This document shows positions 1 through 64,000 of a DNA stretch of 64,000 nucleotides, piece by piece. Made by a program: the position numbers and the translations under genes. Every line of letters starts with the position of its first letter. Position 1 is the stretch's first letter. Source of the DNA: Saccharicrinis fermentans DSM 9555 = JCM 21142 (GTDB lineage Bacteria > Bacteroidota > Bacteroidia > Bacteroidales > Marinilabiliaceae); NCBI RefSeq assembly GCF_000517085.1, contig NZ_KI912107.1, positions 752,425 to 816,424 on the forward strand, in the 5' to 3' direction. The notes beneath the pieces are model-generated. The model was not told the origin of the DNA, did no database searches, and worked only from the letters and a program-made list of their open reading frames with translations.

Positions 1-780
1 GCAGCTAATCCTGATAAGGTATTGGATGACAATGAGTTTTATACCGTTGGAGAGGTGTATAACTATGGTGCTTCGAGTGGGCGGATGTTTGATAATGGTG
101 GGGTTCAAGTGGATTACTTCGCCAATGGGATGGATGCATTGATTAATTTTGAATTTAAAGGCGATGCCCGAAAGGATTATGAATTTGTGTTTTCTAAATA
201 CTCTAGAATATTAAATAATGAGTTGAAGGGTAAGTCGTTATTGCATTATTTGGCTTCTCATGACGATAGTCACTCCTTTGACAGAGAACGGAAGATGGCC
301 TATAAAGGGGCTAATTGTTTATTGTTAAGTCCAGGTGCTGCGCAAATATATTATGGTGATGAAACGAACCGCCCTCTCATCGTGAAAGGAACGATGGGTG
401 ATGCTACTTTACGCTCTTTTATGAACTGGGATGACATAGCGGCCAATACAGTTGTAAATGAGGTGGCAACACAGGACTTGTTAAGTCATTATCAGAAGCT
501 GGGTAGATTTAGGGCTGCTAATCCATCTATTGGAGCCGGTGTGCATACGCAAATAAGTGCAGAGCCATACGTTTTTAAAAGAGAATATACCAAAGGAGAC
601 TATGTGAATAAGGTGGTGGTTGGTCTTGATTTGACTCCGGGAAAAAAAGAGATTCCTGTGGGAGATGTTTTTGAAAATGGCACAGTGATAACAGATTACT
701 ATTCGGGTGTAAAAGCGAAAGTTAAAGAAGGTAAAGTAATCATTGATTCTCCATTCGATTTGTTGTTGTTGTCTTTGTAA
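1..780 (+). CDS. GH13 alpha-amylase family protein, C-terminal part (partial at window start)
   Basis: The reading frame is open from the first base, so the N-terminus lies outside the window. Glycoside hydrolase family 13 enzymes hydrolyse alpha-glucans through a TIM barrel. What is visible is the end of the barrel: a LASHDDSHSFD stretch matching conserved region IV (the transition-state His-Asp pair), then AAQIYYGDE and MNWDD, typical of the loop after it, and a short beta-rich C-terminal domain. Compartment cannot be judged without the N-terminus. A strong hairpin terminator follows the stop directly. Family assignment is fairly secure, substrate is not. Confidence 0.8.
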   Translation, partial: AANPDKVLDDNEFYTVGEVYNYGASSGRMFDNGGVQVDYFANGMDALINFEFKGDARKDYEFVFSKYSRILNNELKGKSLLHYLASHDDSHSFDRERKMAYKGANCLLLSPGAAQIYYGDETNRPLIVKGTMGDATLRSFMNWDDIAANTVVNEVATQDLLSHYQKLGRFRAANPSIGAGVHTQISAEPYVFKREYTKGDYVNKVVVGLDLTPGKKEIPVGDVFENGTVITDYYSGVKAKVKEGKVIIDSPFDLLLLSL

Positions 781-797
781 AAGTACTTCGTAAGTTA

Positions 798-838
798 ACA
801 AGGGGCTTTTCTTTTTTAGGAGAAGCCCCTTGTTTTTT
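798..838 (+). terminator. Rho-independent terminator after the amylase gene
   Basis: A near-perfect 14-bp inverted repeat (ACAAGGGGCTTTTC pairing with GAGAAGCCCCTTGT) is followed directly by a run of six T. It lies 18 bases after the amylase stop codon. Confidence 0.88.
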
Positions 839-1084
839 GTTGTGTTTCAGTATGGTAGTTTTATTCTGCCAGTTTTATGTATAAATGTTTGGGTAAAAGT
901 TGTATTCATCTACATTTACCTTATTTTTGTGACCAATCATAAATAATAAATGATTGTAGTGCTTACTTGCAGATATTCATGTTTTCGATAATTGTAAAAT
1001 TTATATATTTATTGCTGGTATTGGGTAAGGAATGTTTTTATTAGTGTGTTGCTTAATACTTAGTAGTTATTTTTTATTAATAAA
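839..1084 (+). promoter_or_regulatory. Intergenic promoter region for the exonuclease gene
   Basis: This AT-rich gap has no credible reading frame. TATTTTTG at 922-929 fits the Bacteroidota -7 consensus TAnnTTTG, and GTTG at 899-902 sits 19 bases upstream, close to the -33 TTTG element. This would give a leader of about 150 bases before the exonuclease gene. Nothing else stands out in it. Confidence 0.5.
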
Positions 1085-1852
1085 ATGAAGCTTAATTTAA
1101 AGAATCCCATCGTATTCCTAGATCTTGAAACTACCGGAATAAATGTTGCAACAGATAGAATTGTTGAATTTGCCGCCATTAAAATTAATTTGGATGGTTC
1201 TGAAGAAACACAACGGTATGTGATAAATCCTGAAATGCATATCCCTAAAAAAACATCCGAAATACATGGTTTCTATGACGAGGATGTAAAGGATAGTCCA
1301 ACATTTAAAGAAGTAGCCAGAAAAGTGGCTAAGTTTATCGAAGGCTGTGACTTGGGAGGATATAATTCCAATAAATTTGATATTCCCTTGTTAGCAGAGG
1401 AATTTATACGTGCCGGTGTTGATATAGAAATGAAAAAGAGAAAGTTTGTGGATGTGCAGACTATTTTTCATAAAAAGGAAAAACGGACTCTCGAGGCGGC
1501 TTATAAGTTTTATTGCGAAAAAGATTTGAAAGATGCCCATAGTGCAGAGGCTGATACAAGAGCTACTTATGAAGTATTAAAGGCTCAATTGGATAAGTAC
1601 CCCGATTTAAAAAATGACATCGATTATTTAGCCGAGTTTTCTTCGTATAATAAACATGCCGATTTTGCAGGGCGTTTGGTGTTTGATGAAGATGGAGATG
1701 AGTGTATTAACTTTGGAAAACATAAGGGCAGAAAAGTGAAGGACGTTTTAGATTCTGATCCGGGTTATTATGGTTGGATTATGCAAGGTGATTTTCCATT
1801 GTACACCAAAAAGGTAATTACAAATATTAAACTAAGGGCATTTAATAAGTAA
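1085..1852 (+). CDS. DEDDh 3'-5' exonuclease (DnaQ-like) with an ExoX-type C-terminal domain
   Basis: The protein has 255 residues. The exonuclease fold occupies about residues 8-175, with D13 and E15 (FLDLETTG), D99 (NKFDIPLL), and H152 and D157 (HSAEADTRA), that is, a complete DEDDh two-metal site. The C-terminal ~50 residues (FGKHKGRKVKDV, then YYGWIM) match the small domain found after exonuclease X-type nucleases. It probably trims 3' ends of DNA in repair rather than serving as the polymerase III epsilon subunit. The stop codon overlaps the start of the next gene by one base (TAATG), indicating translational coupling. No SD is seen; the upstream sequence is A/T only. Confidence 0.85.
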   Translation: MKLNLKNPIVFLDLETTGINVATDRIVEFAAIKINLDGSEETQRYVINPEMHIPKKTSEIHGFYDEDVKDSPTFKEVARKVAKFIEGCDLGGYNSNKFDIPLLAEEFIRAGVDIEMKKRKFVDVQTIFHKKEKRTLEAAYKFYCEKDLKDAHSAEADTRATYEVLKAQLDKYPDLKNDIDYLAEFSSYNKHADFAGRLVFDEDGDECINFGKHKGRKVKDVLDSDPGYYGWIMQGDFPLYTKKVITNIKLRAFNK

Positions 1853-2466
1853 TGAAGATAATTTGTATTGGACGTAATTATGTGAACCACGCCAAGGAAC
1901 TGGGGAATGAAGTCCCTGAAGAACCTGTCATATTTTTAAAGCCGGATACCGCTTTGTTGCGAAATAATGATCCTTTTTTTGTACCCGACTTTGCTGAAGA
2001 GTTTCATTACGAAACTGAGATGGTAGTTAAGATCAATCGACTGGGAAAGAGTATTGCGCCTCAGTTTGCACATAGATATTATGAGGAGATTGGTATGGGG
2101 ATTGATTTTACTGCACGCGATTTGCAAAGTAAATTAAAAAGCAAAGGACTACCGTGGGAGCGTGCCAAGGCTTTTGATCATTCGGCAGGTATCTCTAAAA
2201 ACTTTATATCGAAACATCGCTTTAAGGATGTTCAAAATCTGAATTTTTCCTTATTGATTAATGGTGAAGAACGGCAAAAAGGATATACGGGTGATATGTT
2301 GTTTAAGGTGGATGATATTATTGCTTATGTATCTAAATTTTTTACTCTTAAAATTGGAGACTTGATTTATACTGGTACTCCGGCAGGTGTTGGAAAGGTA
2401 AATATTGGAGATCGTTTTGAAGTGTTTCTCGAAAATGAGAAGATGATGGATTTTTTGATTAAATAG
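1852..2466 (+). CDS. Fumarylacetoacetate hydrolase (FAH) family protein
   Basis: The protein has 204 residues, the size of the short FAHD1/YcgM-like group that hydrolyses or decarboxylates acylpyruvates and oxaloacetate-like 2-oxo acids using Mg2+. Visible family motifs are GRNYVNHAKELGN near the N-terminus, FLKPDTALL, the metal-binding HYETEMVVKI, GIDFTARDLQ and the C-terminal YTGTPAGVG. The start codon overlaps the stop of the preceding exonuclease gene, so the two are probably co-translated, although no metabolic link is obvious. A cytosolic enzyme is expected because no signal is present. Exact substrate is unknown. Confidence 0.85.
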   Translation: MKIICIGRNYVNHAKELGNEVPEEPVIFLKPDTALLRNNDPFFVPDFAEEFHYETEMVVKINRLGKSIAPQFAHRYYEEIGMGIDFTARDLQSKLKSKGLPWERAKAFDHSAGISKNFISKHRFKDVQNLNFSLLINGEERQKGYTGDMLFKVDDIIAYVSKFFTLKIGDLIYTGTPAGVGKVNIGDRFEVFLENEKMMDFLIK

Positions 2467-2549
2467 TTGTTGCGCTTTTGTTTGTTGCCGTAGTGTTTTC
2501 CGTGTAGGTGCAATTATATTCGAAATGATTTTACGTTAATAAAATAGTA

Positions 2550-3116
2550 ATGAAAAAGAGATGCAGCTGGTGTGAAGGTTCTGATTTGTATAGATCATAC
2601 CATGATAAGGAATGGGGGATGCCTTTGCATGATGATGATAAATTATTCGAATTTCTTGTTTTGGAATCATTTCAGGCAGGTTTGAGTTGGTCAACCATAC
2701 TGAATAAACGGGAAGCATTCCGCTTGGCATTTGATGATTTTGATGCTGCTAAAATAGTCAATTACAATGAGGAGAAAATTTTTGAGCTTCTCAATAATGC
2801 TCATATTATTCGGAATCGGTTAAAAATTAACGCAACAGTGCATAATGCTGAAACTTACTTGCATATTAAAAAGAAATATGGCTCTTTTGATAAATATATT
2901 TGGCAATTTACAGATTTTAAAGTGATAAAAAATGCTTGGTCTACCGAAGATGATATTCCTCCCACATCACCCGTGTCAGATAAAATGAGTAAGCAGTTAA
3001 AAAAGGATGGGTTTAAGTTTGTGGGTACAACAATCTGTTATGCTTATCTTCAGGCTATTGGGGCTGTCAATGATCATATTACCTCATGTTTTAGATACCA
3101 TGAAGTAGGTGTTTAA
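2550..3116 (+). CDS. tag: DNA-3-methyladenine glycosylase I
   Basis: The 188-residue protein is full length for Tag, which removes 3-methyladenine from alkylated DNA. It has the helix-hairpin-helix glycosylase pattern with the characteristic zinc site: C5 and H18 (RCSWC...SYHDKEWG) and H176 and C180 (NDHITSCF). E39, in FLVLESFQAGLSW, is at the position of the conserved glutamate of the base pocket. It lies 83 bases after the FAH gene in the same direction, so it may share the transcript with the upstream exonuclease gene, giving a small repair-flavoured group. The start at 2550 follows an A/T-rich leader without an SD. Confidence 0.93.
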   Translation: MKKRCSWCEGSDLYRSYHDKEWGMPLHDDDKLFEFLVLESFQAGLSWSTILNKREAFRLAFDDFDAAKIVNYNEEKIFELLNNAHIIRNRLKINATVHNAETYLHIKKKYGSFDKYIWQFTDFKVIKNAWSTEDDIPPTSPVSDKMSKQLKKDGFKFVGTTICYAYLQAIGAVNDHITSCFRYHEVGV

Positions 3117-3178
3117 GTTTATGAGAGTTCTTGTTTAGTGTATGTTTGGAGGTAGAGCTTATCCTAAAAATTATGTTA

Positions 3179-3204
3179 CAACAAGCTCTGTGTAGAGCTT
3201 GTTG
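3179..3204. terminator. Perfect 11-bp stem-loop between convergent genes
   Basis: CAACAAGCTCT and AGAGCTTGTTG pair perfectly around a GTGT loop. There is no T run on either side, but the position between the tag gene (+) and a minus-strand small gene suggests a shared terminator. Confidence 0.55.
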
Positions 3205-3254
3205 ACAAATTGCGTATAAGCGATGAATTTAATAGGAACACATACTTGCTCCTT

Positions 3255-3482
3255 TTAGTATTCATCGTCATCATCTTCCAATACATAATCTTGATCTATA
3301 TAAAAATCTGAATTGTCAAAATCAAGATTGTCAAAATCATCATCCATAGCATCATATATGGAGATTTTTTTACTTACTTTCCCAGATTTAGATTTAACCG
3401 GTTTTAAACCTTTTCTGTCATCAAATTCATGATAAGCTGAGCGCTTATTGCTCTTCTTACTAAAATTCTGTTTTGATTTCAT
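3255..3482 (-). CDS. Small basic-then-acidic hypothetical protein (paralogue A)
   Basis: The product is about 75 residues from the ATG at 3482, chosen over an alternative start 24 bases upstream because MKSKQNF aligns with the MKSRKVE start of the paralogue at 3854-4063. The N-terminal half is Lys/Ser rich with a YHEFDDRKG motif; the C-terminal half is strongly acidic (Asp/Glu runs with Tyr). No signal peptide or membrane segment is present and no family is recognised. The shared order of a basic tract, an H-E/D-F-[ED]-[ED]-[KR]-KG motif and an acidic tail in both paralogues supports real coding. Confidence 0.6.
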   Translation of the reverse strand: MKSKQNFSKKSNKRSAYHEFDDRKGLKPVKSKSGKVSKKISIYDAMDDDFDNLDFDNSDFYIDQDYVLEDDDDEY

Positions 3483-3506
3483 AATGTTTAAGCTACTAAA
3501 TTTCAC

Positions 3507-3853
3507 TATTCACCCATTGTATATTGGGGCCGGGTGCAGCCGGTTTATAAAAAAACAATTGTAAAATATTATTTAAAGTAAGCAGCTCAACATGATATGT
3601 TGAGCCAATAGGGGTATTTCCTATGTTGAAAATATTTGAATGTGAATAATATGGAATATTAAGCGTATTGAATATATTGTTCCAATGTTCGTATAGACGA
3701 ACAAAGAAACAGAAAGGACTTGAATTAGAAATGAGTCCTTGAGAGACGAATGTTATCATCCTCCGGTACATGAATTTTAAGAATGTAGAATTCTCCATTT
3801 CAATAGTTAATACCGGCGGTTAATCTTCTGTTTTTTTTGACGCCATGATGTGT
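3507..3853. other. Hairpin-rich intergenic stretch between the two small paralogous genes
   Basis: This gap holds three perfect stem-loops: 3585-3605 (GCTCAACAT, 3-base loop), 3686-3703 (TGTTCGT, 4-base loop) and 3714-3740 (AAGGACT, 13-base loop). It also has a short CCGG-based one near 3530. A 100-codon minus-strand reading frame covers most of it, but its composition (Asn, Phe and Ile rich, no start signal) looks non-coding. A structured leader or small RNA upstream of the 3255-3482 gene is possible. Confidence 0.45.
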
Positions 3854-4063
3854 CTAATACAAATCTTCTTCATCAAAGTAATAATCATCGTCAAAACCAT
3901 GAAATCCTTCTCCTAGGATTTCACCGAAGTCATCGGCTAACTCTTCTTGTATTTTAGTAGTCTTGTTTCTGTTAACAGGATTTGGACGATTCCCTTTTTT
4001 TTCTTCAAAATCTTCATGTGAAGAAACTTTTGATTTTCTGGTTTCTACTTTTCTCGATTTCAT
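3854..4063 (-). CDS. Small basic-then-acidic hypothetical protein (paralogue B)
   Basis: The product is 69 residues. The start is fixed at the ATG at 4063 by a consensus AGGAGG at 4071-4076, seven bases upstream, rather than the TTG at 4069. This is notable because nearly all other genes here lack an SD. Residues 1-40 are basic (MKSRKVETRKSK) with HEDFEEKKG; residues 45-69 are acidic and aromatic (GFDDDYYFDEEDLY). It is a clear paralogue of the 3255-3482 product in layout and motif. The protein is cytosolic, of unknown function; a nucleic-acid- or ribosome-associated role is only a guess from the charge pattern. Confidence 0.68.
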   Translation of the reverse strand: MKSRKVETRKSKVSSHEDFEEKKGNRPNPVNRNKTTKIQEELADDFGEILGEGFHGFDDDYYFDEEDLY

Positions 4064-4070
4064 AATCAAT

Positions 4071-4076
4071 CCTCCT
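4071..4076 (-). promoter_or_regulatory. Consensus Shine-Dalgarno site
   Basis: AGGAGG on the minus strand, 7 bases before the ATG at 4063. It decides the start codon and is unusual in a genome where starts are otherwise preceded by A/T-rich sequence. Confidence 0.75.
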
Positions 4077-4212
4077 AATATTTGATATGGTATATGTTGG
4101 TATTACAAATTTAAAATTAGTTAGCTTGTATTATTTTTACTCGAATCTACGTTAAAAAGTTCTGTTTTTAAAGATTTTTTTTCATGTTTTTTTTCAATAT
4201 TGTAATATGGAT

Positions 4213-5607
4213 TTATCGGTTTTTAACAACGTATAATTGGCCTGATGCATATCTTATTACTTTGATTTTTTCCCCTTTGTCTACCATACCTATTTCTGCC
4301 ACAGCATCATATGTCTCATCATTTATCAGTACTTTGCCCGAAGGACGTAAGGTCGTTTGGGCAAGACCAACGGCACCAATCAGGTGTTTGGGTTCTGTAT
4401 CTACTCCTATATAACCTAAATCCATATCCTGTGAAATTAGTAAGGCTACCTTTGCTAAAGGCCCGCTTGTAAAGAGTTTTTGGCTTAAGGGGATGGCTAC
4501 AATAAAGGCTAAGAATGTTCCAGCCGACACGATGATGAGCGACATAAATAATTCATTGGTAGGTACATTGGAAAAATCAAATACCACATTGTCTACCAAG
4601 CTTAAGGTAAGTCCCGTAAAGACCAGTATTATTCCAGAAATACCAGCAATTCCAAAACCGGGTATCACAAATATTTCCAATGCAATAAGAACGATCCCGA
4701 TCACAAATAATATAATTTCCCAATTGGCTGCCAGTCCGTCTATATATAATGGGGCAAAATAAAGAATGGCTGCAATGGCCGAAGCGAGCAAAGGAAAGCC
4801 TATGCCAGGAGATTGTAGCTCAAAATATAAGCCTCCAATAATGACCAATATTAATATGCCATGAAGGATAGGGTTGGTTAAAAATCCTTTCAGTCCATCA
4901 TAAAAGGTGGGCTTGTATGTAATAATTTGATATTCGCGATATCCAAGTTTTTCAATGACTTCATTGATACTTTCTGCTTTTCCTTCGCAAAAACCATTTT
5001 CTATGGCTTCTAGCGTGGTGAAAGTGAGTATTTTTCCGGTATCTATAATTCCCTCAATGTAGATGCTTTCGTCTACCATAGCTTCGGCAATATGAGGATC
5101 TCTCTTCCAAACATAGGCAGTGTCTGTACCGTTAATAATAGTGTCTTTGCCGTGTGCCTCGGCGGTGGCACGAATGGTAGATCGCATGTAGCTTTGGTAT
5201 TTGTCGGGCATTTTTTCTCCTGACTGATTGACCACAGTAGCAGCTCCTATATTGGCACCGGGACGCATGTAAATACTATCGCATGCTATTGAAATGAGCG
5301 CTCCTGCAGAAGCAGCATTGTTATCTATAAAAACATGAACAGGAATTTTACTGTTTAATATTTTTGTTCGAATGGAATCGGCAAATACGACTTGTCCACC
5401 ATAGGTGTTCAGATGAAGAAGGATGACATCTGCATTTACTTTATTGGCTTCTTCAAAGGCAAATTGGGTATATATCCAGGAGGTGCTGCCAATTTCTCGC
5501 TTGATATCGAACTTGTACACAATAGCTTGATCCTGGAGGGTATCCTTTTGTGCAAAAGAGGTGGTTACGATGAGAAATAATACTATAATAGAGATAAGTT
5601 GTTTCAT
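4213..5607 (-). CDS. NfeD-family membrane-bound serine protease (ClpP class)
   Basis: The protein has 464 residues: a signal peptide (residues 1-20, ending TTSFAQ), a ClpP/crotonase-like protease domain (about 30-235), four to six membrane segments (about 245-390) and a C-terminal NfeD OB-fold (about 405-464). S100 in DNNAASAGALIS and K136 in MPDKYQS fit the Ser-Lys catalytic dyad of long NfeD proteins, which cleave stomatin-type partners and affect membrane organisation. No stomatin gene lies next to it. An IS701-family element is inserted 29 bases upstream of its start codon, separating it from the EI24/CysZ-like gene on the same strand and perhaps from its promoter. Confidence 0.88.
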   Translation of the reverse strand: MKQLISIIVLFLIVTTSFAQKDTLQDQAIVYKFDIKREIGSTSWIYTQFAFEEANKVNADVILLHLNTYGGQVVFADSIRTKILNSKIPVHVFIDNNAASAGALISIACDSIYMRPGANIGAATVVNQSGEKMPDKYQSYMRSTIRATAEAHGKDTIINGTDTAYVWKRDPHIAEAMVDESIYIEGIIDTGKILTFTTLEAIENGFCEGKAESINEVIEKLGYREYQIITYKPTFYDGLKGFLTNPILHGILILVIIGGLYFELQSPGIGFPLLASAIAAILYFAPLYIDGLAANWEIILFVIGIVLIALEIFVIPGFGIAGISGIILVFTGLTLSLVDNVVFDFSNVPTNELFMSLIIVSAGTFLAFIVAIPLSQKLFTSGPLAKVALLISQDMDLGYIGVDTEPKHLIGAVGLAQTTLRPSGKVLINDETYDAVAEIGMVDKGEKIKVIRYASGQLYVVKNR

Positions 5608-5636
5608 CTAAAATTCAATTTAGTTTATTCAATTAA

Positions 5637-5653
5637 TTCTACTTTAACAGATT
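5637..5653. repeat. IS terminal inverted repeat, left
   Basis: TTCTACTTTAACAGATT matches the reverse complement of 7142-7158 at all 17 positions. TTAA lies immediately outside. Confidence 0.9.
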
Positions 5654-6960
5654 TATTGCTTTGAATAACAGAGGTCTATGTCACGCTGTCGCTTTTCATG
5701 TCGCTGCTGCAGTTTTTCCAGCATCCGTTCATCGGTCATTTCACGATAAAATTTGTATACCATAAAATCCATAATGTCTCTTGCCGACAACAATGGGACT
5801 TCGTCTTGATTCAATAGTTTTTCTTTCAGCATAAAGCTGCCCACCATTAAGTTGAGGGCTACTTGGTGATGCCATGACAGCCATTTGCGGGTTTGGAACT
5901 GATCCAAGCCTACTATCTGTTTTTGCTCTTTGAAGCTATGCTCAATGAAAAAGCGTTGTGCCTGCATGTATGCCAGCGCCTGATGCGTGTATTGAGCAAG
6001 TTCTGCGTTAGTGAACGAATATTTTATTTCTACTCCCTGCTTTGTCTTTCTTTTCGAAATGACCAGCAACCGTTTCTCAACAATGTTCTGAACCTTATCC
6101 CAAATGTAAACTGTCTTAAAATGGAACAATCCCTTCAGCTTTCCCTTGGCAGAATCACGAATGTCAAGCTTTTTCCAGTCCTTGTTTGTAAGCGTTTCTA
6201 TATATTCGTTAGCGTTTACCGATGGGGTGCTTGCCTTCGGCCTTTTGGGTGGGCGCCCACGATTGCTCTTTCGCTCTGGAATATGTAGTTCTGGTTTTTC
6301 AAGGTGGATTTTTTGATCGCTATGAATGTCAAGCATGTACACCAAACCCATATCCTCAACCGAACGGGTAAACGCAAGGTCATTGCCATAAAGTCCATCC
6401 CCCCCAACGTAATCGAACTCGATACCCATTTCCAGTTGGTGCTTCACAATATCTGTAGCCAGCTCCGGTTTTGTCTTGAAAACCCTGTCCTCTTTGGGGA
6501 TGCCAGCAGTTTCACACCTGGCGTTGTTAGTACACCATGACCTTGGAAGGTACAGTCTCGTGTCGACCAACGCTGCATATTTGTCCGTGCACAAGCAACC
6601 AAAAACTGCAACCTGCGAGTTTGCAGTCTTCCCAACGTTCCCGCAATACTGGTGATCAACACCAATGCTTTTGTCACCTTTTTTCACCCATCCGCTTTCG
6701 TCTATGAGTAATCCTTTTAATTTTTGGTTTGGGAGTGATTGGTCTACCTGATTTGCTATTTGGTCGATGACAGCTCTTGCATCCCAATTGGATTCGGTGA
6801 TAAAATGCTGCATCTTATGGTAGTCTGCGTTTAATGTCTCAGTGATGCGTTCGATGTTTTTCAAATCGCTTAAAGCTAGACCTTCGACGTATTGAGTAGC
6901 TTTGTCGAAGTTGGATTTTGTTCTATTTTTAAAATGGTGCTGAAATTCAGATAAATACAC
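5653..6960 (-). CDS. IS701-family DDE transposase
   Basis: The protein has 435 residues and is full length, with no frameshift. The DDE triad is visible: D87 in LLIDESGWVKKG, D188 in YVGGDGLYG, and E340 in RFFIEHSFKEQK followed by GLDQFQTRKW, the last being typical of IS701. The N-terminal segment FITESNWDARAV and the motif VDHQYCGNVGKTANSQV are also family hallmarks. A Lys/Arg/Pro-rich insertion (about 228-246) lies between the second D and the E. The stop codon overlaps the last base of the left inverted repeat. It would catalyse cut-and-paste movement of its own element. Confidence 0.93.
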   Translation of the reverse strand: MYLSEFQHHFKNRTKSNFDKATQYVEGLALSDLKNIERITETLNADYHKMQHFITESNWDARAVIDQIANQVDQSLPNQKLKGLLIDESGWVKKGDKSIGVDHQYCGNVGKTANSQVAVFGCLCTDKYAALVDTRLYLPRSWCTNNARCETAGIPKEDRVFKTKPELATDIVKHQLEMGIEFDYVGGDGLYGNDLAFTRSVEDMGLVYMLDIHSDQKIHLEKPELHIPERKSNRGRPPKRPKASTPSVNANEYIETLTNKDWKKLDIRDSAKGKLKGLFHFKTVYIWDKVQNIVEKRLLVISKRKTKQGVEIKYSFTNAELAQYTHQALAYMQAQRFFIEHSFKEQKQIVGLDQFQTRKWLSWHHQVALNLMVGSFMLKEKLLNQDEVPLLSARDIMDFMVYKFYREMTDERMLEKLQQRHEKRQRDIDLCYSKQ

Positions 6961-7141
6961 TTCAAGTCGGTTGTTGACCGCTAGCAGTGTTTTACCATTA
7001 TTCGTATATTTTTTTAAGTTTTTCGCCCGTTACCCATTGCAAACTTGAGTTTTGTTCTTTGTTTCAATTGCAATATACTAATTTACTGTTTATTACGAAA
7101 GAAAAACAATACTAAATTATCGTTTTTTCAGTGATCATTTT

Positions 7142-7158
7142 AATCTGTTAAAGTAGAA
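7142..7158. repeat. IS terminal inverted repeat, right
   Basis: This is a perfect inverted copy of 5637-5653, with TTAA outside at 7159-7162. Confidence 0.9.
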
Positions 7159-7208
7159 TTAAAAGTAATTATTTTAACAACAATGTAAGAATAATCATCG
7201 CTTTTTAT

Positions 7209-8000
7209 TTAAGATGCCTTTAAATCTTCTCTTATCATTGCCTCTGTAGTTGCTATGGTGGCGGCTGTTACACTGATAATAGATACAAAACTTGAAATGA
7301 GAACGCCAAGAAACGGAATAAGTAGAGCCAGCGAGAAAATAGTGCCGTTGCCCAAGGCCAATCCTTTATTGGTTTTTACGAAGGATACGCTTTCTGTGAT
7401 ATTCATTTTTTTGCGTTCTAAGGAATAGTCGATAAAAGAGAACCCATAAAAATAGGCGGAAACAAAAAACAAAGTAATCCCTGTAAAGAAACCTACCACG
7501 GGAACGAAACTAAGAACGAATAACACTACGGTCAAAATTAACTCAATAGCTAAGTTGCGTAGTGCCAATCTAATACCTCGCCATATGTCTTTTAAAAACT
7601 GCTGAAACTCAAAGGGGAAATCTTCTCCGGTTAAAATGCTTTCTACTTTTTCGGAAAGAAACGCGTATACTGGAGATAATAAGATAATGACTAAATAGCC
7701 TCCAATGTAGGCAAACATTAGAAAGAACATGATGCGAACCATGATAAACATGAAGAACTCTACCACTGAACTTAAGAAACCAGATCCCCAAAATTCCCAG
7801 CTGTCCATGTTTATCCAATCGGTTACATAAACGAACCACCTGGTGCTTAGGTTTACGGTTGAGGTATATCCAATAACCAGTAATAGAATGTTTAACAATA
7901 GAGGAAACAGCAGGTACCATGTTAATCGGTGCTTTCTAATGAATACGAATGCCCTTGAGTAACTCTTTATCCCTAGTGTGAATCCTTTTTTAAAAGTCAT
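7209..8000 (-). CDS. EI24 domain / CysZ-like membrane protein
   Basis: The 263-residue protein starts with MTFKKGFTLGIKSYSRAF, the amphipathic opening of EI24/CysZ proteins, followed by about four long hydrophobic segments (about 28-50, 75-115, 150-190 and 215-255). CysZ proteins conduct sulfate in Proteobacteria; Bacteroidota members are usually annotated only by the domain, so the substrate is not claimed. It points toward nfeD and was probably only about 75 bases from it before the IS arrived. No SD is seen. Confidence 0.75.
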   Translation of the reverse strand: MTFKKGFTLGIKSYSRAFVFIRKHRLTWYLLFPLLLNILLLVIGYTSTVNLSTRWFVYVTDWINMDSWEFWGSGFLSSVVEFFMFIMVRIMFFLMFAYIGGYLVIILLSPVYAFLSEKVESILTGEDFPFEFQQFLKDIWRGIRLALRNLAIELILTVVLFVLSFVPVVGFFTGITLFFVSAYFYGFSFIDYSLERKKMNITESVSFVKTNKGLALGNGTIFSLALLIPFLGVLISSFVSIISVTAATIATTEAMIREDLKAS

Positions 8001-8103
8001 TATATTATTTTTTGTTTTTTACAAAATTATCAAAGAATATGATCTAACAAAATGCTTCGTCATAAAGATATTTGCTTCAAATAAGTAATTTTAATGGTCT
8101 GTT

Positions 8104-8209
8104 GGTATAACTGATAACGGGCATGACCAGTGTATATAATGGGATGCACCGGTAGATGATAAAATTTGCAGAACTTAGTGAAGTTTTGCTATCTTTTCAT
8201 CATATGAAA
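8104..8209 (+). repeat. Dispersed structured module, type 2 (copy A2)
   Basis: Aligned from ATAACTG through GGCATGACCAG, GGT-ATGAT and TTAGTGAAGTTTTGCTA to CATATGAAA, it is a diverged match to the type 2 modules at 26329-26430 and 35895-35996 (minus strand). It joins end to end with a type 1 module at the shared CATATGAAAC. Confidence 0.65.
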
Positions 8210-8299
8210 CGAGCCATGGGAATGGATTCACACACAGGTGAATGATTATCACGGCGAGTTCCATATGACCATTAAGAAACAAATTATAAACATATGAAA
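8201..8299 (+). repeat. Dispersed structured module, type 1 (copy A1)
   Basis: Outer arms CATATGAAACGAGCC (8201-8215) and GGCGAGTTCCATATG (8253-8267) form an imperfect inverted repeat (12 of 15 positions). Inside, ATTCAC (8226-8231) pairs with GTGAAT (8238-8243) around ACACAG. The 3' tail ATGACCATTAAGAAACAAATTATAA ends in CATATGAAA. The final ATG opens only a four-codon frame here. It lies just upstream of the purB promoter. Confidence 0.75.
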
Positions 8300-8307
8300 A
8301 AGTTCTA

Positions 8308-8338
8308 ATTTTCCTTTCGACAAATTTTGCTAATTTTG
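8308..8338 (+). promoter_or_regulatory. Promoter of purB
   Basis: TAATTTTG at 8331-8338 matches the Bacteroidota -7 box TAnnTTTG. The -33 element is weak (a T tract near 8308). Transcription would begin about 20 bases before the start codon. Confidence 0.55.
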
Positions 8339-8363
8339 CAGCTTAAAATTATAAATATTGATG

Positions 8364-9707
8364 ATGGACATACAGTTATTAACGGCAATTTCTCCTGTCG
8401 ACGGAAGATATAGAAGTAAAGTTGATGGTTTAGCACTATATTTCTCAGAATATGCATTAATTAGGTATAGAGTGCTGGTTGAAATAGAATATTTCATTGC
8501 ACTGTGCGAACAACCACTACCGCAGTTGGCTGATTTTGATAAAAGCCTATATGAGAATTTACGAAATATTTATAAGGAATTTCAATTGGAGGATGCGGAG
8601 CGAATTAAAGAAATAGAATGTGTTACCAACCATGACGTTAAAGCTGTAGAGTACTTTATCAAGGAAAAGTTTGATGTGCTTAAGCTGGAGCAGTACAAAG
8701 AGTTTATTCATTTTGGTTTAACCTCGCAGGACATTAATAATACAGCTATTCCTTATTCTTTAAGAGATGCTGTAAATGATTATTATTATCCTTTGTTGGA
8801 AGAGTTAATCGATCAATTGGCTGAATTGGCCGAGGACTGGAAAGAGATTCCGATGTTGGCCAAGACTCATGGACAGCCTGCTTCACCTACTCGTCTTGGA
8901 AAGGAGATGATGGTGTTTGTACAGCGTTTACAAAAGCAATTATCTTTGTTAAAAGGTATTCCTTGTTCGGCTAAGTTTGGTGGAGCAACAGGAAATTTTA
9001 ATGCACATAAAGTGGCCTATCCAAATATTAATTGGATTGATTTTGGAAATCATTTTGTAAATGATATTTTAAAATTAGACAGAGAGCAGTATACTACCCA
9101 AATATCTAACTACGATAATCTGGCTGCTATATTTGATAACTTGAAACGTATTAATACCATAATGATAGATCTTTCCAGAGATTTTTGGACCTACATTATG
9201 ATGGAATATTTTAAACAAAAAATCAAAAAAGGAGAGGTGGGCTCAAGTGCTATGCCACATAAGGTTAATCCTATTGATTTTGAAAATGCTGAAGGTAATT
9301 TGGGTATTGCCAATTCTGTTTATGAACATTTGGCGGCTAAGTTACCTGTGAGCCGTTTGCAGCGCGATCTGACTGATTCTACAGTGTTGCGAAACGTAGG
9401 GGTGCCTATTGCTCATACTGTTATTGCCATTAAGTCCTTGCAAAAAGGGTTGGGTAAGTTATTGCTCAACAAAGATGCCATTGCCAATGATCTGGAAAAA
9501 AATTGGGCAGTGGTGGCTGAAGCTATTCAGACTATCTTGCGACGGGAGGCCTACCCTAATCCTTATGAGGCATTAAAGGCATTGACGCGTACCAACGAAG
9601 GAATCAATGCAAAAACCATTGCAGAGTTTATAACAACCCTCGATGTTTCGGATGAAATCAAGGAAGAACTTAGAGCTATCACACCTCAATCTTACACAGG
9701 AATGTAA
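8364..9707 (+). CDS. purB: Adenylosuccinate lyase
   Basis: Adenylosuccinate lyase acts twice in purine synthesis, removing fumarate from SAICAR and from adenylosuccinate. The 447-residue product opens LLTAISPVDGRYRSK, the standard PurB start, has the TSQDINNTA and KTHGQPASPT motifs, and carries the fumarase/aspartase signature SSAMPHKVNPIDFE. ATG codons at 8361 and 8364 are adjacent; 8364 is preferred because it aligns with the E. coli N-terminus. It has its own promoter and a terminator 24 bases after the stop, so it is probably monocistronic. Confidence 0.95.
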   Translation: MDIQLLTAISPVDGRYRSKVDGLALYFSEYALIRYRVLVEIEYFIALCEQPLPQLADFDKSLYENLRNIYKEFQLEDAERIKEIECVTNHDVKAVEYFIKEKFDVLKLEQYKEFIHFGLTSQDINNTAIPYSLRDAVNDYYYPLLEELIDQLAELAEDWKEIPMLAKTHGQPASPTRLGKEMMVFVQRLQKQLSLLKGIPCSAKFGGATGNFNAHKVAYPNINWIDFGNHFVNDILKLDREQYTTQISNYDNLAAIFDNLKRINTIMIDLSRDFWTYIMMEYFKQKIKKGEVGSSAMPHKVNPIDFENAEGNLGIANSVYEHLAAKLPVSRLQRDLTDSTVLRNVGVPIAHTVIAIKSLQKGLGKLLLNKDAIANDLEKNWAVVAEAIQTILRREAYPNPYEALKALTRTNEGINAKTIAEFITTLDVSDEIKEELRAITPQSYTGM

Positions 9708-9730
9708 GCACGAGTACACAATATTTTTTG

Positions 9731-9771
9731 AAGTCAGCTACGTTAAAGTTACTTTAGCAGCTGACTTTTTT
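9731..9771 (+). terminator. Rho-independent terminator after purB
   Basis: AAGTCAGCT (9731-9739) pairs with AGCTGACTT (9759-9767), with further pairing inside (TTAAAGT/ACTTTA) and a T run at the end. Confidence 0.85.
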
Positions 9772-9788
9772 AATGTACAAATTCAAGA

Positions 9789-11609
9789 ATGAAAGATTTT
9801 TTTAAGGTTTTACGACGATTTATTCCTCCCTATAAACGCCATTTGGTGTTGAGTTTTGTATTTAATGTGCTGCATTCTGTTTTTGGAAGTATAGCCATGT
9901 TATTTTCCATTCCTATATTTCAAGTTCTTTTTGATAAAACAAAGGAAGTGAGTGAGCTTGTTGCCTGGGAGCTTACACAAGATGCCGTGGTGAATAATTT
10001 TTACTATTTCGTGACACAGTTCAAAAATGAATATGGTATTATGGCAGTGATGCCATTGGTGGGGGTGTTATTGCTTTTTGCTACATTTTTAAAAGTGAGC
10101 TTTTCTTACCTGGCTTCACACCAGACTGTGTCCATACGCAATGGGGTGGTGAAAGATATGCGTATGCAAATTTTTGCTAAACTAATTGCTTTGCCTTTGG
10201 GTTTTTATTCTGATGAAAAAAAAGGAGATGTGATGGCTAGGGCTACAGGTGATGTAACGGAAGTAGAGAATTCTATTATGTCTTCGCTGGATATGCTGAT
10301 AAAGAATCCGATCATCATCTTAGTGTCGGTGGGTTTTATGCTTAGTATTAGTTTTCAATTGACTCTTTTTGTATTTGTTATGTTGCCTATTGCCGGTTGG
10401 GTGATTGGTAAAACAGGTAAGTCTCTTAAAACAAAATCCAGGGTGTCTCAATCGTTGATGGGTAGTATTTTGGGAACCATTGAGGAAACGATTGGTGGCC
10501 TGCGTATTGTAAAGGCTTTTAATGCGGAAGACAGAATGATGGAGCGCTTCGAAAAGGAAGCCGAGGATTATAAAAGAATTATGGATAAGGTGCGTAGACG
10601 ATATGTGATGGCGCATCCTCTTAGTGAGTTCCTGGGTACCATTGTGGTGGTTGTACTGGTTTGGTTTGGTTCTTATATTGCTACCAGTGAAAATTCTACT
10701 TTCGATGGAGCCTCTTTTATAGCTTATTTGGGTATATTTTATCAAATTATTAATCCTGCCAAGCAGTTTTCTACTGCCTTTTTTAATATACAGAAAGGAT
10801 TGGCTGCCATGGAGCGTATCGACAAAATCTTATTGGCAGATAATAAAATATTGGAGCAGGATGGAGCTAAAAAGGTAAAATCGTTCCGAAATATTATTGA
10901 GTATAAGAACGTGAGTTTTGGCTATAATGAACATCGGGTTCTTAAAAATGTATCTTTATCTATTGAAAAAGGTAAAATGGTTGCCCTAGTAGGACAGTCA
11001 GGATCAGGAAAAACTACCTTTGTTGACTTGTTACCCCGTTTTCATGATATTCAGGAGGGAAGTATTACCATTGACGGGGTCGATATTCGCGATATGAGAG
11101 TGCATGACCTGCGAGGGCTAATGGGCAACGTGAATCAGGAAGCCATTTTGTTTAATGATACCTTTTTTAATAATATCGCTTTTGGGGTAAGAAATGCAAG
11201 CCGCGAACAAGTGGAAAAAGCTGCTAAGGTGGCCAATGCCCATGATTTTATTTCAGCTAGCGAACATGGCTATCAAACTTTGGTCGGGGATAGGGGAGGT
11301 AAGCTTTCTGGTGGCCAACGACAGCGTATTAGTATTGCCCGTGCTGTGTTAAAAAATCCCGATATACTTATTTTAGATGAGGCTACATCCGCCTTGGATA
11401 CGGAATCGGAAAAGATGGTGCAAGAAGCCTTGGAGAATTTAATGAATTCCCGAACTTCAATAGTTATAGCACATAGACTTTCAACGGTTCGTAATGCGGA
11501 TTTGATATGTGTTTTTAGTGAGGGAGAAATTGTGGAAAAAGGAAGCCATGAGGAATTATTGGCACAAGGAGGTACTTATAGTAAACTACATGAACTCCAA
11601 GTGAGATAA
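9789..11609 (+). CDS. ABC exporter, MsbA-like (membrane and ATPase domains fused)
   Basis: The protein has 606 residues. Six membrane helices lie in residues 1-330 and an ATPase domain in about 365-600. Walker A GQSGSGKTT, Q loop, signature LSGGQRQR, Walker B ILILDEATSALD and the H loop IVIAHRLS are all intact, so it works as a homodimer. The closest functional group is MsbA-like lipid or lipid A flippases, but drug and peptide exporters look alike at this level. It follows the purB terminator closely and probably uses a promoter inside or next to it. No adjacent membrane-fusion partner is present. Confidence 0.88.
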   Translation: MKDFFKVLRRFIPPYKRHLVLSFVFNVLHSVFGSIAMLFSIPIFQVLFDKTKEVSELVAWELTQDAVVNNFYYFVTQFKNEYGIMAVMPLVGVLLLFATFLKVSFSYLASHQTVSIRNGVVKDMRMQIFAKLIALPLGFYSDEKKGDVMARATGDVTEVENSIMSSLDMLIKNPIIILVSVGFMLSISFQLTLFVFVMLPIAGWVIGKTGKSLKTKSRVSQSLMGSILGTIEETIGGLRIVKAFNAEDRMMERFEKEAEDYKRIMDKVRRRYVMAHPLSEFLGTIVVVVLVWFGSYIATSENSTFDGASFIAYLGIFYQIINPAKQFSTAFFNIQKGLAAMERIDKILLADNKILEQDGAKKVKSFRNIIEYKNVSFGYNEHRVLKNVSLSIEKGKMVALVGQSGSGKTTFVDLLPRFHDIQEGSITIDGVDIRDMRVHDLRGLMGNVNQEAILFNDTFFNNIAFGVRNASREQVEKAAKVANAHDFISASEHGYQTLVGDRGGKLSGGQRQRISIARAVLKNPDILILDEATSALDTESEKMVQEALENLMNSRTSIVIAHRLSTVRNADLICVFSEGEIVEKGSHEELLAQGGTYSKLHELQVR

Positions 11610-11763
11610 TATTATTATTGTCTGGTTGTACTGATGTTAAGCATCTTTATTTTGGGCAATGAGATATCTTCTTTTATGGTGTTTCTGTGAAGTAAGTGGG
11701 TTTGGCTTGATTGTTATATGGAGCCGATGGGAAAGAACTTATTTGAAAATTTGATGAAATAGG
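11610..11763. other. Gap before the WD40 gene, no gene seen
   Basis: No open frame with convincing composition and no clear terminator. It leads directly into a type 1 repeat module. Confidence 0.4.
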
Positions 11764-11859
11764 TAAAATGAGCCCTAAGAGCATTGTTCTAACTTGGGAG
11801 GATGATTTGCTGCGAAGCGCTCTATATGACCTTTGAAAGAAAAATATTAACCTATGAAA
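11764..11859 (+). repeat. Dispersed structured module, type 1 (copy B)
   Basis: It aligns with copy A1 over GAGCC, GATGATT and ATATGACCTTTGAAAGAAAAATATTAA, then ends CCTATGAAA. The left part is diverged. The ATG of the terminal ATGAAA (11854) is the start codon of the secreted WD40 gene. Confidence 0.65.
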
Positions 11860-13017
11860 TATTTTATTTTAGCATGTGTTTTTTTGTGTGCTGTACAAAC
11901 AGTTTGGGCACAGGAAGATGAGTATTTTGTTCAGCTCCTAAAAAAAGGGAACGGTAGGGTGAATGCCATTGATGTTAATGAAGCTAATACCATGTTGCTA
12001 CTGGGTGCTGAAAATAAATCGGCGTCTGTTTATGATTTGAACAGTAAAAAAGTAGTATTTGAAGTTGAAGCGCATTATCAGCCGGTTATTGATGTGAAAT
12101 TTTCAAAGGAGGAAGACGTTTTTTATACCATTGGAGACCGAAGCGTAAAAGTATGGAAAATAGGTGACGAAAAGCCTGATAAGATATATACGGGTACCCT
12201 AATCAATATGACTTCATGGAGTATTACGCCCGATGAAAACTATTTTGTAGCCTCTTCCTACAATAAAAAGTATTGTTATTGGGAGGCCTCGCAATTAAAA
12301 GCAGTGAAAGAGGTGGAGACTGGTCACAAAAAAAATATGATAGCAGTGGCGATAAGTAATGATCATAAATGGGTGGTTACCGGAGCTCTGGATACGTCTA
12401 TTGAAGTGTGGAACTTGCAAGCGGATAAAAGAAAGCATTTATTACTGGCACATTCAAGACCTGTTTCTTGCGTTGAATTTGTAAATAATAATAAGCATAT
12501 TATTTCGGCTTCTCATGATGGGAATGCTCGTCTATGGGATATGGAGTCTGGTCAAGCTATTAAAATGTACTTGGGGCATAGTCTTCCTATTAGTTCCATA
12601 GCAGTTAATCCTAATGGTAAGTTTCTTTTAATGGCCTCGTATGATCATACCATCGGATTGTTTAATATTGCTACAGGTGAGCGGATTCATGTTTATGAAG
12701 CACATGAAGCTCCTGTATTGGATGTGGTATGGAACCGTCAGGGTAACGGATTCTATTCTTGCGATAAGGATGGCAATGTAATGGAGTGGACCGTTCCTGA
12801 TAAGGTATTTGTGGATTTTTATTTTGGAAAAAAGATAGCATCAGAATTGGAAGAGAGCAAGCTCTTACTGCCCAGAAAAAAAGGCGAAGCGAAAGATGTA
12901 TACAAAGACCGACAGACTAACGCAGAAAAACTAAAAAATAAATTGCAGGATAAATATTATTTGGAGTATCTGGAGCTGGAGCGTACTTTTATTATTGGTG
13001 ATTTGATAGAAAATTAG
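11854..13017 (+). CDS. Secreted WD40 repeat protein
   Basis: The protein has 387 residues: a signal peptide (MKYFILACVFLCAVQTVWAQ), then about six or seven WD40 blades (about 35-315) with repeated H-x-x-x-V/I...WD/WN/LWD endings, and a charged C-terminal tail (about 325-387) likely helical. WD40 propellers scaffold protein interactions; exported ones are common in Bacteroidota but poorly characterised. No enzymatic motif is present. The start codon is the terminal ATG of the upstream repeat module. The next gene in the same direction, a secreted DUF1080 protein, starts the same way 312 bases further on. Confidence 0.82.
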   Translation: MKYFILACVFLCAVQTVWAQEDEYFVQLLKKGNGRVNAIDVNEANTMLLLGAENKSASVYDLNSKKVVFEVEAHYQPVIDVKFSKEEDVFYTIGDRSVKVWKIGDEKPDKIYTGTLINMTSWSITPDENYFVASSYNKKYCYWEASQLKAVKEVETGHKKNMIAVAISNDHKWVVTGALDTSIEVWNLQADKRKHLLLAHSRPVSCVEFVNNNKHIISASHDGNARLWDMESGQAIKMYLGHSLPISSIAVNPNGKFLLMASYDHTIGLFNIATGERIHVYEAHEAPVLDVVWNRQGNGFYSCDKDGNVMEWTVPDKVFVDFYFGKKIASELEESKLLLPRKKGEAKDVYKDRQTNAEKLKNKLQDKYYLEYLELERTFIIGDLIEN

Positions 13018-13240
13018 ATTATTCAAACATGAGGTTTTGGGGAGGTTCTTGTGTGTTGGGGTCAACTTGCCGATGTAATTGGTCCGATCCAAGTTGGTTT
13101 CTCTTTGAAGCTTTTTTATCAAAGACAGAAAAAACATTGGTTTTCTTGCAGCCACTAGATAGAAGGAGCCATGCAGTTGTGTTTAGTATGAAAAGAGTTG
13201 GTTAGTCATGGAAATAGGATTGATAAGTGGATGTTTTTTC
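13018..13240. other. Gap between the WD40 and DUF1080 genes containing a second repeat family
   Basis: Apart from the repeat at 13117-13173 and the type 1 module starting at 13241, nothing recognisable is present. A minus-strand frame across 12931-13155 is low-complexity and is not accepted as a gene. Confidence 0.4.
13117..13173 (+). repeat. Second dispersed repeat (R2), copy 1
   Basis: TATCAAAGACaGAAAAAAC, a 4-base spacer, then GTTTTCTTGCAGCCACTA match 16563-16615 almost exactly on both sides of the spacer, which itself differs (ATTG versus GGTC). AAAAC and GTTTT form a small hairpin. It has no evident terminator role here. Confidence 0.7.
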
Positions 13241-13335
13241 ATATATTAACCGTGAAGAACAATGCTTTTTGTAGGGAATGATGGATCCTGGCAGGTTCCA
13301 TACGGCCTTTGAAAGATAAATTTAATCATATGAAA
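13241..13335 (+). repeat. Dispersed structured module, type 1 (copy C)
   Basis: Begins CATAT, retains AATGAT, and from GGTTCCATACGGCC onward follows the type 1 consensus through TTGAAAGATAAATTTAATC to CATATGAAA. The terminal ATG (13330) is the start codon of the DUF1080 gene. Confidence 0.65.
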
Positions 13336-14199
13336 GTAAAAATATTACTGTTGGTTTTTGCCGTAATTACAGCAGGTAACTTAAGGGCTCAAAAAACACC
13401 TAAAGTAAAATATCCGGCTAATAAAGTTAAATCTAAAGACTGGAAAGTTCTATTGGATAAAGACCTTACAAGCTGGGAGGTGTGGACGGGTGTTCCCCAT
13501 AAATCAATCAAGAATCTGCCCGAAGGTTATCAACAAGAGTCCAATGGTGAAAATAAGCAAGCAGTGGGTTTAGGTGATCCATTCAATTTATTTACCGTTC
13601 GTACAGATGACAATGGAGAGCATGTTTTGCATATCTCAGGACAGACTTTTGGCGGGCTTACTTCTCTTAAATCATATTCCAACTATCATCTTACCATGCT
13701 TTTTAAGTGGGGAGAAAATAAATATGAGCCTCGTATTGATAAACAAAGAGATTGTGGTTTGTTGTATCACTGCCATGGAGAACATGGAGCCTTTTGGAAT
13801 GTTTGGAAATCCTGTCTGGAATTTCAAATTCAAGAAAGAGATTTTGGTGATTTGTTTACATTGGCCGGAACCAAGGCCAAAGTTAGAGTAAATGAGCAGA
13901 AACGTTGGGATCCTACTTCTGATCGTATTCAAAAAAATGGGAAACGATCTTTTGATGCTGAGAGTCCGCATGGACAATGGACACGTGTTGATTTATATGT
14001 AATAGGAGATAAGGCCATACATGTAACCAATGGAGTGGTTGTTTTAGCCTTGACAGATGGCACGTCAAAGGACGGAGATAAATTGGTTGCTGGGCAAATT
14101 CAGATACAATCTGAAGGCGCAGAGTGTTATGCAAAGGATATCTGCATTCGACCTATTACTAAGTTTCCGAAAAGGATTCTAAAAGCAGCCGCTTTGTAA
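13330..14199 (+). CDS. Secreted DUF1080 (3-keto-disaccharide hydrolase-like) protein
   Basis: The protein has 289 residues from the ATG at 13330. A longer frame opening 21 bases upstream is rejected because MKVKILLLVFAVITAGNLRAQ is a complete signal peptide and the upstream bases belong to a repeat module. The mature part has the DUF1080 concanavalin-like pattern: WKVLLDKDLTSWEVW, LHISGQTFGGLTS, NYHLTMLFKWGE, RDCGLLYHCHGE and a C-terminal beta region with IQIQSEGAECYAKDI. Family members bind or cleave sugar substrates in the periplasm; the catalytic role of this one is unproven. Confidence 0.85.
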   Translation: MKVKILLLVFAVITAGNLRAQKTPKVKYPANKVKSKDWKVLLDKDLTSWEVWTGVPHKSIKNLPEGYQQESNGENKQAVGLGDPFNLFTVRTDDNGEHVLHISGQTFGGLTSLKSYSNYHLTMLFKWGENKYEPRIDKQRDCGLLYHCHGEHGAFWNVWKSCLEFQIQERDFGDLFTLAGTKAKVRVNEQKRWDPTSDRIQKNGKRSFDAESPHGQWTRVDLYVIGDKAIHVTNGVVVLALTDGTSKDGDKLVAGQIQIQSEGAECYAKDICIRPITKFPKRILKAAAL

Positions 14200-14352
14200 A
14201 ATTACATGTCCTTTTCGCCGGGAGGTTTATTGTTTAAAGCAGGAAAATGTATTAAAGCTTGGTAATATACTTTCTAATGCGTTTTTTTTGCTTTTAACGC
14301 TTTATGAGATCTTTGGCCTTCCGATGTTATGTCAGTCTTAAAATAAATAATG

Positions 14353-16011
14353 CTATTCATTGAGAGGTAATTCAATGGTAAAGGTAGAGCCTTTCTGAAT
14401 AGCTGATTCCAAAGATATCTCTCCACCCATTATCTCTAATAAACCTTTGCAAATAGCCAATCCCAATCCCGTACCCTTGGTTTTGTTACTCATTTGTTGG
14501 TCTCCCTGGCTAAATCGCTCAAATATTGTGTGATGCATATTTTGAGGAATGCCAATGCCGGTATCAGAAACGCGCACAATCAGTTTTCTATTTTTTAATA
14601 GACAGCTAATGGTAATATTTCCTTTTTCTGTAAACTTAATGGCATTGGAAACCAAGTTGCCCAATATCTGAAATAATTTGGTGTAATCTTGATGGATAGC
14701 GTAGTTTTCGCAATCAAATTGGGGATTTATGAGAATGTTAATCTGTTTCTCTTTTGCTTCGCCTTCGTATAATTCAACAATTTTATGAATCAATTCCAAG
14801 ATATAAACATTCGTTTTTCTTAGTTCGATTTGACCGGCTTCTATTTTAGAGATATCGATTATATCGTTTACAATTTCTAGTAATTGTTTGCCACTATTAT
14901 TTATAATACGGGTGTAATGAGCTCTGTCTTTTTCATTTAGGTCCGGATTGTTTAGTAGTTCGCTAAATCCAATTATACCATTCATGGGAGTTCTGATCTC
15001 GTGGCTCATGTTGGCCAGGAAAGCACTTTTTAATCGGTCTGATTCTTCGGCCTTTTCTTTGGCAATAAGTAGTTCTTTTTCGACTTCCTTTAGTTCAGTA
15101 ATATCTTCATAAGTTCCCAAAACCCCAATCACCTTTCCCGAATCTTCGGTAAGGGGTATTTTGTTGGTTCTAACCCATCTGGTTGTTCCATTATTTAGTA
15201 TCTGAGGTTCTTCATAATTTAGTTTAGCCTCGCCAGAAACCATCACTGCTTTATCATCTTTCTGATATTTTTTCCCTATCTCTTTTCTAAATAGCTCATG
15301 ATCGTATCTACCTATTACTTCCTTATAAGAACTTCTTCCTGCATCTTTGGCAAAGTTAATGTTACAGCCGATGTATTTCGATTGGGTATTCTTCCAGAAA
15401 ACACGGGCTGGTATATGATCAAGTACCATGTGGAGTAATTGATTACTTTCTTTGAGTTCTTTTTCTTTTTGTATTAGTTTTAGGTTGGTTTCATATATGT
15501 AATCAAAACTCTCCGAAAGTTGCTCGTTGGTAGCAGTGAGTTCCTCGTTTTGCGCCTGAATCTCTTCGTTTTGTGCTTGTATTTCTTCTGTTTGCTCCCT
15601 GATCTTTTGCTCAGCTAACAGTTGTAGGGTGATGTCGTGAAATAATAGTGTTACAAAGTTATCACCAGAGGAGAGTAGCTGTACGTTCACGTACTTATTG
15701 ATATGCGGTAGGTGAATTTGTATGCTTTCATCTGTGTTTGATTCAATCACGTGGTCAACTAAGGGGCCAATTTCAGTGGTTAGTTTTGGTAGCGCCTCAT
15801 TTAGCATGTTCCCTTTTAGTTGCGACGAAGAATCAAAAATGGAATAAATATACTCATTGAGCTCAAAAATGTAATAAAAATTGGTTGCATTGACATTCTT
15901 AATGATCTTCACCTGCATGTAACCTGTTTTCATATGGTTAAACACAGATAAATGATGCTTTTTTAAACATTCAAGCTGTTGTAATTCATGATTAGAATTT
16001 GTATCTGACAT
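14353..16011 (-). CDS. PAS-domain sensor histidine kinase (no membrane anchor)
   Basis: The protein has 552 residues. A PAS-like domain (about 35-130), a coiled coil with repeated EEIQAQNEE units (about 135-195), a second PAS/PAC domain (about 195-310), a HisKA domain with phospho-acceptor H337 in FLANMSHEIRTPMNG, and a HATPase domain with DTGIGIPQ and GTGLGLAI are all intact. There is no transmembrane segment or receiver, so it is a cytosolic sensor whose partner regulator is not adjacent. It is transcribed alone on the minus strand. Signal unknown. Confidence 0.9.
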   Translation of the reverse strand: MSDTNSNHELQQLECLKKHHLSVFNHMKTGYMQVKIIKNVNATNFYYIFELNEYIYSIFDSSSQLKGNMLNEALPKLTTEIGPLVDHVIESNTDESIQIHLPHINKYVNVQLLSSGDNFVTLLFHDITLQLLAEQKIREQTEEIQAQNEEIQAQNEELTATNEQLSESFDYIYETNLKLIQKEKELKESNQLLHMVLDHIPARVFWKNTQSKYIGCNINFAKDAGRSSYKEVIGRYDHELFRKEIGKKYQKDDKAVMVSGEAKLNYEEPQILNNGTTRWVRTNKIPLTEDSGKVIGVLGTYEDITELKEVEKELLIAKEKAEESDRLKSAFLANMSHEIRTPMNGIIGFSELLNNPDLNEKDRAHYTRIINNSGKQLLEIVNDIIDISKIEAGQIELRKTNVYILELIHKIVELYEGEAKEKQINILINPQFDCENYAIHQDYTKLFQILGNLVSNAIKFTEKGNITISCLLKNRKLIVRVSDTGIGIPQNMHHTIFERFSQGDQQMSNKTKGTGLGLAICKGLLEIMGGEISLESAIQKGSTFTIELPLNE

Positions 16012-16231
16012 TGCAAGGGCGTTTTTAAAAGCAGTGAATGTAATAATTTTAATTTATAAAATTAAAAAATGAGGGTATGGCGTGTGAAATTATAAGATTT
16101 TAACGTGTGGGGTGTAAGCACGTTGGTTTGTATGGGTATATTGTGGATGGGGACGAATAGGGGGCAATATAAAAGAGGGGTATTTGTTTGAAGCAAATAT
16201 GTTTGTAATGATTGATCTTTTATAATATGGT

Positions 16232-16462
16232 TTATTTTTTAGCTGAAGGCATCTTTGAACAGGTTCTTATGTAAATTTCCATAAGAGCCTGTTCCTTATC
16301 TAATATATAAAATAGCCGGGAAGGATGCATACAAGTATAGGTAATTAGTCTTTGCAAGAAAACTCCAAATACTGCGTTATTCTCATTTTTGAAACAGTCA
16401 TTTACAATCAGTAAACTCCTTGGTTTCAAAAATATCGAAAGCCTTGTCTTTGAAGCTTTCAT
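16232..16462 (-). CDS. Uncertain 76-residue reading frame behind a type 1 module
   Basis: The frame starts at the ATG that ends a type 1 module (MKASKTRLSIF). The translation matches nothing I recognise, has no signal or membrane segment, and near its end contains a 15-base inverted repeat (GAACAGGTTCTTATG at about 16258 and CATAAGAGCCTGTTC). The inverted repeat argues that the stretch may be non-coding RNA rather than a gene. Listed because at other loci the same module precedes genuine genes. Confidence 0.3.
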   Translation of the reverse strand: MKASKTRLSIFLKPRSLLIVNDCFKNENNAVFGVFLQRLITYTCMHPSRLFYILDKEQALMEIYIRTCSKMPSAKK

Positions 16463-16552
16463 ATGATTATAATTTGTCTTTCAATGGTCATATGGAACTC
16501 CCGATGAATTTTAATCATTCTTCTGTGTGTATTTTAGAATGCTAAAATTCAT
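16457..16552 (-). repeat. Dispersed structured module, type 1 (copy D)
   Basis: The outer stem is a perfect 10-bp inverted repeat (ATGAATTTTA 16504-16513 with TAAAATTCAT 16543-16552). The inner stem is CATTCT 16516-16521 with AGAATG 16536-16541, around a loop holding CACACAG. On the minus strand the 3' tail GAGTTCCATATGACCATTGA then AAGACAAATTATAATCATATGAAA matches the consensus. The arm sequences differ from copy A1 while the pairing is kept. Confidence 0.75.
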
Positions 16553-16562
16553 GTTCGTTTCT

Positions 16563-16615
16563 TATCAAAGACTGAAAAAACGGTCGTTTTCTTGCAGCCA
16601 CTAATTAGGCGCATG
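16563..16615 (+). repeat. Second dispersed repeat (R2), copy 2; possible ndk terminator
   Basis: It matches 13117-13173. Read on the minus strand it gives AAAAC-gacc-GTTTTTT, a short hairpin with a T run, 55 bases after the ndk stop codon, so it could terminate ndk. Confidence 0.65.
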
Positions 16616-16669
16616 CTATGGTCTGATATTCCCTTAGCATTACCTTTGTCTTGTATTGCTTTTGTATTA

Positions 16670-17089
16670 CTATAATCTTTCGCGTTTACTAAAGAAAAAA
16701 TCACATTCTCGGTCTGCACTTTCGTCACTATCTGAACCGTGAATTGCATTTTGCGTTTTGCTTGTTGCAAACATCTTACGTATGGTACCTTCTTTTGCGT
16801 TATTGGGATCGGTTGCTCCAATCAAAAAACGAAAATCAGCAACCGCATTTTCTTTCTCCAAAATAGCTGCGGTAATAGGTCCGGACGACATAAAATCAGT
16901 TAAATCATCAAAAAAAGGTTTGCCTTTATGTTCTTGGTAGAATGCTTCAGCTTCGTGTTTGTCAAGCTTTAATGTTTTTATGGCTGCAAATCGGTAACCT
17001 GATTCTTCAATTTTGTGCAAGATAGCTCCTAGATTTCCGTTTTTTACTGCGTAGGGTTTGATGATTGTAAGTGTTTTATTTCCTGCCAT
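16670..17089 (-). CDS. ndk: Nucleoside diphosphate kinase
   Basis: The 139-residue protein phosphorylates NDPs to NTPs through a phospho-histidine. The start MAGNKTLTIIKPYAV, the nucleotide-site MSSGPITAAIL, the ATDP segment and the active-site H117 in NAIHGSDS are all present. Length and gapless alignment fit bacterial Ndk. It is alone on the minus strand, divergent from the nrnA-like gene, with a repeat-derived hairpin downstream. Confidence 0.96.
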   Translation of the reverse strand: MAGNKTLTIIKPYAVKNGNLGAILHKIEESGYRFAAIKTLKLDKHEAEAFYQEHKGKPFFDDLTDFMSSGPITAAILEKENAVADFRFLIGATDPNNAKEGTIRKMFATSKTQNAIHGSDSDESADRECDFFFSKRERL

Positions 17090-17337
17090 AGCTTCTTTTT
17101 TAATGATTGATATAAAAAGTTGTTAAGGTATATGCTTGATGGTTACGCCCATTTGACTAATAGAAGTTCATTAACCACCTATTGGCATTTAATATTAGTA
17201 ATAATTTGTAGTTAGACAAAATTCGATGGAGCTTATTTTTGATCTAATTTGTACGTTAGGATGTATTGGTTAAAAAATCATAGCGGGTGGTTTGATAGAA
17301 TACCGCGGACTTTATATTGTTATCAGATAGTATTATT

Positions 17338-17345
17338 TATCTTTG
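17338..17345 (+). promoter_or_regulatory. Promoter -7 box of the nrnA-like gene
   Basis: TATCTTTG fits TAnnTTTG exactly. An ATTG 18 bases upstream (17316-17319) may be the -33 element. The leader would be only about a dozen bases, as is common here. Confidence 0.6.
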
Positions 17346-17357
17346 AAGCTAGAAAAT

Positions 17358-18389
17358 ATGAATATGATAGATACTATAGATACGTCTTCTTTAAAGACGA
17401 CCATTCAAAATGCTGCGCATATTGTTATTATACCACATTTGAATCCGGATGGTGATGCCATGGGGTCCTCTTTGGGTATTTTCCATGTATTGAAAAATAT
17501 AGGCAAAAAGGTGCATGTGGTTTCACCGTCCGCCTATCCTAAATTTTTGTCCTGGATGAAGGGTGCGGATGAGGCTGTTAATTTCGAAGAAAAGCCACAA
17601 GAGGCAATAGAAATATTGCATGATGCAGATCTGCTTGTGTTTGTTGATTTTAATTGCTTGAAACGCACGGGGAAGCTGGAAGAGGAAATAAGAAAACTGG
17701 ATGTGTCCAAAATTATGATTGATCATCATCCATACCCTGACCCAATCGCGGAAGTCATGATCTCGGTTCCTTCGTCATCATCTACCTGCGAATTAGCCTA
17801 CCAAACACTTAGTAGCTTGGGGTGGAATGATTTTGTAGACAGTTGTGCAGCAGAATGTTTTTATACAGGTATTATGACAGATACCGGGTCTTTGAGTTAT
17901 AATTCATCTAATCCAGAGACCTATCGAATGGTTGCTGGTTTGTTGGAAAAGAATATTGACAAAGATAAAATTCATCAGTTGGTTTTTCATAGTAATTCTT
18001 TTTCAAGGATGAAATTATTGGGGCATGTTTTAGGTAGTAAATTGGTTTTGATGCCTGAACAAGAAGCAGCTTATATGTGTTTGAGTAGTAAAGAACTGGA
18101 AGCCTATGATTTTCAGCCGGGGGACACCGAAGGTTTTGTAAATTACCCCTTGGGTATTGCAGGAATCAATGTCTCTGCTTTTTTTATGGAAAAAGAAGGG
18201 AAGGTAAAATGTTCCTTCCGTTCAAGAGGCGATTTTCCTGTGAATCTGTTTTCTGAGTCTCATTTCTCTGGAGGTGGTCACCGTAATGCAGCAGGAGGAG
18301 AGTCTGTATTATCTTTGGAGTTAACTGTTGATAAGTTTAAAACTGAACTACCTGTGTTTTATGAGAAATTTAAAAAAAATGAATTATAA
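17358..18389 (+). CDS. nrnA: DHH/DHHA1 phosphoesterase, NrnA-like (nanoRNase / pAp phosphatase)
   Basis: The product is about 343 residues from the ATG at 17358; another ATG is two codons later. The DHH domain has NPDGDAMGSS, FVDFN and IMIDHHPYPD, and the DHHA1 domain ends in GGGHRNAAGG, so the two-metal site and the RNA-binding motif are intact. NrnA-type enzymes degrade 2-5 nt RNAs and convert pAp to AMP. The frame overlaps the start of the next gene, a FKBP lipoprotein, an arrangement I recall around gldI in gliding Bacteroidota, so co-expression is likely. Confidence 0.88.
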   Translation: MNMIDTIDTSSLKTTIQNAAHIVIIPHLNPDGDAMGSSLGIFHVLKNIGKKVHVVSPSAYPKFLSWMKGADEAVNFEEKPQEAIEILHDADLLVFVDFNCLKRTGKLEEEIRKLDVSKIMIDHHPYPDPIAEVMISVPSSSSTCELAYQTLSSLGWNDFVDSCAAECFYTGIMTDTGSLSYNSSNPETYRMVAGLLEKNIDKDKIHQLVFHSNSFSRMKLLGHVLGSKLVLMPEQEAAYMCLSSKELEAYDFQPGDTEGFVNYPLGIAGINVSAFFMEKEGKVKCSFRSRGDFPVNLFSESHFSGGGHRNAAGGESVLSLELTVDKFKTELPVFYEKFKKNEL

Positions 18390-18933
18390 AAGCGTAAGTA
18401 TTGTTGCTCTGTCGTTACTTATTATGGGTGGATGTAAGTTGCAAAGTAGTGATAAACCATTAAAACGTAAAGTAACTGCTGAGGAGCTTATCTCGGTGAA
18501 TAGATATATGGTGGAACAGGACGCTTCGGCCATTAAAGAATACGTGGAAAGAAACGATTATCATATGTTGGAAACTCAGACTGGCCTTTGGTATCAAATT
18601 GAAGAGATGGGGGAAGGTGAGTTGGTACAGAAAGGGGACGTGGTTAAAATTGCCTATGATGTTTCCCTATTGGATGGAACGCATTGTTATTCGTCAGATT
18701 CATTGGGTTATAAATCTTTTAAGGTTGGTCAAGGAGGTGTTGAGTCTGGTTTAGAGGAAGGGATCTTATTGCTGCGTAAGGGAGCTAAGGCAACTTTTAT
18801 TATGCCTCCACATAGGGCACATGGTTTAGTGGGCGATGATGATAAAGTGCCAGGAAGATCTACTCTTTTATATAAAGTTGAGTTGGTCGATCTGAAACGA
18901 GCCATGGGAATGGATTCACACACGGGGGGATGA
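18379..18933 (+). CDS. FKBP-type peptidyl-prolyl isomerase lipoprotein, GldI-like
   Basis: The product is about 184 residues. The start at 18379 is chosen for the A-rich leader; 18361 is possible and gives a longer basic N-region. The signal peptide ends at a lipobox-like IMGGC, making it an envelope lipoprotein. The FKBP domain (about 75-175) has GDVVKIAYDVSLLDGT, VESGLEEGILLLRKG and FIMPPHRAHG. GldI proteins of this type are needed for gliding and T9SS function in Flavobacterium; overlap with an nrnA-like gene supports that reading. The last residues, KRAMGMDSHTGG, are encoded by a type 1 repeat module, so the native C-terminus was probably replaced or extended. Confidence 0.8.
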   Translation: MNYKSVSIVALSLLIMGGCKLQSSDKPLKRKVTAEELISVNRYMVEQDASAIKEYVERNDYHMLETQTGLWYQIEEMGEGELVQKGDVVKIAYDVSLLDGTHCYSSDSLGYKSFKVGQGGVESGLEEGILLLRKGAKATFIMPPHRAHGLVGDDDKVPGRSTLLYKVELVDLKRAMGMDSHTGG

Positions 18934-18987
18934 TTAATTATGGCGAGTTTCGTATGACCATTGAAAGAAAAATATAATCATATAAAA
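18893..18987 (+). repeat. Dispersed structured module, type 1 (copy E), overlapping a gene end
   Basis: TGAAACGAGCCATGGGAATG and the following GATTCACACAC are identical to copy A1. Outer arms GAAACGAGCCAT and ATGGCGAGTTTC pair with two mismatches. The tail ATGACCATTGAAAGAAAAAT then ATAATCATATAAAA lacks the terminal ATG. The left arm forms the end of the FKBP coding sequence. Confidence 0.75.
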
Positions 18988-19185
18988 AGGCATTCGTAAC
19001 TTTTATCTTGCAAAAATGCTAAGTAGATCGCTTAAAATGGAAAATATCCTTTAGGTGAGAGATCTTGAATATGGATTTTTATTGTTGGGAACTTCTATGT
19101 TTTACTTGTATTTGTCTTCAAAATTTAACATCAACATCCTTAACTTCAAGTTCTTATCCTGTACTGTATATGAATGCGAGTTATC
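18988..19185. other. Gap between convergent genes, no gene seen
   Basis: No convincing frame or further repeat apart from the module before it and the terminator after it. Confidence 0.4.
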
Positions 19186-19224
19186 ATAAAAAAGCCACTG
19201 ACCAAACAAATGGGCAGTGGCTTT
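19186..19224 (-). terminator. Terminator of the carboxyltransferase gene
   Basis: AAAGCCACTG (19191-19200) pairs with CAGTGGCTTT (19215-19224). On the minus strand it is followed by TTTTTT. Confidence 0.85.
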
Positions 19225-19246
19225 ACCTTATAAATTAATTCGTATA

Positions 19247-21667
19247 TTAACCCTGAACTAAGTCAAGTACTTTGGTGTCTGCAGCAACAGTATCACCCAC
19301 TTCAACAAATATTTCGTTAACCGTACCGGCAAAGTCAGATGAAATACTGTTTTCCATTTTCATGGCCTCAAGAATAACAACAACTTGACCTTTGTTTACC
19401 TGATCGCCTGGTTTTACTTGTATATCAAGGATTTTGCCTGGCATTGGCACTGTAACCGCTTTTGTTGGACCTGTAGCTTTAGGAGCTGCTTTAGGGGCCG
19501 CTTTTTCTGTACTGGTAGCAGGGGACACAGGCTGATCCACAACATTCATAATGGCAGTGTCAGCAGCAACGGTCTCGCCTTCTTCTACTATTAGAGAGTT
19601 TACATATCCAGCATAGTTTGAGGTGATGCTGTTTTCCATCTTCATAGCTTCCAATATGGCAACAGGCTGATCTTTCTCGATTTTGTCACCTTGTTTTACA
19701 AGATATTGTAGAACTTTACCAGGCATCGGAACAGTAATCGATTTCGCAGGTCTTGTTGCTTTTTGTGCAGCTTTCGCTGTTTCATTTGGAGTAGTAGAAG
19801 TGGCAGATGGAGTTACAGGTTCGCTTACGATATCCATAATGGCAGTGTCGGCTGCGACAGTTTCACCTTCGTCTACAAGCAGAGAATTTACATAGCCAGC
19901 ATAATTGGATGTAATACTATTTTCCATTTTCATAGCTTCTAAAATAGCTATTGGCTGATCTTTTTCTACTTTGTCACCTGGTTTTACAAGATATTGTAAA
20001 ATTCTGCCTGGCATTGGAACAGTAATTTTTTTACCGCTTACTTTTTTTACTGCTTTGGGAGCTTCAGAGCTAGCTTCTTTTGTTGCTGGATTGTTGGCTT
20101 GTTTGGCTTCCCATGCAGCTTTCTTAACACCTTTCAGGTAGTTTTTGGCTACCATTGGGAATAATTCAAGCAATAACACTTCTTCTTCGTTTTCGGCTAG
20201 TTTAACGCCTCCAAATTCATCTAATACAGGGTTTGGCTGCATTTTATAAGTAGAAGTATCAAACGGACGTTCATCTTTGTGTCCACATATTTTTTCACGG
20301 AAGTCTGGATCCACAGGAATAGGTGTTTCACCATACTCACCTTTAACCAGACTAATAAACTGGTTAGATACGTTGGTATACATCGCACTTCCTTTTTTAG
20401 TGTCCATGGCACAGTTTACTGCCTGAGCACCTACGATCTGACTAGTGGGAGTTACCAATGGAGGTAAACCTGCGTCTAAACGTACTTGAGGAATCAGTTT
20501 CATGGCGTCTTCCAGAATATCTTCTGATTTAAGAGCCTTCAACTGTGCAACCATGTTGGTATACATTCCTCCAGGTATCTGCGCATTTTTAACCAATTCA
20601 TTTGGTTTAGGGAAATTAAAATAAGCTTCAATGGCATGGCAAGAACGTACTAATTCTTGTTCATCACCTTCTTTGGCATTTTTAATCGCCTTGTCAAATT
20701 CGGCTTCAATTTCTGCAGGAAGTGTGTCTGTGAGAGGATTAAATGGATTTGGGTAGTTTTTACCAGCGTCCACATCCGCTAATTCTTGGCGTATATTATA
20801 TAATTCTTTGTTGATTTTAGCAACCGCTTCCATGTTTACATCCATTTCAATACCTAATTTTTTTGTGAATAGGTATATTAATTCAATGGCAGGAGCAGCT
20901 GGTCCACCAGCAAAGTTCCAGATGTTAGTATCTACCACATCAGCACCTGCTATGATAGCAGATAATACAGCTGCTAGTCCATAGCCTGGCGTACAGTGTG
21001 TGTGAAAATCAACAGGTACTTGAACCGCTTTTTTGAACTCACTCACTAATTTTGTAACGCGCATTGGAGGAATTAAACCACTCATATCTTTGATCGTGAT
21101 CATATCAGCTCCTAACTTCTCAAGTTCTTTGGCCTTGTTTACAAAATATTCGTCTGTAAATACTGGCTTAGGTAGTGATTTTTCGTCTTGTGAAGTTGAA
21201 GCAGTCTTGTAATCTGGATCAATGGTGTAACAAACAGCACAGTCTGCAATACCACCGTGTTCTTTTACATATTTAATGGTGGATTTTACATTGTTGATAT
21301 CGTTGAGCGCATCAAAAATACGCATAATACCTAACCCAGAACTAATTGCATTTTTACAAAAACCATCAATGATGTCATTGGTATATGGCGTATATCCAAA
21401 TAAGTTTCTTCCGCGTGAAAGTGCAGTAAGCTTGCTGACGTCTCCTACGGCTTTTTTGATGGACTGAAGACGTGTCCATGGGTTCTCGTTTAAGTAACGC
21501 ATTACAGAGTCTGGTACGGCTCCACCCCAAACTTCCATTGCATAAAAGTTCGCATCCTTGTAAAAAGGTAAAACGCGATCAATTTGCTCTTGTCGCATTC
21601 TGGTTGCAAATAACGACTGCTGACCATCTCTGAGTGTTAGGTCTCGTATCAATAATTTCTTTGACAT
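19247..21667 (-). CDS. PycB/OadA-type carboxyltransferase with three tandem biotinyl domains
   Basis: The protein has 806 residues. The carboxyltransferase TIM barrel (about 5-300) starts RDLTLRDGQQSLFATRM and carries the catalytic-site segments MEVWGGA, MITIKDMSG and DFHTHCTPG; a PYC_OADA region follows (to about 500). Then come three biotin-attachment domains, about 548-610, 644-706 and 738-806, each with an AMKM biotinylation site (K580, K676, K770), joined by Ala/Pro/Lys/Thr linkers. Relatives normally have one. The first two domains are near copies. The enzyme moves CO2 between biotin and pyruvate/oxaloacetate; whether it acts as a carboxylase or Na+-pump decarboxylase cannot be told, as no biotin carboxylase or beta subunit is nearby. 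Confidence 0.88.
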   Translation of the reverse strand: MSKKLLIRDLTLRDGQQSLFATRMRQEQIDRVLPFYKDANFYAMEVWGGAVPDSVMRYLNENPWTRLQSIKKAVGDVSKLTALSRGRNLFGYTPYTNDIIDGFCKNAISSGLGIMRIFDALNDINNVKSTIKYVKEHGGIADCAVCYTIDPDYKTASTSQDEKSLPKPVFTDEYFVNKAKELEKLGADMITIKDMSGLIPPMRVTKLVSEFKKAVQVPVDFHTHCTPGYGLAAVLSAIIAGADVVDTNIWNFAGGPAAPAIELIYLFTKKLGIEMDVNMEAVAKINKELYNIRQELADVDAGKNYPNPFNPLTDTLPAEIEAEFDKAIKNAKEGDEQELVRSCHAIEAYFNFPKPNELVKNAQIPGGMYTNMVAQLKALKSEDILEDAMKLIPQVRLDAGLPPLVTPTSQIVGAQAVNCAMDTKKGSAMYTNVSNQFISLVKGEYGETPIPVDPDFREKICGHKDERPFDTSTYKMQPNPVLDEFGGVKLAENEEEVLLLELFPMVAKNYLKGVKKAAWEAKQANNPATKEASSEAPKAVKKVSGKKITVPMPGRILQYLVKPGDKVEKDQPIAILEAMKMENSITSNYAGYVNSLLVDEGETVAADTAIMDIVSEPVTPSATSTTPNETAKAAQKATRPAKSITVPMPGKVLQYLVKQGDKIEKDQPVAILEAMKMENSITSNYAGYVNSLIVEEGETVAADTAIMNVVDQPVSPATSTEKAAPKAAPKATGPTKAVTVPMPGKILDIQVKPGDQVNKGQVVVILEAMKMENSISSDFAGTVNEIFVEVGDTVAADTKVLDLVQG

Positions 21668-21707
21668 GTTTTTGGTTTGCTACGGTTATTACTGAATTAT
21701 TTTGACA

Positions 21708-21738
21708 CAAAATTAATATATTACTACTTGTTTGCAAC
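21708..21738 (-). promoter_or_regulatory. Promoter of the carboxyltransferase gene
   Basis: On the minus strand, TAATTTTG at 21708-21715 (TAnnTTTG) lies 19 bases from a GTTG at 21735-21738, giving a good Bacteroidota promoter about 40 bases before the start codon. Confidence 0.65.
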
Positions 21739-22101
21739 CTTTATTTGGTAGGTATTATACCTATTTTATAACATGCTTTTTTGTAATAAAGAAATTTTTC
21801 TTTAATATTACACTGCCTTTAAAGATATTTGCTTTAAAGTTCGGAAAAACCTGATTTTTGTCGTGTTTTATGGCTCTTCGCACCAAGAAAAGTATTTGAA
21901 TTTTTTTTATGTATAGCCTTTTTTTTCTGGAAAGATCATTGTTAACAACAATTAATAATTATTCACAGAGTTTTCGTTTAAAGGCATCACTTAATTTTAC
22001 TGTAATTAAAATGTATTAGGGGGAATCACTCCTTGTGGGCTTGCATATAAAGGCCGATAGAAAATGAGGGTAGTGAGCTTATTTTTAGTTGTTTGCTTTA
22101 T
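21739..22101. other. Intergenic stretch, no gene seen
   Basis: It is AT-rich, between two minus-strand genes. It contains AAAGATATTTGCTTTAAA near 21824, a short sequence that also occurs near 8060 and, inverted and slightly altered, near 16185. No open frame with plausible composition. Confidence 0.4.
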
Positions 22102-22824
22102 TTACTTGATTTTATTTAAGAACTCTTCTTTGTATATTTCCCCAATTGGAATCCACTGGTCGTTTATAACAATTCGGTTTTTAGTGATTGATTTTATGTG
22201 ATGAATAGAAACAATAAACGATTTGTGCACGCGCACAAAGCCATGGTCTTGTATGGTAAGTAATATGTTTTTGAGGGAGTTGTGTGTTACAATGGGTTTG
22301 GAGGAGCTCATCAGGTGAATTTTTATGTAATCTTTGAGTCCTTCAATGTACAAAATGTCTGCAAAATTTATTTTTCGCTCTTTATAGTCTACTTTGATGA
22401 AAAAATAATCTTGCTTTTGTACTTCTAATTTGGCTGTAGCTTCTGCCAAGGAGCTTTGGTTTTTGAGAGAATGGTAGTTAATAGCTTTGTTGGCCGCCTT
22501 TAAAAAACGGTCGAAAGGGATGGGTTTAACCAAGTAATCTATCGCATTCAGGTCAAATGCTTCAATGGCATGTTCTGAGTATGCTGTTGTAAATATAAAC
22601 ATGGGTTTCGTCTCAATACTTTTGATGAAATCAAGACCCGTTACGTTGGGCATGTGAATGTCTAAAAATACCAGGTTTATATCGTATTTGCGCAGACAGT
22701 CAAAGGCTTCAAATGCAGAGCTGCATTTGGCCTTTAATATTAAGAACGGAATTTTAGAAACATAGTTTTCTATTAAATCCTGGGCTAAAGGTTCATCGTC
22801 AACTATAATACAGTTAATGGTCAT
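22102..22824 (-). CDS. LytTR-family response regulator
   Basis: The protein has 240 residues. A receiver domain (1-120) has the acidic pair DDE and phospho-acceptor Asp in FLDIHMP, with the switch Thr and Lys (TTAY, LVKP). A LytTR DNA-binding domain (about 140-238) has YIEGLKDYIKIH and FVRVHKSFIVS. Its start overlaps the end of the upstream kinase gene by 11 bases, so the two form a pair. Targets are unknown; members often control envelope or polysaccharide genes. Confidence 0.92.
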   Translation of the reverse strand: MTINCIIVDDEPLAQDLIENYVSKIPFLILKAKCSSAFEAFDCLRKYDINLVFLDIHMPNVTGLDFIKSIETKPMFIFTTAYSEHAIEAFDLNAIDYLVKPIPFDRFLKAANKAINYHSLKNQSSLAEATAKLEVQKQDYFFIKVDYKERKINFADILYIEGLKDYIKIHLMSSSKPIVTHNSLKNILLTIQDHGFVRVHKSFIVSIHHIKSITKNRIVINDQWIPIGEIYKEEFLNKIK

Positions 22825-23902
22825 TTAAATATAATGTTAGTTTTACCATGAATTTATTTTCATTTTCGCTGATGTCTAATGTATATTGATTTTTATACAA
22901 AAGTTCCAGTCTCTTCTTTATGTTTCTTAATCCAAAACCCGATTGTTGGGCTATTTTTTCTTTACGACTAAGTGTACTGTTAATTACCAGCAAGGTTATT
23001 TCCTGTTCTTCAATAGATATTTCAATATCGATGGAACAACTATTGGTATAATCGATGCCATGTTTAAAGGCATTTTCTATAAAAGGTAAAAAAATGAGCG
23101 GTTCTATTTTTTTGTCACCTATCTTTCCTCTTACGTAATAATCAATGTCAACACTTTTGGCCAGTCGTATTCGCTGTAAATCTATAAAATTTTGGACGTA
23201 GTTGATCTCATCCTTTAAAAATACCTTTTCTTTATTCGCTTCATATATATTATAACGCATTAGCTCCGATAGTTTTAATATAATTTGCGGTGTTTTGTCT
23301 GACTTTAATTGTGCCAGAGAGTAAATATTGTTGAGTGTGTTAAAGAAAAAATGCGGATCTATCTGTGATTTAAGGTAGGATAATTCAGCGTTTAATTTTT
23401 CTTTTTTAATCTCGTTTTTTTCTTTTTCATTATTTAGCCAACTGGCGGTTACCTTGATGCTTGTACCGATTCCGATCAATGCCAATGCAATTACTAAAAA
23501 TATGTTTCCTCTTTCGTTTATATGCAGATAGGTGTGTGTATGCTCTTTCTCATTTATGGTGTTGAATGATTCAAGCAGTATTGTGTGATTACCTGTAAGA
23601 GGATTGACTCCTATGGATTTGATGAAAAATAAAACGAATGCCAATAGGATGACAAGTGATGCGAAATATAAAAAAAATCTTTTCTTAAAAAGAAATAGAG
23701 GGACAAGTCCTGAAAAATTTATATAAAAAATACTGATTATAAGTGTGTTTATGATGGCAAACTGTTTGATAGGTACCATCGCCAAATTAAAGTCGAAAAT
23801 GAACAATAATGGGCTGGAAAATAACAGGAGCCAAAATAAGGTGTGGATTAGTACAATGTAGATATTTATATTTTTTTTGACCACTTTTTTATTTTTAAGC
23901 AT
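22814..23902 (-). CDS. LytS/YehU-type sensor histidine kinase
   Basis: The protein has 362 residues. Four membrane helices (about 13-35, 45-70, 75-95 and 130-152) are followed by a His_kinase (LytS) domain with SQIDPHFFFNTLNNI, whose His is the phosphorylation site, and a HATPase region with PFIENAFKHGI and GFGLRNIKKRL. There is a periplasmic loop of only about 30-40 residues between helices 3 and 4, so the signal is likely sensed in the membrane. It is the first gene of the two-gene operon with the LytTR regulator. Confidence 0.9.
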   Translation of the reverse strand: MLKNKKVVKKNINIYIVLIHTLFWLLLFSSPLLFIFDFNLAMVPIKQFAIINTLIISIFYINFSGLVPLFLFKKRFFLYFASLVILLAFVLFFIKSIGVNPLTGNHTILLESFNTINEKEHTHTYLHINERGNIFLVIALALIGIGTSIKVTASWLNNEKEKNEIKKEKLNAELSYLKSQIDPHFFFNTLNNIYSLAQLKSDKTPQIILKLSELMRYNIYEANKEKVFLKDEINYVQNFIDLQRIRLAKSVDIDYYVRGKIGDKKIEPLIFLPFIENAFKHGIDYTNSCSIDIEISIEEQEITLLVINSTLSRKEKIAQQSGFGLRNIKKRLELLYKNQYTLDISENENKFMVKLTLYLNDH

Positions 23903-24076
23903 AAAAATATTAATTTTTCGGGGTACTGGCTAATTTGTGCTATCAACAGGTAAATTTATTCTTCAAGCGGTTGTTTTTTGTATATATATATTCTTTGAAA
24001 AACAGCCAATATACTAATACTTTGTACTTGTGGACAAATTAGCTTGTATAGAGACATACATTTGTAAGGAATTTTC

Positions 24077-24084
24077 TATTTTTG
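24077..24084 (+). promoter_or_regulatory. Promoter -7 box of the SLC13 permease gene
   Basis: TATTTTTG fits TAnnTTTG, 30 bases before the start codon; the -33 element is not clear. Confidence 0.45.
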
Positions 24085-24113
24085 TGGGTCATTGGAGAAA
24101 TTTTTAATTCCTT

Positions 24114-25892
24114 ATGCAGCATTTTGATGTAATCATTGTATTTGTCGTCCTAGTATTTATCTTAATATCGCTATATAAAGAGCTTTTAGGAGCTGCTTTT
24201 ACTTTTTTTGTAGCAGTAATGGTATTGGGTTTTTTTGGTGTTTTAACGCCTAGTGAGATATTGGCAGGTTTTGCCAATGAGCAAATTGCAGTCATCATGA
24301 TGCTGTTATTGTTAGGCGATGCCATACGGCAAATATCTGTTATTGAAATATTTTTTAGCAGAATCTTTCCCAGAACCAGTGGGTATAGGGGGTTCTTGTC
24401 GCGTATTATGTTTTGGATAGGTGGTTTTTCTGCCTTTCTGAACAACACTCCCTTGGTAGCCGTGATGATGCCTTATGTGCATAATTGGAGCAAGCGTAAT
24501 AATATTTCCCCATCGAAACTTCTTCTGCCTTTGTCATATGCTGCTATTCTTGGAGGTTGTGTGACTTTGATAGGTACCTCAACCAATTTAATTGTTAATG
24601 GGATGGTCATTGATCAAACCATTTTTCCGGATATGGAACCCTTGCATATGTTCGATTTCTTTTGGGTAGGTTTTCCAATGTTGATTATTGGTTTTTTATA
24701 TCTTTTCTTTTTTGCGCATAAATTATTGCCTGATAGAAATCCTCTTAATCAGGAAATTACTGAATCTGAACGTAAATATATGGTGGAAGCTGTGGTCCGA
24801 AAATCCTCTAAGCTAATCGGTAAGACAGTGGAGGAATGTGGTTTTTCAAATGAACGAGGATTGTTTTTGGCCGAAGTGATGAGAGGTAAGTATACCTTAC
24901 AGGTTTTTGATAAGGATTTTGTGCTGGAAGCAGGTGACTTATTACGATTTGCCGGAGAGTCAGAGGAAATAGCGAATTTATTGTCGGATGGGAGTGGACT
25001 TACTTTGCCTACGGTAGGAATGATGAGTAAACTCAAGAGAGCAGATGTTGTTGAGATTGTTATCTCACACAATTCATCACTCATCTCTAAACAGGTTAAG
25101 GAAGTTAATTTCAGGGGTAAATATGATTCTGTGCTCCTGGCAATGCATCGTAATGGAGAGCGTGTTATTGGTAAGCTTGAAGAGGTGAAGTTGAAGGCCG
25201 GTGATGTGATTCTTCTTTTGGCAGGTGATGATTTTATGTCTCGTTCTCAGGATGATATCGATTTTTATCTTATTTCTAAGGTGAAAGAAGTGCGTAAGCC
25301 TGAACGGTATAAAATATGGACTTTATTTGGGGGCACTCTGTTGGCTATCTTTTTATCAGCATTGAATCTGATCCCTCTTTTTATGGGACTGTTGGTTGTG
25401 TTGGTTGTGATTAATATTTTGAAAGTGGTGAGTGCTAAGGATCTTCCTAAGAATATAGATTATAACTTGGCTGTTATTATTGCTTTATCCTTGGCGTTAG
25501 GTACGGCAATGATTAAAACAGGAGTAGCCGATATGGTGGCTGATGTCTTGATCTCCATATTCTTTCCCTTGGGGAAAATAGCAGTATTAACAGGTATATA
25601 TCTGATTACAACATTATTGGCTGCTTATATTACGAATAAGGCAGCAGTGGCTATTGTATTCCCTATTTCTTTGACTGCTGCCCATACCTTGGGTCTGAAT
25701 CCCTTGCCTTTTGCTTTAGTGGTTTCTTTTGCTGCTGCAGCTAACTTTTTGACTCCCATTGGTTACCAAACCAACTTGATGGTGTACGGACCTGGAGGTT
25801 ATAATTTTAAGGATTTTTTTAAAATAGGCTGGCCACTGACAATCATTTATATGGTCGTTACTATTGTTATTTTAAATTATATGTATTTTTGA
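24114..25892 (+). CDS. SLC13/DASS-family permease with two RCK_C (TrkA-C) domains
   Basis: The protein has 592 residues: about five membrane helices (1-205), two TrkA-C/RCK_C cytosolic domains (about 210-375, with AGDLLRFAG and AGDVILLLAG), then five or six more helices (395-592). The transporter motifs LNNTPLVAVMMPY, LIGTSTNLIVNG and the matching C-terminal repeat ITNKAAVAIVFPIS ... TPIGYQTNLMVYGPGG are present. This is the architecture of Na+-coupled dicarboxylate or sulfate importers with ligand-gated cytosolic domains. The substrate cannot be fixed from sequence. Confidence 0.85.
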   Translation: MQHFDVIIVFVVLVFILISLYKELLGAAFTFFVAVMVLGFFGVLTPSEILAGFANEQIAVIMMLLLLGDAIRQISVIEIFFSRIFPRTSGYRGFLSRIMFWIGGFSAFLNNTPLVAVMMPYVHNWSKRNNISPSKLLLPLSYAAILGGCVTLIGTSTNLIVNGMVIDQTIFPDMEPLHMFDFFWVGFPMLIIGFLYLFFFAHKLLPDRNPLNQEITESERKYMVEAVVRKSSKLIGKTVEECGFSNERGLFLAEVMRGKYTLQVFDKDFVLEAGDLLRFAGESEEIANLLSDGSGLTLPTVGMMSKLKRADVVEIVISHNSSLISKQVKEVNFRGKYDSVLLAMHRNGERVIGKLEEVKLKAGDVILLLAGDDFMSRSQDDIDFYLISKVKEVRKPERYKIWTLFGGTLLAIFLSALNLIPLFMGLLVVLVVINILKVVSAKDLPKNIDYNLAVIIALSLALGTAMIKTGVADMVADVLISIFFPLGKIAVLTGIYLITTLLAAYITNKAAVAIVFPISLTAAHTLGLNPLPFALVVSFAAAANFLTPIGYQTNLMVYGPGGYNFKDFFKIGWPLTIIYMVVTIVILNYMYF

Positions 25893-25956
25893 AGTGGCTG
25901 TTGATAGCTGCTTTCTTTGGTCTGGTTGTGGTAGATAGAGCAGAAAGTTGCAGCTA

Positions 25957-26334
25957 TTATTTAGCTGCAATGGTTTCGATTTCTACTTTTACACCGAGGG
26001 GGAGTGCTTTGACTGCAAAAGCTGCCCGGGCTGGAGGATTTTCTTTGTAGTATCTTCCATAGACCTCGTTCATTGCTTTAAAATCATCCATGTCTGCCAA
26101 TAAACAAGTTGACTTAATGACATCCGAAAAAGAATATCCTGCTTGCGTTAAAATGGCGTCGATATTACGCATCACTTGCTCAGTTTGTGCTGTTATATCC
26201 TCCGCTTCAACTTTTCCTGTTGAGGGATTAATGGGGACTTGTCCGGATATATACAACATTCCATTTACTTCAACAGCTTGACTGTATGGTCCAATGGCAG
26301 CAGGTGCGTTTTCTGTGTTGATAATTTTTTTCAT
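25957..26334 (-). CDS. ridA: RidA family reactive-intermediate deaminase
   Basis: The 125-residue protein has the whole YjgF/YER057c/UK114 core: IGPYSQAVEVNGMLYISGQVP, the active-site Arg in NPPARAAFAV, and the C-terminal VEIETIAAK. It hydrolyses enamine/imine intermediates from PLP enzymes, protecting them from damage. The start codon is the ATG that ends a type 2 repeat module. A hairpin (TTGCAGCT and AGCTGCAA, 25948-25970) spans the stop codon and may end transcription. Convergent with the SLC13 gene. Confidence 0.94.
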   Translation of the reverse strand: MKKIINTENAPAAIGPYSQAVEVNGMLYISGQVPINPSTGKVEAEDITAQTEQVMRNIDAILTQAGYSFSDVIKSTCLLADMDDFKAMNEVYGRYYKENPPARAAFAVKALPLGVKVEIETIAAK

Positions 26335-26430
26335 GTGAGTAAAAATTAGCGAAACTTTATTAGCCAGTACAGGTTTTAATCATTCACTTGTGTGTCCAAT
26401 TGTTTGCGCTGGCCATGTCAGTTTTATATG
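26329..26430 (-). repeat. Dispersed structured module, type 2 (copy F)
   Basis: On the minus strand it runs CATATAAAACTGACATGGCC, then GACACACAAGTGAATGATT, then GGCTAATAAAGTTTCGCTAA and ends CACATGAAA. It is roughly four-fifths identical to the type 2 copy at 35895-35996 by eye. The terminal ATG is the ridA start codon. Confidence 0.78.
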
Positions 26431-26512
26431 TTAAATTTATCTTCTTTTTTTGTAAGCGTTTATACAATAGAATTGTGTTTCGATGTGAAAATACATTTCT
26501 GTTTTTAATATC

Positions 26513-29305
26513 TTAATAGTAGCTAGCGTTGTCTCTCGCACTACTGCGTTTTTCGTATTTTAAATCCTGAAGAATGGAGGAGTTTACGTTAATGGAGAAA
26601 AAGTATGATTTGTATGCCCCAACCGGAACTAAGTTAAAGCTCATGCCCCAGCAATGTAAATCTCGTGATATTCTAAGGTTTGTATGTGATATTTCTTTGG
26701 TGTCGAAGTTGTAGCCCGATGAAAATGAGAATTTCCATTTGGGCGTTAATGAGAAGTCTCCATTCAGATTTATATCTGAGGTAACTTTACGTTTATAAGC
26801 CATCTTTTGCTTGTCAAAATCTCCATTAACCATTCTAAAACTATAGTTTAAAGATAAGTTCCATGGAAACTCGAATTTGGTGTATCCGTCATCCGCAATT
26901 TGTGAACTGCCTCTATCTGTACCCCTGGTGTCTGCAAAAGCATCTTCTACTTTGTCGATTCTATCCAGTGGGTTGATCATATCTTCGTCTTCTGGAAATT
27001 CCGCTTCCTCCTCTTCTTCTGGGTTCGATTCTCCTCTGCGTTTTTCGAGCCATTTTTTAATTTTCTCAGATCCAATTGAAACACCGAAGTTAAGATTGGC
27101 AGATTCTAAACGTAATGGCTTACCTGTTGCTTTGTAATGAGATGTGTTGATACGAATGGGCGATCCTGTAGCACTGGTGTCCAGGGCGTAAGGGTCAAAG
27201 GTGGCGCCGAAGTTAATGCTTGTTCCTAAAATTTTTGTTCGTCCACTCATATTAACTTTGGACCATTTTAAAGAGTCGGCCATAAAGTTGTGAGAGGTTG
27301 AAAAATTAAGTCCTTCTAATATTTTTATTTTCTTGAATCCGGTGGTGTCACGATCACTTTTCACCTTCATTTCAAGGGTGTTACCTAGTGATAGCCCCAA
27401 GGAACCCGACTTTCCTCTTCCTGGAGTCCCATATAAGGCGCCGTCGTAAAGAGAATAATCATATCGGATAATAGAATCCTGATCAGGATTATAATATTCA
27501 AACCAATCGTAATAGCCATATTTTTCCTCTCCAAAATCTGGTCGGTATGATAAGCTGGCCGAGGGCGTCATTACATGTCTGATTTTACTTACTTTATCTC
27601 CAAATAATTTTTTCCAGGGAGTAAAGAATGCATAGAATTTAGTGGAAGTGCTTACAGAATAACTATAGTCATATACCCTTTTAAAACCTGTTGTAGTATC
27701 GGCATTGACAACGCTTTCGGAATCCTCGTCCCATTCTTTTGTAATGGATTTTGTATACCATCTTTCTGTGTAATTAAAGGATGGTGTTAGGGTAAAATAT
27801 TTTAACATCTTTAAATTCAAAGATACGGGAACGCTATGCTTCAGCCCATTTTGCCATTCGCTTGGAAATGCTTTGTCTCCAATTTCATATTCTTTTGCAC
27901 TAATATAATTTTTTACATTCCCGGTATAGGACAAACTGAGTTTTTCATACCATGCATCCTGACTTCCGACCTTATCTTTTCTCTTGAAAGGAAAGATGCG
28001 GTTCAAGGTAAGTGTTAAGTCCGGCGATGTAAAGCTAACAGTAGTATCACTGGTGTTTTGTGATGCCAATAGGTTTGCAGAGAAGTTTATACCTGCGTTG
28101 GGGAATCGTCGGCTGTACGATATACTTGATCGCTTGGTGTTGGTTGCTAAAAGGTTGGCGTTGATGATGCTACTTACGTTATTTCTGTCGTAAGAACTAC
28201 TGGAGTAGTTAACGCTGGCAGAAAAAGTCTGGTATGGATTGGCCTTGGTATCTTGTCTATGGGACCATGTGAGTGAAAAATCCTTTGATTTACTGTAATC
28301 AGGTAAATCCTTTTCGCTGGTTACATTTACAATATAGTTTAAATTAAAGCTGCCACTGTATGCGTAGCGTTTCTTATATTTAGAAGCAAAACGTGCACCC
28401 CAGGAGCTGTTGGCATATAAGTCGCCGGTCACTGCCACATCAAAATAATCACTGGCTGCCCAATAGTATCCCCCGTCACGTAAGAAAATACCCCGGGTTT
28501 GTTCTTGACCATAGGATGGCATAATAATACCCGAGCTATAACTGGATGTGGATGGAACAAATCCGAAAGGTATACCAATGGGATATATAGGTATGTCTTC
28601 AATCACCAGATAGGCAGGGCCGGTAATGATTTTTTTGCCAGGAATAACTTTGGCCTTGGTCATGTTAAGGTAAAAGTGAGGATGCTCATGGTTATCACAG
28701 GTGCTGTAGTGACCGTTTTTTATGGAGAAAGAATCATCGGGTGATTTCTTTGCCAGACTACTCACCACATATCCTTCGCCTTGCTCAGTTACCACATGTT
28801 CAATAAGCGCTTTTTCACTTTTAAAGTTATATTTGATGGTTTTCATTTCGTACGATCCCTGTCGATCCGTAAAAACGGGTAATCCTGTAACTACCCCTGT
28901 GGAATCTTCGAGGCCATAGGCATAGGTTAAGCTGCTGTCCAAATCTAGTTCTATACAGGCAGCTGTTAAAGTAATGTCTTGGTATTTAACTTCTGCATCA
29001 CCAAATAAATAAACTTTTCTTGATTCTCCTTTTGCAATATTTCCATTGTGTAATATAATAGAATCTTTGGCAGTGTATTTTACTTCGGCATCAATGCCAA
29101 GGCCTTCGCTATGATGGCTCTTTTTGATGGAGTCTGAAGTCGCTGTTAAACTGTCCGGTTGTTGAACAAGCTCAAGCTCTCTGGCCGATGGAGGAATACT
29201 ATCCCGAACAGCCAATGCCCGATCGCCATTACTCTGGGCAAAGGATAACTGATATAAGAAACAGACCGTCAGTAAGATTGACGAAGTCCGCAGGCATGGC
29301 TTCAT
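26513..29305 (-). CDS. lptD: LptD-like lipopolysaccharide assembly outer-membrane protein
   Basis: The product is about 930 residues from the ATG at 29305; an upstream in-frame start is rejected because MKPCLRTSSILLTVCFLYQLSFAQ is a clear signal peptide. An N-terminal OstA/jellyroll part (about 75-230) carries VYLFGDAEVKYQDITLTA, and a long beta-barrel follows (about 260-930) with alternating aromatic strands, ending without the usual terminal Phe. This is the large Bacteroidota LptD variant that inserts LPS in the outer leaflet. An acidic Glu-rich loop lies near residues 785-800. Divergent from the amidase gene. Confidence 0.85.
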   Translation of the reverse strand: MKPCLRTSSILLTVCFLYQLSFAQSNGDRALAVRDSIPPSARELELVQQPDSLTATSDSIKKSHHSEGLGIDAEVKYTAKDSIILHNGNIAKGESRKVYLFGDAEVKYQDITLTAACIELDLDSSLTYAYGLEDSTGVVTGLPVFTDRQGSYEMKTIKYNFKSEKALIEHVVTEQGEGYVVSSLAKKSPDDSFSIKNGHYSTCDNHEHPHFYLNMTKAKVIPGKKIITGPAYLVIEDIPIYPIGIPFGFVPSTSSYSSGIIMPSYGQEQTRGIFLRDGGYYWAASDYFDVAVTGDLYANSSWGARFASKYKKRYAYSGSFNLNYIVNVTSEKDLPDYSKSKDFSLTWSHRQDTKANPYQTFSASVNYSSSSYDRNNVSSIINANLLATNTKRSSISYSRRFPNAGINFSANLLASQNTSDTTVSFTSPDLTLTLNRIFPFKRKDKVGSQDAWYEKLSLSYTGNVKNYISAKEYEIGDKAFPSEWQNGLKHSVPVSLNLKMLKYFTLTPSFNYTERWYTKSITKEWDEDSESVVNADTTTGFKRVYDYSYSVSTSTKFYAFFTPWKKLFGDKVSKIRHVMTPSASLSYRPDFGEEKYGYYDWFEYYNPDQDSIIRYDYSLYDGALYGTPGRGKSGSLGLSLGNTLEMKVKSDRDTTGFKKIKILEGLNFSTSHNFMADSLKWSKVNMSGRTKILGTSINFGATFDPYALDTSATGSPIRINTSHYKATGKPLRLESANLNFGVSIGSEKIKKWLEKRRGESNPEEEEEAEFPEDEDMINPLDRIDKVEDAFADTRGTDRGSSQIADDGYTKFEFPWNLSLNYSFRMVNGDFDKQKMAYKRKVTSDINLNGDFSLTPKWKFSFSSGYNFDTKEISHTNLRISRDLHCWGMSFNLVPVGAYKSYFFSINVNSSILQDLKYEKRSSARDNASYY

Positions 29306-29732
29306 GCCATGATATAGTTTGTGTTTAGTAACAGTCAATGAAATAGCGATTTTGTGATTCAAATTGGCACAAAAATAAATAAAAATTGGTGACACCATTG
29401 GTTTATTTTATAAAATAAGCGATGCACCTTAACAATGTTTTCAAAGGTTTTCGTTAAAACAGTTTGAGACGAAACAAAAATGATACCATAAAACAGCCAA
29501 TCAACTTAAAAGAATCGTTCTTTCGGATGCTTACATGACCCGATTGTTTTGACGGTATTTATTGCGTGTTTTTTTTATCATTCATTATTTTTGTGAATAA
29601 ATAAAGCGAAAAATACGTATTCGTTTATATAATTACTAAATTTATTGATGGGCCTAAAGTGATAATATATTAATTAAAGCTATTTTTGACGATTCTGTTA
29701 GTATTAAAGTGCGAATAAAACGAGGAATGACA
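29306..29732. promoter_or_regulatory. Divergent control region between lptD and the amidase gene
   Basis: A 427-base AT-rich gap. On the minus strand TATTTTTG at 29370-29377 is a candidate lptD -7 box. On the plus strand TATTTTTG at 29586-29593, with ATTG at 29561-29564, is a candidate amidase promoter with a leader of about 135 bases. No gene or repeat module seen. Confidence 0.5.
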
Positions 29733-30818
29733 ATGAAGTTATTGACAATTGCCGTATTTACTATATTATTTTGGACCTGTGTGGAAGGAGTGAAGGCACA
29801 ATCAACCGGAAAGCTGAAAAAAGTTGTGATTGATGCTGGTCATGGAGGAAAGGACCCGGGAGCGCATGGTAAGTATTCGAAAGAAAAAGATATTGTATTG
29901 GCCGTTGCGTTGAAGCTAGGCAATTATATCGAGAAGTATTTACCTGAAGTGGATGTGGTTTATACGCGTAAAACAGATGTGTTTATACCCTTGAACGAAA
30001 GAGCGGCCATTGCTAACAAATCAGACGCCGACTTATTTATTTCTATACACGCGAACTATATTAGTAATCCTAAGATTACAGGTACAGAGACTTTTGCTTT
30101 AGGCTTACATAGGACAGATGATAACCTGGAGGTTGCCAAAAAAGAAAACTCGGTGATTGTTTTGGAAGATGACTATACTACAACCTACGAAGATTTTGAC
30201 CCTAGTCTGGCCGAATCATACATTATATTTGAGTTATATCAGAATATCTACCTTGATCAGAGTTTGGAACTGGCTCGATTGGTACAAGAGCAATTTAGTA
30301 AAAGAGTGGGCCGGAGAAATAGAGGTGTTAAGCAAGCTGGTTTTCTGGTTTTGCGTGAGACGGCTATGCCCGGTGTTCTGGTAGAATTAGGTTTTTTGAG
30401 TAACTCCAACGAGGAAAAGTATTTGTCGTCTAATGAAGGTCAAGCCTTATTGGCTTCTGGAATTTTTCGTGCCTTTAGAGCTTATAAGGAACAATTCGAT
30501 GCCAAGAATAATCTGGATATGCCCGCCGAGAAGATGGTTGCTGAGGAAAAATCATCAGAAATTGTATATCGAATACAAGTGGCGTCTAGCAAAAAGAAGA
30601 TTAAACAAGGGACCTCTATTTATAGGAAATTTGATGATGTGTTTGAGTACCAGGATGGAAATATGTATAAGTATGCCATTGGTAAAGCAAGTAGTTTTGA
30701 TGAGATACGTAAAATAAATGCCGAAGTAAAAAAGAAAATTAAAGATTGCTTTGTAATTGCTTTTGAAGATGGAAAACGTATCCCTCTCTCGGAAGCACGA
30801 AAAAAATCAAAGGAATAA
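29733..30818 (+). CDS. N-acetylmuramoyl-L-alanine amidase (Amidase_3) with SPOR-like tail
   Basis: The product is about 361 residues. The ATG at 29733 is preferred because GAGGA lies seven bases upstream and it opens the signal peptide (MKLLTIAVFTILF...VKAQ). The catalytic domain (about 25-265) has VVIDAGHGGKDPGA (first zinc His), the conserved Glu in the SKEKD segment, FISIHAN (second His) and the C-terminal LVELGFLSN with the catalytic Glu. A C-terminal region (about 285-345) with YRIQVASSKKKI resembles a SPOR peptidoglycan-binding fold. It cleaves stem peptides from glycan in cell separation. Confidence 0.9.
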   Translation: MKLLTIAVFTILFWTCVEGVKAQSTGKLKKVVIDAGHGGKDPGAHGKYSKEKDIVLAVALKLGNYIEKYLPEVDVVYTRKTDVFIPLNERAAIANKSDADLFISIHANYISNPKITGTETFALGLHRTDDNLEVAKKENSVIVLEDDYTTTYEDFDPSLAESYIIFELYQNIYLDQSLELARLVQEQFSKRVGRRNRGVKQAGFLVLRETAMPGVLVELGFLSNSNEEKYLSSNEGQALLASGIFRAFRAYKEQFDAKNNLDMPAEKMVAEEKSSEIVYRIQVASSKKKIKQGTSIYRKFDDVFEYQDGNMYKYAIGKASSFDEIRKINAEVKKKIKDCFVIAFEDGKRIPLSEARKKSKE

Positions 30819-30905
30819 CGCATGGGGTAATGAACAACTCTTATCTGGTGTGGGGGCATCGGGTACATGTGAATGGCTAGGCCGGTAATGAAAAAAATGA
30901 TAACC

Positions 30906-31901
30906 ATGAGTAACTTTATTCCTAAAGTAAATAATAATTCAAGCGTACCAAAGTTTTTGCAGTTAGTGCGCTCCTTCGAAGATGCGGTAAAAAGTAAGTT
31001 GCTCGATGTGGGTGATATGTTGCCTTCGGTTAATGAGTTGTGCAAAGAATGCGGTTTGTCAAGAGATACAGTATTTAAGGCTTATACCGAACTTAAAAAC
31101 CGTAAATTAATTGAGTCGGTACCTAATAAAGGATATTATGTGGCCAGTGCCACGCAAAATGTATTTTTATTTTTAGATACCTTTAAAGCTTATAAGGAAG
31201 TGCTGTATGGTGCTTTTAGAAACGCCTTACCAAGTAGTTATAATGTAGATGTGCATTTTCATCATTACAATCCCAGGGTTTTTGAAGATATTGTTTTAAA
31301 TGCGATTGGTAAATACAGCCATTATATTATCATGAATTTTGATGATAAAAAGGTAAAGAGTGCCGTAACTAAAATTGACCCTTCCAAGTTGTTGTGTATT
31401 GATTGGAGCATCAATGTGCCTGAACAATGTTCGTTCCTGGGACAGGATTTTGGAGACCCGGTTTATGACAATATGGTTTTGATACAGGAACGATTAAAGA
31501 AATATAAGAAGTTGGTTTTTATTTATCCGGAATTTACCAATCATCCTATTCAAACCATTAGTGCATTTGAAGCATTTTGTGTAGATCATCATTTTGATTA
31601 TGAGATAATATACAAAGTGAAGGATATAGTTGTTCAACGAGGTGAATTGTATTTTACAGTGAGTGATAGGGTGATGGCAAAAATATTGGATTTTGCACAG
31701 GAGTTGAACTACTCAACGGGAACCGATATAGGTATTATATCATATAATGAAACACCTACAAAAAAATATATAAAAGAGGGGATCACTGTTATCTCAACTG
31801 ATTTTGATAAAATAGGGACTAAAATGGCAGATTTTATTATGAGTGGAAATAAAATACGCGAGTTTATACCAACCGAGATGATTTTGCGAAACTCATTGTA
31901 A
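30906..31901 (+). CDS. GntR-type winged-helix regulator with LacI-like ligand-binding domain
   Basis: The product is about 331 residues from the ATG at 30906; ATGs at 30873, 30888 and 30897 are also in frame. A GntR winged-helix domain (about 5-78) has LPSVNELCKECGLSRDTVFKAYTEL in two stretches, and the remainder (about 85-331) has the alternating alpha/beta pattern of periplasmic-binding-protein-like sensor domains. Such chimaeras control sugar utilisation genes in Bacteroidota (AraR- and FucR-like). No sugar operon is adjacent, so its target is not local. It follows the amidase by 87 bases. Confidence 0.82.
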   Translation: MSNFIPKVNNNSSVPKFLQLVRSFEDAVKSKLLDVGDMLPSVNELCKECGLSRDTVFKAYTELKNRKLIESVPNKGYYVASATQNVFLFLDTFKAYKEVLYGAFRNALPSSYNVDVHFHHYNPRVFEDIVLNAIGKYSHYIIMNFDDKKVKSAVTKIDPSKLLCIDWSINVPEQCSFLGQDFGDPVYDNMVLIQERLKKYKKLVFIYPEFTNHPIQTISAFEAFCVDHHFDYEIIYKVKDIVVQRGELYFTVSDRVMAKILDFAQELNYSTGTDIGIISYNETPTKKYIKEGITVISTDFDKIGTKMADFIMSGNKIREFIPTEMILRNSL

Positions 31902-32091
31902 ACCTTGAATTGAACTTTTTTTAAAAAAATTCCTATTGACATTGTCATATTTATGTAAGTTATTTGCTGTTAAGCATGATGCTAATATGGAGTTACTTTA
32001 TTGATCATGCTTAAATTGTTAAATTCATTGTTGTATTGTCTTACAGGTGGTTTTGCAGCAAGTTTTGTTAAATGTAAATAATTAGTGGATA

Positions 32092-32907
32092 ATGGAAAAA
32101 GTAATGGAATTTTTTACTGAATCGAAGGATGTTATTATTACGTATGGAGGTCAACTCGTACTGGCAATATTAACGCTTATTATTGGTTTTTGGATCATTG
32201 GAAAGATTACCAATGTCATGAAGAAGATGTTTGAAAAGAAGGGTTTTGATGAAACACTTCAACCTTTTTTAATTGGGCTACTTAATAGCTTGTTGAAAAT
32301 TATGTTGATTATCAGCGTGATGACAATGGTGGGTATTGAAATGACTTCTTTTGTGGCTATATTGGCAGCCGCTGGTTTAGCCGTTGGAATGGCTCTTTCA
32401 GGTACCCTCCAGAATTTTGCAGGGGGTGTTATGTTGTTGATACTGAAACCGTTTAAAAAAGGTGACTTTATTGAGGCCCAAGGCTATGCTGGCGTGGTGG
32501 ATGAGATACAAATTTTTGTGACTAAACTAAAGACTTTGGATAACAGAAATATTTATATACCCAACGGAGGATTAGCAACCAGTAGCTTAATTAATTTTTC
32601 ACAAGAACCGACACGTAGAGTAGATTTTTCTTTTGGTATTGGTTATGGAGATGATATTGATAAAGCGAAGAAAATCATTGCCGATGTAATTGATGCAAGC
32701 GGCAAGGCGCTTGCCGATCCTGCTCCGTTTATAGCAGTAGGAGAGTTGGCGGATAGCTCTGTTAACCTTACCACTCGAGTATGGGTTAAATCGCCAGATT
32801 ATTGGAGTTTGTTTTTTTATATGAACGAAAATGTTAAAAAAGAATTCGACAAGCAAGGTGTTTCCATTCCTTTCCCACAAACAGATGTGCATTTGTTTAA
32901 GGAATAA
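32092..32907 (+). CDS. mscS: Small-conductance mechanosensitive channel, MscS family
   Basis: The protein has 271 residues, close to E. coli MscS. Three membrane helices lie at about 15-40, 60-82 and 90-115, with TM3 carrying the Ala/Gly-rich pore pattern ILAAAGLAVGMALSGTLQNFAGGVMLL. The cytosolic cage (about 120-271) has KPFKKGDFIEAQGYAGVVDEI and the NIYIPNGGLATSSLIN motif. It opens on membrane tension to release solutes in hypo-osmotic shock. Monocistronic, with a terminator just after it. Confidence 0.93.
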   Translation: MEKVMEFFTESKDVIITYGGQLVLAILTLIIGFWIIGKITNVMKKMFEKKGFDETLQPFLIGLLNSLLKIMLIISVMTMVGIEMTSFVAILAAAGLAVGMALSGTLQNFAGGVMLLILKPFKKGDFIEAQGYAGVVDEIQIFVTKLKTLDNRNIYIPNGGLATSSLINFSQEPTRRVDFSFGIGYGDDIDKAKKIIADVIDASGKALADPAPFIAVGELADSSVNLTTRVWVKSPDYWSLFFYMNENVKKEFDKQGVSIPFPQTDVHLFKE

Positions 32908-32928
32908 GTGATATTTTATACAGTTTCG

Positions 32929-32967
32929 CGGGCTTTAATTGCATTTGTCGATTAAAGCTCGTTTTTT
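32929..32967 (+). terminator. Terminator after mscS
   Basis: CGGGCTTTAAT (32929-32939) pairs with ATTAAAGCTCG (32951-32961), followed by TTTTTT. Confidence 0.85.
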
Positions 32968-33030
32968 GTATACTGGATTGGGACAAGATGCTTTTAGTCA
33001 AACAATTATAAATTAAACTAAACGATAAAG

Positions 33031-33912
33031 ATGAGAAAGTGTATTCTAATTGTATTTTTATGCTTTATTACCATGGTCTCTTGGGCACAGGAGGTAAAAA
33101 ATGATTCTATTCAATATTGGAAGTCAGGAGCTACTACTTCCTTGAACTTCTCGCAGGTTTCGCTGACTAACTGGGCCGGTGGAGGAAATAACTCAGTGGC
33201 TGCCACTTTTTTGTTTAAAGGATATTTAAATCATAAGAAAGGAAAATTGGCCTGGGATAATACCTTGGATGTGGGGTATGGAATTACCAAAACCGGAGAT
33301 TATAAAATGGCTAAATCGGAGGATAGATTCCAGTTTACTACTAAATTGGGTTACGAAAATGGAAATCATTGGTTTTATTCAGGTATGGCAGATTTTAAAA
33401 CTCAATTTGCGGTGGGGTATAAGGACCCTTTGGTACAGGCTACTAAAATTTCGGAGTGGATGGCTCCGGGTTATTTGCAGTTTTCATTGGGTATGGATTA
33501 CAAGCCTTCTGAAAACTTTTCCATGTTTATTTCTCCTATTGCCTCTAAAATAACATTTGTGTTAAACGATTCTCTGTCCAATGAGGGAGCTTTTGGAGTG
33601 GAAGCTGGAGAAAGTACCAGAAGTGAATATGGTGCTTCTATTAAGCTGTTGGCACAAAAGAAAGACTTGATTAAGAATGTTAATGGCTATACTCGCCTGG
33701 ATCTTTTTTCCAATTATGAGAGTGCACAAAATGTGGATGTGGATTGGGAGTTTGGTTTTGATATGAAAGTAAATAAATTTTTAAGTGCAGTATTTAAGAC
33801 AAATATTCTTTACGATGATGATGTAAGTTACGTCGATGACCAAGGAGAGAGTAAAGGACCTAAGGTTCAGGTAAAACAATTGTTTGGTGCAGGATTGACT
33901 TATTCGTTTTAA
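33031..33912 (+). CDS. DUF3078 outer-membrane beta-barrel-like protein
   Basis: The protein has 293 residues. The signal peptide (MRKCILIVFLCFITMVSWAQ) is followed by the DUF3078 opening WKSGATTSLNFSQVSLTNWAGGG and alternating beta strands, ending LTYSF with a C-terminal aromatic as in outer-membrane barrels. The domain is Bacteroidota-specific and of unknown function. It is flanked by terminators on both sides, so it forms its own unit. Confidence 0.85.
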   Translation: MRKCILIVFLCFITMVSWAQEVKNDSIQYWKSGATTSLNFSQVSLTNWAGGGNNSVAATFLFKGYLNHKKGKLAWDNTLDVGYGITKTGDYKMAKSEDRFQFTTKLGYENGNHWFYSGMADFKTQFAVGYKDPLVQATKISEWMAPGYLQFSLGMDYKPSENFSMFISPIASKITFVLNDSLSNEGAFGVEAGESTRSEYGASIKLLAQKKDLIKNVNGYTRLDLFSNYESAQNVDVDWEFGFDMKVNKFLSAVFKTNILYDDDVSYVDDQGESKGPKVQVKQLFGAGLTYSF

Positions 33913-33962
33913 CCCTAAAGGTGCATCAGAAAATATATTAAGTTTTGAATCTAATTTTTAAT

Positions 33963-33995
33963 AAAAAGCCCGGAGCATAGTTTCCGGGCTTTTTT
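33963..33995. terminator. Bidirectional terminator between DUF3078 and sulfatase genes
   Basis: AAAAAGCCCGGA and TCCGGGCTTTTT pair perfectly around GCATAGTT, with A and T runs on both sides serving both converging genes. Confidence 0.9.
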
Positions 33996-34037
33996 ATTAA
34001 CTTGTAAAGTATATCATCATGCAATATTGCTGATTGC

Positions 34038-35900
34038 TCAGGAGATTATATTCAGATATTTGAGTCGCTGTTGTACCATCTTGTTTTCTTGTGTAGTCGT
34101 TGGTATTTGGTCTAGTTGTATATCAAATTTATACTTGTGGCTACCGTCTTTCATTAAAACAATGGAGTTTAGTATTAAGAGCGCTTCATTACTATCTTTA
34201 GATGTATATAGAGCATGTGTCATTACTTTTGAAGGGTTTTCGATACCGGTCATGCCTAAAAATTCTGCGGCTCTAACGCGGTTCATCAATTCCTTATCTT
34301 CTTGGGCAATGTTTTTAATGAGGGCAGCAAACTCTTTGGCTTCATTTTCAAATTTTGTACAAACAATCAAAGCCCAATATCTACTTAGCCAGTCATCAGA
34401 TTTTAATAAGTCGGATAATTGACTTTTTGCTTCATTAAAAGGAAGGAGTTCTAGGTTTGCGATGTCAATGTATTTATTAATTTGTGCTTTATTTTTTTGT
34501 CCAAAAGCCACAGGGTTATCAAAAGCATTTTTGATAAGATAATACTCAGGATAGAACGATAAATCAGGCATGCTTTTGAGCTTGTTAGTAAGTCTTTCTC
34601 GCATTTCTAATAATGTAGTCTTGTAATTTTCGTTGTTTATCAAGTTGACAGTTTCAAATGGATCAGCTTCAACATCGTATAAGGCTTCTGCGGGTTTTGT
34701 GTGAAAGAATTGATCTTGTATCTCGTTGAGTTTTTTGTCTTCATGCATCTGTGCCCATTGTTGGTATGCCAGTTGTTTATATCTATAGTTGTTCATGAGT
34801 CCATCATAATTGAAAGGTTCAAAATGGCGAATGTATTTGTATTTTCCTTTTCTGATGGCTCTTACCATGTCGTATTTCTCGTCGAATCTATCGGCATAAC
34901 TGAATGTTTCGTCTCGATTATTAAGTTCTTCTTCTGAAATGTTCTTACCTAGGAATGGTTTGCCATCTATTCCCTTGGGTATTTCAACACCGGCCAGATT
35001 AAGTATGGTGGCTCCAAAGTCAACGAAGCTTACAAAACCATCGTTTTTGGTTCCTGGTTTGATATTTACAAGATGCTCATATTTTTTAGGGATATGTACT
35101 ACTAGAGGTACGTGTAATCCGGTCTCGAACAAATATCCCTTACTGCCGGGTAATACACCACCATGGTCGCCGTAATAAAATACGAAAGTATTTTCCAGTA
35201 GGCTGTCTTTCTTAAGTTCAGCAAGTATGTCGCCCACTTGGCGATCCATTTCCATGATTTTATCCCGATACCAAGCATTGGTATACTTCATCAGTTTAGT
35301 ATTGGGGTGATTGGGTTGTACAAAACACTTGTCAGGATCGGTTTCTGTTTTTTTTGTTTCAAAGTCTTCTTTTGAAAAGTGTAAGCAGCCTTCATGGGTC
35401 GTACCAATATTTTGGACGTAGAAAAATGGCTGGCCTGGTTTTCGGTTGCGCCAGTGGGCTTTTTTACTGGACTCGTCCCATACACTGTCTGATTTAATAA
35501 TATTGTAATCTTCTTTGTTGTTGTTGCCGGTATAATATCCGGCAGCTTTTAAATAAGCCGGGTACATCTCAATGCCTTGGGGCATGGGTACTTTTTCTAA
35601 TTTTCGGTGGTAGTGAGATGCCATTCTGGGGCCGTAACACCCAGAGATTAATGTTGAACGTGCGGCACTGCAAACAGCTGCATTTGAAAATGCATGGGTG
35701 AACACAACGCCGTTTTCTGCTAGAGAGGCAATGTTAGGGGTTGGAACACCATGTTCATCAAACATATCCATATAGTGTTTGGAATTATCTTCAGACGTTA
35801 TCCAAACAATGTTGGGATGTTCTTTCTCTATTTTCGCCTTTTTACAAGCGGAGAATGCCGATATTAGAGCGGCAAATAGCAAAAGCTTTGAAAGTTTCAT
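34038..35900 (-). CDS. Sulfatase (formylglycine-dependent, alkaline phosphatase fold) lipoprotein
   Basis: The protein has 620 residues. The lipoprotein signal ends at SAFSAC (C19). HPNIVWITSEDNS starts the metal site, and C77-S-A-A-R81 in NAAVCSAARST is the CxAxR site converted to formylglycine, as in family S1 enzymes. FVFYYGDHGGVLPG supplies the second metal ligands. It probably removes sulfate from glycans in the periplasm; the heparan/N-sulfatase-like (S1_8-type) group is the nearest by appearance. A helical C-terminal region (about 470-600) looks HEAT-like. No other polysaccharide-utilisation gene is adjacent. Its start is the ATG that ends a type 2 module. Confidence 0.88.
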   Translation of the reverse strand: MKLSKLLLFAALISAFSACKKAKIEKEHPNIVWITSEDNSKHYMDMFDEHGVPTPNIASLAENGVVFTHAFSNAAVCSAARSTLISGCYGPRMASHYHRKLEKVPMPQGIEMYPAYLKAAGYYTGNNNKEDYNIIKSDSVWDESSKKAHWRNRKPGQPFFYVQNIGTTHEGCLHFSKEDFETKKTETDPDKCFVQPNHPNTKLMKYTNAWYRDKIMEMDRQVGDILAELKKDSLLENTFVFYYGDHGGVLPGSKGYLFETGLHVPLVVHIPKKYEHLVNIKPGTKNDGFVSFVDFGATILNLAGVEIPKGIDGKPFLGKNISEEELNNRDETFSYADRFDEKYDMVRAIRKGKYKYIRHFEPFNYDGLMNNYRYKQLAYQQWAQMHEDKKLNEIQDQFFHTKPAEALYDVEADPFETVNLINNENYKTTLLEMRERLTNKLKSMPDLSFYPEYYLIKNAFDNPVAFGQKNKAQINKYIDIANLELLPFNEAKSQLSDLLKSDDWLSRYWALIVCTKFENEAKEFAALIKNIAQEDKELMNRVRAAEFLGMTGIENPSKVMTHALYTSKDSNEALLILNSIVLMKDGSHKYKFDIQLDQIPTTTQENKMVQQRLKYLNIIS

Positions 35901-35996
35901 GTGTTTAAAAAATTAGCGAAACTTTACTAACCAGCGCATATTTTAATCATTCACCTGTGTGTCAAATTATTTGCTCTGGCCATGCCAGTTTCATAT
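35895..35996 (-). repeat. Dispersed structured module, type 2 (copy G2)
   Basis: Minus strand: CATATGAAACTGGCATGGCC then AGAGC, GACACACAGGTGAATGATTA, and GGTTAGTAAAGTTTCGCTAA, ending CACATGAAA. CTGGC-ATG-GCCAG is a perfect local hairpin. Its ATG is the sulfatase start codon. Confidence 0.8.
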
Positions 35997-36083
35997 GTTT
36001 ATAAATTATTTTCTAAGGCCATATGTAACTCGCCCGTATTAATCAAGGTCTTGTGTGTGGCTATTCCTATGGCTCGTTTTATG
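35988..36083 (-). repeat. Dispersed structured module, type 1 (copy G1)
   Basis: Minus strand: CATAAAACGAGCCATAGGAA, CACACA, then GGGCGAGTTACATATGGCCT and AATAATTTATAAACATATGAAA. It joins directly to the type 2 module, in the opposite order to the pair at 8104-8299. Confidence 0.75.
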
Positions 36084-36325
36084 TGATTTATTTTGTTGTA
36101 TTATATGAAATGGTGAAAGTAAGCAATTATAAAATTTAAAGGAATTAAAAAATGAAAAAATCAAGGGTGTAAATGGTATGTATGACATTTGTATAGTATT
36201 TATATCCATTTATATTTAATTATTTGTTGGCCATCTTATCATTAAATATGCAAACAAGTTTGTTATACTAATGTAAAAGAAGCATTTTTGTCGGGTTTTC
36301 AATAAAAAGAATTCATTTCAAGCTT
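36084..36325. other. Gap before the PAP2 gene, no gene seen
   Basis: AT-rich and divergent from the sulfatase. No further module or clear promoter box recognised. Confidence 0.4.
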
Positions 36326-37159
36326 ATGAAAAGTATTTTTGCAGCAGTATTAATAGCTTGTGTTGTATCTATAAATGTTACTTCACAGAACAGTGATAAC
36401 AATAGTAATTCTGTATATAGAGTTAATAAATATGTAGAGATTCCGGCAATAGGAGGTTTGTTCGTCGCCAGTTTCTATGGTTTTAGGTATTTGTCAGATA
36501 AGGGTGGGCTCACGCAAAATGAGCTTAGTTCATTAAATACAAAAGATATTTGGTGGTTTGATAGATGGGCTGCAGAACAGGATGCAGCCAAAAGAAACGA
36601 TTTTCATCATACATCTGATATGTTATTAAATGGAGCCTTAGCTTTACCCGTTATTTTGGGGTTGGACAAGGGAATTAGGAACGATTGGTTGGATATTTTG
36701 GTGATGTATGTAGAATTGCATGGTATTAATAATACGGTTTATGTATCCGGAGCCTCTTCTTTTTACAGAAAGCGACCTTTTGTTTATAGTGATGATGTGC
36801 CCTTGGACGAACGTATGGCCAAAGAAACTGAAAATTCTTTCTTTAGCGGACATGCTTCCACTTCTGCAGCGGCTGCTTTTTTTGCAGCTACCGTATATAG
36901 CGATTACCATCCGGAACTGGGAAATAAGAAGTACTGGTTATATGGTGCTGCTTTGGTTCCTCCTGCCCTTGTGGGGTATTATAGGGTGAGAGCCATGAAA
37001 CATTTTCCTTCTGATGTGCTTGTAGGTACTGCCATCGGCGCCACCATTGGAGTGTTGGTTCCCCATTTTCATAGAAGGAAAAAGGAAAGTAATTTTACTT
37101 GGACACCAGTTGCAGGAAGTCGCATGACCGGTATTACAGCTAGGTATACTTTTAAATAA
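36326..37159 (+). CDS. PAP2-superfamily phosphatase
   Basis: The protein has 277 residues with an N-terminal signal peptide or anchor (MKSIFAAVLIACVVSINVTS). The three acid-phosphatase motifs are present: YRKRPFVYSDD (K-R-P), SFFSGHASTSAA (SGH) and RVRAMKHFPSDVLVG (R-H-D). Such enzymes dephosphorylate undecaprenyl diphosphate or phospholipids at the outer face of the inner membrane. Convergent with the EamA gene. Confidence 0.88.
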   Translation: MKSIFAAVLIACVVSINVTSQNSDNNSNSVYRVNKYVEIPAIGGLFVASFYGFRYLSDKGGLTQNELSSLNTKDIWWFDRWAAEQDAAKRNDFHHTSDMLLNGALALPVILGLDKGIRNDWLDILVMYVELHGINNTVYVSGASSFYRKRPFVYSDDVPLDERMAKETENSFFSGHASTSAAAAFFAATVYSDYHPELGNKKYWLYGAALVPPALVGYYRVRAMKHFPSDVLVGTAIGATIGVLVPHFHRRKKESNFTWTPVAGSRMTGITARYTFK

Positions 37160-37212
37160 AGATGTGATGGTGACCAGTATCTTAATATTAGGAGCTGTGA
37201 GATAGCACAAAC

Positions 37213-38109
37213 TTAAAATATAAAGAACATGACAACACCGGCAAATGCGATGATAGCTCCTAATATCTCTTTGAGAGTAATTTTTTCTTTGAAAATTATT
37301 ACAGCAGGGGCAATGATAAGTACCGGTACTATGGCCATGATGGTTGAAGCAATACCTGTTGTGGTATGCTGAATGGCTAACAAGGATAGAGATACTCCTA
37401 AAAATGGACCAAAAATAGATCCAATAGATATTCCCACCATCGCTTTTTTGTTGCAGAGAGCCATAAATACATGTTTCCATTTTCCTAGTACGAAGAACAG
37501 AATAGAGAATCCTACAATTCCGGCTAAAATTCTTATTTGTGTGGATAAGAAGGGATCGTAATCCTTCATTCCTAGTTTTGAGAATACCAATCCTAAGCCT
37601 TGTCCTACAGCACCGCCAAATGCCAGTAATACGCCTCTTATCGGGTATTTTATTTTAACGGTTTTGGAATGGGTCTCTTTGGCCATTATGACGATAATAA
37701 TACCAATAATTGTTACGGCCATTCCTATTAGTCCACTAATGGGCATCTGTTCATTAAGAATGACCCAGCCAAAGAATGCCGCAATTGGAGGTGTAAGCGC
37801 CATAATGAGCATCGATACGCGGGCGCCGATAACCACAAAGGCTTGGAATAGAAGTAGGTCGCCTATCACAAAGCCAATGACTCCACTGATGGCTAGCCAC
37901 CCCCACGCATACAGCGAAGCGTCAGTGGCCACAAAAAGACCATTTCGTAAATAAGAGAAAATACCGATTAAAAAAAAGGCTAAAACCAGTCGAATCAAGT
38001 TTACGGATAAGGATCCGACTTTTTTTCCGGCGGATTCAAAGGCCAGGGAGGTTACTGTCCAACATAGAGCAGTTGCTAATGAAGCCAGCTCTCCAAATAT
38101 ATTACCCAT
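37213..38109 (-). CDS. EamA/DMT-family transporter
   Basis: The protein has 298 residues in ten predicted helices arranged as two EamA repeats (about 5-135 and 155-298), each ending with a G-A/V-x-I-I-x-x-G-V/I pattern. Members export amino acids, nucleobases or other metabolites; the substrate is not predictable. Its ATG directly abuts the stop codon of the upstream WecA-like gene (TAA-ATG), so the two are co-transcribed and probably translationally coupled. Confidence 0.87.
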   Translation of the reverse strand: MGNIFGELASLATALCWTVTSLAFESAGKKVGSLSVNLIRLVLAFFLIGIFSYLRNGLFVATDASLYAWGWLAISGVIGFVIGDLLLFQAFVVIGARVSMLIMALTPPIAAFFGWVILNEQMPISGLIGMAVTIIGIIIVIMAKETHSKTVKIKYPIRGVLLAFGGAVGQGLGLVFSKLGMKDYDPFLSTQIRILAGIVGFSILFFVLGKWKHVFMALCNKKAMVGISIGSIFGPFLGVSLSLLAIQHTTTGIASTIMAIVPVLIIAPAVIIFKEKITLKEILGAIIAFAGVVMFFIF

Positions 38110-39213
38110 TTACGAAGCTCGTTTGTGCTTTAGTTTAAGAATTTTTTTCTTTTTTCGGTGAATGAAAAATGCAGGTAGATATGCACATATAATACCCAAA
38201 CCTAAGAGTAATATGCTTAACGATATGGTACCTAAGTTACGCAATGTGATGGCCAGGAATACAAAAACAATATTTACACTACCAATGATGAGTGATGTTT
38301 GTAGGTGTGTAAATCCCAGGGTTAACATTCTATGATGAATATGGTTTTTGTCTGCTGCAAAGGGGGAATTTCCCTTTGAAATCCTAAAGATAAAAACGCG
38401 TAAGGTATCAATAACCGGAACAATGAGAATTCCCAAAACCACTGCAGGAGCCGAACTCATGGTGTATTTTAAGTTTATGGCATTGTCAGGTACATTAAAT
38501 TCTGCAAACTTAATAGCTACCACTGCCAGTAAAAAACCTAGTAGCAGGGATCCGGTATCACCCATAAATATCTTCTGTCGTTTTGATATAACATTGTAAT
38601 AGGAAAACGCCAGCAGCGCTCCTATTAAGGCTGCAGAAAAGACGGGTATATGGTAGTTGCCATTTATGTAAAACCAAACAGAGAATGCAGAAATGGATAT
38701 GATACCTGTTATGGAGGCCAGACCATCCACGCCATCAATAAGGTTAAAACCATTTAAAATAAAAACAAAGAGAAGTAGTGTAATGGTGAAACTGGCCAAA
38801 TAATTGGGTTCAAGTCCGAATATTCCATGGAAAGAAGTGATTCTAAGATCCCCAAAGCCAATCACAATAAATGCAGCTAATATCTGACCAAATAGTTTTA
38901 CCATAGGTGCTGTTACCATAATGTCATCTTTAATCCCAATGGAAAATATAATTAAAAGGGCAGGAATCAAAAAAGGTATTTGCGTAAAGCTAAACCATTC
39001 CGAAAATAAGGAATAGGTAAATAAAAAACTTAAAAAGATAGCTAAGCCACCTAGCGTAGGTACTCTTATTTTGTGAGCTGTTCTTTTGTTAGGTTCATCA
39101 TAAAGATTCTTTGATTCTGCTACTCTTAATATGGTTGGAATAGATAAAAATACCAACAAAAAAGACAACAGGCCTGCAAATGGGATCAACAGTTTTATTA
39201 AATATTCACTCAT
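38110..39213 (-). CDS. MraY/WecA-family undecaprenyl-phosphate sugar-1-phosphate transferase
   Basis: The protein has 367 residues with about eleven helices. Conserved cytosolic loops are GIKDDIMVTAP (Mg-binding DD), NGFNLIDGVDGLA, FMGDTGSLLLGF and the WecA-type HIHH motif (DKNHIHHRML). The HIHH and VDGLA forms point to a WecA/TagO-like enzyme that starts polysaccharide or O-antigen synthesis from a UDP-HexNAc, not to MraY. No other glycan genes are adjacent. The C-terminal tail is Lys-rich. Confidence 0.87.
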   Translation of the reverse strand: MSEYLIKLLIPFAGLLSFLLVFLSIPTILRVAESKNLYDEPNKRTAHKIRVPTLGGLAIFLSFLFTYSLFSEWFSFTQIPFLIPALLIIFSIGIKDDIMVTAPMVKLFGQILAAFIVIGFGDLRITSFHGIFGLEPNYLASFTITLLLFVFILNGFNLIDGVDGLASITGIISISAFSVWFYINGNYHIPVFSAALIGALLAFSYYNVISKRQKIFMGDTGSLLLGFLLAVVAIKFAEFNVPDNAINLKYTMSSAPAVVLGILIVPVIDTLRVFIFRISKGNSPFAADKNHIHHRMLTLGFTHLQTSLIIGSVNIVFVFLAITLRNLGTISLSILLLGLGIICAYLPAFFIHRKKKKILKLKHKRAS

Positions 39214-39240
39214 GTCATAGAAAATGTGAAGTAAAAGTAT

Positions 39241-39267
39241 AAAAAAAACGGCTATCCGCCTTTTTTA
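39241..39267 (-). terminator. Probable terminator of the hybrid kinase gene
   Basis: On the minus strand AAAAAAGGC-ggata-GCC is followed by TTTTTTTT within two bases. The stem is short. Confidence 0.5.
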
Positions 39268-39339
39268 TGCTCAATAAATTCATATTAAATATATGTTAGA
39301 TACAAATATTGAGTTGATTTATATAGCTTTAATTGCATA

Positions 39340-42024
39340 TTATATCTTTGTTGAATTATTTTTTGATAAAGTATTTTCTATCATTTGATGGTATTCTGTT
39401 AATGTTTCCAGGTTTTTGTCAATGCCTTCAATATCAAAATTGTTGGAGTTGAGCGATATCTCGCTGGCCATGGTCGAGAAATATTCAAATTTTATTTGTT
39501 GTGATAACGATTCTAAGTTGTTAATAAGAAGTTTGATTTTAACCGAGGAGTGTAACTCGTTAATCTCCTTGATGAGAGGTACGATGGATTGATTTAGCTT
39601 GTCATAAACAGTTGCCATATCTTCGGCATTGGGTAATGGAAGTGTATGGTCAGAGTGTAATTCTTTGATGGCTTTTTTCTTGTTGTGTTTGAGATACCAC
39701 GATAATACTGTGATTAACTCATTTAATTGTATGGGTTTGGGGATGCAATAGCTGAAGCCGTTATTCTTATCGGTCATGAGGTCGTTGGCATCTGAAGAGG
39801 CTGTTAAGGCCACAATAGGAATGTGGTTATAACAATTGTTGGCGCGTAGTATATTTAGTGCTTCTAATCCTCCCATTAAAGGCATTTTGATATCCATCAG
39901 TATTAAATTGGGTGAAATTTCCGGTACCATTTCTATGGCTTGTTTGCCATTTTCAGCTTCAAAGATTTCAAGTTTATGGCCCGTTAATAGTTCCTTCAAA
40001 ACTTTTCGGTCAATTTCTCTGTCGTCAACCAAAAGGATTTTGGCAGGATGAAAGTCAATACGACTTGCATCAAAATCTATTTCGCTGATACCATTGGTGT
40101 CATTAATGACTGTAAGGTTAGGTATCTCAACAGAAAAGGTGCTTCCTTGGTTTATCTTACTTTTTACATTGATACTTCCATCCATTAGTTTTACCAGCCT
40201 TTTGCTAATGGATAAGCCCAGACCGGTTCCTTCGAACATGCGGTTATCCTGGTCGTCTCTCTGTTTAAAATCACTAAATATATTTTCAATTTGATCCTGC
40301 TCAATACCTATGCCTGAATCAGAGACTGCAATTGAAAGATTATAAAGTTTGTCTTCTTGTGCTTTAACTTGATAGCTTACTTGTACAAATCCTGAAGTGG
40401 TAAATTTTATGGCGTTGCCAATGATGTTAATTAATACTTGCTTAAGACGAACACTATCCAGTAAAATGGTTTCTGGAATATCGCTTTTTTCAATCGTTTC
40501 AAATACCAAGCCTTTTTCTTGTGCTTGAACCTGAAATATTTTATTGATCTCGTTGATTAAATGTTTCAGGTTTACCTCTGTCAGCTGCAACTTAAGTTTT
40601 CCTGCTTCAATTTTAGATAGGTCAAGGACCTCATTGAGTAATGAAAGCAGTGTTTTGCCGCTTTGTGTAATGGAAGAGATATAGTTAAGCAGACTTTTGT
40701 CGGAGACCTTCTTTTCTAGAATTTCGGAAAAACCTAGGATGGCATTTAATGGAGTACGTATTTCATGACTCATATTGGCCAGAAAAGAACTTTTGGTTTT
40801 ATTAGCTGTCTCGGCCAGTTCTTTGGCTTTTTGCAATTCTATCTCAGATAGTTTTCTCTCTGTTACATCTCTAAAGTTCCAAATGCGTCCAATAATTCTG
40901 TTGTCCATGATTTGCGGACCAGAGAAGCATTCTATATATCTGCCATCGTTCAATGAAATTTCAGAAACAACTTGTTGTACATTTGAATGTGCATTCCCAA
41001 ATAACAACTTCTGACAATCACTATTACCCTCTGACTTATTTCTAACAAAATACTCAAAATCTGCTTTGGTCGTTAATTTAATGTCAGTAGGGATTTTCCA
41101 TATCTCATAGAGCTTTTGGTTATGCAGTACAATGTCGTTACGGTTGTCAATTACTATAATTCCGGAGAAGGTAGATTCAATGGTTGCCTTGAGTAGGGAT
41201 CCTTGTTTTAGTGTGTTTATTTCTCTGTTTTTTCTTTCTGTAATATCCTGAAAGTAACCAACAATAGTAACAGGATTACCTTCTAAATCCCATTCTGAGA
41301 AAATGCCGGTACATAGTACCCATTTATATTTTTGGCCATCTACCACAATTCTGAAAGTAGATTCATATTTGGGACTTTTTCCTAGTGTGAAATCAATAAA
41401 TTCATTTTCTGCTGTCTCTTTGTCGTCTTGATGTATGTAGTTAATGAGCCAAGAAATGTTGAAATGTTGAATGTCGATGTCAGAGTGCTCAATAATCGTT
41501 TTGAAGAAAGGGTCAATTTTAAATTGCTGGGTACCTAAGTCATATTTCCAAATGGCTATCTTACCGTTTTTAGTGGCTAAAGATAGCATATAATCCCTGT
41601 CTGCATTTTCAGAATTTGCGGAATAATGATTGCTTTGATTTTCGATACTTAGGAGGTAGCCTGTAAAACCAGAGCTCGGGTCTTGGGTTTGATTAATTTG
41701 TGCCGACACCTTATATTCTACTCCTTTTTCTGAAATGAAGATAAAAGGGTGTACAACATTTTTGTGAATGTCACTGTCTGTTTGTGCGAGCGTAATAAAA
41801 TTAACTCCTTCTCCGCTGGAAGTATCGTAAAAGTTTAATACGTCGTTTATATTTTTATTGACAAGATTACTTTTGTTTAAATCAGATAATATACATAATT
41901 GCTTGTTGACTGCACGTATAATTCCGTTAGTGTCAAACGCAACATAGCCTATTTCTGAAGAATTAAAAATTTCAAAGCTAAGTTCTGAATTTTCATTGTT
42001 GTTTGAGGGGGGAGTTTCTGGCAT
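39340..42024 (-). CDS. Hybrid sensor histidine kinase / response regulator
   Basis: The protein has 894 residues. Three PAS/PAC units (about 20-130, 145-265 and 275-390), a HisKA domain with phospho-acceptor H420 in FLANMSHEIRTPLNA, a HATPase domain (about 520-640; SDSGIGIE and GTGLGLSI), then a receiver domain (about 655-780; ILLVDD, phospho-Asp in LMDIKMP, PKP) and a ~110-residue helical tail that could be a degenerate phosphotransfer module. There is no membrane segment. It is the most distal of a run of minus-strand genes that begins with the PKD surface protein; spacing is loose. Confidence 0.9.
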   Translation of the reverse strand: MPETPPSNNNENSELSFEIFNSSEIGYVAFDTNGIIRAVNKQLCILSDLNKSNLVNKNINDVLNFYDTSSGEGVNFITLAQTDSDIHKNVVHPFIFISEKGVEYKVSAQINQTQDPSSGFTGYLLSIENQSNHYSANSENADRDYMLSLATKNGKIAIWKYDLGTQQFKIDPFFKTIIEHSDIDIQHFNISWLINYIHQDDKETAENEFIDFTLGKSPKYESTFRIVVDGQKYKWVLCTGIFSEWDLEGNPVTIVGYFQDITERKNREINTLKQGSLLKATIESTFSGIIVIDNRNDIVLHNQKLYEIWKIPTDIKLTTKADFEYFVRNKSEGNSDCQKLLFGNAHSNVQQVVSEISLNDGRYIECFSGPQIMDNRIIGRIWNFRDVTERKLSEIELQKAKELAETANKTKSSFLANMSHEIRTPLNAILGFSEILEKKVSDKSLLNYISSITQSGKTLLSLLNEVLDLSKIEAGKLKLQLTEVNLKHLINEINKIFQVQAQEKGLVFETIEKSDIPETILLDSVRLKQVLINIIGNAIKFTTSGFVQVSYQVKAQEDKLYNLSIAVSDSGIGIEQDQIENIFSDFKQRDDQDNRMFEGTGLGLSISKRLVKLMDGSINVKSKINQGSTFSVEIPNLTVINDTNGISEIDFDASRIDFHPAKILLVDDREIDRKVLKELLTGHKLEIFEAENGKQAIEMVPEISPNLILMDIKMPLMGGLEALNILRANNCYNHIPIVALTASSDANDLMTDKNNGFSYCIPKPIQLNELITVLSWYLKHNKKKAIKELHSDHTLPLPNAEDMATVYDKLNQSIVPLIKEINELHSSVKIKLLINNLESLSQQIKFEYFSTMASEISLNSNNFDIEGIDKNLETLTEYHQMIENTLSKNNSTKI

Positions 42025-42119
42025 ATGTAAACATTCATGTAATTGTATTCTTTTTCTTCTGTTTTGTACAGATCTTGCGATGTCTTTCTGTACATGATAT
42101 CCAATGTATATACGTTTTC

Positions 42120-42548
42120 TTATCTATAGGCTATTAAAAATCCAGCGCATTCATAGGTGTTGTTGCTTTTCCAGTTAGGAGCCGATACTTCAATGAAAAG
42201 TTTTTGGGTGTTCTCAACCTTGAAAACTTTGTAATCCCGGAGTCCTTCTGCCGAGTTATCATACAATACTTTGTTATTGGTGGGACTTACTATTTTAAAT
42301 TGCAATGCACCTACTTTAAGTTTTGCATAGGTGGCAAAATAATATTCCTTACCTGCAAATGCGTTTAAGATGATACGAGCTTTTTTCCCTTTTCGTAACT
42401 TGATAGACCTGGACGATGAGCTTATTTTAAACGTTTTATCTGGTGATTCGCATTTTTTATAGGTGTTTGAACAATCATTAGCAAGCGACGAATTTGTGCC
42501 TATGCTTATGATGCTAATGATCGCCAGTAATAATAAAATTCGTTTCAT
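42120..42548 (-). CDS. Small secreted protein, paralogue of the 55569-56078 product
   Basis: The protein has 142 residues with a signal peptide (MKRILLLLAIISIISIGTNSSLA). The mature part has two cysteines near the N-terminus and one near the end in ECAGFLIAYR. It shares a pattern with the 55569-56078 protein: early C-x(6)-C spacing, a central AFAGKEYYFATYAKLKVGALQFKI-like region (HVFYGSTAYHINICKYDSLGDFRLKV there), V-L/F-Y/W-D-N, and a terminal C-x-G-x-x-I-x-Y. No family recognised. A GGAGGT precedes the ATG, which is unusual here. Confidence 0.72.
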   Translation of the reverse strand: MKRILLLLAIISIISIGTNSSLANDCSNTYKKCESPDKTFKISSSSRSIKLRKGKKARIILNAFAGKEYYFATYAKLKVGALQFKIVSPTNNKVLYDNSAEGLRDYKVFKVENTQKLFIEVSAPNWKSNNTYECAGFLIAYR

Positions 42549-42553
42549 AACTT

Positions 42554-42559
42554 ACCTCC
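42554..42559 (-). promoter_or_regulatory. Shine-Dalgarno site of the small secreted protein gene
   Basis: GGAGGT on the minus strand five bases before the ATG at 42548, one of very few strong SD sites in the window. Confidence 0.65.
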
Positions 42560-42687
42560 GTTTCACAGCATATGCCATATTGTTAGATAAGACCTGAAAA
42601 TACGCAATTTAACAGCAAGTAATGGTGCTAATGAATTCGTACTTTAAAGAATTGTTTAAATAATGGTGTTTGGCTGCGGTAATTTTA

Positions 42688-43587
42688 TTATTGTTTTATG
42701 ATTTTGGTTCTAAAGTCCTGTACATTGTCTGAAAATATAAAATAGTTTTCTTCTGTGATGGTAATTTTGCTTTTGCCTTCAATGCGCAATGATCCATCTG
42801 CTTGCGTTTTGGCTTCGCTTTCTCCAATATGTACGTTTAGATTGTTAAAAGACTGCTCCAGTACCTTTAAGTCACCGATCATTTCAGATATGATTTGGTT
42901 TTTTTCATAGGTAGTAGCCATGGTTACAATGTCTTCGAATAATAATTTTTGTTCTGCAATTCTGTTGATGGCATCTTTTTGCTTTTCAAAATCATTGTGA
43001 AGGCGAGTTGTCAAATATAGACTTTCTACAAAGGTGCCAACCGATAGCAGAGACAGTGTTTTTCCTTCGTCGTACTCTTGTAGATAGCTAATGACAGTGT
43101 CGTAAAGCTCTCTGGAAATAGCGTATAAAGAATCCGGTTCCATGGATGCATTAATGATTCTTTCTTGCTGCTTTTTAGTGAATTGAGGATTGATGTTCAA
43201 TTCTTTTAATAAATAGTCGATGGTAGAAATATATTCAGCAGAAAAATCCGACTTGTTGAAAGCTGAGATGTATGCCAAGTCAGCAAAGTAAACTCCACAG
43301 GCAAGTGCTTTCTTTTCGTAACCGGTATATAATTTGGCCTCATTGTAATTATGCATGAGTTTTGCATCAAAAGTTACGTGATTATCTTTGACGTAAGAGA
43401 TAATTTCTTCGGGCGAAGGGAGTGCATAAAAAACTGCATCAATAGAATCTATTACACTGATAGACTCAAAGTCCAATGTCGGATCTTCTTTAGTAGTATC
43501 TTTTTTTGTGTTGTTACTACAACCGGTACAACTACTAAATATGATTATAAATGCTGCAATTGTTGGTATAAAAAAATGTTTTATCAT
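42688..43587 (-). CDS. Hypothetical lipoprotein
   Basis: The protein has 299 residues. The signal ends in a lipobox (IIFSSC), followed by a Cys/Asn/Lys/Asp-rich linker. The mature part is predicted all-helical, with ELNINPQF and LLSVGTFVESLYL segments and a C-terminal region with IEGKSKITITEENY. I do not recognise a named family. It lies between the small secreted protein and the receiver/pseudokinase gene (39-base gap) on the same strand, suggesting a role with the surface/signalling block. Confidence 0.7.
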   Translation of the reverse strand: MIKHFFIPTIAAFIIIFSSCTGCSNNTKKDTTKEDPTLDFESISVIDSIDAVFYALPSPEEIISYVKDNHVTFDAKLMHNYNEAKLYTGYEKKALACGVYFADLAYISAFNKSDFSAEYISTIDYLLKELNINPQFTKKQQERIINASMEPDSLYAISRELYDTVISYLQEYDEGKTLSLLSVGTFVESLYLTTRLHNDFEKQKDAINRIAEQKLLFEDIVTMATTYEKNQIISEMIGDLKVLEQSFNNLNVHIGESEAKTQADGSLRIEGKSKITITEENYFIFSDNVQDFRTKIIKQ

Positions 43588-43626
43588 CGGAATGTAATTT
43601 ATTTCTTGTTTTGTTTGTTATTAAAT

Positions 43627-44727
43627 TTATTGGAACGACCACGTAAAGGTTATTGTATCATTTGTGTCTTGTTTGATGACAAAGGAACCTTCGTGAAAAT
43701 CCATTACTATATCTGCATACGAAAAAAATAGAACTGTTTCTTCAGGCATGGAGTTAATATTATTGGAATCCCAATTGGGCGGGTTAAATGAAATGCTTAA
43801 CTCTTTTTGTTGGTTATGGGTATTCAAGTTTATATTTATAACAGTATTCTCGAGGGTATGTTTAAGTACAGTGTCCAAAATTCCTGAAATCGAGTTTTTA
43901 ATGAGTTCTTTACTTCCGCTTATCTTTATAGAATCGTCTACGTCACAATTGAGCTCAAGGTTTTTATTTTCTATTAATTCGTCACTGTGAATCAATAGAT
44001 GTTCTAAAATTCCATTGAGATAGAACTCCTGATAATTAAATTCTTCTTTGTTGTTTATCTGGGTTATTTGACTGGCCAGTTTGGTGATGAAATCAAGACC
44101 TCGAACAGAATCTTCTAATAATCTAACCATTTCTGATAATCGTGATGATTCAGCAGAATGCTTGATTAGGTTTACTGCTTTGTTTAATGAGTTGATGGGG
44201 GCCGTGATTTCTTTGCCTATAAAAGATAAAAATTTATCCTTAGTTTGTGTTATGGATAATAATTTTTTGTTGGAAGCTTCTAGTTCTAGGGTTCTTTGAT
44301 ATACTTTTGCCTCTAACTGATTATTGGCTTCTAATATTTGTTCCTTGCTTTTTTTAAGTTCAATGTGTGTGCTCACCCTGGCCAATAGTTCTGCAGTGTC
44401 AAAGGGCTTATTAATAAAATCTTGTCCTCCAACCTTGAAGCCATAAACGGTACTTTCTTTATCGTTTTTTGCCGAAAGGTAAATAATGGGCATGATGTTA
44501 TGCTTGCTTTCTTTGCGGATGGTCTGGCATACCTCAAAGCCATTCACTTCCGGCATCATAATGTCCAGTAACATCAGGTCAAAAAAATCTTCTTTTAACC
44601 AGTCGATCGCTTCTTTTCCACCTAGTGCAACCTCAACGTCATAATTATTGTCGTTAAGAATATTACCTAAGACCTGTATGTTTTTCGGATTGTCGTCGAC
44701 AACTAATATTTTACCTTTTTTGTCCAT
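43627..44727 (-). CDS. Receiver domain fused to a degenerate histidine kinase
   Basis: The protein has 366 residues. The receiver domain (1-122) is intact: DD at 11-12, phospho-acceptor D55 in LLDIMMP, K108 in INKPFD. A coiled coil (about 125-160) leads to a HisKA-like helix pair in which the usual histidine is K172 (FLSFIGKEITAPINSL). The following ATPase-like region (about 225-366) lacks the N-box Asn pattern and the DxGxG and GxGLG glycine boxes. It therefore looks like a pseudokinase acting as a regulated dimer or scaffold. It lies 10 bases after the PKD protein gene, so they are co-transcribed. Confidence 0.82.
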   Translation of the reverse strand: MDKKGKILVVDDNPKNIQVLGNILNDNNYDVEVALGGKEAIDWLKEDFFDLMLLDIMMPEVNGFEVCQTIRKESKHNIMPIIYLSAKNDKESTVYGFKVGGQDFINKPFDTAELLARVSTHIELKKSKEQILEANNQLEAKVYQRTLELEASNKKLLSITQTKDKFLSFIGKEITAPINSLNKAVNLIKHSAESSRLSEMVRLLEDSVRGLDFITKLASQITQINNKEEFNYQEFYLNGILEHLLIHSDELIENKNLELNCDVDDSIKISGSKELIKNSISGILDTVLKHTLENTVININLNTHNQQKELSISFNPPNWDSNNINSMPEETVLFFSYADIVMDFHEGSFVIKQDTNDTITFTWSFQ

Positions 44728-44736
44728 TTTGCGTGC

Positions 44737-47700
44737 TTACCTTATTAATTTTAGGCTGCCTTTCTTTTCTAATGTTTTGTCTTCATATGTGGCTACTTTT
44801 ACCACGTAATTATAGGTGTCAGAATCTTGAGGTTTACCTTTGAAATCGCCGTTCCAACCTTTGTTTATATCTGTTGATTCAAAAATCATCTGTCCTAAGC
44901 GGTTAAATACCCTAAAATATATTAATTCTTTAATACCCCATCCTCTTACGTGAATAATATCGTTTAGGTTATCCCCATTGGGGGTAAATGCTGTAGGTAC
45001 ATCTACAGAATATTTTTTTATAACGTTTATTGTTGTCTGGTATTCAGGGTTAAAGCAGTTGCTTGTGTCGGTTATGCTGATTAAATAATTTGTTGTTTCT
45101 AATGGAAATAAGGTTGGATCGGGACACGATGTGCACGAAATAGTTCCATTATCTAGCCAGGAATAAGTTTCAATATCGTCTTTGGCTATGTTTAATTTTA
45201 CCGTTTCTCCGATAATAATGGTTGTGTCTACTAAGTCAACGGTAGGTACTTGCTGCACTGTGAGTTTTAGTGAGGCATTATTGATGCAGTTGTTCGTGTC
45301 AGTTACGGTAACGGTATAGTGCGTGTCTTGAGAGGGAGCTGCAATGGGATTGTCAGTATCGGAATCAACGAGGGTGCTGTCGTTGTTCCACTGATTGTTC
45401 CATTGATACATCATTCCTCCTGTTGCTAATAAGGCTGTATTATCACCCCTGCAAATATAGGTATCACCACTGGTAGTAATGGTTGGTAAGGGAAATGCAG
45501 TTATTGTGCTGGTGGCAGTATCTTTACAGCCAAAGTTGTCACTCGCAATTAATTTTACTTTAAAATCACCATCAGAAGCAAAAGTGAATGAAGCATTGTT
45601 GTCTGTTGAGGACATGCCGTTTTCCGTTTGCCAAACATATCCAGAAGCATATTCGGAGGTGTTGTTCATGGCAATATTGAGCGGAATACAACCTTTTTTG
45701 ATGTCGTCAACAAAGTTAAATCTAGCAGCTAACATGTTGATATATATGGAGTCGGATACAATTTTGTTGCATGAGAAATTTGAATTGGTTTTTAATATGA
45801 GGTTGGGGTATATTTTCCCTTTTTGCTTGTATTTATGGGTAGCAGTAAAGTCTGTTGAAGAATTACCGTCTCCGAAATCCCAGACGATGGTGGAGATATT
45901 TTGGGCATTTTTTAACGAAAAAGAAATGTTGTTGTGTATACATGCTGTGTCGGCCAGTTCAATTTCGGCGTATGGACCACCAACTTTAATAAAGTCAGCT
46001 TTTTTAATTGTATCGCTGCAACCGTTGTTCGAATAGGCGATCAATGAAACATCGTAATTGCCGGGTTTTGAATATATGTGCTGGGGTGTTTTCAGTGATG
46101 AGCCTGTTTGATTATCACCAAAGATCCATTTTTGGAAACCGGAATCAGAATAAACACTCTCATCGGTAAATAATACAGGGAAAGGGTAACAATTTGATTC
46201 TTGCTGATCACTGGTAAAAGCGGCAGTGGGCGGTTCTTCTATATTCACGAAAGCTAGTTTGGATTCTTCTTGTGTACAGCCATGGTCATCAATGATCGTT
46301 AGCGTAACGTCATAATTGCCAGGAGCCTGATAGCTGTGTTCTGGGTTGCGTAAGGAACTGGTGTTTCCATCTCCAAAATCCCATGTAAATTCATTTACGT
46401 TGCTGAGGGATGTGTCATAAAATTTTAATGTGTCATTGATGCAGGAGGCCGCATCCGAAACTTCGAAGTTGGCATCCGGATTCGCTACCGATATGGCATT
46501 ATTTAATGAGATGGTGGACCTACATCCACGTTCGTTGGTGACCGATAAGCTTACCTTATAGTCACCAAAGTTTTGGTATTCATGTATGGGGTTTTGGAGT
46601 TCTGAGCTTTGGGCATCTCCGAAGTTCCATTCCCATTTGTTGATGGGGAGTTCGTGTGTCGTTAAGTCTGTAAATTTAAACTTGACAGGAATACATCCTT
46701 CCAGATAATCAGATGAGAAATTTGAGGTGGGTTTATATATTTCTACCTCTTTTGTGATGGTATCACGACATTGGTTTATATCACTAATGACTAATTGAAC
46801 ATTGTATTTGCCACTGTTTTTGTATTGATGACTAATTTGTGAGCTGGTGAATTCGGATGTGCCGTCACCAAAATCCCATAAATATTTATTCATTTTTTGG
46901 TTGTGTTCAAAGTCATTTGCATCAATGCTTTTTGAAGGGTCAAAGTATATATCTGTGTTACTGCAAGGTCCATAGGCTGTTGTATCAAAGGCCGCCTCTG
47001 GTGCTGCTATAATGATATTATATTGTTTGGAGTAAGAACATCCGTTTTCTGTGTTGTTGGCATATGCCCTTACAGGAAATAACCCTTTTTCGTTATAAAC
47101 ATGGTGAATGGTTTCACTAGAGCTTACAATTGAGTCGCCATCACCAAAAACACAGGTATAAGATTCCGCATTCTTCAATTGAATGGCAAATTCTGCATCA
47201 TAGGGGGAGTCACAATCTGTTATTCTTGTTAGATCAAGTACCGGGCCTTTTATGTAAACCATGTTGTTTTTTGTAACTGTGCTGGCGCAGCCATTAAAGG
47301 AAACATTTAATCCAACGTCCATGTATCCGGTGTCTACATATTGATGAAATGGAATGCCTAATAAGCTTTGTTCTCCGTCACCAAAATCCCAAGTAATATT
47401 ATCATATGATTTAGGATTCACCGTTGTTTCTTCAAAGATGACAAGTTCACTGGCACAAAATTCATTTTTGTCAAGTACCTTAAAATCCAACTCAATAACA
47501 TCTCCTACGGATATTGTTTTGCTGGCTTGAGCAGCACATCCTAAATCAGTTTCCACATTCAGGTAGACTTTATATTTTCCGATATCATTGAATGTTCTTT
47601 TAAAAGAGGCATCAGTGGTGATATCCTGGTCATCAATTTTCCATTGTGTTGACTTAATTTGGTCAAATTCTGTTGGATAATTGATGTTGTGAGAGTATTG

Positions 47701-49137
47701 AATATCGAGTGGTTTACATCCGGATGTAGGATTGTCTGTTATGATACTTATTTGGGGAATGGTGATGGTAAGTACATCGTTTTTTTGGATTTTTTTAACG
47801 CAGCCGTGTTCACTGATTACTGTGAGTGAAGTGGAGTAGTTTTCGGTATAGTTAGTTTGTAATGCCTGATTGGAGTTATAAGTAATGGTGGGATTAACCT
47901 GTTCAGATAGAATGCCATTTCCAAAGTCCCAACTGTAAGACACCATCTTGCTACCTTTGGGGGTGTAAGTGATATTTACGGGGACTTCACAGCTGAATGG
48001 ATCAGAAATGTCAAAATCTATATTCACATCTTCAACATGGATTTTGGTTGTTGTAACATCGGAGCATTCGTAATTACCTACACTTAACTGAATGATATAG
48101 TCGCCAGGTTTGGTAAATTTGTGTACGGGGTTTACTTCTGTCGATGTTGTTCCATCTCCAAAATCCCAAGTGTTTGTTCTGTTATTCGTGGAATTGTTGG
48201 TGAATTCAACAGAAACATTGGGACATACAGTATCGTTCTTGGTTGTAAAGGAGGCTATTGTATTGGTGATGGAAATGAAGTTATCAATCTCGATAGAATC
48301 AGAACATCCAATATCGTCTGTAACTGTTAATTTTACATCATAATTTCCTGCTCCTGTGTATGTGTGACTAGGAGCTTGTTCTGTAGAATATTGTTCGTCG
48401 CCAAAATCCCATTTATACTTAAGGTCTCCAATACCGTATGATTCATTTTTAAATTGGGGAGAGAGCTCTCCGTTACATGATCGTGTTGTCTCTGCGCCAA
48501 AGGTTGCAGTGGGTCTTTTGGCAGTAATCAAATTTTCTCGGGTCATTTTGCCCGTACAGCCATTGAAATCTTCAACAATTAATGTTACATTGTAAATGCC
48601 AGGTTGCTCATAGGTGTGAATGGGGTTTTGAGCATCGCTAAATACGCCATCACCAAAATCCCAGGTATACCGATAATCGTCATTGGTAGGTGTGACCTCG
48701 CTGTTAAAGGGTACTTGGTAAGGAGTACATTGGTCGCTTGGAATATCTGGAGTGAATTGGACACTAGGAGGATTGTAAATATTTATGTAATTTTCTTTGG
48801 TTAATGTTTTACTCTGTTCTCCGTCAAAAACGGTGAGTTTGATACTATAGCTTCCAGGGGTGGAATAGGTTGATACAGGGTTTTTTGAGGTGGAAGTGTT
48901 GCCATTGCCAAAATCCCATAAGTAGGTATAGTTGCCGTTATCGTTACTTTGGTTTTGAAACTGAATGATAGTAGGAACACAACCATTTTCGTTTTCTGCC
49001 GTAAAGTTTACAGTTATCTGGGAATGCACGTTGGTAAACGTGAAAATGATAGCAATAAGAAACAAACCAAAGTGTAATGCTTTGTTACGAAACCAGACGA
49101 AGGGAGATGATAATTGAATCATGTGCGTTTTTTTCAA
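44737..49137 (-). CDS. Large PKD-repeat surface protein with T9SS type B sorting domain
   Basis: The protein has 1466 residues. A signal peptide is followed by about fourteen PKD-like repeats (about 40-1210), most with W-D-F-G-D/N-G and a closing P-G-x-Y-x-V pattern; the sixth, eighth and fourteenth are degenerate. Two Ig-like domains follow (about 1210-1370), then a gliding-motility-type CHU_C/T9SS type B domain (about 1380-1466) with VPTAFTPNGDNLNDI and GWNGDFKGKP. The type B domain directs export by T9SS and often pairs with a PorP/SprF protein, which is encoded divergently just 55 bases away. Likely an adhesin or cell-surface scaffold. Confidence 0.9.
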   Translation of the reverse strand: MKKTHMIQLSSPFVWFRNKALHFGLFLIAIIFTFTNVHSQITVNFTAENENGCVPTIIQFQNQSNDNGNYTYLWDFGNGNTSTSKNPVSTYSTPGSYSIKLTVFDGEQSKTLTKENYINIYNPPSVQFTPDIPSDQCTPYQVPFNSEVTPTNDDYRYTWDFGDGVFSDAQNPIHTYEQPGIYNVTLIVEDFNGCTGKMTRENLITAKRPTATFGAETTRSCNGELSPQFKNESYGIGDLKYKWDFGDEQYSTEQAPSHTYTGAGNYDVKLTVTDDIGCSDSIEIDNFISITNTIASFTTKNDTVCPNVSVEFTNNSTNNRTNTWDFGDGTTSTEVNPVHKFTKPGDYIIQLSVGNYECSDVTTTKIHVEDVNIDFDISDPFSCEVPVNITYTPKGSKMVSYSWDFGNGILSEQVNPTITYNSNQALQTNYTENYSTSLTVISEHGCVKKIQKNDVLTITIPQISIITDNPTSGCKPLDIQYSHNINYPTEFDQIKSTQWKIDDQDITTDASFKRTFNDIGKYKVYLNVETDLGCAAQASKTISVGDVIELDFKVLDKNEFCASELVIFEETTVNPKSYDNITWDFGDGEQSLLGIPFHQYVDTGYMDVGLNVSFNGCASTVTKNNMVYIKGPVLDLTRITDCDSPYDAEFAIQLKNAESYTCVFGDGDSIVSSSETIHHVYNEKGLFPVRAYANNTENGCSYSKQYNIIIAAPEAAFDTTAYGPCSNTDIYFDPSKSIDANDFEHNQKMNKYLWDFGDGTSEFTSSQISHQYKNSGKYNVQLVISDINQCRDTITKEVEIYKPTSNFSSDYLEGCIPVKFKFTDLTTHELPINKWEWNFGDAQSSELQNPIHEYQNFGDYKVSLSVTNERGCRSTISLNNAISVANPDANFEVSDAASCINDTLKFYDTSLSNVNEFTWDFGDGNTSSLRNPEHSYQAPGNYDVTLTIIDDHGCTQEESKLAFVNIEEPPTAAFTSDQQESNCYPFPVLFTDESVYSDSGFQKWIFGDNQTGSSLKTPQHIYSKPGNYDVSLIAYSNNGCSDTIKKADFIKVGGPYAEIELADTACIHNNISFSLKNAQNISTIVWDFGDGNSSTDFTATHKYKQKGKIYPNLILKTNSNFSCNKIVSDSIYINMLAARFNFVDDIKKGCIPLNIAMNNTSEYASGYVWQTENGMSSTDNNASFTFASDGDFKVKLIASDNFGCKDTATSTITAFPLPTITTSGDTYICRGDNTALLATGGMMYQWNNQWNNDSTLVDSDTDNPIAAPSQDTHYTVTVTDTNNCINNASLKLTVQQVPTVDLVDTTIIIGETVKLNIAKDDIETYSWLDNGTISCTSCPDPTLFPLETTNYLISITDTSNCFNPEYQTTINVIKKYSVDVPTAFTPNGDNLNDIIHVRGWGIKELIYFRVFNRLGQMIFESTDINKGWNGDFKGKPQDSDTYNYVVKVATYEDKTLEKKGSLKLIR

Positions 49138-49192
49138 ATATTAGTTTGATATCATGTAAGTTAAATTAACTTTATCATAAAAAAAAGGAACA

Positions 49193-50212
49193 GTGAGATT
49201 TTTCTACAATAGTATAACTTTTATCTTTTTAAATATAATTACATGCAGTTTAATTGGCCAAACATTACATTATTCGCAATTTTTCTCTTCGCCATTGCAT
49301 CTTAACCCTGCACTTACCGGTGTTATTGATTCCGATTGGCGTTTTGTGAATAATTCACGTTCGCAGGGTCAATATTTTGGTAACCCCATGCGTACTATTA
49401 GTGTTTCTTATGACAAATCTATTCATTTTTATAAGAGTACCATGGGTATAGGTGCATTGTATAGTTACGATAATAGTGCAGGAAGCACTTTTCCGGCCAG
49501 TAAGTTTTATATTTCAGGTGCCAGTATGGTTCGTATATCTGAGAATTCATATTTAGGAGGAGGTTTACAAGTTGGGTGGGTCTCTCGTAGCTTAACATAC
49601 AGCCAACTAACGTTTCCTGAACAATACGATCGGGATAAAGGTGGCTTTAACCCATCCTTGCCCATGTCTGAGAATTTTCCGGAGAAATCATCCAATTACC
49701 TCGATGTAAATATGGGCGTACTATGGAATTTTAAAGGTGAAAAATTTGTGCTGTCTTCAGGACTTGCAGCTTATCATTTAAATACTCCTAAGGATTATTT
49801 TTTGGATGAAGATTCGCAATTGAAAATACGTACCAACTGGCATGGATCATTGCGATATCAATTGAATGAACAGTTTTATATATTACCCCAGTCTTACTTT
49901 ACTTTGCAAAATAAAACATCAGAATGGGTATTGGGTTCGAGTGTAGGAATGCAACTGGATACCAAAAATGAAGATTTTAAAAGTATGAGTCTGGGGCTGT
50001 ATATTCGAGATGGATTCGGGACTAAGTTGGAGTCTGCCATATTAATGGTGGGACTTAGTTATCGTAACTGGACAGCCATGACGAGTATAGACATAGATGT
50101 GTCAGGCTTAAAAACGCAGCATGTATTTTCAAATGCGCTCGAACTTTCATTGATCTATCAACGCCCTTGGGCTGTCTTAAAGAAAAGAACTATACCATGC
50201 GTAAGATTTTAA
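49193..50212 (+). CDS. PorP/SprF family T9SS outer-membrane protein
   Basis: The protein has 339 residues. The GTG at 49193 is needed for the signal peptide (MRFFYNSITFIFLNIITCSLIGQ), and AGGAAC lies just upstream. The mature sequence has the PorP/SprF opening LHYSQFFSSPLHLNPALTG and repeated barrel strands such as YLGGGLQVGW and YLDVNMGVLWNF. PorP/SprF proteins anchor or translocate specific T9SS type B substrates at the outer membrane; the divergent PKD protein is the obvious partner. The frame overlaps the next gene by 16 bases. Confidence 0.92.
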   Translation: MRFFYNSITFIFLNIITCSLIGQTLHYSQFFSSPLHLNPALTGVIDSDWRFVNNSRSQGQYFGNPMRTISVSYDKSIHFYKSTMGIGALYSYDNSAGSTFPASKFYISGASMVRISENSYLGGGLQVGWVSRSLTYSQLTFPEQYDRDKGGFNPSLPMSENFPEKSSNYLDVNMGVLWNFKGEKFVLSSGLAAYHLNTPKDYFLDEDSQLKIRTNWHGSLRYQLNEQFYILPQSYFTLQNKTSEWVLGSSVGMQLDTKNEDFKSMSLGLYIRDGFGTKLESAILMVGLSYRNWTAMTSIDIDVSGLKTQHVFSNALELSLIYQRPWAVLKKRTIPCVRF

Positions 50213-52269
50213 TAGCTATTATTGCAGGACTTTTATTTGGGAGCCATGCGCTTTCTCAACCATACCGGATTCAGGATTTAAAACAATGGCAAGTGAAAGG
50301 CTTTGCCAAAAGTGCCGCAGATCAAGGTGACTATAATTCAGCTATTTATTTTTACGAATACCTGGTGAAAAAGTATCCGAAAAAAGTAAAGTATTATTGG
50401 CAACTTGCTTATCAATATCAATATTCAAGGGATTACGCAAAAGCTTATGAAGCTTTTGATAGTCTAAGTGTGAGGTCTGGTAAAAAATCGGTATTGGCAC
50501 AATACTATAAAGCGCTTAATGCCAAATCACTTGGTTTTCATGATGAAGCTTATCAGCTGTTGAAGAAAATAAAGGTGAAAGGACAGAAGAAGTGGATGCC
50601 AGCTGATTTTGAAATTTTATTGGATAACCATCAGGTAGGGTGTCAATTGGCTGTGGATTTAAAGGATTCTATACAACGAAAAAAGATGATGAACCCGGGA
50701 GAAGAGATTAATCATGGAGGTATAGAGTTTAATCCTTTTTATATTTCCGATACCATTTTTGTTTATTCATCTAGCAATATGGATACCTTAAGATATGTTG
50801 ATGAAGAAAGCTCTTTGCCTAAAAGAAGATTTTATTATGCCCATAAAGACAGCACGGGTTGGAGGGGAGGGGCAGAACCTGAATTGCCATTCTATAATTC
50901 GGATCTATATGATACGGGGGATGGCGTGTTTTCTATAGATGGAAATCGTTTTTATTTTACCCAATGTAATCCCAACTGGAAGAATAAAATGGTTTGTCAT
51001 TTATATGTTACCCATAGAGTGAATCGTCAATGGACAGAGCCGCAGAAACTACCGGATGAAATTAATGTGGATAACTATTCAAGTACGGAGCCTGCTGTAG
51101 GAACCTGTTATGATCCTAATTTAGAGGTTGTTTATTTTGTTTCGGATCGGCCTGGAGGTTATGGAGAAACTGATATCTGGTATACGATCTACGACTTGGT
51201 TCAACAAACATACCAGAAACCAGTAAATGGAGGGATTTATTTAAATACATCAGGTAGTGAGGCCACTCCTTTTTATGATCGACTTAAGCATCGAATGTAT
51301 TTTAGTTCGGATGGTTTGCCGGTCTTTGGTGGAATGGATGTGTTTTATGCGCAGGGTGACCTGGTAAACTGGGATGAGCCTGTTAATTTAGGGTATCCTG
51401 TAAATTCAAATTATGATGATTTGTATTATTCAGAAAACCAAATGGGAGATAAGGGTTTTATTACATCAAACAGACCAGGAGGTGAATATTTAACCCACGA
51501 AACATGTTGTGATGATGTGTATGCATGGAAATCAGCTATGTCAGAAAAAGTGAAGGTGACAGGGGTGCTTTGGGGAAATGAGATGAAGTTAAATGAAATA
51601 GATGATCAGAAGGGATTGCTGGAACTTGTTTCAAAGGTTCCAGGTAAACTCAATGATGCTAAAATTAATATATATATACAAAAGGATAGTACGAATTTGA
51701 TCTATATCAATAGCGTACAGACAAATGCGTATGGTGAGTTTGAATTTCTGACACCTGTTGATATGCGTTATGTAATGGAGATTGATGATAGACGAGCGAT
51801 GGATAAAGCGATATCATTTAATACCTTGGGACTGTCTTCTTCTAGTGTAGTGAAGGATTTAAATGATATGGTATTACCAACAATGGATACCATACCTGTT
51901 TTACTGGAAGGTGTTTTTAAAGATGGTAATAGTACGAAGCTGAGCAATCGTGATAAAGCGCGTTTGGATGGAGGTCTATTGAAATTAATGAACGAATACA
52001 AAGATATATTGGTGGAAGTGGGTTCCCATACCGAGGGGAAAGGAAATGCAAAATATAACCAAAGACTATCTGGACAAAGGGCCAAGGCCGTTGTTAAATA
52101 TTTGGTAAGTAAAGGAGTGGATGCTAATAGATTGAAGGCTGTGGGGTATGGTGGACTTTACCCCATTCAACCTAATAAAAATGCGGATGGTACGTATAAT
52201 AGAGAAAGTAAAGCTGTCAATGTTAGAACAGAATTTAGGTTGTTGGATAGTAAGGAAATACAAAGGTAA
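50197..52269 (+). CDS. PorE-like OmpA-family protein (TPR, PD40-type propeller, OmpA domain)
   Basis: The product is about 690 residues from the ATG at 50197. An earlier in-frame start is rejected because MRKILIAIIAGLLFGSHALSQ is the signal peptide. TPR-like helices (about 30-150) are followed by WD40-like/PD40 propeller strands (about 180-440; FVSDRPGGYGETDIWY, FSSDGLPVFGGMDVFY, ITSNRPGGE), a CarboxypepD_reg-like beta domain (about 450-540) and an OmpA peptidoglycan-binding domain (about 575-690; VEVGSHTEGKGNAKYNQRLSGQRA, V-x-GYGG). This is the order of PorE, which ties the T9SS to the cell wall. Overlaps porP/sprF. Confidence 0.9.
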   Translation: MRKILIAIIAGLLFGSHALSQPYRIQDLKQWQVKGFAKSAADQGDYNSAIYFYEYLVKKYPKKVKYYWQLAYQYQYSRDYAKAYEAFDSLSVRSGKKSVLAQYYKALNAKSLGFHDEAYQLLKKIKVKGQKKWMPADFEILLDNHQVGCQLAVDLKDSIQRKKMMNPGEEINHGGIEFNPFYISDTIFVYSSSNMDTLRYVDEESSLPKRRFYYAHKDSTGWRGGAEPELPFYNSDLYDTGDGVFSIDGNRFYFTQCNPNWKNKMVCHLYVTHRVNRQWTEPQKLPDEINVDNYSSTEPAVGTCYDPNLEVVYFVSDRPGGYGETDIWYTIYDLVQQTYQKPVNGGIYLNTSGSEATPFYDRLKHRMYFSSDGLPVFGGMDVFYAQGDLVNWDEPVNLGYPVNSNYDDLYYSENQMGDKGFITSNRPGGEYLTHETCCDDVYAWKSAMSEKVKVTGVLWGNEMKLNEIDDQKGLLELVSKVPGKLNDAKINIYIQKDSTNLIYINSVQTNAYGEFEFLTPVDMRYVMEIDDRRAMDKAISFNTLGLSSSSVVKDLNDMVLPTMDTIPVLLEGVFKDGNSTKLSNRDKARLDGGLLKLMNEYKDILVEVGSHTEGKGNAKYNQRLSGQRAKAVVKYLVSKGVDANRLKAVGYGGLYPIQPNKNADGTYNRESKAVNVRTEFRLLDSKEIQR

Positions 52270-52278
52270 TTATTAGAT

Positions 52279-55239
52279 ATGGAGCAATATTTTAAATACG
52301 ACACATTAAAAAATGTTGTGGAACTGTTTGGACTTTTTATAAGCTATAAGAACCAGGCACACGAAATGCTGAACTATTCATATCTGGATCAATACATGGG
52401 TTCGCGTTTTGCCCAAAGGGTAAGAATGGAAATGCTTGATTATTATAAAGAATATGCCACTCAACTAGAGGAGCAAACAGATGCGCATGTGCATGGCATA
52501 GCTCTAAAAAAGCATCTGAACTTTTTAAATGATGACCTTTCAAAAAATCAAAAAGTAGAGTTTTATATTGTTCTTTTGAACTATGTGATTGATACAGAGA
52601 AGGTTTCGGAGAGTAAAGAATATGTTACCCAGTTAAAAGAGCGCTTAAAAATAGTGTCCGATACATTTAATCTGGATGAAAGCCGGATAGAGAGTGTTGC
52701 TCATTTTATGAGTGATGACTTGGCTTTGGAGAAAAATTCTAAATCTTTATTTGTCATCGGAAATTTTAGTCGGGTCAAATTAAAATCCTTTCGAATGTAT
52801 GATAAGAAGGATATAAAAGGGAAGATCGTAGCCTTGTATGTTCCGTCTATTTCTTCTTTTCTGATTCGGTATAGTGGCTCGCAAGAATTACATCTTAACA
52901 AGCAAATACTATTTCCTGAAAGAGTATACCAGTTTGCATTGGGTGGAGTAATTGAAGCAAATGAAATGACACCCATTTATTTTGCAGATTTGTATACCGA
53001 TTTTTGCAAGGAAGATATAGACCGTTTAGAACTGGTCGCTCAGGATGTAGAGAAGACTTTTAAGGGTACAAACCTGGGCGTCAAAAAATTGTCGTTTAAA
53101 GTGAAATCACGACAATTAATGGCTGTTATGGGCCGGAGTGGTACTGGAAAAACAACTTTATTTAATGTATTAAGTGGTATTGCAAAGCCTAATAGTGGGC
53201 ATGTGTATTTGAATGGTCATAATTTGCATGAAAATCTCGATAAGTTAAAGCGTCACCTGGGGTATGTGCCACAGGAAGATTTATTGATCGAAGAATTGAC
53301 CGTTTTTCAGAATCTTAAGTTTGGCGCTCAATTATGCCGGGATGACCTGTCAGAAAAGGATATTGAGGAGTTGGTACTAAAAACATTGCTGGATTTTGGA
53401 TTGTTAAATATCAAGGATTTGCGGGTTGGAAGTCCCTTGGATAAGGTCATAAGTGGGGGACAAAGAAAGAGGTTGAATATAGCGCTGGAGCTGATACGGC
53501 GGCCTGATGTGCTTTTTGTGGATGAACCTACATCTGGTCTGTCTTCGTCGGATGCCTTGCTGGTGATTAAATTACTTAAACAAATTGCTGGTATGGGGAA
53601 TATTGTGATTATCAATATACACCAACCACCTTCCGATTTGTTTATGCTGTTTGATAAGCTATTGATACTTGATGAGAACGGATATGCTGCCTTTTATGGC
53701 AACCCATTTTCTGCATCATCATATTTTAAAAAGCAACTGGGGTTTGTGGATTCTATTAATGATGATAGTTTGAAATTTGGCCAGTGCAACCCAGAACAGG
53801 TAATTAACCTCCTCGAGTATAAAAAGCTTACGGCGGAGGGGACACCAACCGGAGATCGAGTGTATGACAGTACCCAATGGCATCGTTTATTTACCAAAGA
53901 AGTTCAAGAAGATATTGGTATGGAATTTAATGAGCTGGCCGCCTCGCTAACTACTATTCCCAATAGAATAAAACAATTTGGAATATATTTAAAACGTAAT
54001 ATTCAAATCAGAAAATCCGATACTCAATATCTGGCTATGATATTTCTGGGTTCGCCCTTGTTGGCTCTTATGATGGCATTCTTCTTAAAGTCGACGAACC
54101 TAGAAACACATGAATATCGTTTTATGGATAATGACAACCTGCCGGTATACTTGTTTATAAGTGTAGTGGTTTCTCTTTTTTTGGGCTTAATCTTAAGCTC
54201 TGGCGAGATATTTAGAGATTTGAAGGTGATCAAACGTGAGGCTTTTCTTAGTCTAAGTCCTTCGTCCTATTTGAATTCAAAAGTAGTTTATGTGGCTGTG
54301 GTAAATGCTGTGCAAATTTCTTTATATGTTTTAGTCGGTAATTCTATATTGGAAATCAAAGGTTTATATTGGCAATATATGCTGGTGCTGTGGTTAACAG
54401 CTTTTTCTTCTAGTATGTTAGGCCTTTATATATCCGCTAAATTTAAGTCTATTTTATCTATTTATATTACCATACCCTTTTTGTTAATTCCTCAGATTTT
54501 ATTGGCTGGTGCCATATTAGATTTTGATAAGATTCATCATTCCTTGGCCTCGAAAAAATATGTGCCTGTTTATGCCAATATGAATATTTCCAGATGGGCA
54601 TATGAGTCGCTTGTTGTTTTACAGTTTACCGAAAATAAGTACGACGAGGGGCTGACCGACTTGTTGGTTAAACAAAGCAAAATGAGTTACCATGCCAACT
54701 TTTTTATTCCGAAGATTGAAACTTTATTGGCTGATTTTCATAGGGATAAGGAAGTGAAAGGTGAGCTTGAAATGATGTTGCGAGAACTTATGTTTCAGTT
54801 TCCAGAGGTTGAGAAGCAGATTTTAAAGATACATGTAGAACAAGGAAATGTTGTTGAATTACAACAGCTTATATCTAAAGTGAAAAAGTGGCTGCGACTT
54901 AATATGAGTCATTTGTACGATAAAGTTGAAGAACAGCGAAGTGCCAGACAGGGACATATTGTTAAAAAGGATTATTTTAACCAAAAACTATCTGATTTTA
55001 TGCTAAAGGCCAACGACTATGTAAAATATGTATACGAGGATGGAGATATGATCAGAAAATTTCAGCCTGGGTATTATGTTTCGGATAGTGCTATTGGTCG
55101 GTCTCATTATTATGCGCCCCAAAAAAGAATAGGGAATATATTGGTTAAGACATGGGTATACAATTTGTTTATATTGGCCATTTTTGCTTTGGTGTTTTAT
55201 GTGGCTGTTTATATTCATTTGAAAAGAAATAAGTTTTGA
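52279..55239 (+). CDS. ABCG-like ABC transporter half with TerB-like N-terminal domain
   Basis: The protein has 986 residues. An N-terminal helical region (about 10-150) has a TerB-like pattern (LLNYVIDTEKVSESKEYVTQL), a short beta domain follows (about 155-240), then an ATPase domain (about 250-500) with Walker A GRSGTGKT (285-292), signature ISGGQRKR and Walker B DVLFVDEPTSGL. An ABC2-type membrane domain follows (about 585-975), with a ~170-residue charged helical loop before the last helix. The ATPase-first order resembles eukaryotic ABCG and cyanobacterial/Bacteroidota ABC-2 fusions. It starts nine bases after the PorE-like stop, so it belongs to that operon. Substrate unknown. Confidence 0.85.
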   Translation: MEQYFKYDTLKNVVELFGLFISYKNQAHEMLNYSYLDQYMGSRFAQRVRMEMLDYYKEYATQLEEQTDAHVHGIALKKHLNFLNDDLSKNQKVEFYIVLLNYVIDTEKVSESKEYVTQLKERLKIVSDTFNLDESRIESVAHFMSDDLALEKNSKSLFVIGNFSRVKLKSFRMYDKKDIKGKIVALYVPSISSFLIRYSGSQELHLNKQILFPERVYQFALGGVIEANEMTPIYFADLYTDFCKEDIDRLELVAQDVEKTFKGTNLGVKKLSFKVKSRQLMAVMGRSGTGKTTLFNVLSGIAKPNSGHVYLNGHNLHENLDKLKRHLGYVPQEDLLIEELTVFQNLKFGAQLCRDDLSEKDIEELVLKTLLDFGLLNIKDLRVGSPLDKVISGGQRKRLNIALELIRRPDVLFVDEPTSGLSSSDALLVIKLLKQIAGMGNIVIINIHQPPSDLFMLFDKLLILDENGYAAFYGNPFSASSYFKKQLGFVDSINDDSLKFGQCNPEQVINLLEYKKLTAEGTPTGDRVYDSTQWHRLFTKEVQEDIGMEFNELAASLTTIPNRIKQFGIYLKRNIQIRKSDTQYLAMIFLGSPLLALMMAFFLKSTNLETHEYRFMDNDNLPVYLFISVVVSLFLGLILSSGEIFRDLKVIKREAFLSLSPSSYLNSKVVYVAVVNAVQISLYVLVGNSILEIKGLYWQYMLVLWLTAFSSSMLGLYISAKFKSILSIYITIPFLLIPQILLAGAILDFDKIHHSLASKKYVPVYANMNISRWAYESLVVLQFTENKYDEGLTDLLVKQSKMSYHANFFIPKIETLLADFHRDKEVKGELEMMLRELMFQFPEVEKQILKIHVEQGNVVELQQLISKVKKWLRLNMSHLYDKVEEQRSARQGHIVKKDYFNQKLSDFMLKANDYVKYVYEDGDMIRKFQPGYYVSDSAIGRSHYYAPQKRIGNILVKTWVYNLFILAIFALVFYVAVYIHLKRNKF

Positions 55240-55491
55240 GATATGATGAATATGGAGGTGCGTTAAACAAAAAATGAATGGGAATGTAAGAAAGTATTCT
55301 ATTATTTGATGTGCGGGTTTGTTATGTTTTAAGATTATAGTGCCTTGATTGCTAGTGTGCTGGGCCTGTTTATTTTTGTCCTTTGGGTTTGGTTTAATAA
55401 AAAAGAAACTTTATGCGTCGGTATGCGTAAGTTTAGTAACTTTAATGGTAAGGTTTTTTCTTGCCGGATAAGGGTTGTTGTAACCTGATAT
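55240..55491. other. Gap after the ABC gene, no gene seen
   Basis: No credible frame. The stretch near 55400-55470 is AT-rich and lies upstream of a possible diverged type 1 module. Confidence 0.35.
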
Positions 55492-55571
55492 ATGTGGAAC
55501 TTGTTGGGTGATTTTTTTAGATCAGAGAATCGTTGTGATTTTGGGTAAGTTCCATGAGATAATAAAGAATG
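55492..55571 (+). repeat. Possible diverged type 1 module (copy H)
   Basis: GGAACTT (55496-55502) pairs perfectly with AAGTTCC (55547-55553), followed by ATGAGATAATAAAGAATGAA, resembling the AGTTCCATATGA...AAAGAA...ATGAAA tail of type 1 modules. The final ATG (55569) is a start codon. The match is weak. Confidence 0.35.
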
Positions 55572-56078
55572 AATTTTAAACACATTAATAATATGATAAA
55601 CTTTACTTCAAGGGTTTTACTTGCAGTTTTACTGTTATCTGCCATTGCAAGGAATACCCAAGCTCAGTCATGCGCTGATGTTCTTAAGCTTTGTCCGCCT
55701 GTAGATGAGCTTTATAATAAAAAGGCCATGGCTCGAACGTATAAGATGAACCCCACACAAAAGCTTAAAATAATTCACGTGTTTTATGGTAGCACGGCAT
55801 ATCATATTAATATTTGTAAGTATGATAGTTTGGGAGATTTTCGTTTGAAAGTATTGGATTATGAAAACGGAAATGTTTTTTGGGACAATGGAGATGATAA
55901 TTTTACGGATGAAATTAATATTAGTTTTGGTTCTACTAAACGGGTTATTCTAGAGATAACAGCCGAGAACCCCGAAAAATTTCATGAACAAAGGAGTTGT
56001 ATTGGTCTTGTTATAAATTATCATCGAGAGGAGAGAAAAGATGAGATTCCTGAGCCTTCGAACCCGATAGGTTTATAA
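55569..56078 (+). CDS. Small secreted protein, paralogue of the 42120-42548 product
   Basis: The protein has 169 residues; the start at 55569 directly follows a possible module, though the ATG at 55593 (MINFTSRVLLAVLLLSAIARNTQAQ) also gives a full signal peptide. The mature protein has C-x(6)-C near the start (CADVLKLC), IIHVFYGSTAYHI, VFWDNGDDN and CIGLVINYHRE near the end, matching the 42120-42548 protein in order and spacing. A short Pro/Glu tail is unique to this one. No family recognised. Together the two paralogues bracket the PKD/PorP/PorE/ABC block. Confidence 0.72.
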   Translation: MNFKHINNMINFTSRVLLAVLLLSAIARNTQAQSCADVLKLCPPVDELYNKKAMARTYKMNPTQKLKIIHVFYGSTAYHINICKYDSLGDFRLKVLDYENGNVFWDNGDDNFTDEINISFGSTKRVILEITAENPEKFHEQRSCIGLVINYHREERKDEIPEPSNPIGL

Positions 56079-56159
56079 GAGATGAATCAATTTTTATTTT
56101 GGTCCGACACAAGGTTGTTTTGTGGTGATGGGTTTTATGTGCTTGGTTTTTAAATAACA

Positions 56160-57404
56160 ATGTTTACTAAGAAGAATATTGATGTAGAAATATTTTGCGG
56201 ATCCAAGATAGCGCTAAAAATGAAGGGTGACTATTTTGTAGGAGAGTCGCAAAGAAGATTGTCTGGTGCATGGTGTGCATCTATTTATGATAACAAAATT
56301 TTGCTGGAAGATGATATTGAAATTATCATGTCTTCAGAAGATGTTTGTTTAACTCCTGTATCTGTTGAACACACGGGTTTCTTGTTGGGATCAGACCATC
56401 GAGGAAGTAGATTTAGTGAGCAGATGTTCAAAGGAAATATACTACTTCAGCGCAAGAAGGAAGAGATAGTAATTGTTAATGAGGTGGATATTGAAAGTTT
56501 TGTAACAAGCATACTTTGTAATCGCTTCCCGAAAAGTACGCAGATAGAATATTTGAAGGTTCAGGCTGTTACACTTAGAAGCTCTTCTATTGCCTTGGCT
56601 ATGTCTGATCATAAGAGAGTGACCACTTCTGTTTTTAAAGAGTCTGATTACTGTAGTATATTTGATTTTAGACCACAAAAGCTGATAGAGAACTATAGCG
56701 GGGTTTCTAAGGTATGTAATCATCAGGCGCATGATGCCGTTAAGGGGACCAAAGGTATGGCTTTGGTATATCATGATTCAGTGAGTTATATTCCACAAAC
56801 ACTTTGCTGTGGAGGGATAACTGAGAACGCCGACGCTGGCTTGGCGAGCGTTTTTGATGCCGAACTATTTAATAATATAGACTTGTCCATTAACGATCAT
56901 ATGGAGCAATGGATCTATAGTGCCTCCCATAGTTATTGTAATGTGGATGCTGTGTCTGCAATGGAAGATCTTACCTGGGGAAGCAAAATTGATTTATCAG
57001 AAGCATACAGGTGGAAACGCAATGTGGAAATTGTTTATTTTAATGCTTTGCTCCGAAATAAGTTTGATATCAATATAGGTAATTTCCAAACCATGGAAAT
57101 AGTAGAGCGGGGAGCCTCAGGAATTGTCAAAGCGGTTTTGGTAGGGGGAGATGCTTGTGAGGTTGTTTTGAAGCAAGATGATTTGGATTATTTGATGGTG
57201 TTATTGGATTTGCCAAGTAGGTCATTTGTGGTTGAAGTAAACCTAGAAGAAGAGGAGCCAACTCTTGAATTAAATGGTGCTGGTATGGGGGTTGGCCAAG
57301 GTATTTGTAACGTTGGAGCTTTTGCCATGGCCCAGCAAGGTAAGTCTATGAGTGATATCTTTCAGCACTATTTGCCAGAGTATATGTTAGAAAAACAATA
57401 TTAG
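56160..57404 (+). CDS. Divergent SpoIID/LytB-domain protein
   Basis: The protein has 414 residues with no signal peptide. The SpoIID core is recognisable from VDIESFVTSILCNRFP (110-124), YLKVQAVTLRSS and CCGGITENADAG to GAGMGVGQGICNVGAFAMA near the end. SpoIID proteins are lytic transglycosylases that cut denuded peptidoglycan glycan; LytB forms are amidase enhancers. In the canonical S-E-M-P segment the catalytic Glu is replaced here by R122 (N-R-F-P), so it may be inactive or altered. Bacteroidota SpoIID proteins are often recycling enzymes. It follows the small secreted protein by 81 bases. Confidence 0.8.
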   Translation: MFTKKNIDVEIFCGSKIALKMKGDYFVGESQRRLSGAWCASIYDNKILLEDDIEIIMSSEDVCLTPVSVEHTGFLLGSDHRGSRFSEQMFKGNILLQRKKEEIVIVNEVDIESFVTSILCNRFPKSTQIEYLKVQAVTLRSSSIALAMSDHKRVTTSVFKESDYCSIFDFRPQKLIENYSGVSKVCNHQAHDAVKGTKGMALVYHDSVSYIPQTLCCGGITENADAGLASVFDAELFNNIDLSINDHMEQWIYSASHSYCNVDAVSAMEDLTWGSKIDLSEAYRWKRNVEIVYFNALLRNKFDINIGNFQTMEIVERGASGIVKAVLVGGDACEVVLKQDDLDYLMVLLDLPSRSFVVEVNLEEEEPTLELNGAGMGVGQGICNVGAFAMAQQGKSMSDIFQHYLPEYMLEKQY

Positions 57405-57597
57405 TATATATATGATGAATAGTAGTTTTCTTGGGCTTACAGAGTCGTATAATGTTACAATGAAAGAGCCCAGGGAACAGTTGAGGTGCAGCATATTTTT
57501 TATGAATGGCTTGGTCTAAATAGATATTTATGTCTCACTAGCTGATGCTAGATATAGAACCAGGCATTAACTTAGGTCTAAATTTGATGCGGGATCA

Positions 57598-57637
57598 AAA
57601 AAAAGAGGCTGCCTCATATGAGACAGCCTCTTTTTTT
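57598..57637. terminator. Bidirectional terminator between convergent genes
   Basis: AAAGAGGCTG (57602-57611) pairs with CAGCCTCTTT (57624-57633) around CCTCATATGAGA, which itself is palindromic, with A and T runs on each side. Confidence 0.9.
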
Positions 57638-57649
57638 ATTATATAGTTA

Positions 57650-58903
57650 TTATAAGATATTCGCAATTTTATCGCTTTGGTATTTACCGGCAACCAATTT
57701 TTCTTTCACTTCAGCAAAAGCTTTTATGGTGTATTCAACATCTTCAAGCGTATGCACAGCAGTTGGTATAATTCTTAACATCAACTGATCTTTTGGTATT
57801 ACAGGGTAAACCACAATAGAACAGAATATATTATAGTTCTCTCTCAAATCCATGGTCAATTGAGTAGCTTCAGGAACGGTACCATTTAAGAATACGGGAG
57901 TTACCGGAGATTCAGTATTGCCTAAATCAAATCCATCCGCTCTTAACCCTTTTTGTAAGGCATTCACAATTTTCCAAAGGTTATCTTTAAGCTCGGGTCT
58001 GTTTTTTAATAGTTCCAGTCTTTTTAAAGCACCTATTACCATTGGCATAGGAAGAGATTTTGCAAATATTTGTGAACGCATATTATAGCGAAGATAATTT
58101 ACAATTTCTTCTTCTCCAGCCACAAAAGCTCCAATGCCAGCCATTGATTTAGCAAAAGTACTGAAATATACATCCACCCCATCAATTACACCAAAATGCT
58201 CTGGCGTACCAGCACCGGTTTTACCCATTGTACCAAATCCGTGTGCGTCATCAACGAGTAAACGGAAGTCGAACTTTTCTTTTAAGGCAACTATTTTGTC
58301 CAAAGCCCCCAAGTCTCCGGCCATACCAAAAACTCCTTCGGTAATTACCAGAATACCACCGCCTGATTCGTTTGCTCTCTTGGTTGCTGTGGCCAACATC
58401 TTTTCGCAACGCGCAATATCATTGTGAGGAAAGACAAAACTTTTTCCTCCTTTTGCTTTATGTAAGAAAACGCCATCCATGATACAGGCATGTGATTCAG
58501 AATCGTAAACAATCACATCATTTCGTGTACATAAAGTGTCAATGATGGACACCATTCCCTGGTAGCCAAAATTCAGCAGGTAAGAATCTTCTTTCCCTAC
58601 AAACTCAGCAAGATTAGACTCTAGTTCTTCGTGTATGCTGGTGTGACCCGACATTGCACGTGCCCCCATGGGATATGCCAAACCGTATTCAACAGCAGCA
58701 TCAGCATCTGCTTTTCGAACTTCGGGGTGGTTAGCTAAACCTAAATAGTTATTGAGACTCCAGGTAAGTACTTCCTTACCACGGAATTTCATTTTCGCTC
58801 CGACTTCACCTTCCAGTTTCGGGAAAATATAATAACCATGCGCAGCTTTACCATACTGACCCAAAGGCCCCATGGTCTTTTTTATCTTATCAAAAATATC
58901 CAC
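57650..58903 (-). CDS. Alpha-oxoamine synthase family PLP enzyme (KBL / serine palmitoyltransferase-like)
   Basis: The protein has 417 residues. It begins at a GTG (58903); no in-frame ATG precedes it. The family fold-type I PLP motifs are present: NNYLGLANHPE, GARAMSGHT, the substrate and PLP residues DDAHGFG and the Schiff-base Lys region TFAKSMAGIGAFV, then LRIIPTAVHT. Members condense an amino acid with an acyl-CoA; candidates are 2-amino-3-ketobutyrate ligase, 8-amino-7-oxononanoate synthase and serine palmitoyltransferase. Bacteroidota make sphingolipids, so the last is attractive, but the sequence differs from the Bacteroides Spt I recall. Monocistronic. Confidence 0.85.
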   Translation of the reverse strand: MDIFDKIKKTMGPLGQYGKAAHGYYIFPKLEGEVGAKMKFRGKEVLTWSLNNYLGLANHPEVRKADADAAVEYGLAYPMGARAMSGHTSIHEELESNLAEFVGKEDSYLLNFGYQGMVSIIDTLCTRNDVIVYDSESHACIMDGVFLHKAKGGKSFVFPHNDIARCEKMLATATKRANESGGGILVITEGVFGMAGDLGALDKIVALKEKFDFRLLVDDAHGFGTMGKTGAGTPEHFGVIDGVDVYFSTFAKSMAGIGAFVAGEEEIVNYLRYNMRSQIFAKSLPMPMVIGALKRLELLKNRPELKDNLWKIVNALQKGLRADGFDLGNTESPVTPVFLNGTVPEATQLTMDLRENYNIFCSIVVYPVIPKDQLMLRIIPTAVHTLEDVEYTIKAFAEVKEKLVAGKYQSDKIANIL

Positions 58904-58932
58904 GTTGTATATCTTTTATGAATTTAAAGGGG

Positions 58933-58940
58933 CAAAGGTA
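58933..58940 (-). promoter_or_regulatory. Promoter -7 box of the oxoamine synthase gene
   Basis: TACCTTTG on the minus strand fits TAnnTTTG, about 30 bases before the GTG start codon. Confidence 0.55.
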
Positions 58941-59038
58941 ATATTTTTTGATAATCGAGATACCTAATTAATATGAAAATATGGAAATATAAATATGTTG
59001 TTCAGCTACCAATTGTTTTTTATTTGGTATTAAAAGAT

Positions 59039-59046
59039 TATCTTTG
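59039..59046 (+). promoter_or_regulatory. Promoter -7 box of the bamD operon
   Basis: TATCTTTG fits TAnnTTTG, with a leader of about 105 bases to the bamD start. The -33 element is unclear. Confidence 0.5.
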
Positions 59047-59155
59047 CACGTTGTTATATATTAAGAGATATGGAGTTTTTTTACGTAAAAGTTTCTTACT
59101 TCGTTTATTTTCAGTTGGTTATAAAATTTTATTCATATAAAACATCAATGCATTA

Positions 59156-59968
59156 ATGAGACAAATTCTTGTTGTAGTATTCATTATCCCACTTTTATTT
59201 AGTTGTAGCCAGTACCAAAAGGTGCTGAAAAGTACCGATTACGAGCTTAAATATTCTAAGGCTATGGAGTACTATGAGCAGGAGGATTTTATGCGCTCGG
59301 CTACCTTGTTGAATGAATTACAAAGTGTTTATAGAGGGACCGATAAATCAGAAACCATAAATTATACCTATGCAAGTTGTTTATATGGTTTGAGTGATTT
59401 TATTATGGCCGGACATTATTATCGCCAGTTTGTAAAAACCTTCCCCTCCAGTGAACGTAATGAGGAATGTCAGTTTATGAGTGCGTATTGTTATTATATG
59501 CTCTCGCCCAAGCCCAGATTAGATCAAACGGATACCTATAATGCGATCAATGAGTTTCAGTTGTTTGTTAATCTGTATCCATCTAGTTCTCGTGTGGAGG
59601 AGGCCAATAGACTTATGGATGAACTAAGAGATAAGTTGGTGTATAAGTCTTATTTGAGTGCTAAATTGTATTTTGATTTAGGAAATTATATGGGCAATAA
59701 TTATCTATCGGCCGTGATAGCTGCCCAAAATAGTTTAAAGGATTTCCCGGATACTAAATATAGAGAAGAGTTGTCATTTCTTATATTGGAAGCGAAATAT
59801 ATTCAAGCAGAAAATAGTGTAGAGGCAAAGAAGGAAGAGCGAATGAGGGATGCTATTGACGAATATTTTTCGTTTATTAATGAATTTCCAGAGAGCGATT
59901 ATATGAAAAAGGCGGTTAAGATTTATAACGCAGCCTCTAAGAGTATAAATTTTGAAGAAACAAATTAG
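59156..59968 (+). CDS. bamD: Outer-membrane protein assembly factor BamD
   Basis: The 270-residue lipoprotein has a lipobox (PLLFSC, C17) and TPR helices (about 30-250) with the BamD pattern YYEQEDFMRSATLLNELQ, YYRQFVKTFPSS and YNAINEFQLFVNLYPSS. It is the lipoprotein of the Bam complex that folds outer-membrane barrels. It opens an operon with rpoZ, coaBC, a DUF4835 gene and recN, a neighbourhood widely conserved in Bacteroidota. Start at the ATG 59156 is the only one that gives a signal peptide. Confidence 0.92.
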   Translation: MRQILVVVFIIPLLFSCSQYQKVLKSTDYELKYSKAMEYYEQEDFMRSATLLNELQSVYRGTDKSETINYTYASCLYGLSDFIMAGHYYRQFVKTFPSSERNEECQFMSAYCYYMLSPKPRLDQTDTYNAINEFQLFVNLYPSSSRVEEANRLMDELRDKLVYKSYLSAKLYFDLGNYMGNNYLSAVIAAQNSLKDFPDTKYREELSFLILEAKYIQAENSVEAKKEERMRDAIDEYFSFINEFPESDYMKKAVKIYNAASKSINFEETN

Positions 59969-59991
59969 AAATAGAAAATTATAAATTCATC

Positions 59992-60315
59992 ATGGATTAT
60001 AAAAAAACAAATGCTCCGGGCACCACAATCACATGGAACACTCAGAAACTTTCTGAGGATACAGGAAATGTGTACGAGTCGGTAAATGTAATTGCCAAAA
60101 GAGCGAACCAAATTAGCGTGGAGATGAAAGAGGAGTTGAACAAAAAGCTTCAGGAATTTGCCTCCTATACTGATAATTTGGAAGAGGTATTTGAAAATCG
60201 TGAGCAGATTGAAATTTCAAGATTCTACGAAAGGTTACCTAAACCATCTTCCATTGCTACACAGGAATTTGTAGAAAAAAAAGTGTATTACCGCAACGCT
60301 GATAAAGATGTTTAG
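59992..60315 (+). CDS. rpoZ: DNA-directed RNA polymerase omega subunit (Bacteroidota type)
   Basis: The 107-residue protein has the RpoZ/Rpb6 core YESVNVIAKRANQISVEMKEELNKKL, with the longer C-terminal part seen in Bacteroidota (LEEVFENREQIEISRFYERLPKPS). Omega assists assembly of the RNA polymerase beta-prime subunit. It lies 23 bases after bamD; a terminator follows, so part of the transcript may end here. Confidence 0.9.
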   Translation: MDYKKTNAPGTTITWNTQKLSEDTGNVYESVNVIAKRANQISVEMKEELNKKLQEFASYTDNLEEVFENREQIEISRFYERLPKPSSIATQEFVEKKVYYRNADKDV

Positions 60316-60380
60316 TTTTTGTGAAATTAAGCATGACCATTAATGGTGATTATTAGTAGTTGATACTTTTATAAAGAATA

Positions 60381-60424
60381 AAAAGATAAAGGAGGTTTTG
60401 CATATTTCTTTTATCTTTTTTTAT
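60381..60424 (+). terminator. Terminator or attenuator after rpoZ
   Basis: AAAAGATAAA (60381-60390) pairs with TTTATCTTTT (60410-60419) and is followed by T. It sits within the otherwise co-directional operon, so it may only partly stop transcription before coaBC. Confidence 0.65.
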
Positions 60425-60435
60425 TTACGGGTATT

Positions 60436-61647
60436 ATGATATTAAAGGACAAAAAAATCATATTGGGTGTGTCGGCCGGTATCGCAGCTTATAAAGCCGC
60501 TTTGTTGACCAGGCTTCTGGTAAAACAGGGGGCTGAAGTAAAGGTAGTGATGACCGCCAAGGCAAAGGAATTTATTACTCCACTTACCTTGGCCACCTTA
60601 TCTAAAAATCCCATCATGGTTGATTTTTATAATCCTGAAAATGGCGATTGGAATAGCCATGTAGATTTGGGGTTGTGGGCAGATGCCATGGTTATTGCAC
60701 CGGCTACTGCCAACACTATGGGTAAAATGGCACATGCTATTGCTGATAATTTGTTGGTTACTACATATTTGTCTGCCAGGTGCCCGGTTTTTGTGGCGCC
60801 TACTATGGACTTGGATATGTATCTGCATCCTGCAAATCAGAGGAATATGACTATCTTGCAACAAGATGGTGTTCATATCATTGAAGCTGAAACGGGTGAA
60901 CTGGCTAGTGGTTTGAGCGGTAAAGGCAGAATGGCTGAACCGGAAAGCATTGTAGAAAAGTTAGATGTTTATTTTCAGAGAAGGGCAACAGACCAGAAAG
61001 GACCACTTTGGGGACGTAAGATATTGGTTAATGCGGGTCCTACCTATGAAAAAATTGATCCGGTAAGATATATTGGAAATTTTTCAAGTGGTAAAATGGG
61101 GTATCATATTGCGGAGGTTTTGGCCGAGCGAGGTGCCTGTGTTACCTTGGTGTCTGGTCCTGTATCGCTACGTGCCGAACACCCAAGGGTGAATGTGGTG
61201 TCGGTTACCTCAGCACAAGAAATGAGTGATGCCTGTGTGAAGTATTATCCCGAATGTGAAGGTGCTATCTTGTCGGCAGCAGTGGCCGATTATACCCCTG
61301 AAACACAAGCAGCACAGAAGATTAAAAGCAGTGCCGAGGAGATGGTACTCTCTCTAAAAGCTACCACAGATATTGCAAAGCAGTTGGGAAGCATGAAGAA
61401 AGATGGTCAATTTTTGGTGGGGTTTGCCTTGGAAACTGAAAATGCCAAAGAGAATGCCGCTAAAAAGTTGGCCGCTAAAAATCTTGATTTTATCGTGTTA
61501 AATTCATTGGAGAATGAAGGAGCCGGATTTGGTGGGGATACCAATAAAATTACCATTATTGATGGGGGAAATAATATGGAAGAGTTTACGTTAAAAAATA
61601 AGCGTGAAGTGGCAATGGATATTGTAGATAAAATAATGTTATTGTAA
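60436..61647 (+). CDS. coaBC: Bifunctional phosphopantothenoylcysteine decarboxylase / phosphopantothenate-cysteine ligase
   Basis: The 403-residue protein makes 4'-phosphopantetheine for coenzyme A. The CoaC domain (1-185) has GVSAGIAAYKA, the catalytic His in NSHVDLGLWAD, the ATANTMGKMAHAIADNLL segment and the substrate clamp PTMDLDMYLHPAN. The CoaB domain (about 195-403) has VNAGPTYEKIDPVRYIGNFSSG and LSAAVADYTP. Both halves are complete. Third gene of the bamD operon. Confidence 0.96.
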   Translation: MILKDKKIILGVSAGIAAYKAALLTRLLVKQGAEVKVVMTAKAKEFITPLTLATLSKNPIMVDFYNPENGDWNSHVDLGLWADAMVIAPATANTMGKMAHAIADNLLVTTYLSARCPVFVAPTMDLDMYLHPANQRNMTILQQDGVHIIEAETGELASGLSGKGRMAEPESIVEKLDVYFQRRATDQKGPLWGRKILVNAGPTYEKIDPVRYIGNFSSGKMGYHIAEVLAERGACVTLVSGPVSLRAEHPRVNVVSVTSAQEMSDACVKYYPECEGAILSAAVADYTPETQAAQKIKSSAEEMVLSLKATTDIAKQLGSMKKDGQFLVGFALETENAKENAAKKLAAKNLDFIVLNSLENEGAGFGGDTNKITIIDGGNNMEEFTLKNKREVAMDIVDKIMLL

Positions 61648-61651
61648 TTAA

Positions 61652-62566
61652 ATGAATAAGCCCGTGAAATACTGTTTTGTATTATGCTTGATGTTTTTCC
61701 TGCTAAAGGTATCTTCTGCACAAGAGCTTCAATGCTCTGTTTCTGTGGTTTCACCGAGCGTTCAAGGAACCAATAAGCAAGTGCTTGAAACCATGCAGAG
61801 CGCCATACTGGAGTTTATGAATGGTCAAAAATGGACCGATAATGTCTTTAGTCCTGAAGAAAGAATACAATGCAGTATCATGATTAATATCAAGGAGATA
61901 AGTTCGGTGGATGATTTCTCGGGTACCATTCAGGTACAAGTTCGACGTCCAGTATATAACTCAGCGTATAGTTCTGTTATATTTAATTATCTGGACCAAG
62001 ATTTTGATTTTAGTTATGTGGAGTTTCAACCTTTGATTTACAATCCTAATTCTTTTGATTCGAACTTAGTGGGAGTTTTGGCATTTTATGCCAATGTAAT
62101 ATTGGCTTTTGATTATGATTCCTTTTCAAAAATGGGAGGTACCAAGTACATGGAGAAAGCGGAGGACATTGTTAATCAAGCGCAAAATTCATCGGAAAAG
62201 GGATGGCGTTCTTATGAGAGTACCAGAAACCGTTATTGGTTGGTGGAAAATTATCTGAATGAATACCATCGTCCATTGCGTGAATGTATGTATCAATATC
62301 ACCGTTTGGGTTTAGATAAGATGAGTGATAAGCCAGAAGCTGGGCGTAAGGAGGTGCTTTCTGCCATTGAAAGACTTCAAAAAGTTCATAGAAGTAAGCC
62401 GGGATCTTTCGCTGTGCAGGTATTTTTTGATGCGAAGTCAGAAGAATTGATAAATATTTTTTCGGAATCTTTTTCTATGGAAAAGGGGAGAGCGATCGAA
62501 ATTTTATCGGAGGTAGATCCAGCCAACGCCACAAAATATAGTAACTCGTTATTGGATAATCAATAA
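61652..62566 (+). CDS. DUF4835 family protein
   Basis: The protein has 304 residues with a signal peptide (MNKPVKYCFVLCLMFFLLKVSSAQ). The DUF4835 pattern is clear: ELQCSVSVVSPSVQGTNKQV, DDFSGTIQVQVRRPVYNS, VGVLAFYANVILAFDYDSFS, and the C-terminal FFDAKSEELINIFSE. The domain is Bacteroidota-specific, exported, of unknown function, and nearly always found between coaBC and recN. It starts four bases after the coaBC stop. Confidence 0.93.
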   Translation: MNKPVKYCFVLCLMFFLLKVSSAQELQCSVSVVSPSVQGTNKQVLETMQSAILEFMNGQKWTDNVFSPEERIQCSIMINIKEISSVDDFSGTIQVQVRRPVYNSAYSSVIFNYLDQDFDFSYVEFQPLIYNPNSFDSNLVGVLAFYANVILAFDYDSFSKMGGTKYMEKAEDIVNQAQNSSEKGWRSYESTRNRYWLVENYLNEYHRPLRECMYQYHRLGLDKMSDKPEAGRKEVLSAIERLQKVHRSKPGSFAVQVFFDAKSEELINIFSESFSMEKGRAIEILSEVDPANATKYSNSLLDNQ

Positions 62567-62580
62567 TTATTGAATCGATT

Positions 62581-64000
62581 ATGTTAAAATCGTTATTTGT
62601 TTCTAATTACGCATTAATAGATCAGGTAGAGATAGACTTTTGTGAAGGTTTTTCGGTTATAACCGGAGAAACTGGAGCCGGAAAGTCCATTATTTTGGGA
62701 GCATTATCCTTGGTTTTAGGACAGCGTAGTGATGTTTCCGTTTTAAAGGATAAAGGAAAAAAAAGTGTGATCGAAGCAGTCTTTAATGTGTCAGGATATG
62801 GTTTGGAGGAATTGTTTCGACAAGAAGATGTTGATTATGATGCAGATACCACCATACGTAGGGAGATATTAACTTCGGGTAAGTCCAGGGCTTTTGTAAA
62901 TGATACTCCCGTAAACCTCGGGTTTTTAAAAAGTGTTTCGTTGCGTTTGATTGATATTCATTCGCAGCATCAGAACTTGCTCTTGGGTGAAAAAGATTTT
63001 CAGCTGAATGTTGTGGATACTGTGGCAAAAAATGATGCTTTAAAAGAAAAGTATTTAGAGGATTATAGAGGATATAATATTCTGATCAAGAGAAAGAAAG
63101 AATTGGAGTCGCAGAATGCTAAGTTGGCTGAAGAGTTTGATTATATGAAGTTTCAGTTTGACGAACTTCATCAAATGAAGTTAGTGGAGGGAGAACAGGA
63201 GGGCTTGGAAGAGGAACGCGAAATGTTGTCGCATGCTTCAGAAATCAAAGGAAACTTATTTGCCAATGTTGAAATTTTAAGTGGAGAAACTACACCAGTG
63301 TTGGCTTCGCTAAAAGAAGTGACCCGGAATATTGAAAAAATAGCCTCATTTATCGGAGAAGGAGCAGAGTGGTCAAGGCGAATTGAATCTATTTACATTG
63401 ATCTGGAGGATCTCACAAAGGAGTTGGAAGATAAGATGGAAGGGATTGATCATGATCCGGCACGTCTCGAGTTTGTTTCGTCTAGGTTAGATCAGTTATA
63501 CTCTTTGCAGCAGAAGCATAGGGTAGATGATTTAGCAGGGCTTATTGAAATAAGAGACCAGCTATCCGAGAAGCTGGAAAAGATATCATCCTTTGATGAG
63601 GATATAGAGAAAGTGAACAAAGAAATAGATGCTGCGTTAAAGGTACTGAAACAATCATCTAAACAATTGACGGAATCACGCAAAAAAGTGATCCCGAGCA
63701 TCGAAAAGCAGATTGTGAATCAGCTAGTGGAGCTGGGAATGCCCAATGCTCGTTTAGTAGTGGATTGTAAATCGGGTGCAGATTATAGCGAAAATGGATG
63801 TGATGATATTAACTTCCAGTTTTCAGCCAACAAAAAGGGTGAGCTTGCAGCTATTCCTAAGGTGGCATCTGGTGGTGAAATGTCGCGTGTGATGTTGTGT
63901 ATAAAGGCTTTGTTGTCGGTTTCAAAAGGTTTACCTACTATTATTTTTGATGAGATCGATACCGGGGTTTCCGGTGAGGTAGCTGATAAGATGGGAGGAA
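62581..64000 (+). CDS. recN: DNA repair protein RecN (partial at window end)
   Basis: The frame runs from the ATG at 62581 off the window with no stop (about 473 codons seen of roughly 550). The N-terminal ATPase half has VSNYALIDQVEIDF and Walker A GETGAGKS; the centre is a coiled coil (about 160-400); the C-terminal half has signature ASGGEMSRVML and Walker B PTIIFDEIDTGVSGEVAD. RecN is an SMC-like protein that holds DNA ends in double-strand break repair. Last gene of the bamD operon, 14 bases after the DUF4835 gene. Confidence 0.95.
   Translation, partial: MLKSLFVSNYALIDQVEIDFCEGFSVITGETGAGKSIILGALSLVLGQRSDVSVLKDKGKKSVIEAVFNVSGYGLEELFRQEDVDYDADTTIRREILTSGKSRAFVNDTPVNLGFLKSVSLRLIDIHSQHQNLLLGEKDFQLNVVDTVAKNDALKEKYLEDYRGYNILIKRKKELESQNAKLAEEFDYMKFQFDELHQMKLVEGEQEGLEEEREMLSHASEIKGNLFANVEILSGETTPVLASLKEVTRNIEKIASFIGEGAEWSRRIESIYIDLEDLTKELEDKMEGIDHDPARLEFVSSRLDQLYSLQQKHRVDDLAGLIEIRDQLSEKLEKISSFDEDIEKVNKEIDAALKVLKQSSKQLTESRKKVIPSIEKQIVNQLVELGMPNARLVVDCKSGADYSENGCDDINFQFSANKKGELAAIPKVASGGEMSRVMLCIKALLSVSKGLPTIIFDEIDTGVSGEVADKMGG

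Follow-up and report, generated by a model that had tools for sequence, protein, structure and literature searches.

The question raised by this locus was what the short structured modules dispersed across the window (the whole 64,000-nt stretch of DNA analysed here) were, and what had placed them there. An earlier note, made from the letters alone, counted at least nine modules at seven loci on both strands, and all of this held: all nine were recovered with two profile models made from copies in the same genome, they occupied both strands (Table 1), and the 20-mer of the left end, at up to 3 mismatches, was present at 3 places in the window, where shuffles averaged 0.01. The shared layout was likewise present, with a CATATGAAAC start, nested stems, a CACACA loop, constant tails and an ATGAAA end, albeit degenerate in modules B and C and with a decayed left end in A2. 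The two tail types corresponded to two classes, A (A1, B, C, E, and G1, with D related) and G (A2, F, and G2); the A model covered only the right part of D, because its left half was of a third type.

Table 1. Modules and the host repeat of module D, with targets and right ends
Feature	Positions	Strand	Class and profile match	Target, right end and adjoining gene
A2	8116-8209	+	G-class, old, left end decayed; G2 model 8-102, 54.5 bits	Right-end ATGAAA 8204-8209, directly preceding A1 and the site behind which A1 sits
A1	8210-8299	+	A-class, 90-bp body from a C to the right end; match 8202-8299	Retained target ATGAAA 8204-8209; right-end ATGAAA 8294-8299, without a gene (MKKF*)
B	11764-11859	+	A-class, degenerate; profile match	Right-end ATGAAA 11854-11859, start codon of WD40-repeat gene 11854-13017
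C	13274-13335	+	A-class, right part alone recognisable (model 37-98)	Right-end ATGAAA 13330-13335, opening 289-aa gene 13330-14199 (3keto-disac_hyd)
D	16457-16557	-	Third class; A-model match 16457-16530	Target GAAA without ATG (TTTC on + strand, 16558-16561); right-end ATGAAA 16457-16462
Host repeat of D	16342-16607		MITE-like unit, 22-nt inverted ends 16342-16363 and 16586-16607	
E	18898-18987	+	A-class, 90-bp body; match 18891-18986	Target CTGAAA 18892-18897
F	26329-26421	-	G-class; match 26329-26430	Right-end ATGAAA 26329-26334, start codon of gene 25957-26334 (Ribonuc_L-PSP)
G2	35895-35988	-	G-class, gene-proximal unit of tandem pair; match 35895-35997	Right-end ATGAAA 35895-35900, start codon of sulfatase gene 34038-35900
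G1	35989-36076	-	A-class, distal unit of tandem pair with G2; match 35989-36082	Left target ATAAAA 36077-36082; right-end ATGAAA 35989-35994, kept as target beside G2

The modules belonged to a large mobile family. The search for further copies across the genome, proposed in the earlier note, found many: 204 sites matched the A-class right half at up to 3 mismatches (1 for the reversed control), and a G-class query gave 41 matches. Counting this genome, relatives were found in 31 of 61 near genomes and, within the order, in 50 of 247 genomes. A match to an Rfam family, named at the outset as a possible refutation, was not obtained (Rfam 15: none at the gathering threshold in the window, none at E ≤ 1 in five loci); there were no terminal inverted repeats and no target duplication, in keeping with the claim that this was no named family. 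The A-class right-half pattern had no exact match in viral contigs, a set from which near genomes may be missing, and, among the titles listed by a literature search, none described a start-codon-targeting element of such kind.

Mobility, which the earlier note had only suspected, was supported by three sets of observations: (i) exact empty and filled sites in one genome, the host repeat of D (a small mobile repeat related to the termini that flank an IS200-like [RAYT] gene in L010) being empty at three loci (L012, L071, and L022), holding one element in the window and two at each of L049 and L050, so that junctions were resolved to the base; (ii) 30 distinct young copies at different places, 93-100% identical to the consensus, nine of them at 100% over the aligned part; and (iii) the orthologous stretches (19 genes, eight genomes of the genus), no module being detected in 87 of 90. 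The unit measured about 90 bp, opening with a C and closing with CANATGAAA. It lay 3′ of a target whose last letters were GAAA and which was most commonly a start-codon ATGAAA; in the host repeat, too, it had entered 3′ of a short fixed sequence and had duplicated no target bases. All 30 young copies had the right end CATATGAAA, and their left target ended in TGAAA in 29 and in TGCAA in one. At one locus (L068), and in favour of the explanation adopted here, seven relatives had their start codon 4-20 nt away from the position corresponding to the left-end ATG; left-junction distances agreed within 15 nt in just 13 of 43 pairs, which counts against that explanation. Erosion of left halves (17 right-only against 4 left-only modules) was dropped as proof of relic status, because 5 of the 17 right-only modules were D-class, two looked chimeric and two lay at locus edges.

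Both the tandem units and the spread could in principle stem from recombination between homologous leaders already present, or from gene conversion among them, without transposition: 21 of 30 young copies lay behind an older unit (1 of 30 in front of one), and two modules resembled G/A chimeras (L039 and L075). Nine of the 30 young copies had no detectable older unit upstream, however, and the host repeat existed empty, which left this reading barely credible. In our judgment the whole is probably explained by a mobile element some 90 bp long and non-autonomous, a view taken with good confidence, whereas its movement as single-stranded DNA is inferred; the position of young copies behind older units and the in-frame flanks of module E also speak for it.

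Most copies lay at the beginning of genes. The right end was an ATG opening at least 60 codons in 68 of 100 arrays, compared with 25% of 693 control ATGAAA motifs from the same loci, and the same was true of 26 of 30 young copies and of 23 of 38 copies of other families, interior array units included. The old ATGAAA stayed to the left of the element, and the element's own ATGAAA became the start codon. Since the element mostly landed on start codons and gave a replacement, it was apparently able to spread without breaking genes. The alternative offered in the earlier note, a regulatory leader cassette, thus stood in part, as a consequence rather than as the nature of the element: in the usual case the gene that follows has the element as its 5′ leader and begins at a start codon contributed by it. 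A conserved leader peptide was considered, young A-class and many G-class copies reading ..HTGE* by eye; it is not claimed, because the D-class, also judged by eye, did not keep that frame. The start codon as main target had been missed by the earlier note, as had the pairing of an internal segment with the module's own right end.

The A-class strand could fold into one large stem, P1 (left ATGAAAC..GCC with GGC..GTTCCAT), and a hairpin, P2, with the right end paired in P3 and the tail left unstructured; in P3 the internal segment GTTCCATNTG (the guide) would pair with the right end instead. Covariation supported both P1 and P3 in the A-class. Counted only over tails fitting a strict pattern, the guide and its own right end were complementary in 94 of 102 A-class cases (0 of 5000 shuffles as high) and in 18 of 23 cases from other families (0 of 10,000). 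Paired cells amounted to 95.7% in P1 and 94.4% in P3; the A-class alignment of 65 rows left out 27 of 92 non-redundant copies, mostly the lowest-scoring (the G-class alignment of 26 rows left out one of 27), and these percentages therefore lean upward. Two of five covariation measures for P2 plus P3 did not exceed shuffles (108/500 and 78/500), an unconstrained alignment fold retained just three A-class pairs, and by eye the G-class had no P3-type partner of the right end. Choice of the target's N by the guide was unsupported: the left-flank N agreed with the guide in 44 of 83 cases (shuffles averaged 38.7, and 320 of 5000 reached the observed count), so that the guide did not visibly choose the target beyond ATGAAA.

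These pairings would also suit modules that are selected translation switches, spread because they are useful in gene regulation, with the guide sequestering the start codon CANATG until released by pairing with the left arm. The covarying pairing took in the start codon, a young copy folded better as RNA (z -4.05) than as DNA (z -2.47), and G-U exceeded A-C in P1 plus P2 (45 vs 23), whereas P3 had no such excess (9 G-U vs 14 A-C). Against it, the genes downstream were diverse, 30 of 100 arrays had no frame of at least 60 codons at the right end, most orthologous genes had no module, module E lay in the last codons of a gene and others lay in a mobile repeat. Selection as a switch is therefore considered unlikely, if still worth keeping in mind.

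We infer that IS200/IS605-like single-strand transposition fits best. IS200/IS605 elements insert 3′ of a short fixed sequence without target duplication, have a right end equal to the target and carry a structured strand. The modules resembled them in 3′ insertion at a short fixed sequence, in the lack of target duplication, in a right end equivalent to the target, and in a structured strand. An internal guide pairing with the right end was suggested by covariation in the A-class alone, without a counterpart in the G-class, and its part in cleavage is inferred. Where an IS200/IS605-type element would have separate subterminal hairpins at both ends, the modules presented the arrangement of P1, P2 and P3 described above, which neither matches this plainly nor rules it out. 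They differed in having no TnpA found in or beside them, in a single A-class guide that could pair with either end, in a length of about 90 bp, and in targeting mostly start codons and re-supplying the gene's start codon. In the proposed mechanism, the element would move as single-stranded DNA, its guide pairing on one side with the target or the left junction and on the other with the right end, and so positioning two cuts made by an enzyme supplied in trans; this role is likened to that of the guide sequences of IS200/IS605, which are internal and pair with the ends (PMC6006769). The element would contribute an A-rich stretch for initiation and an in-frame ATGAAA of its own, and hits at gene starts are inferred to survive because the old start codon reads a short stopping frame (in a young copy, a stop after 13 codons) while the element re-supplies initiation. 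The P1/P3 switch may also tune translation, an effect that remains conjectural. Tentatively, and without counting it as the expected outcome, the modules may represent an unrecognised class of miniature elements, with a start-codon target (A)TGAAA, takeover of initiation, and a single guide pairing either with the left arm or with the element's own start codon, one switch thus serving both transposition and translation control, present across many families of one Bacteroidota order and with its enzyme not assigned.

No transposase for the element was found. Among 59 left halves at up to 1 mismatch, none was split around a gene (37 had a right half close by and 22 were in fetched loci), and two of the 22 fetched loci (L114 and L120) showed the left part only, without a transposase-like frame by eye. 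Nor was an autonomous copy split around a gene seen among the left- and right-half matches listed (complete for left halves with at most 2 mismatches) or in 20 fetched stretches; one candidate pair 1.1 kb apart proved to be two separate modules, each before its own gene, in a cluster that we read as Sus-like. No Y1 TnpA encoded in the element or sharing its ends was found: there was no split copy, the Y1 genes of this genome were four fragments or broken frames although the young burst looked recent, and Y1 showed no clear co-occurrence (28 of 31 genomes with the element, 23 of 30 without), three element-bearing genomes (G014, G022, and G023) having no Y1 match. An IS110-type mover was also rejected (13 of 31 genomes with the element, 8 of 30 without).

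Another candidate role for the modules is that of REP-like partner, either to a Bacteroidota RAYT (TnpA-REP subclass 2.6) or to one of subclass 1.2. Subclass 2.6 genes are described as having atypical structures on either side, copies of which occur elsewhere in the genome (PMC6006769), and these would fit, as would the position of D in a repeat related to RAYT gene ends and a module adjoining a RAYT gene in L298. The ends of the RAYT gene related to the host of D were a different repeat from the module, however, Y1 did not track the element, and of 54 stretches around Y1 genes just 5 (L011, L161, L177, L180, and L298) carried a module or a weak hit, the 50 stretches scanned in relatives covering part of the Y1 matches listed. 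Like REP/BIME sequences, the modules were short, structured and intergenic with many copies per genome; unlike them, they had no GTAG/GTGG foot (consensus sequences, by eye), were longer, ended at ATGAAA and, in most of the loci examined, did not surround a RAYT gene. This partnership was judged distinctly unlikely.

An IS91-like Y2 transposase had a suggestive distribution, Y2_Tnp being matched in 17 of 31 element-bearing genomes against 4 of 30 others, with eight copies of the same score (433-codon frame) in this genome. Its termini differed from the module ends, as judged on own-genome copies only: neither the right end common to nine copies (..AAGGATAAAATCCTTATAAGTT) nor the left end common to six of those nine (GTTGAACGAAAGCTC..) resembled them. 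Since 14 of 31 element-bearing genomes had no Y2 match and the association may reflect phylogeny or IS richness, movement by this enzyme was rejected as very improbable. The family points to a transposition enzyme still to be found.

Like classical MITEs, the modules were short, non-autonomous and of high copy number, but they had neither terminal inverted repeats nor target duplication. Mobile elements usually avoid or break genes; this family appears to tolerate them via start-codon replacement, apparently hundreds of times in this genome and in relatives across an order. By rewriting 5′ leaders and start contexts, it is relevant to gene annotation and leader evolution; it bears on how a 90-bp DNA recognises start codons, and it offers natural empty/filled pairs together with a directly testable base-pairing rule. 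Rickettsia palindromic elements are short and mobile, and genes tolerate them since they preserve the reading frame (PMC10969869); the modules were likewise short, mobile and tolerated at genes, but while those elements lie in frame within coding sequence, the modules lay mostly at the start codon, which they replace. Module E lay within the final codons of an FKBP-type isomerase gene, and joining its flanks without the module gave the in-frame C-terminus ..VELVDLKRHS*.

All nine modules of about 90 bp listed in the earlier note (A1, A2, B, C, D, E, F, G1, and G2) were recovered with two profile models made from S. fermentans copies, and the shared layout described there was present: left ATGAAAC (decayed in several modules), nested stems, loop CACACAGG.GRATGATTRA, class-specific tail, and right-end ATGAAA. 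These modules fell into A-class (A1, B, C, E, and G1), G-class (A2, F, and G2), and a related third class (D); C was recognisable in its right part alone (model 37-98). The note had recognised no known family in them, and no Rfam match was found in the window, nor any with E <= 1 in five copy-rich loci. The family proved to be dispersed far beyond the window: in the S. fermentans genome (5.98 Mb, 100% complete), the A-class right-half pattern (up to 3 mismatches) had 204 sites and the left-half pattern 345, versus 1 and 78, respectively, for the reversed controls. The A-class and G-class queries gave 57 and 41 matches (many of the latter partial), respectively, with only 40 first-look candidates scored for each. 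Modules in L039 and L075 (L-numbers denote fetched DNA stretches) combined a left half of the G-class with a right half of the A-class and looked like recombinants between classes.

The key evidence for exact insertion was the comparison of empty and filled copies of the small mobile repeat (~266 bp, 22-nt inverted ends) hosting module D. L012, L071, and L022 had empty copies of this repeat, all three showing the identical junction ..TTTGATAAGAAA|GCTTCAAAGAC..; the same sequence in the window had one module between GAAA and GCTTC, while L049 and L050 carried the same D module and then a young A-class unit behind it. The empty, once-filled, and twice-filled states thus delimited the element, which begins with the C following GAAA and ends in its own final ATGAAA, and no target duplication was seen at these insertions. 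The last codons of an FKBP-type gene contained module E, positioned 3' of CTGAAA; the module flanks, when joined, read ..VELVDLKRHS*, while the protein end with the element was ..LKRAMGMDSHTGG*. As for the MITE-like repeat that hosts D (see table), a matching left part in L010 lay directly 5' of a frameshifted IS200-like (RAYT) gene, and thus the repeat looked like a non-autonomous derivative of that gene.

Features of the window: genes started by module right-end ATGs, and repeats
Feature	Position in window	Description
Module B, right-end ATG		WD40 gene
Module C, right-end ATG		3keto-disac_hyd gene
Module F, right-end ATG		Ribonuc_L-PSP gene
Module G2, right-end ATG		sulfatase gene
MITE-like repeat	16342-16607	22-nt inverted ends; hairpin loop is the module target; also in L010, L012, L022, L049, L050, and L071
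Direct repeats	19326-20026	spaced 282-288 bp, inside the long frame
Long frame	19247-21667	repeats suggesting a putative protein with repeated domains
Inverted repeat pair	8057-8087 / 16181-16211	31 nt, 81% complementary, outside modules

The position relative to genes, with open frames used as proxy, was surveyed in 80 S. fermentans loci plus the window, in which 158 hits made up 107 arrays (100 distinct). ATG was kept at the right end in 80 of these 100 arrays; the frame from the right end was open for at least 60 codons in 70 (ATG-initiated in 68) and for at least 100 codons in 64 (ATG-initiated in 63), versus 25% and 22%, respectively, of 693 control ATGAAA sites of the same loci. The loci were not a random sample since they were picked by their matches, and the control was conservative because it included the element ends themselves. 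Within the window, the right-end ATGs of A1 and E started no gene, and that of D opened merely a 76-codon frame inside the mobile repeat. The same layout was found in other families of the order, where 23/38 copies (interior array units included) were open for at least 60 codons or to the stretch end (26/41 when three loci from the family of the window itself were added). Across 144 kb of the S. fermentans genome (module copies unmasked in 20 of the 21 stretches), there were 25 ATGAAA sites at gene starts, 62 at other intergenic positions, and 163 inside genes, so gene starts would account for ~29% of non-coding sites. The preference of the element for gene starts was real, and this count did not separate targeting from selection.

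Thirty distinct young copies had at least 93% identity to the young consensus (nine at 100% over the aligned part), and the right-end ATG opened at least 60 codons in 26 of them. An older element's right end lay directly upstream in 21/30 (about three weakly detected) and another element directly downstream in 1/30; therefore, new units were mostly gene-proximal to older ones. Eight of the nine young copies without detectable older upstream unit were at frames of at least 60 codons.

For 28 element-bearing genes, N-terminal pieces served as queries against eight genomes of the genus, and 90 stretches (covering 19 of the 28 genes) were taken from the matches listed, orthology being assigned by best matches without trees. 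With two models, a module was found in 3 of these stretches and none in 87. Upstream alignment rose above background in 43 pairs from 10 loci. In 13 of these pairs, the left-end ATG in S. fermentans and the relative's start codon lay at distances from the conserved upstream block that agreed within 15 nt; the remaining pairs differed because intergenic lengths vary. At the cleanest locus (L068), seven relatives agreed within 4-20 nt, and the right-end ATG lay 90 nt further. These alignments supported the left ATGAAA as the putative ancestral start codon, less strongly than the within-genome empty sites.

The A-class structure was derived from 65 of 92 non-redundant copies (mostly the lowest-scoring were omitted): (i) P1, left arm ATGAAAC..GCC with GGC..GTTCCAT, paired in 95.7% of cells; (ii) the P2 hairpin, paired in 78.2%; and (iii) P3, the internal guide TTCCATNTG with the right end CANATGAAA, paired in 94.4%. 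P1 and P3 shared the guide and were mutually exclusive. Pairing was 89.6% for P1+P2 and 88.3% for P2+P3, versus 88.1% and 85.7% in shuffles (0/500 as high for each), the gain being small because alignment columns were well conserved; two of five measures for P2+P3 were not above shuffles (108/500 and 78/500). The clearest structural signal was a single position: among tails fitting GAGTTCCATNTG..CANATGAAA, guide N was complementary to right-end N' in 94/102 cases (shuffle mean 64.2) and 59/67 distinct tails (shuffle mean 34.1), with 0/5000 as high for both. In other families of the order, this held in 18/23 versus 7.9 shuffled (0/10000 as high), and L350 and L351, which represent a variant class, accounted for three of the five exceptions. 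The left-flank N showed no clear dependence on the guide (44/83, shuffle mean 38.7, 320/5000 as high). A young copy folded better than shuffles both as RNA (z -4.05) and as DNA (z -2.47), with P1 in both minimum-energy folds; G-U exceeded A-C in P1+P2 (45 to 23) and not in P3 (9 to 14). These data are compatible with a sense strand that acts as mRNA, single-stranded DNA, or both. Unconstrained alignment folding predicted only three of the A-class pairs and nine in G-class; G-class structure had weaker support, and visual inspection revealed no P3-like partner of its right end.

Guide pairing with the element end is described for single-strand IS200/IS605 transposition (PMC6006769). The present element resembled that system in lying 3' of a fixed short sequence, causing no duplication, having a right end equal to the target, and, as supported by covariation in the A-class, being able to form guide-end pairing. 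By this analogy, the junction pattern is that of single-strand IS200/IS605 transposition and the element would function in the same way, but it is not assigned to that family, since the defining transposase was sought without success. As judged from the anatomy, the original start codon would now read a short frame stopping within the element, while the A-rich tail and ATGAAA would start the gene anew; gene-sparing insertion is inferred on this ground, as is preserved expression itself, and regulation by choice between P1 and P3 is likewise an inference. No description of such an element was found in the literature covered by the search, from which most subscription papers are absent.

No autonomous copy was found: among the matches listed, 37 of 59 left halves (at most one mismatch) had a right half within 85 bases; the other 22 were in fetched loci, two showing the left part only, and visual inspection of the following 1.5 kb in these two revealed no transposase-like frame. 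Y1 transposases of S. fermentans comprised four fragments or broken frames; Y1 genes occurred in 28/31 element-bearing genomes versus 23/30 without the element, and 5/54 stretches around them had modules or weak hits. IS110-type genes occurred in 13/31 versus 8/30. IS91-type Y2 genes were commoner with the element (17/31 versus 4/30), but in S. fermentans the termini of these Y2 elements did not resemble the module. L311-L319 contained nine near-identical copies of an IS91-like unit, which had the right end in common and differed at the left. The unit carried a Y2 transposase, with a 433-codon frame in eight of the copies, and an upstream 280-codon integrase-like frame.

Counting S. fermentans, 31/61 near genomes had a match. 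The covariance-model search suggested in the earlier note, run with a 65-copy model, matched 50/247 genomes of the order (E <= 1e-5; S. fermentans counted) under 38 family labels, many with one weak match only and with rough E-values. A search of named genomes for an exact right-half pattern yielded 30 stretches; the A model found a whole or partial module in 21 of them (Breznakibacter xylanolyticus, Labilibacter sediminis, and Plebeiobacterium marinum among them), a short stretch only in 2, and none in 7. L353, which belongs to a genome of another family assembled as a single contig (G248), had a tandem array of a longer variant with 131-base spacing, the units ending in ATGAAC or ATGAAA. Small palindromes (CCCGAT..ATCGGG, CCCCGAA..TTCGGGG, and similar) were inserted at recurring internal points within modules of several genera (L271-L273, L279-L281, L353, and L355).
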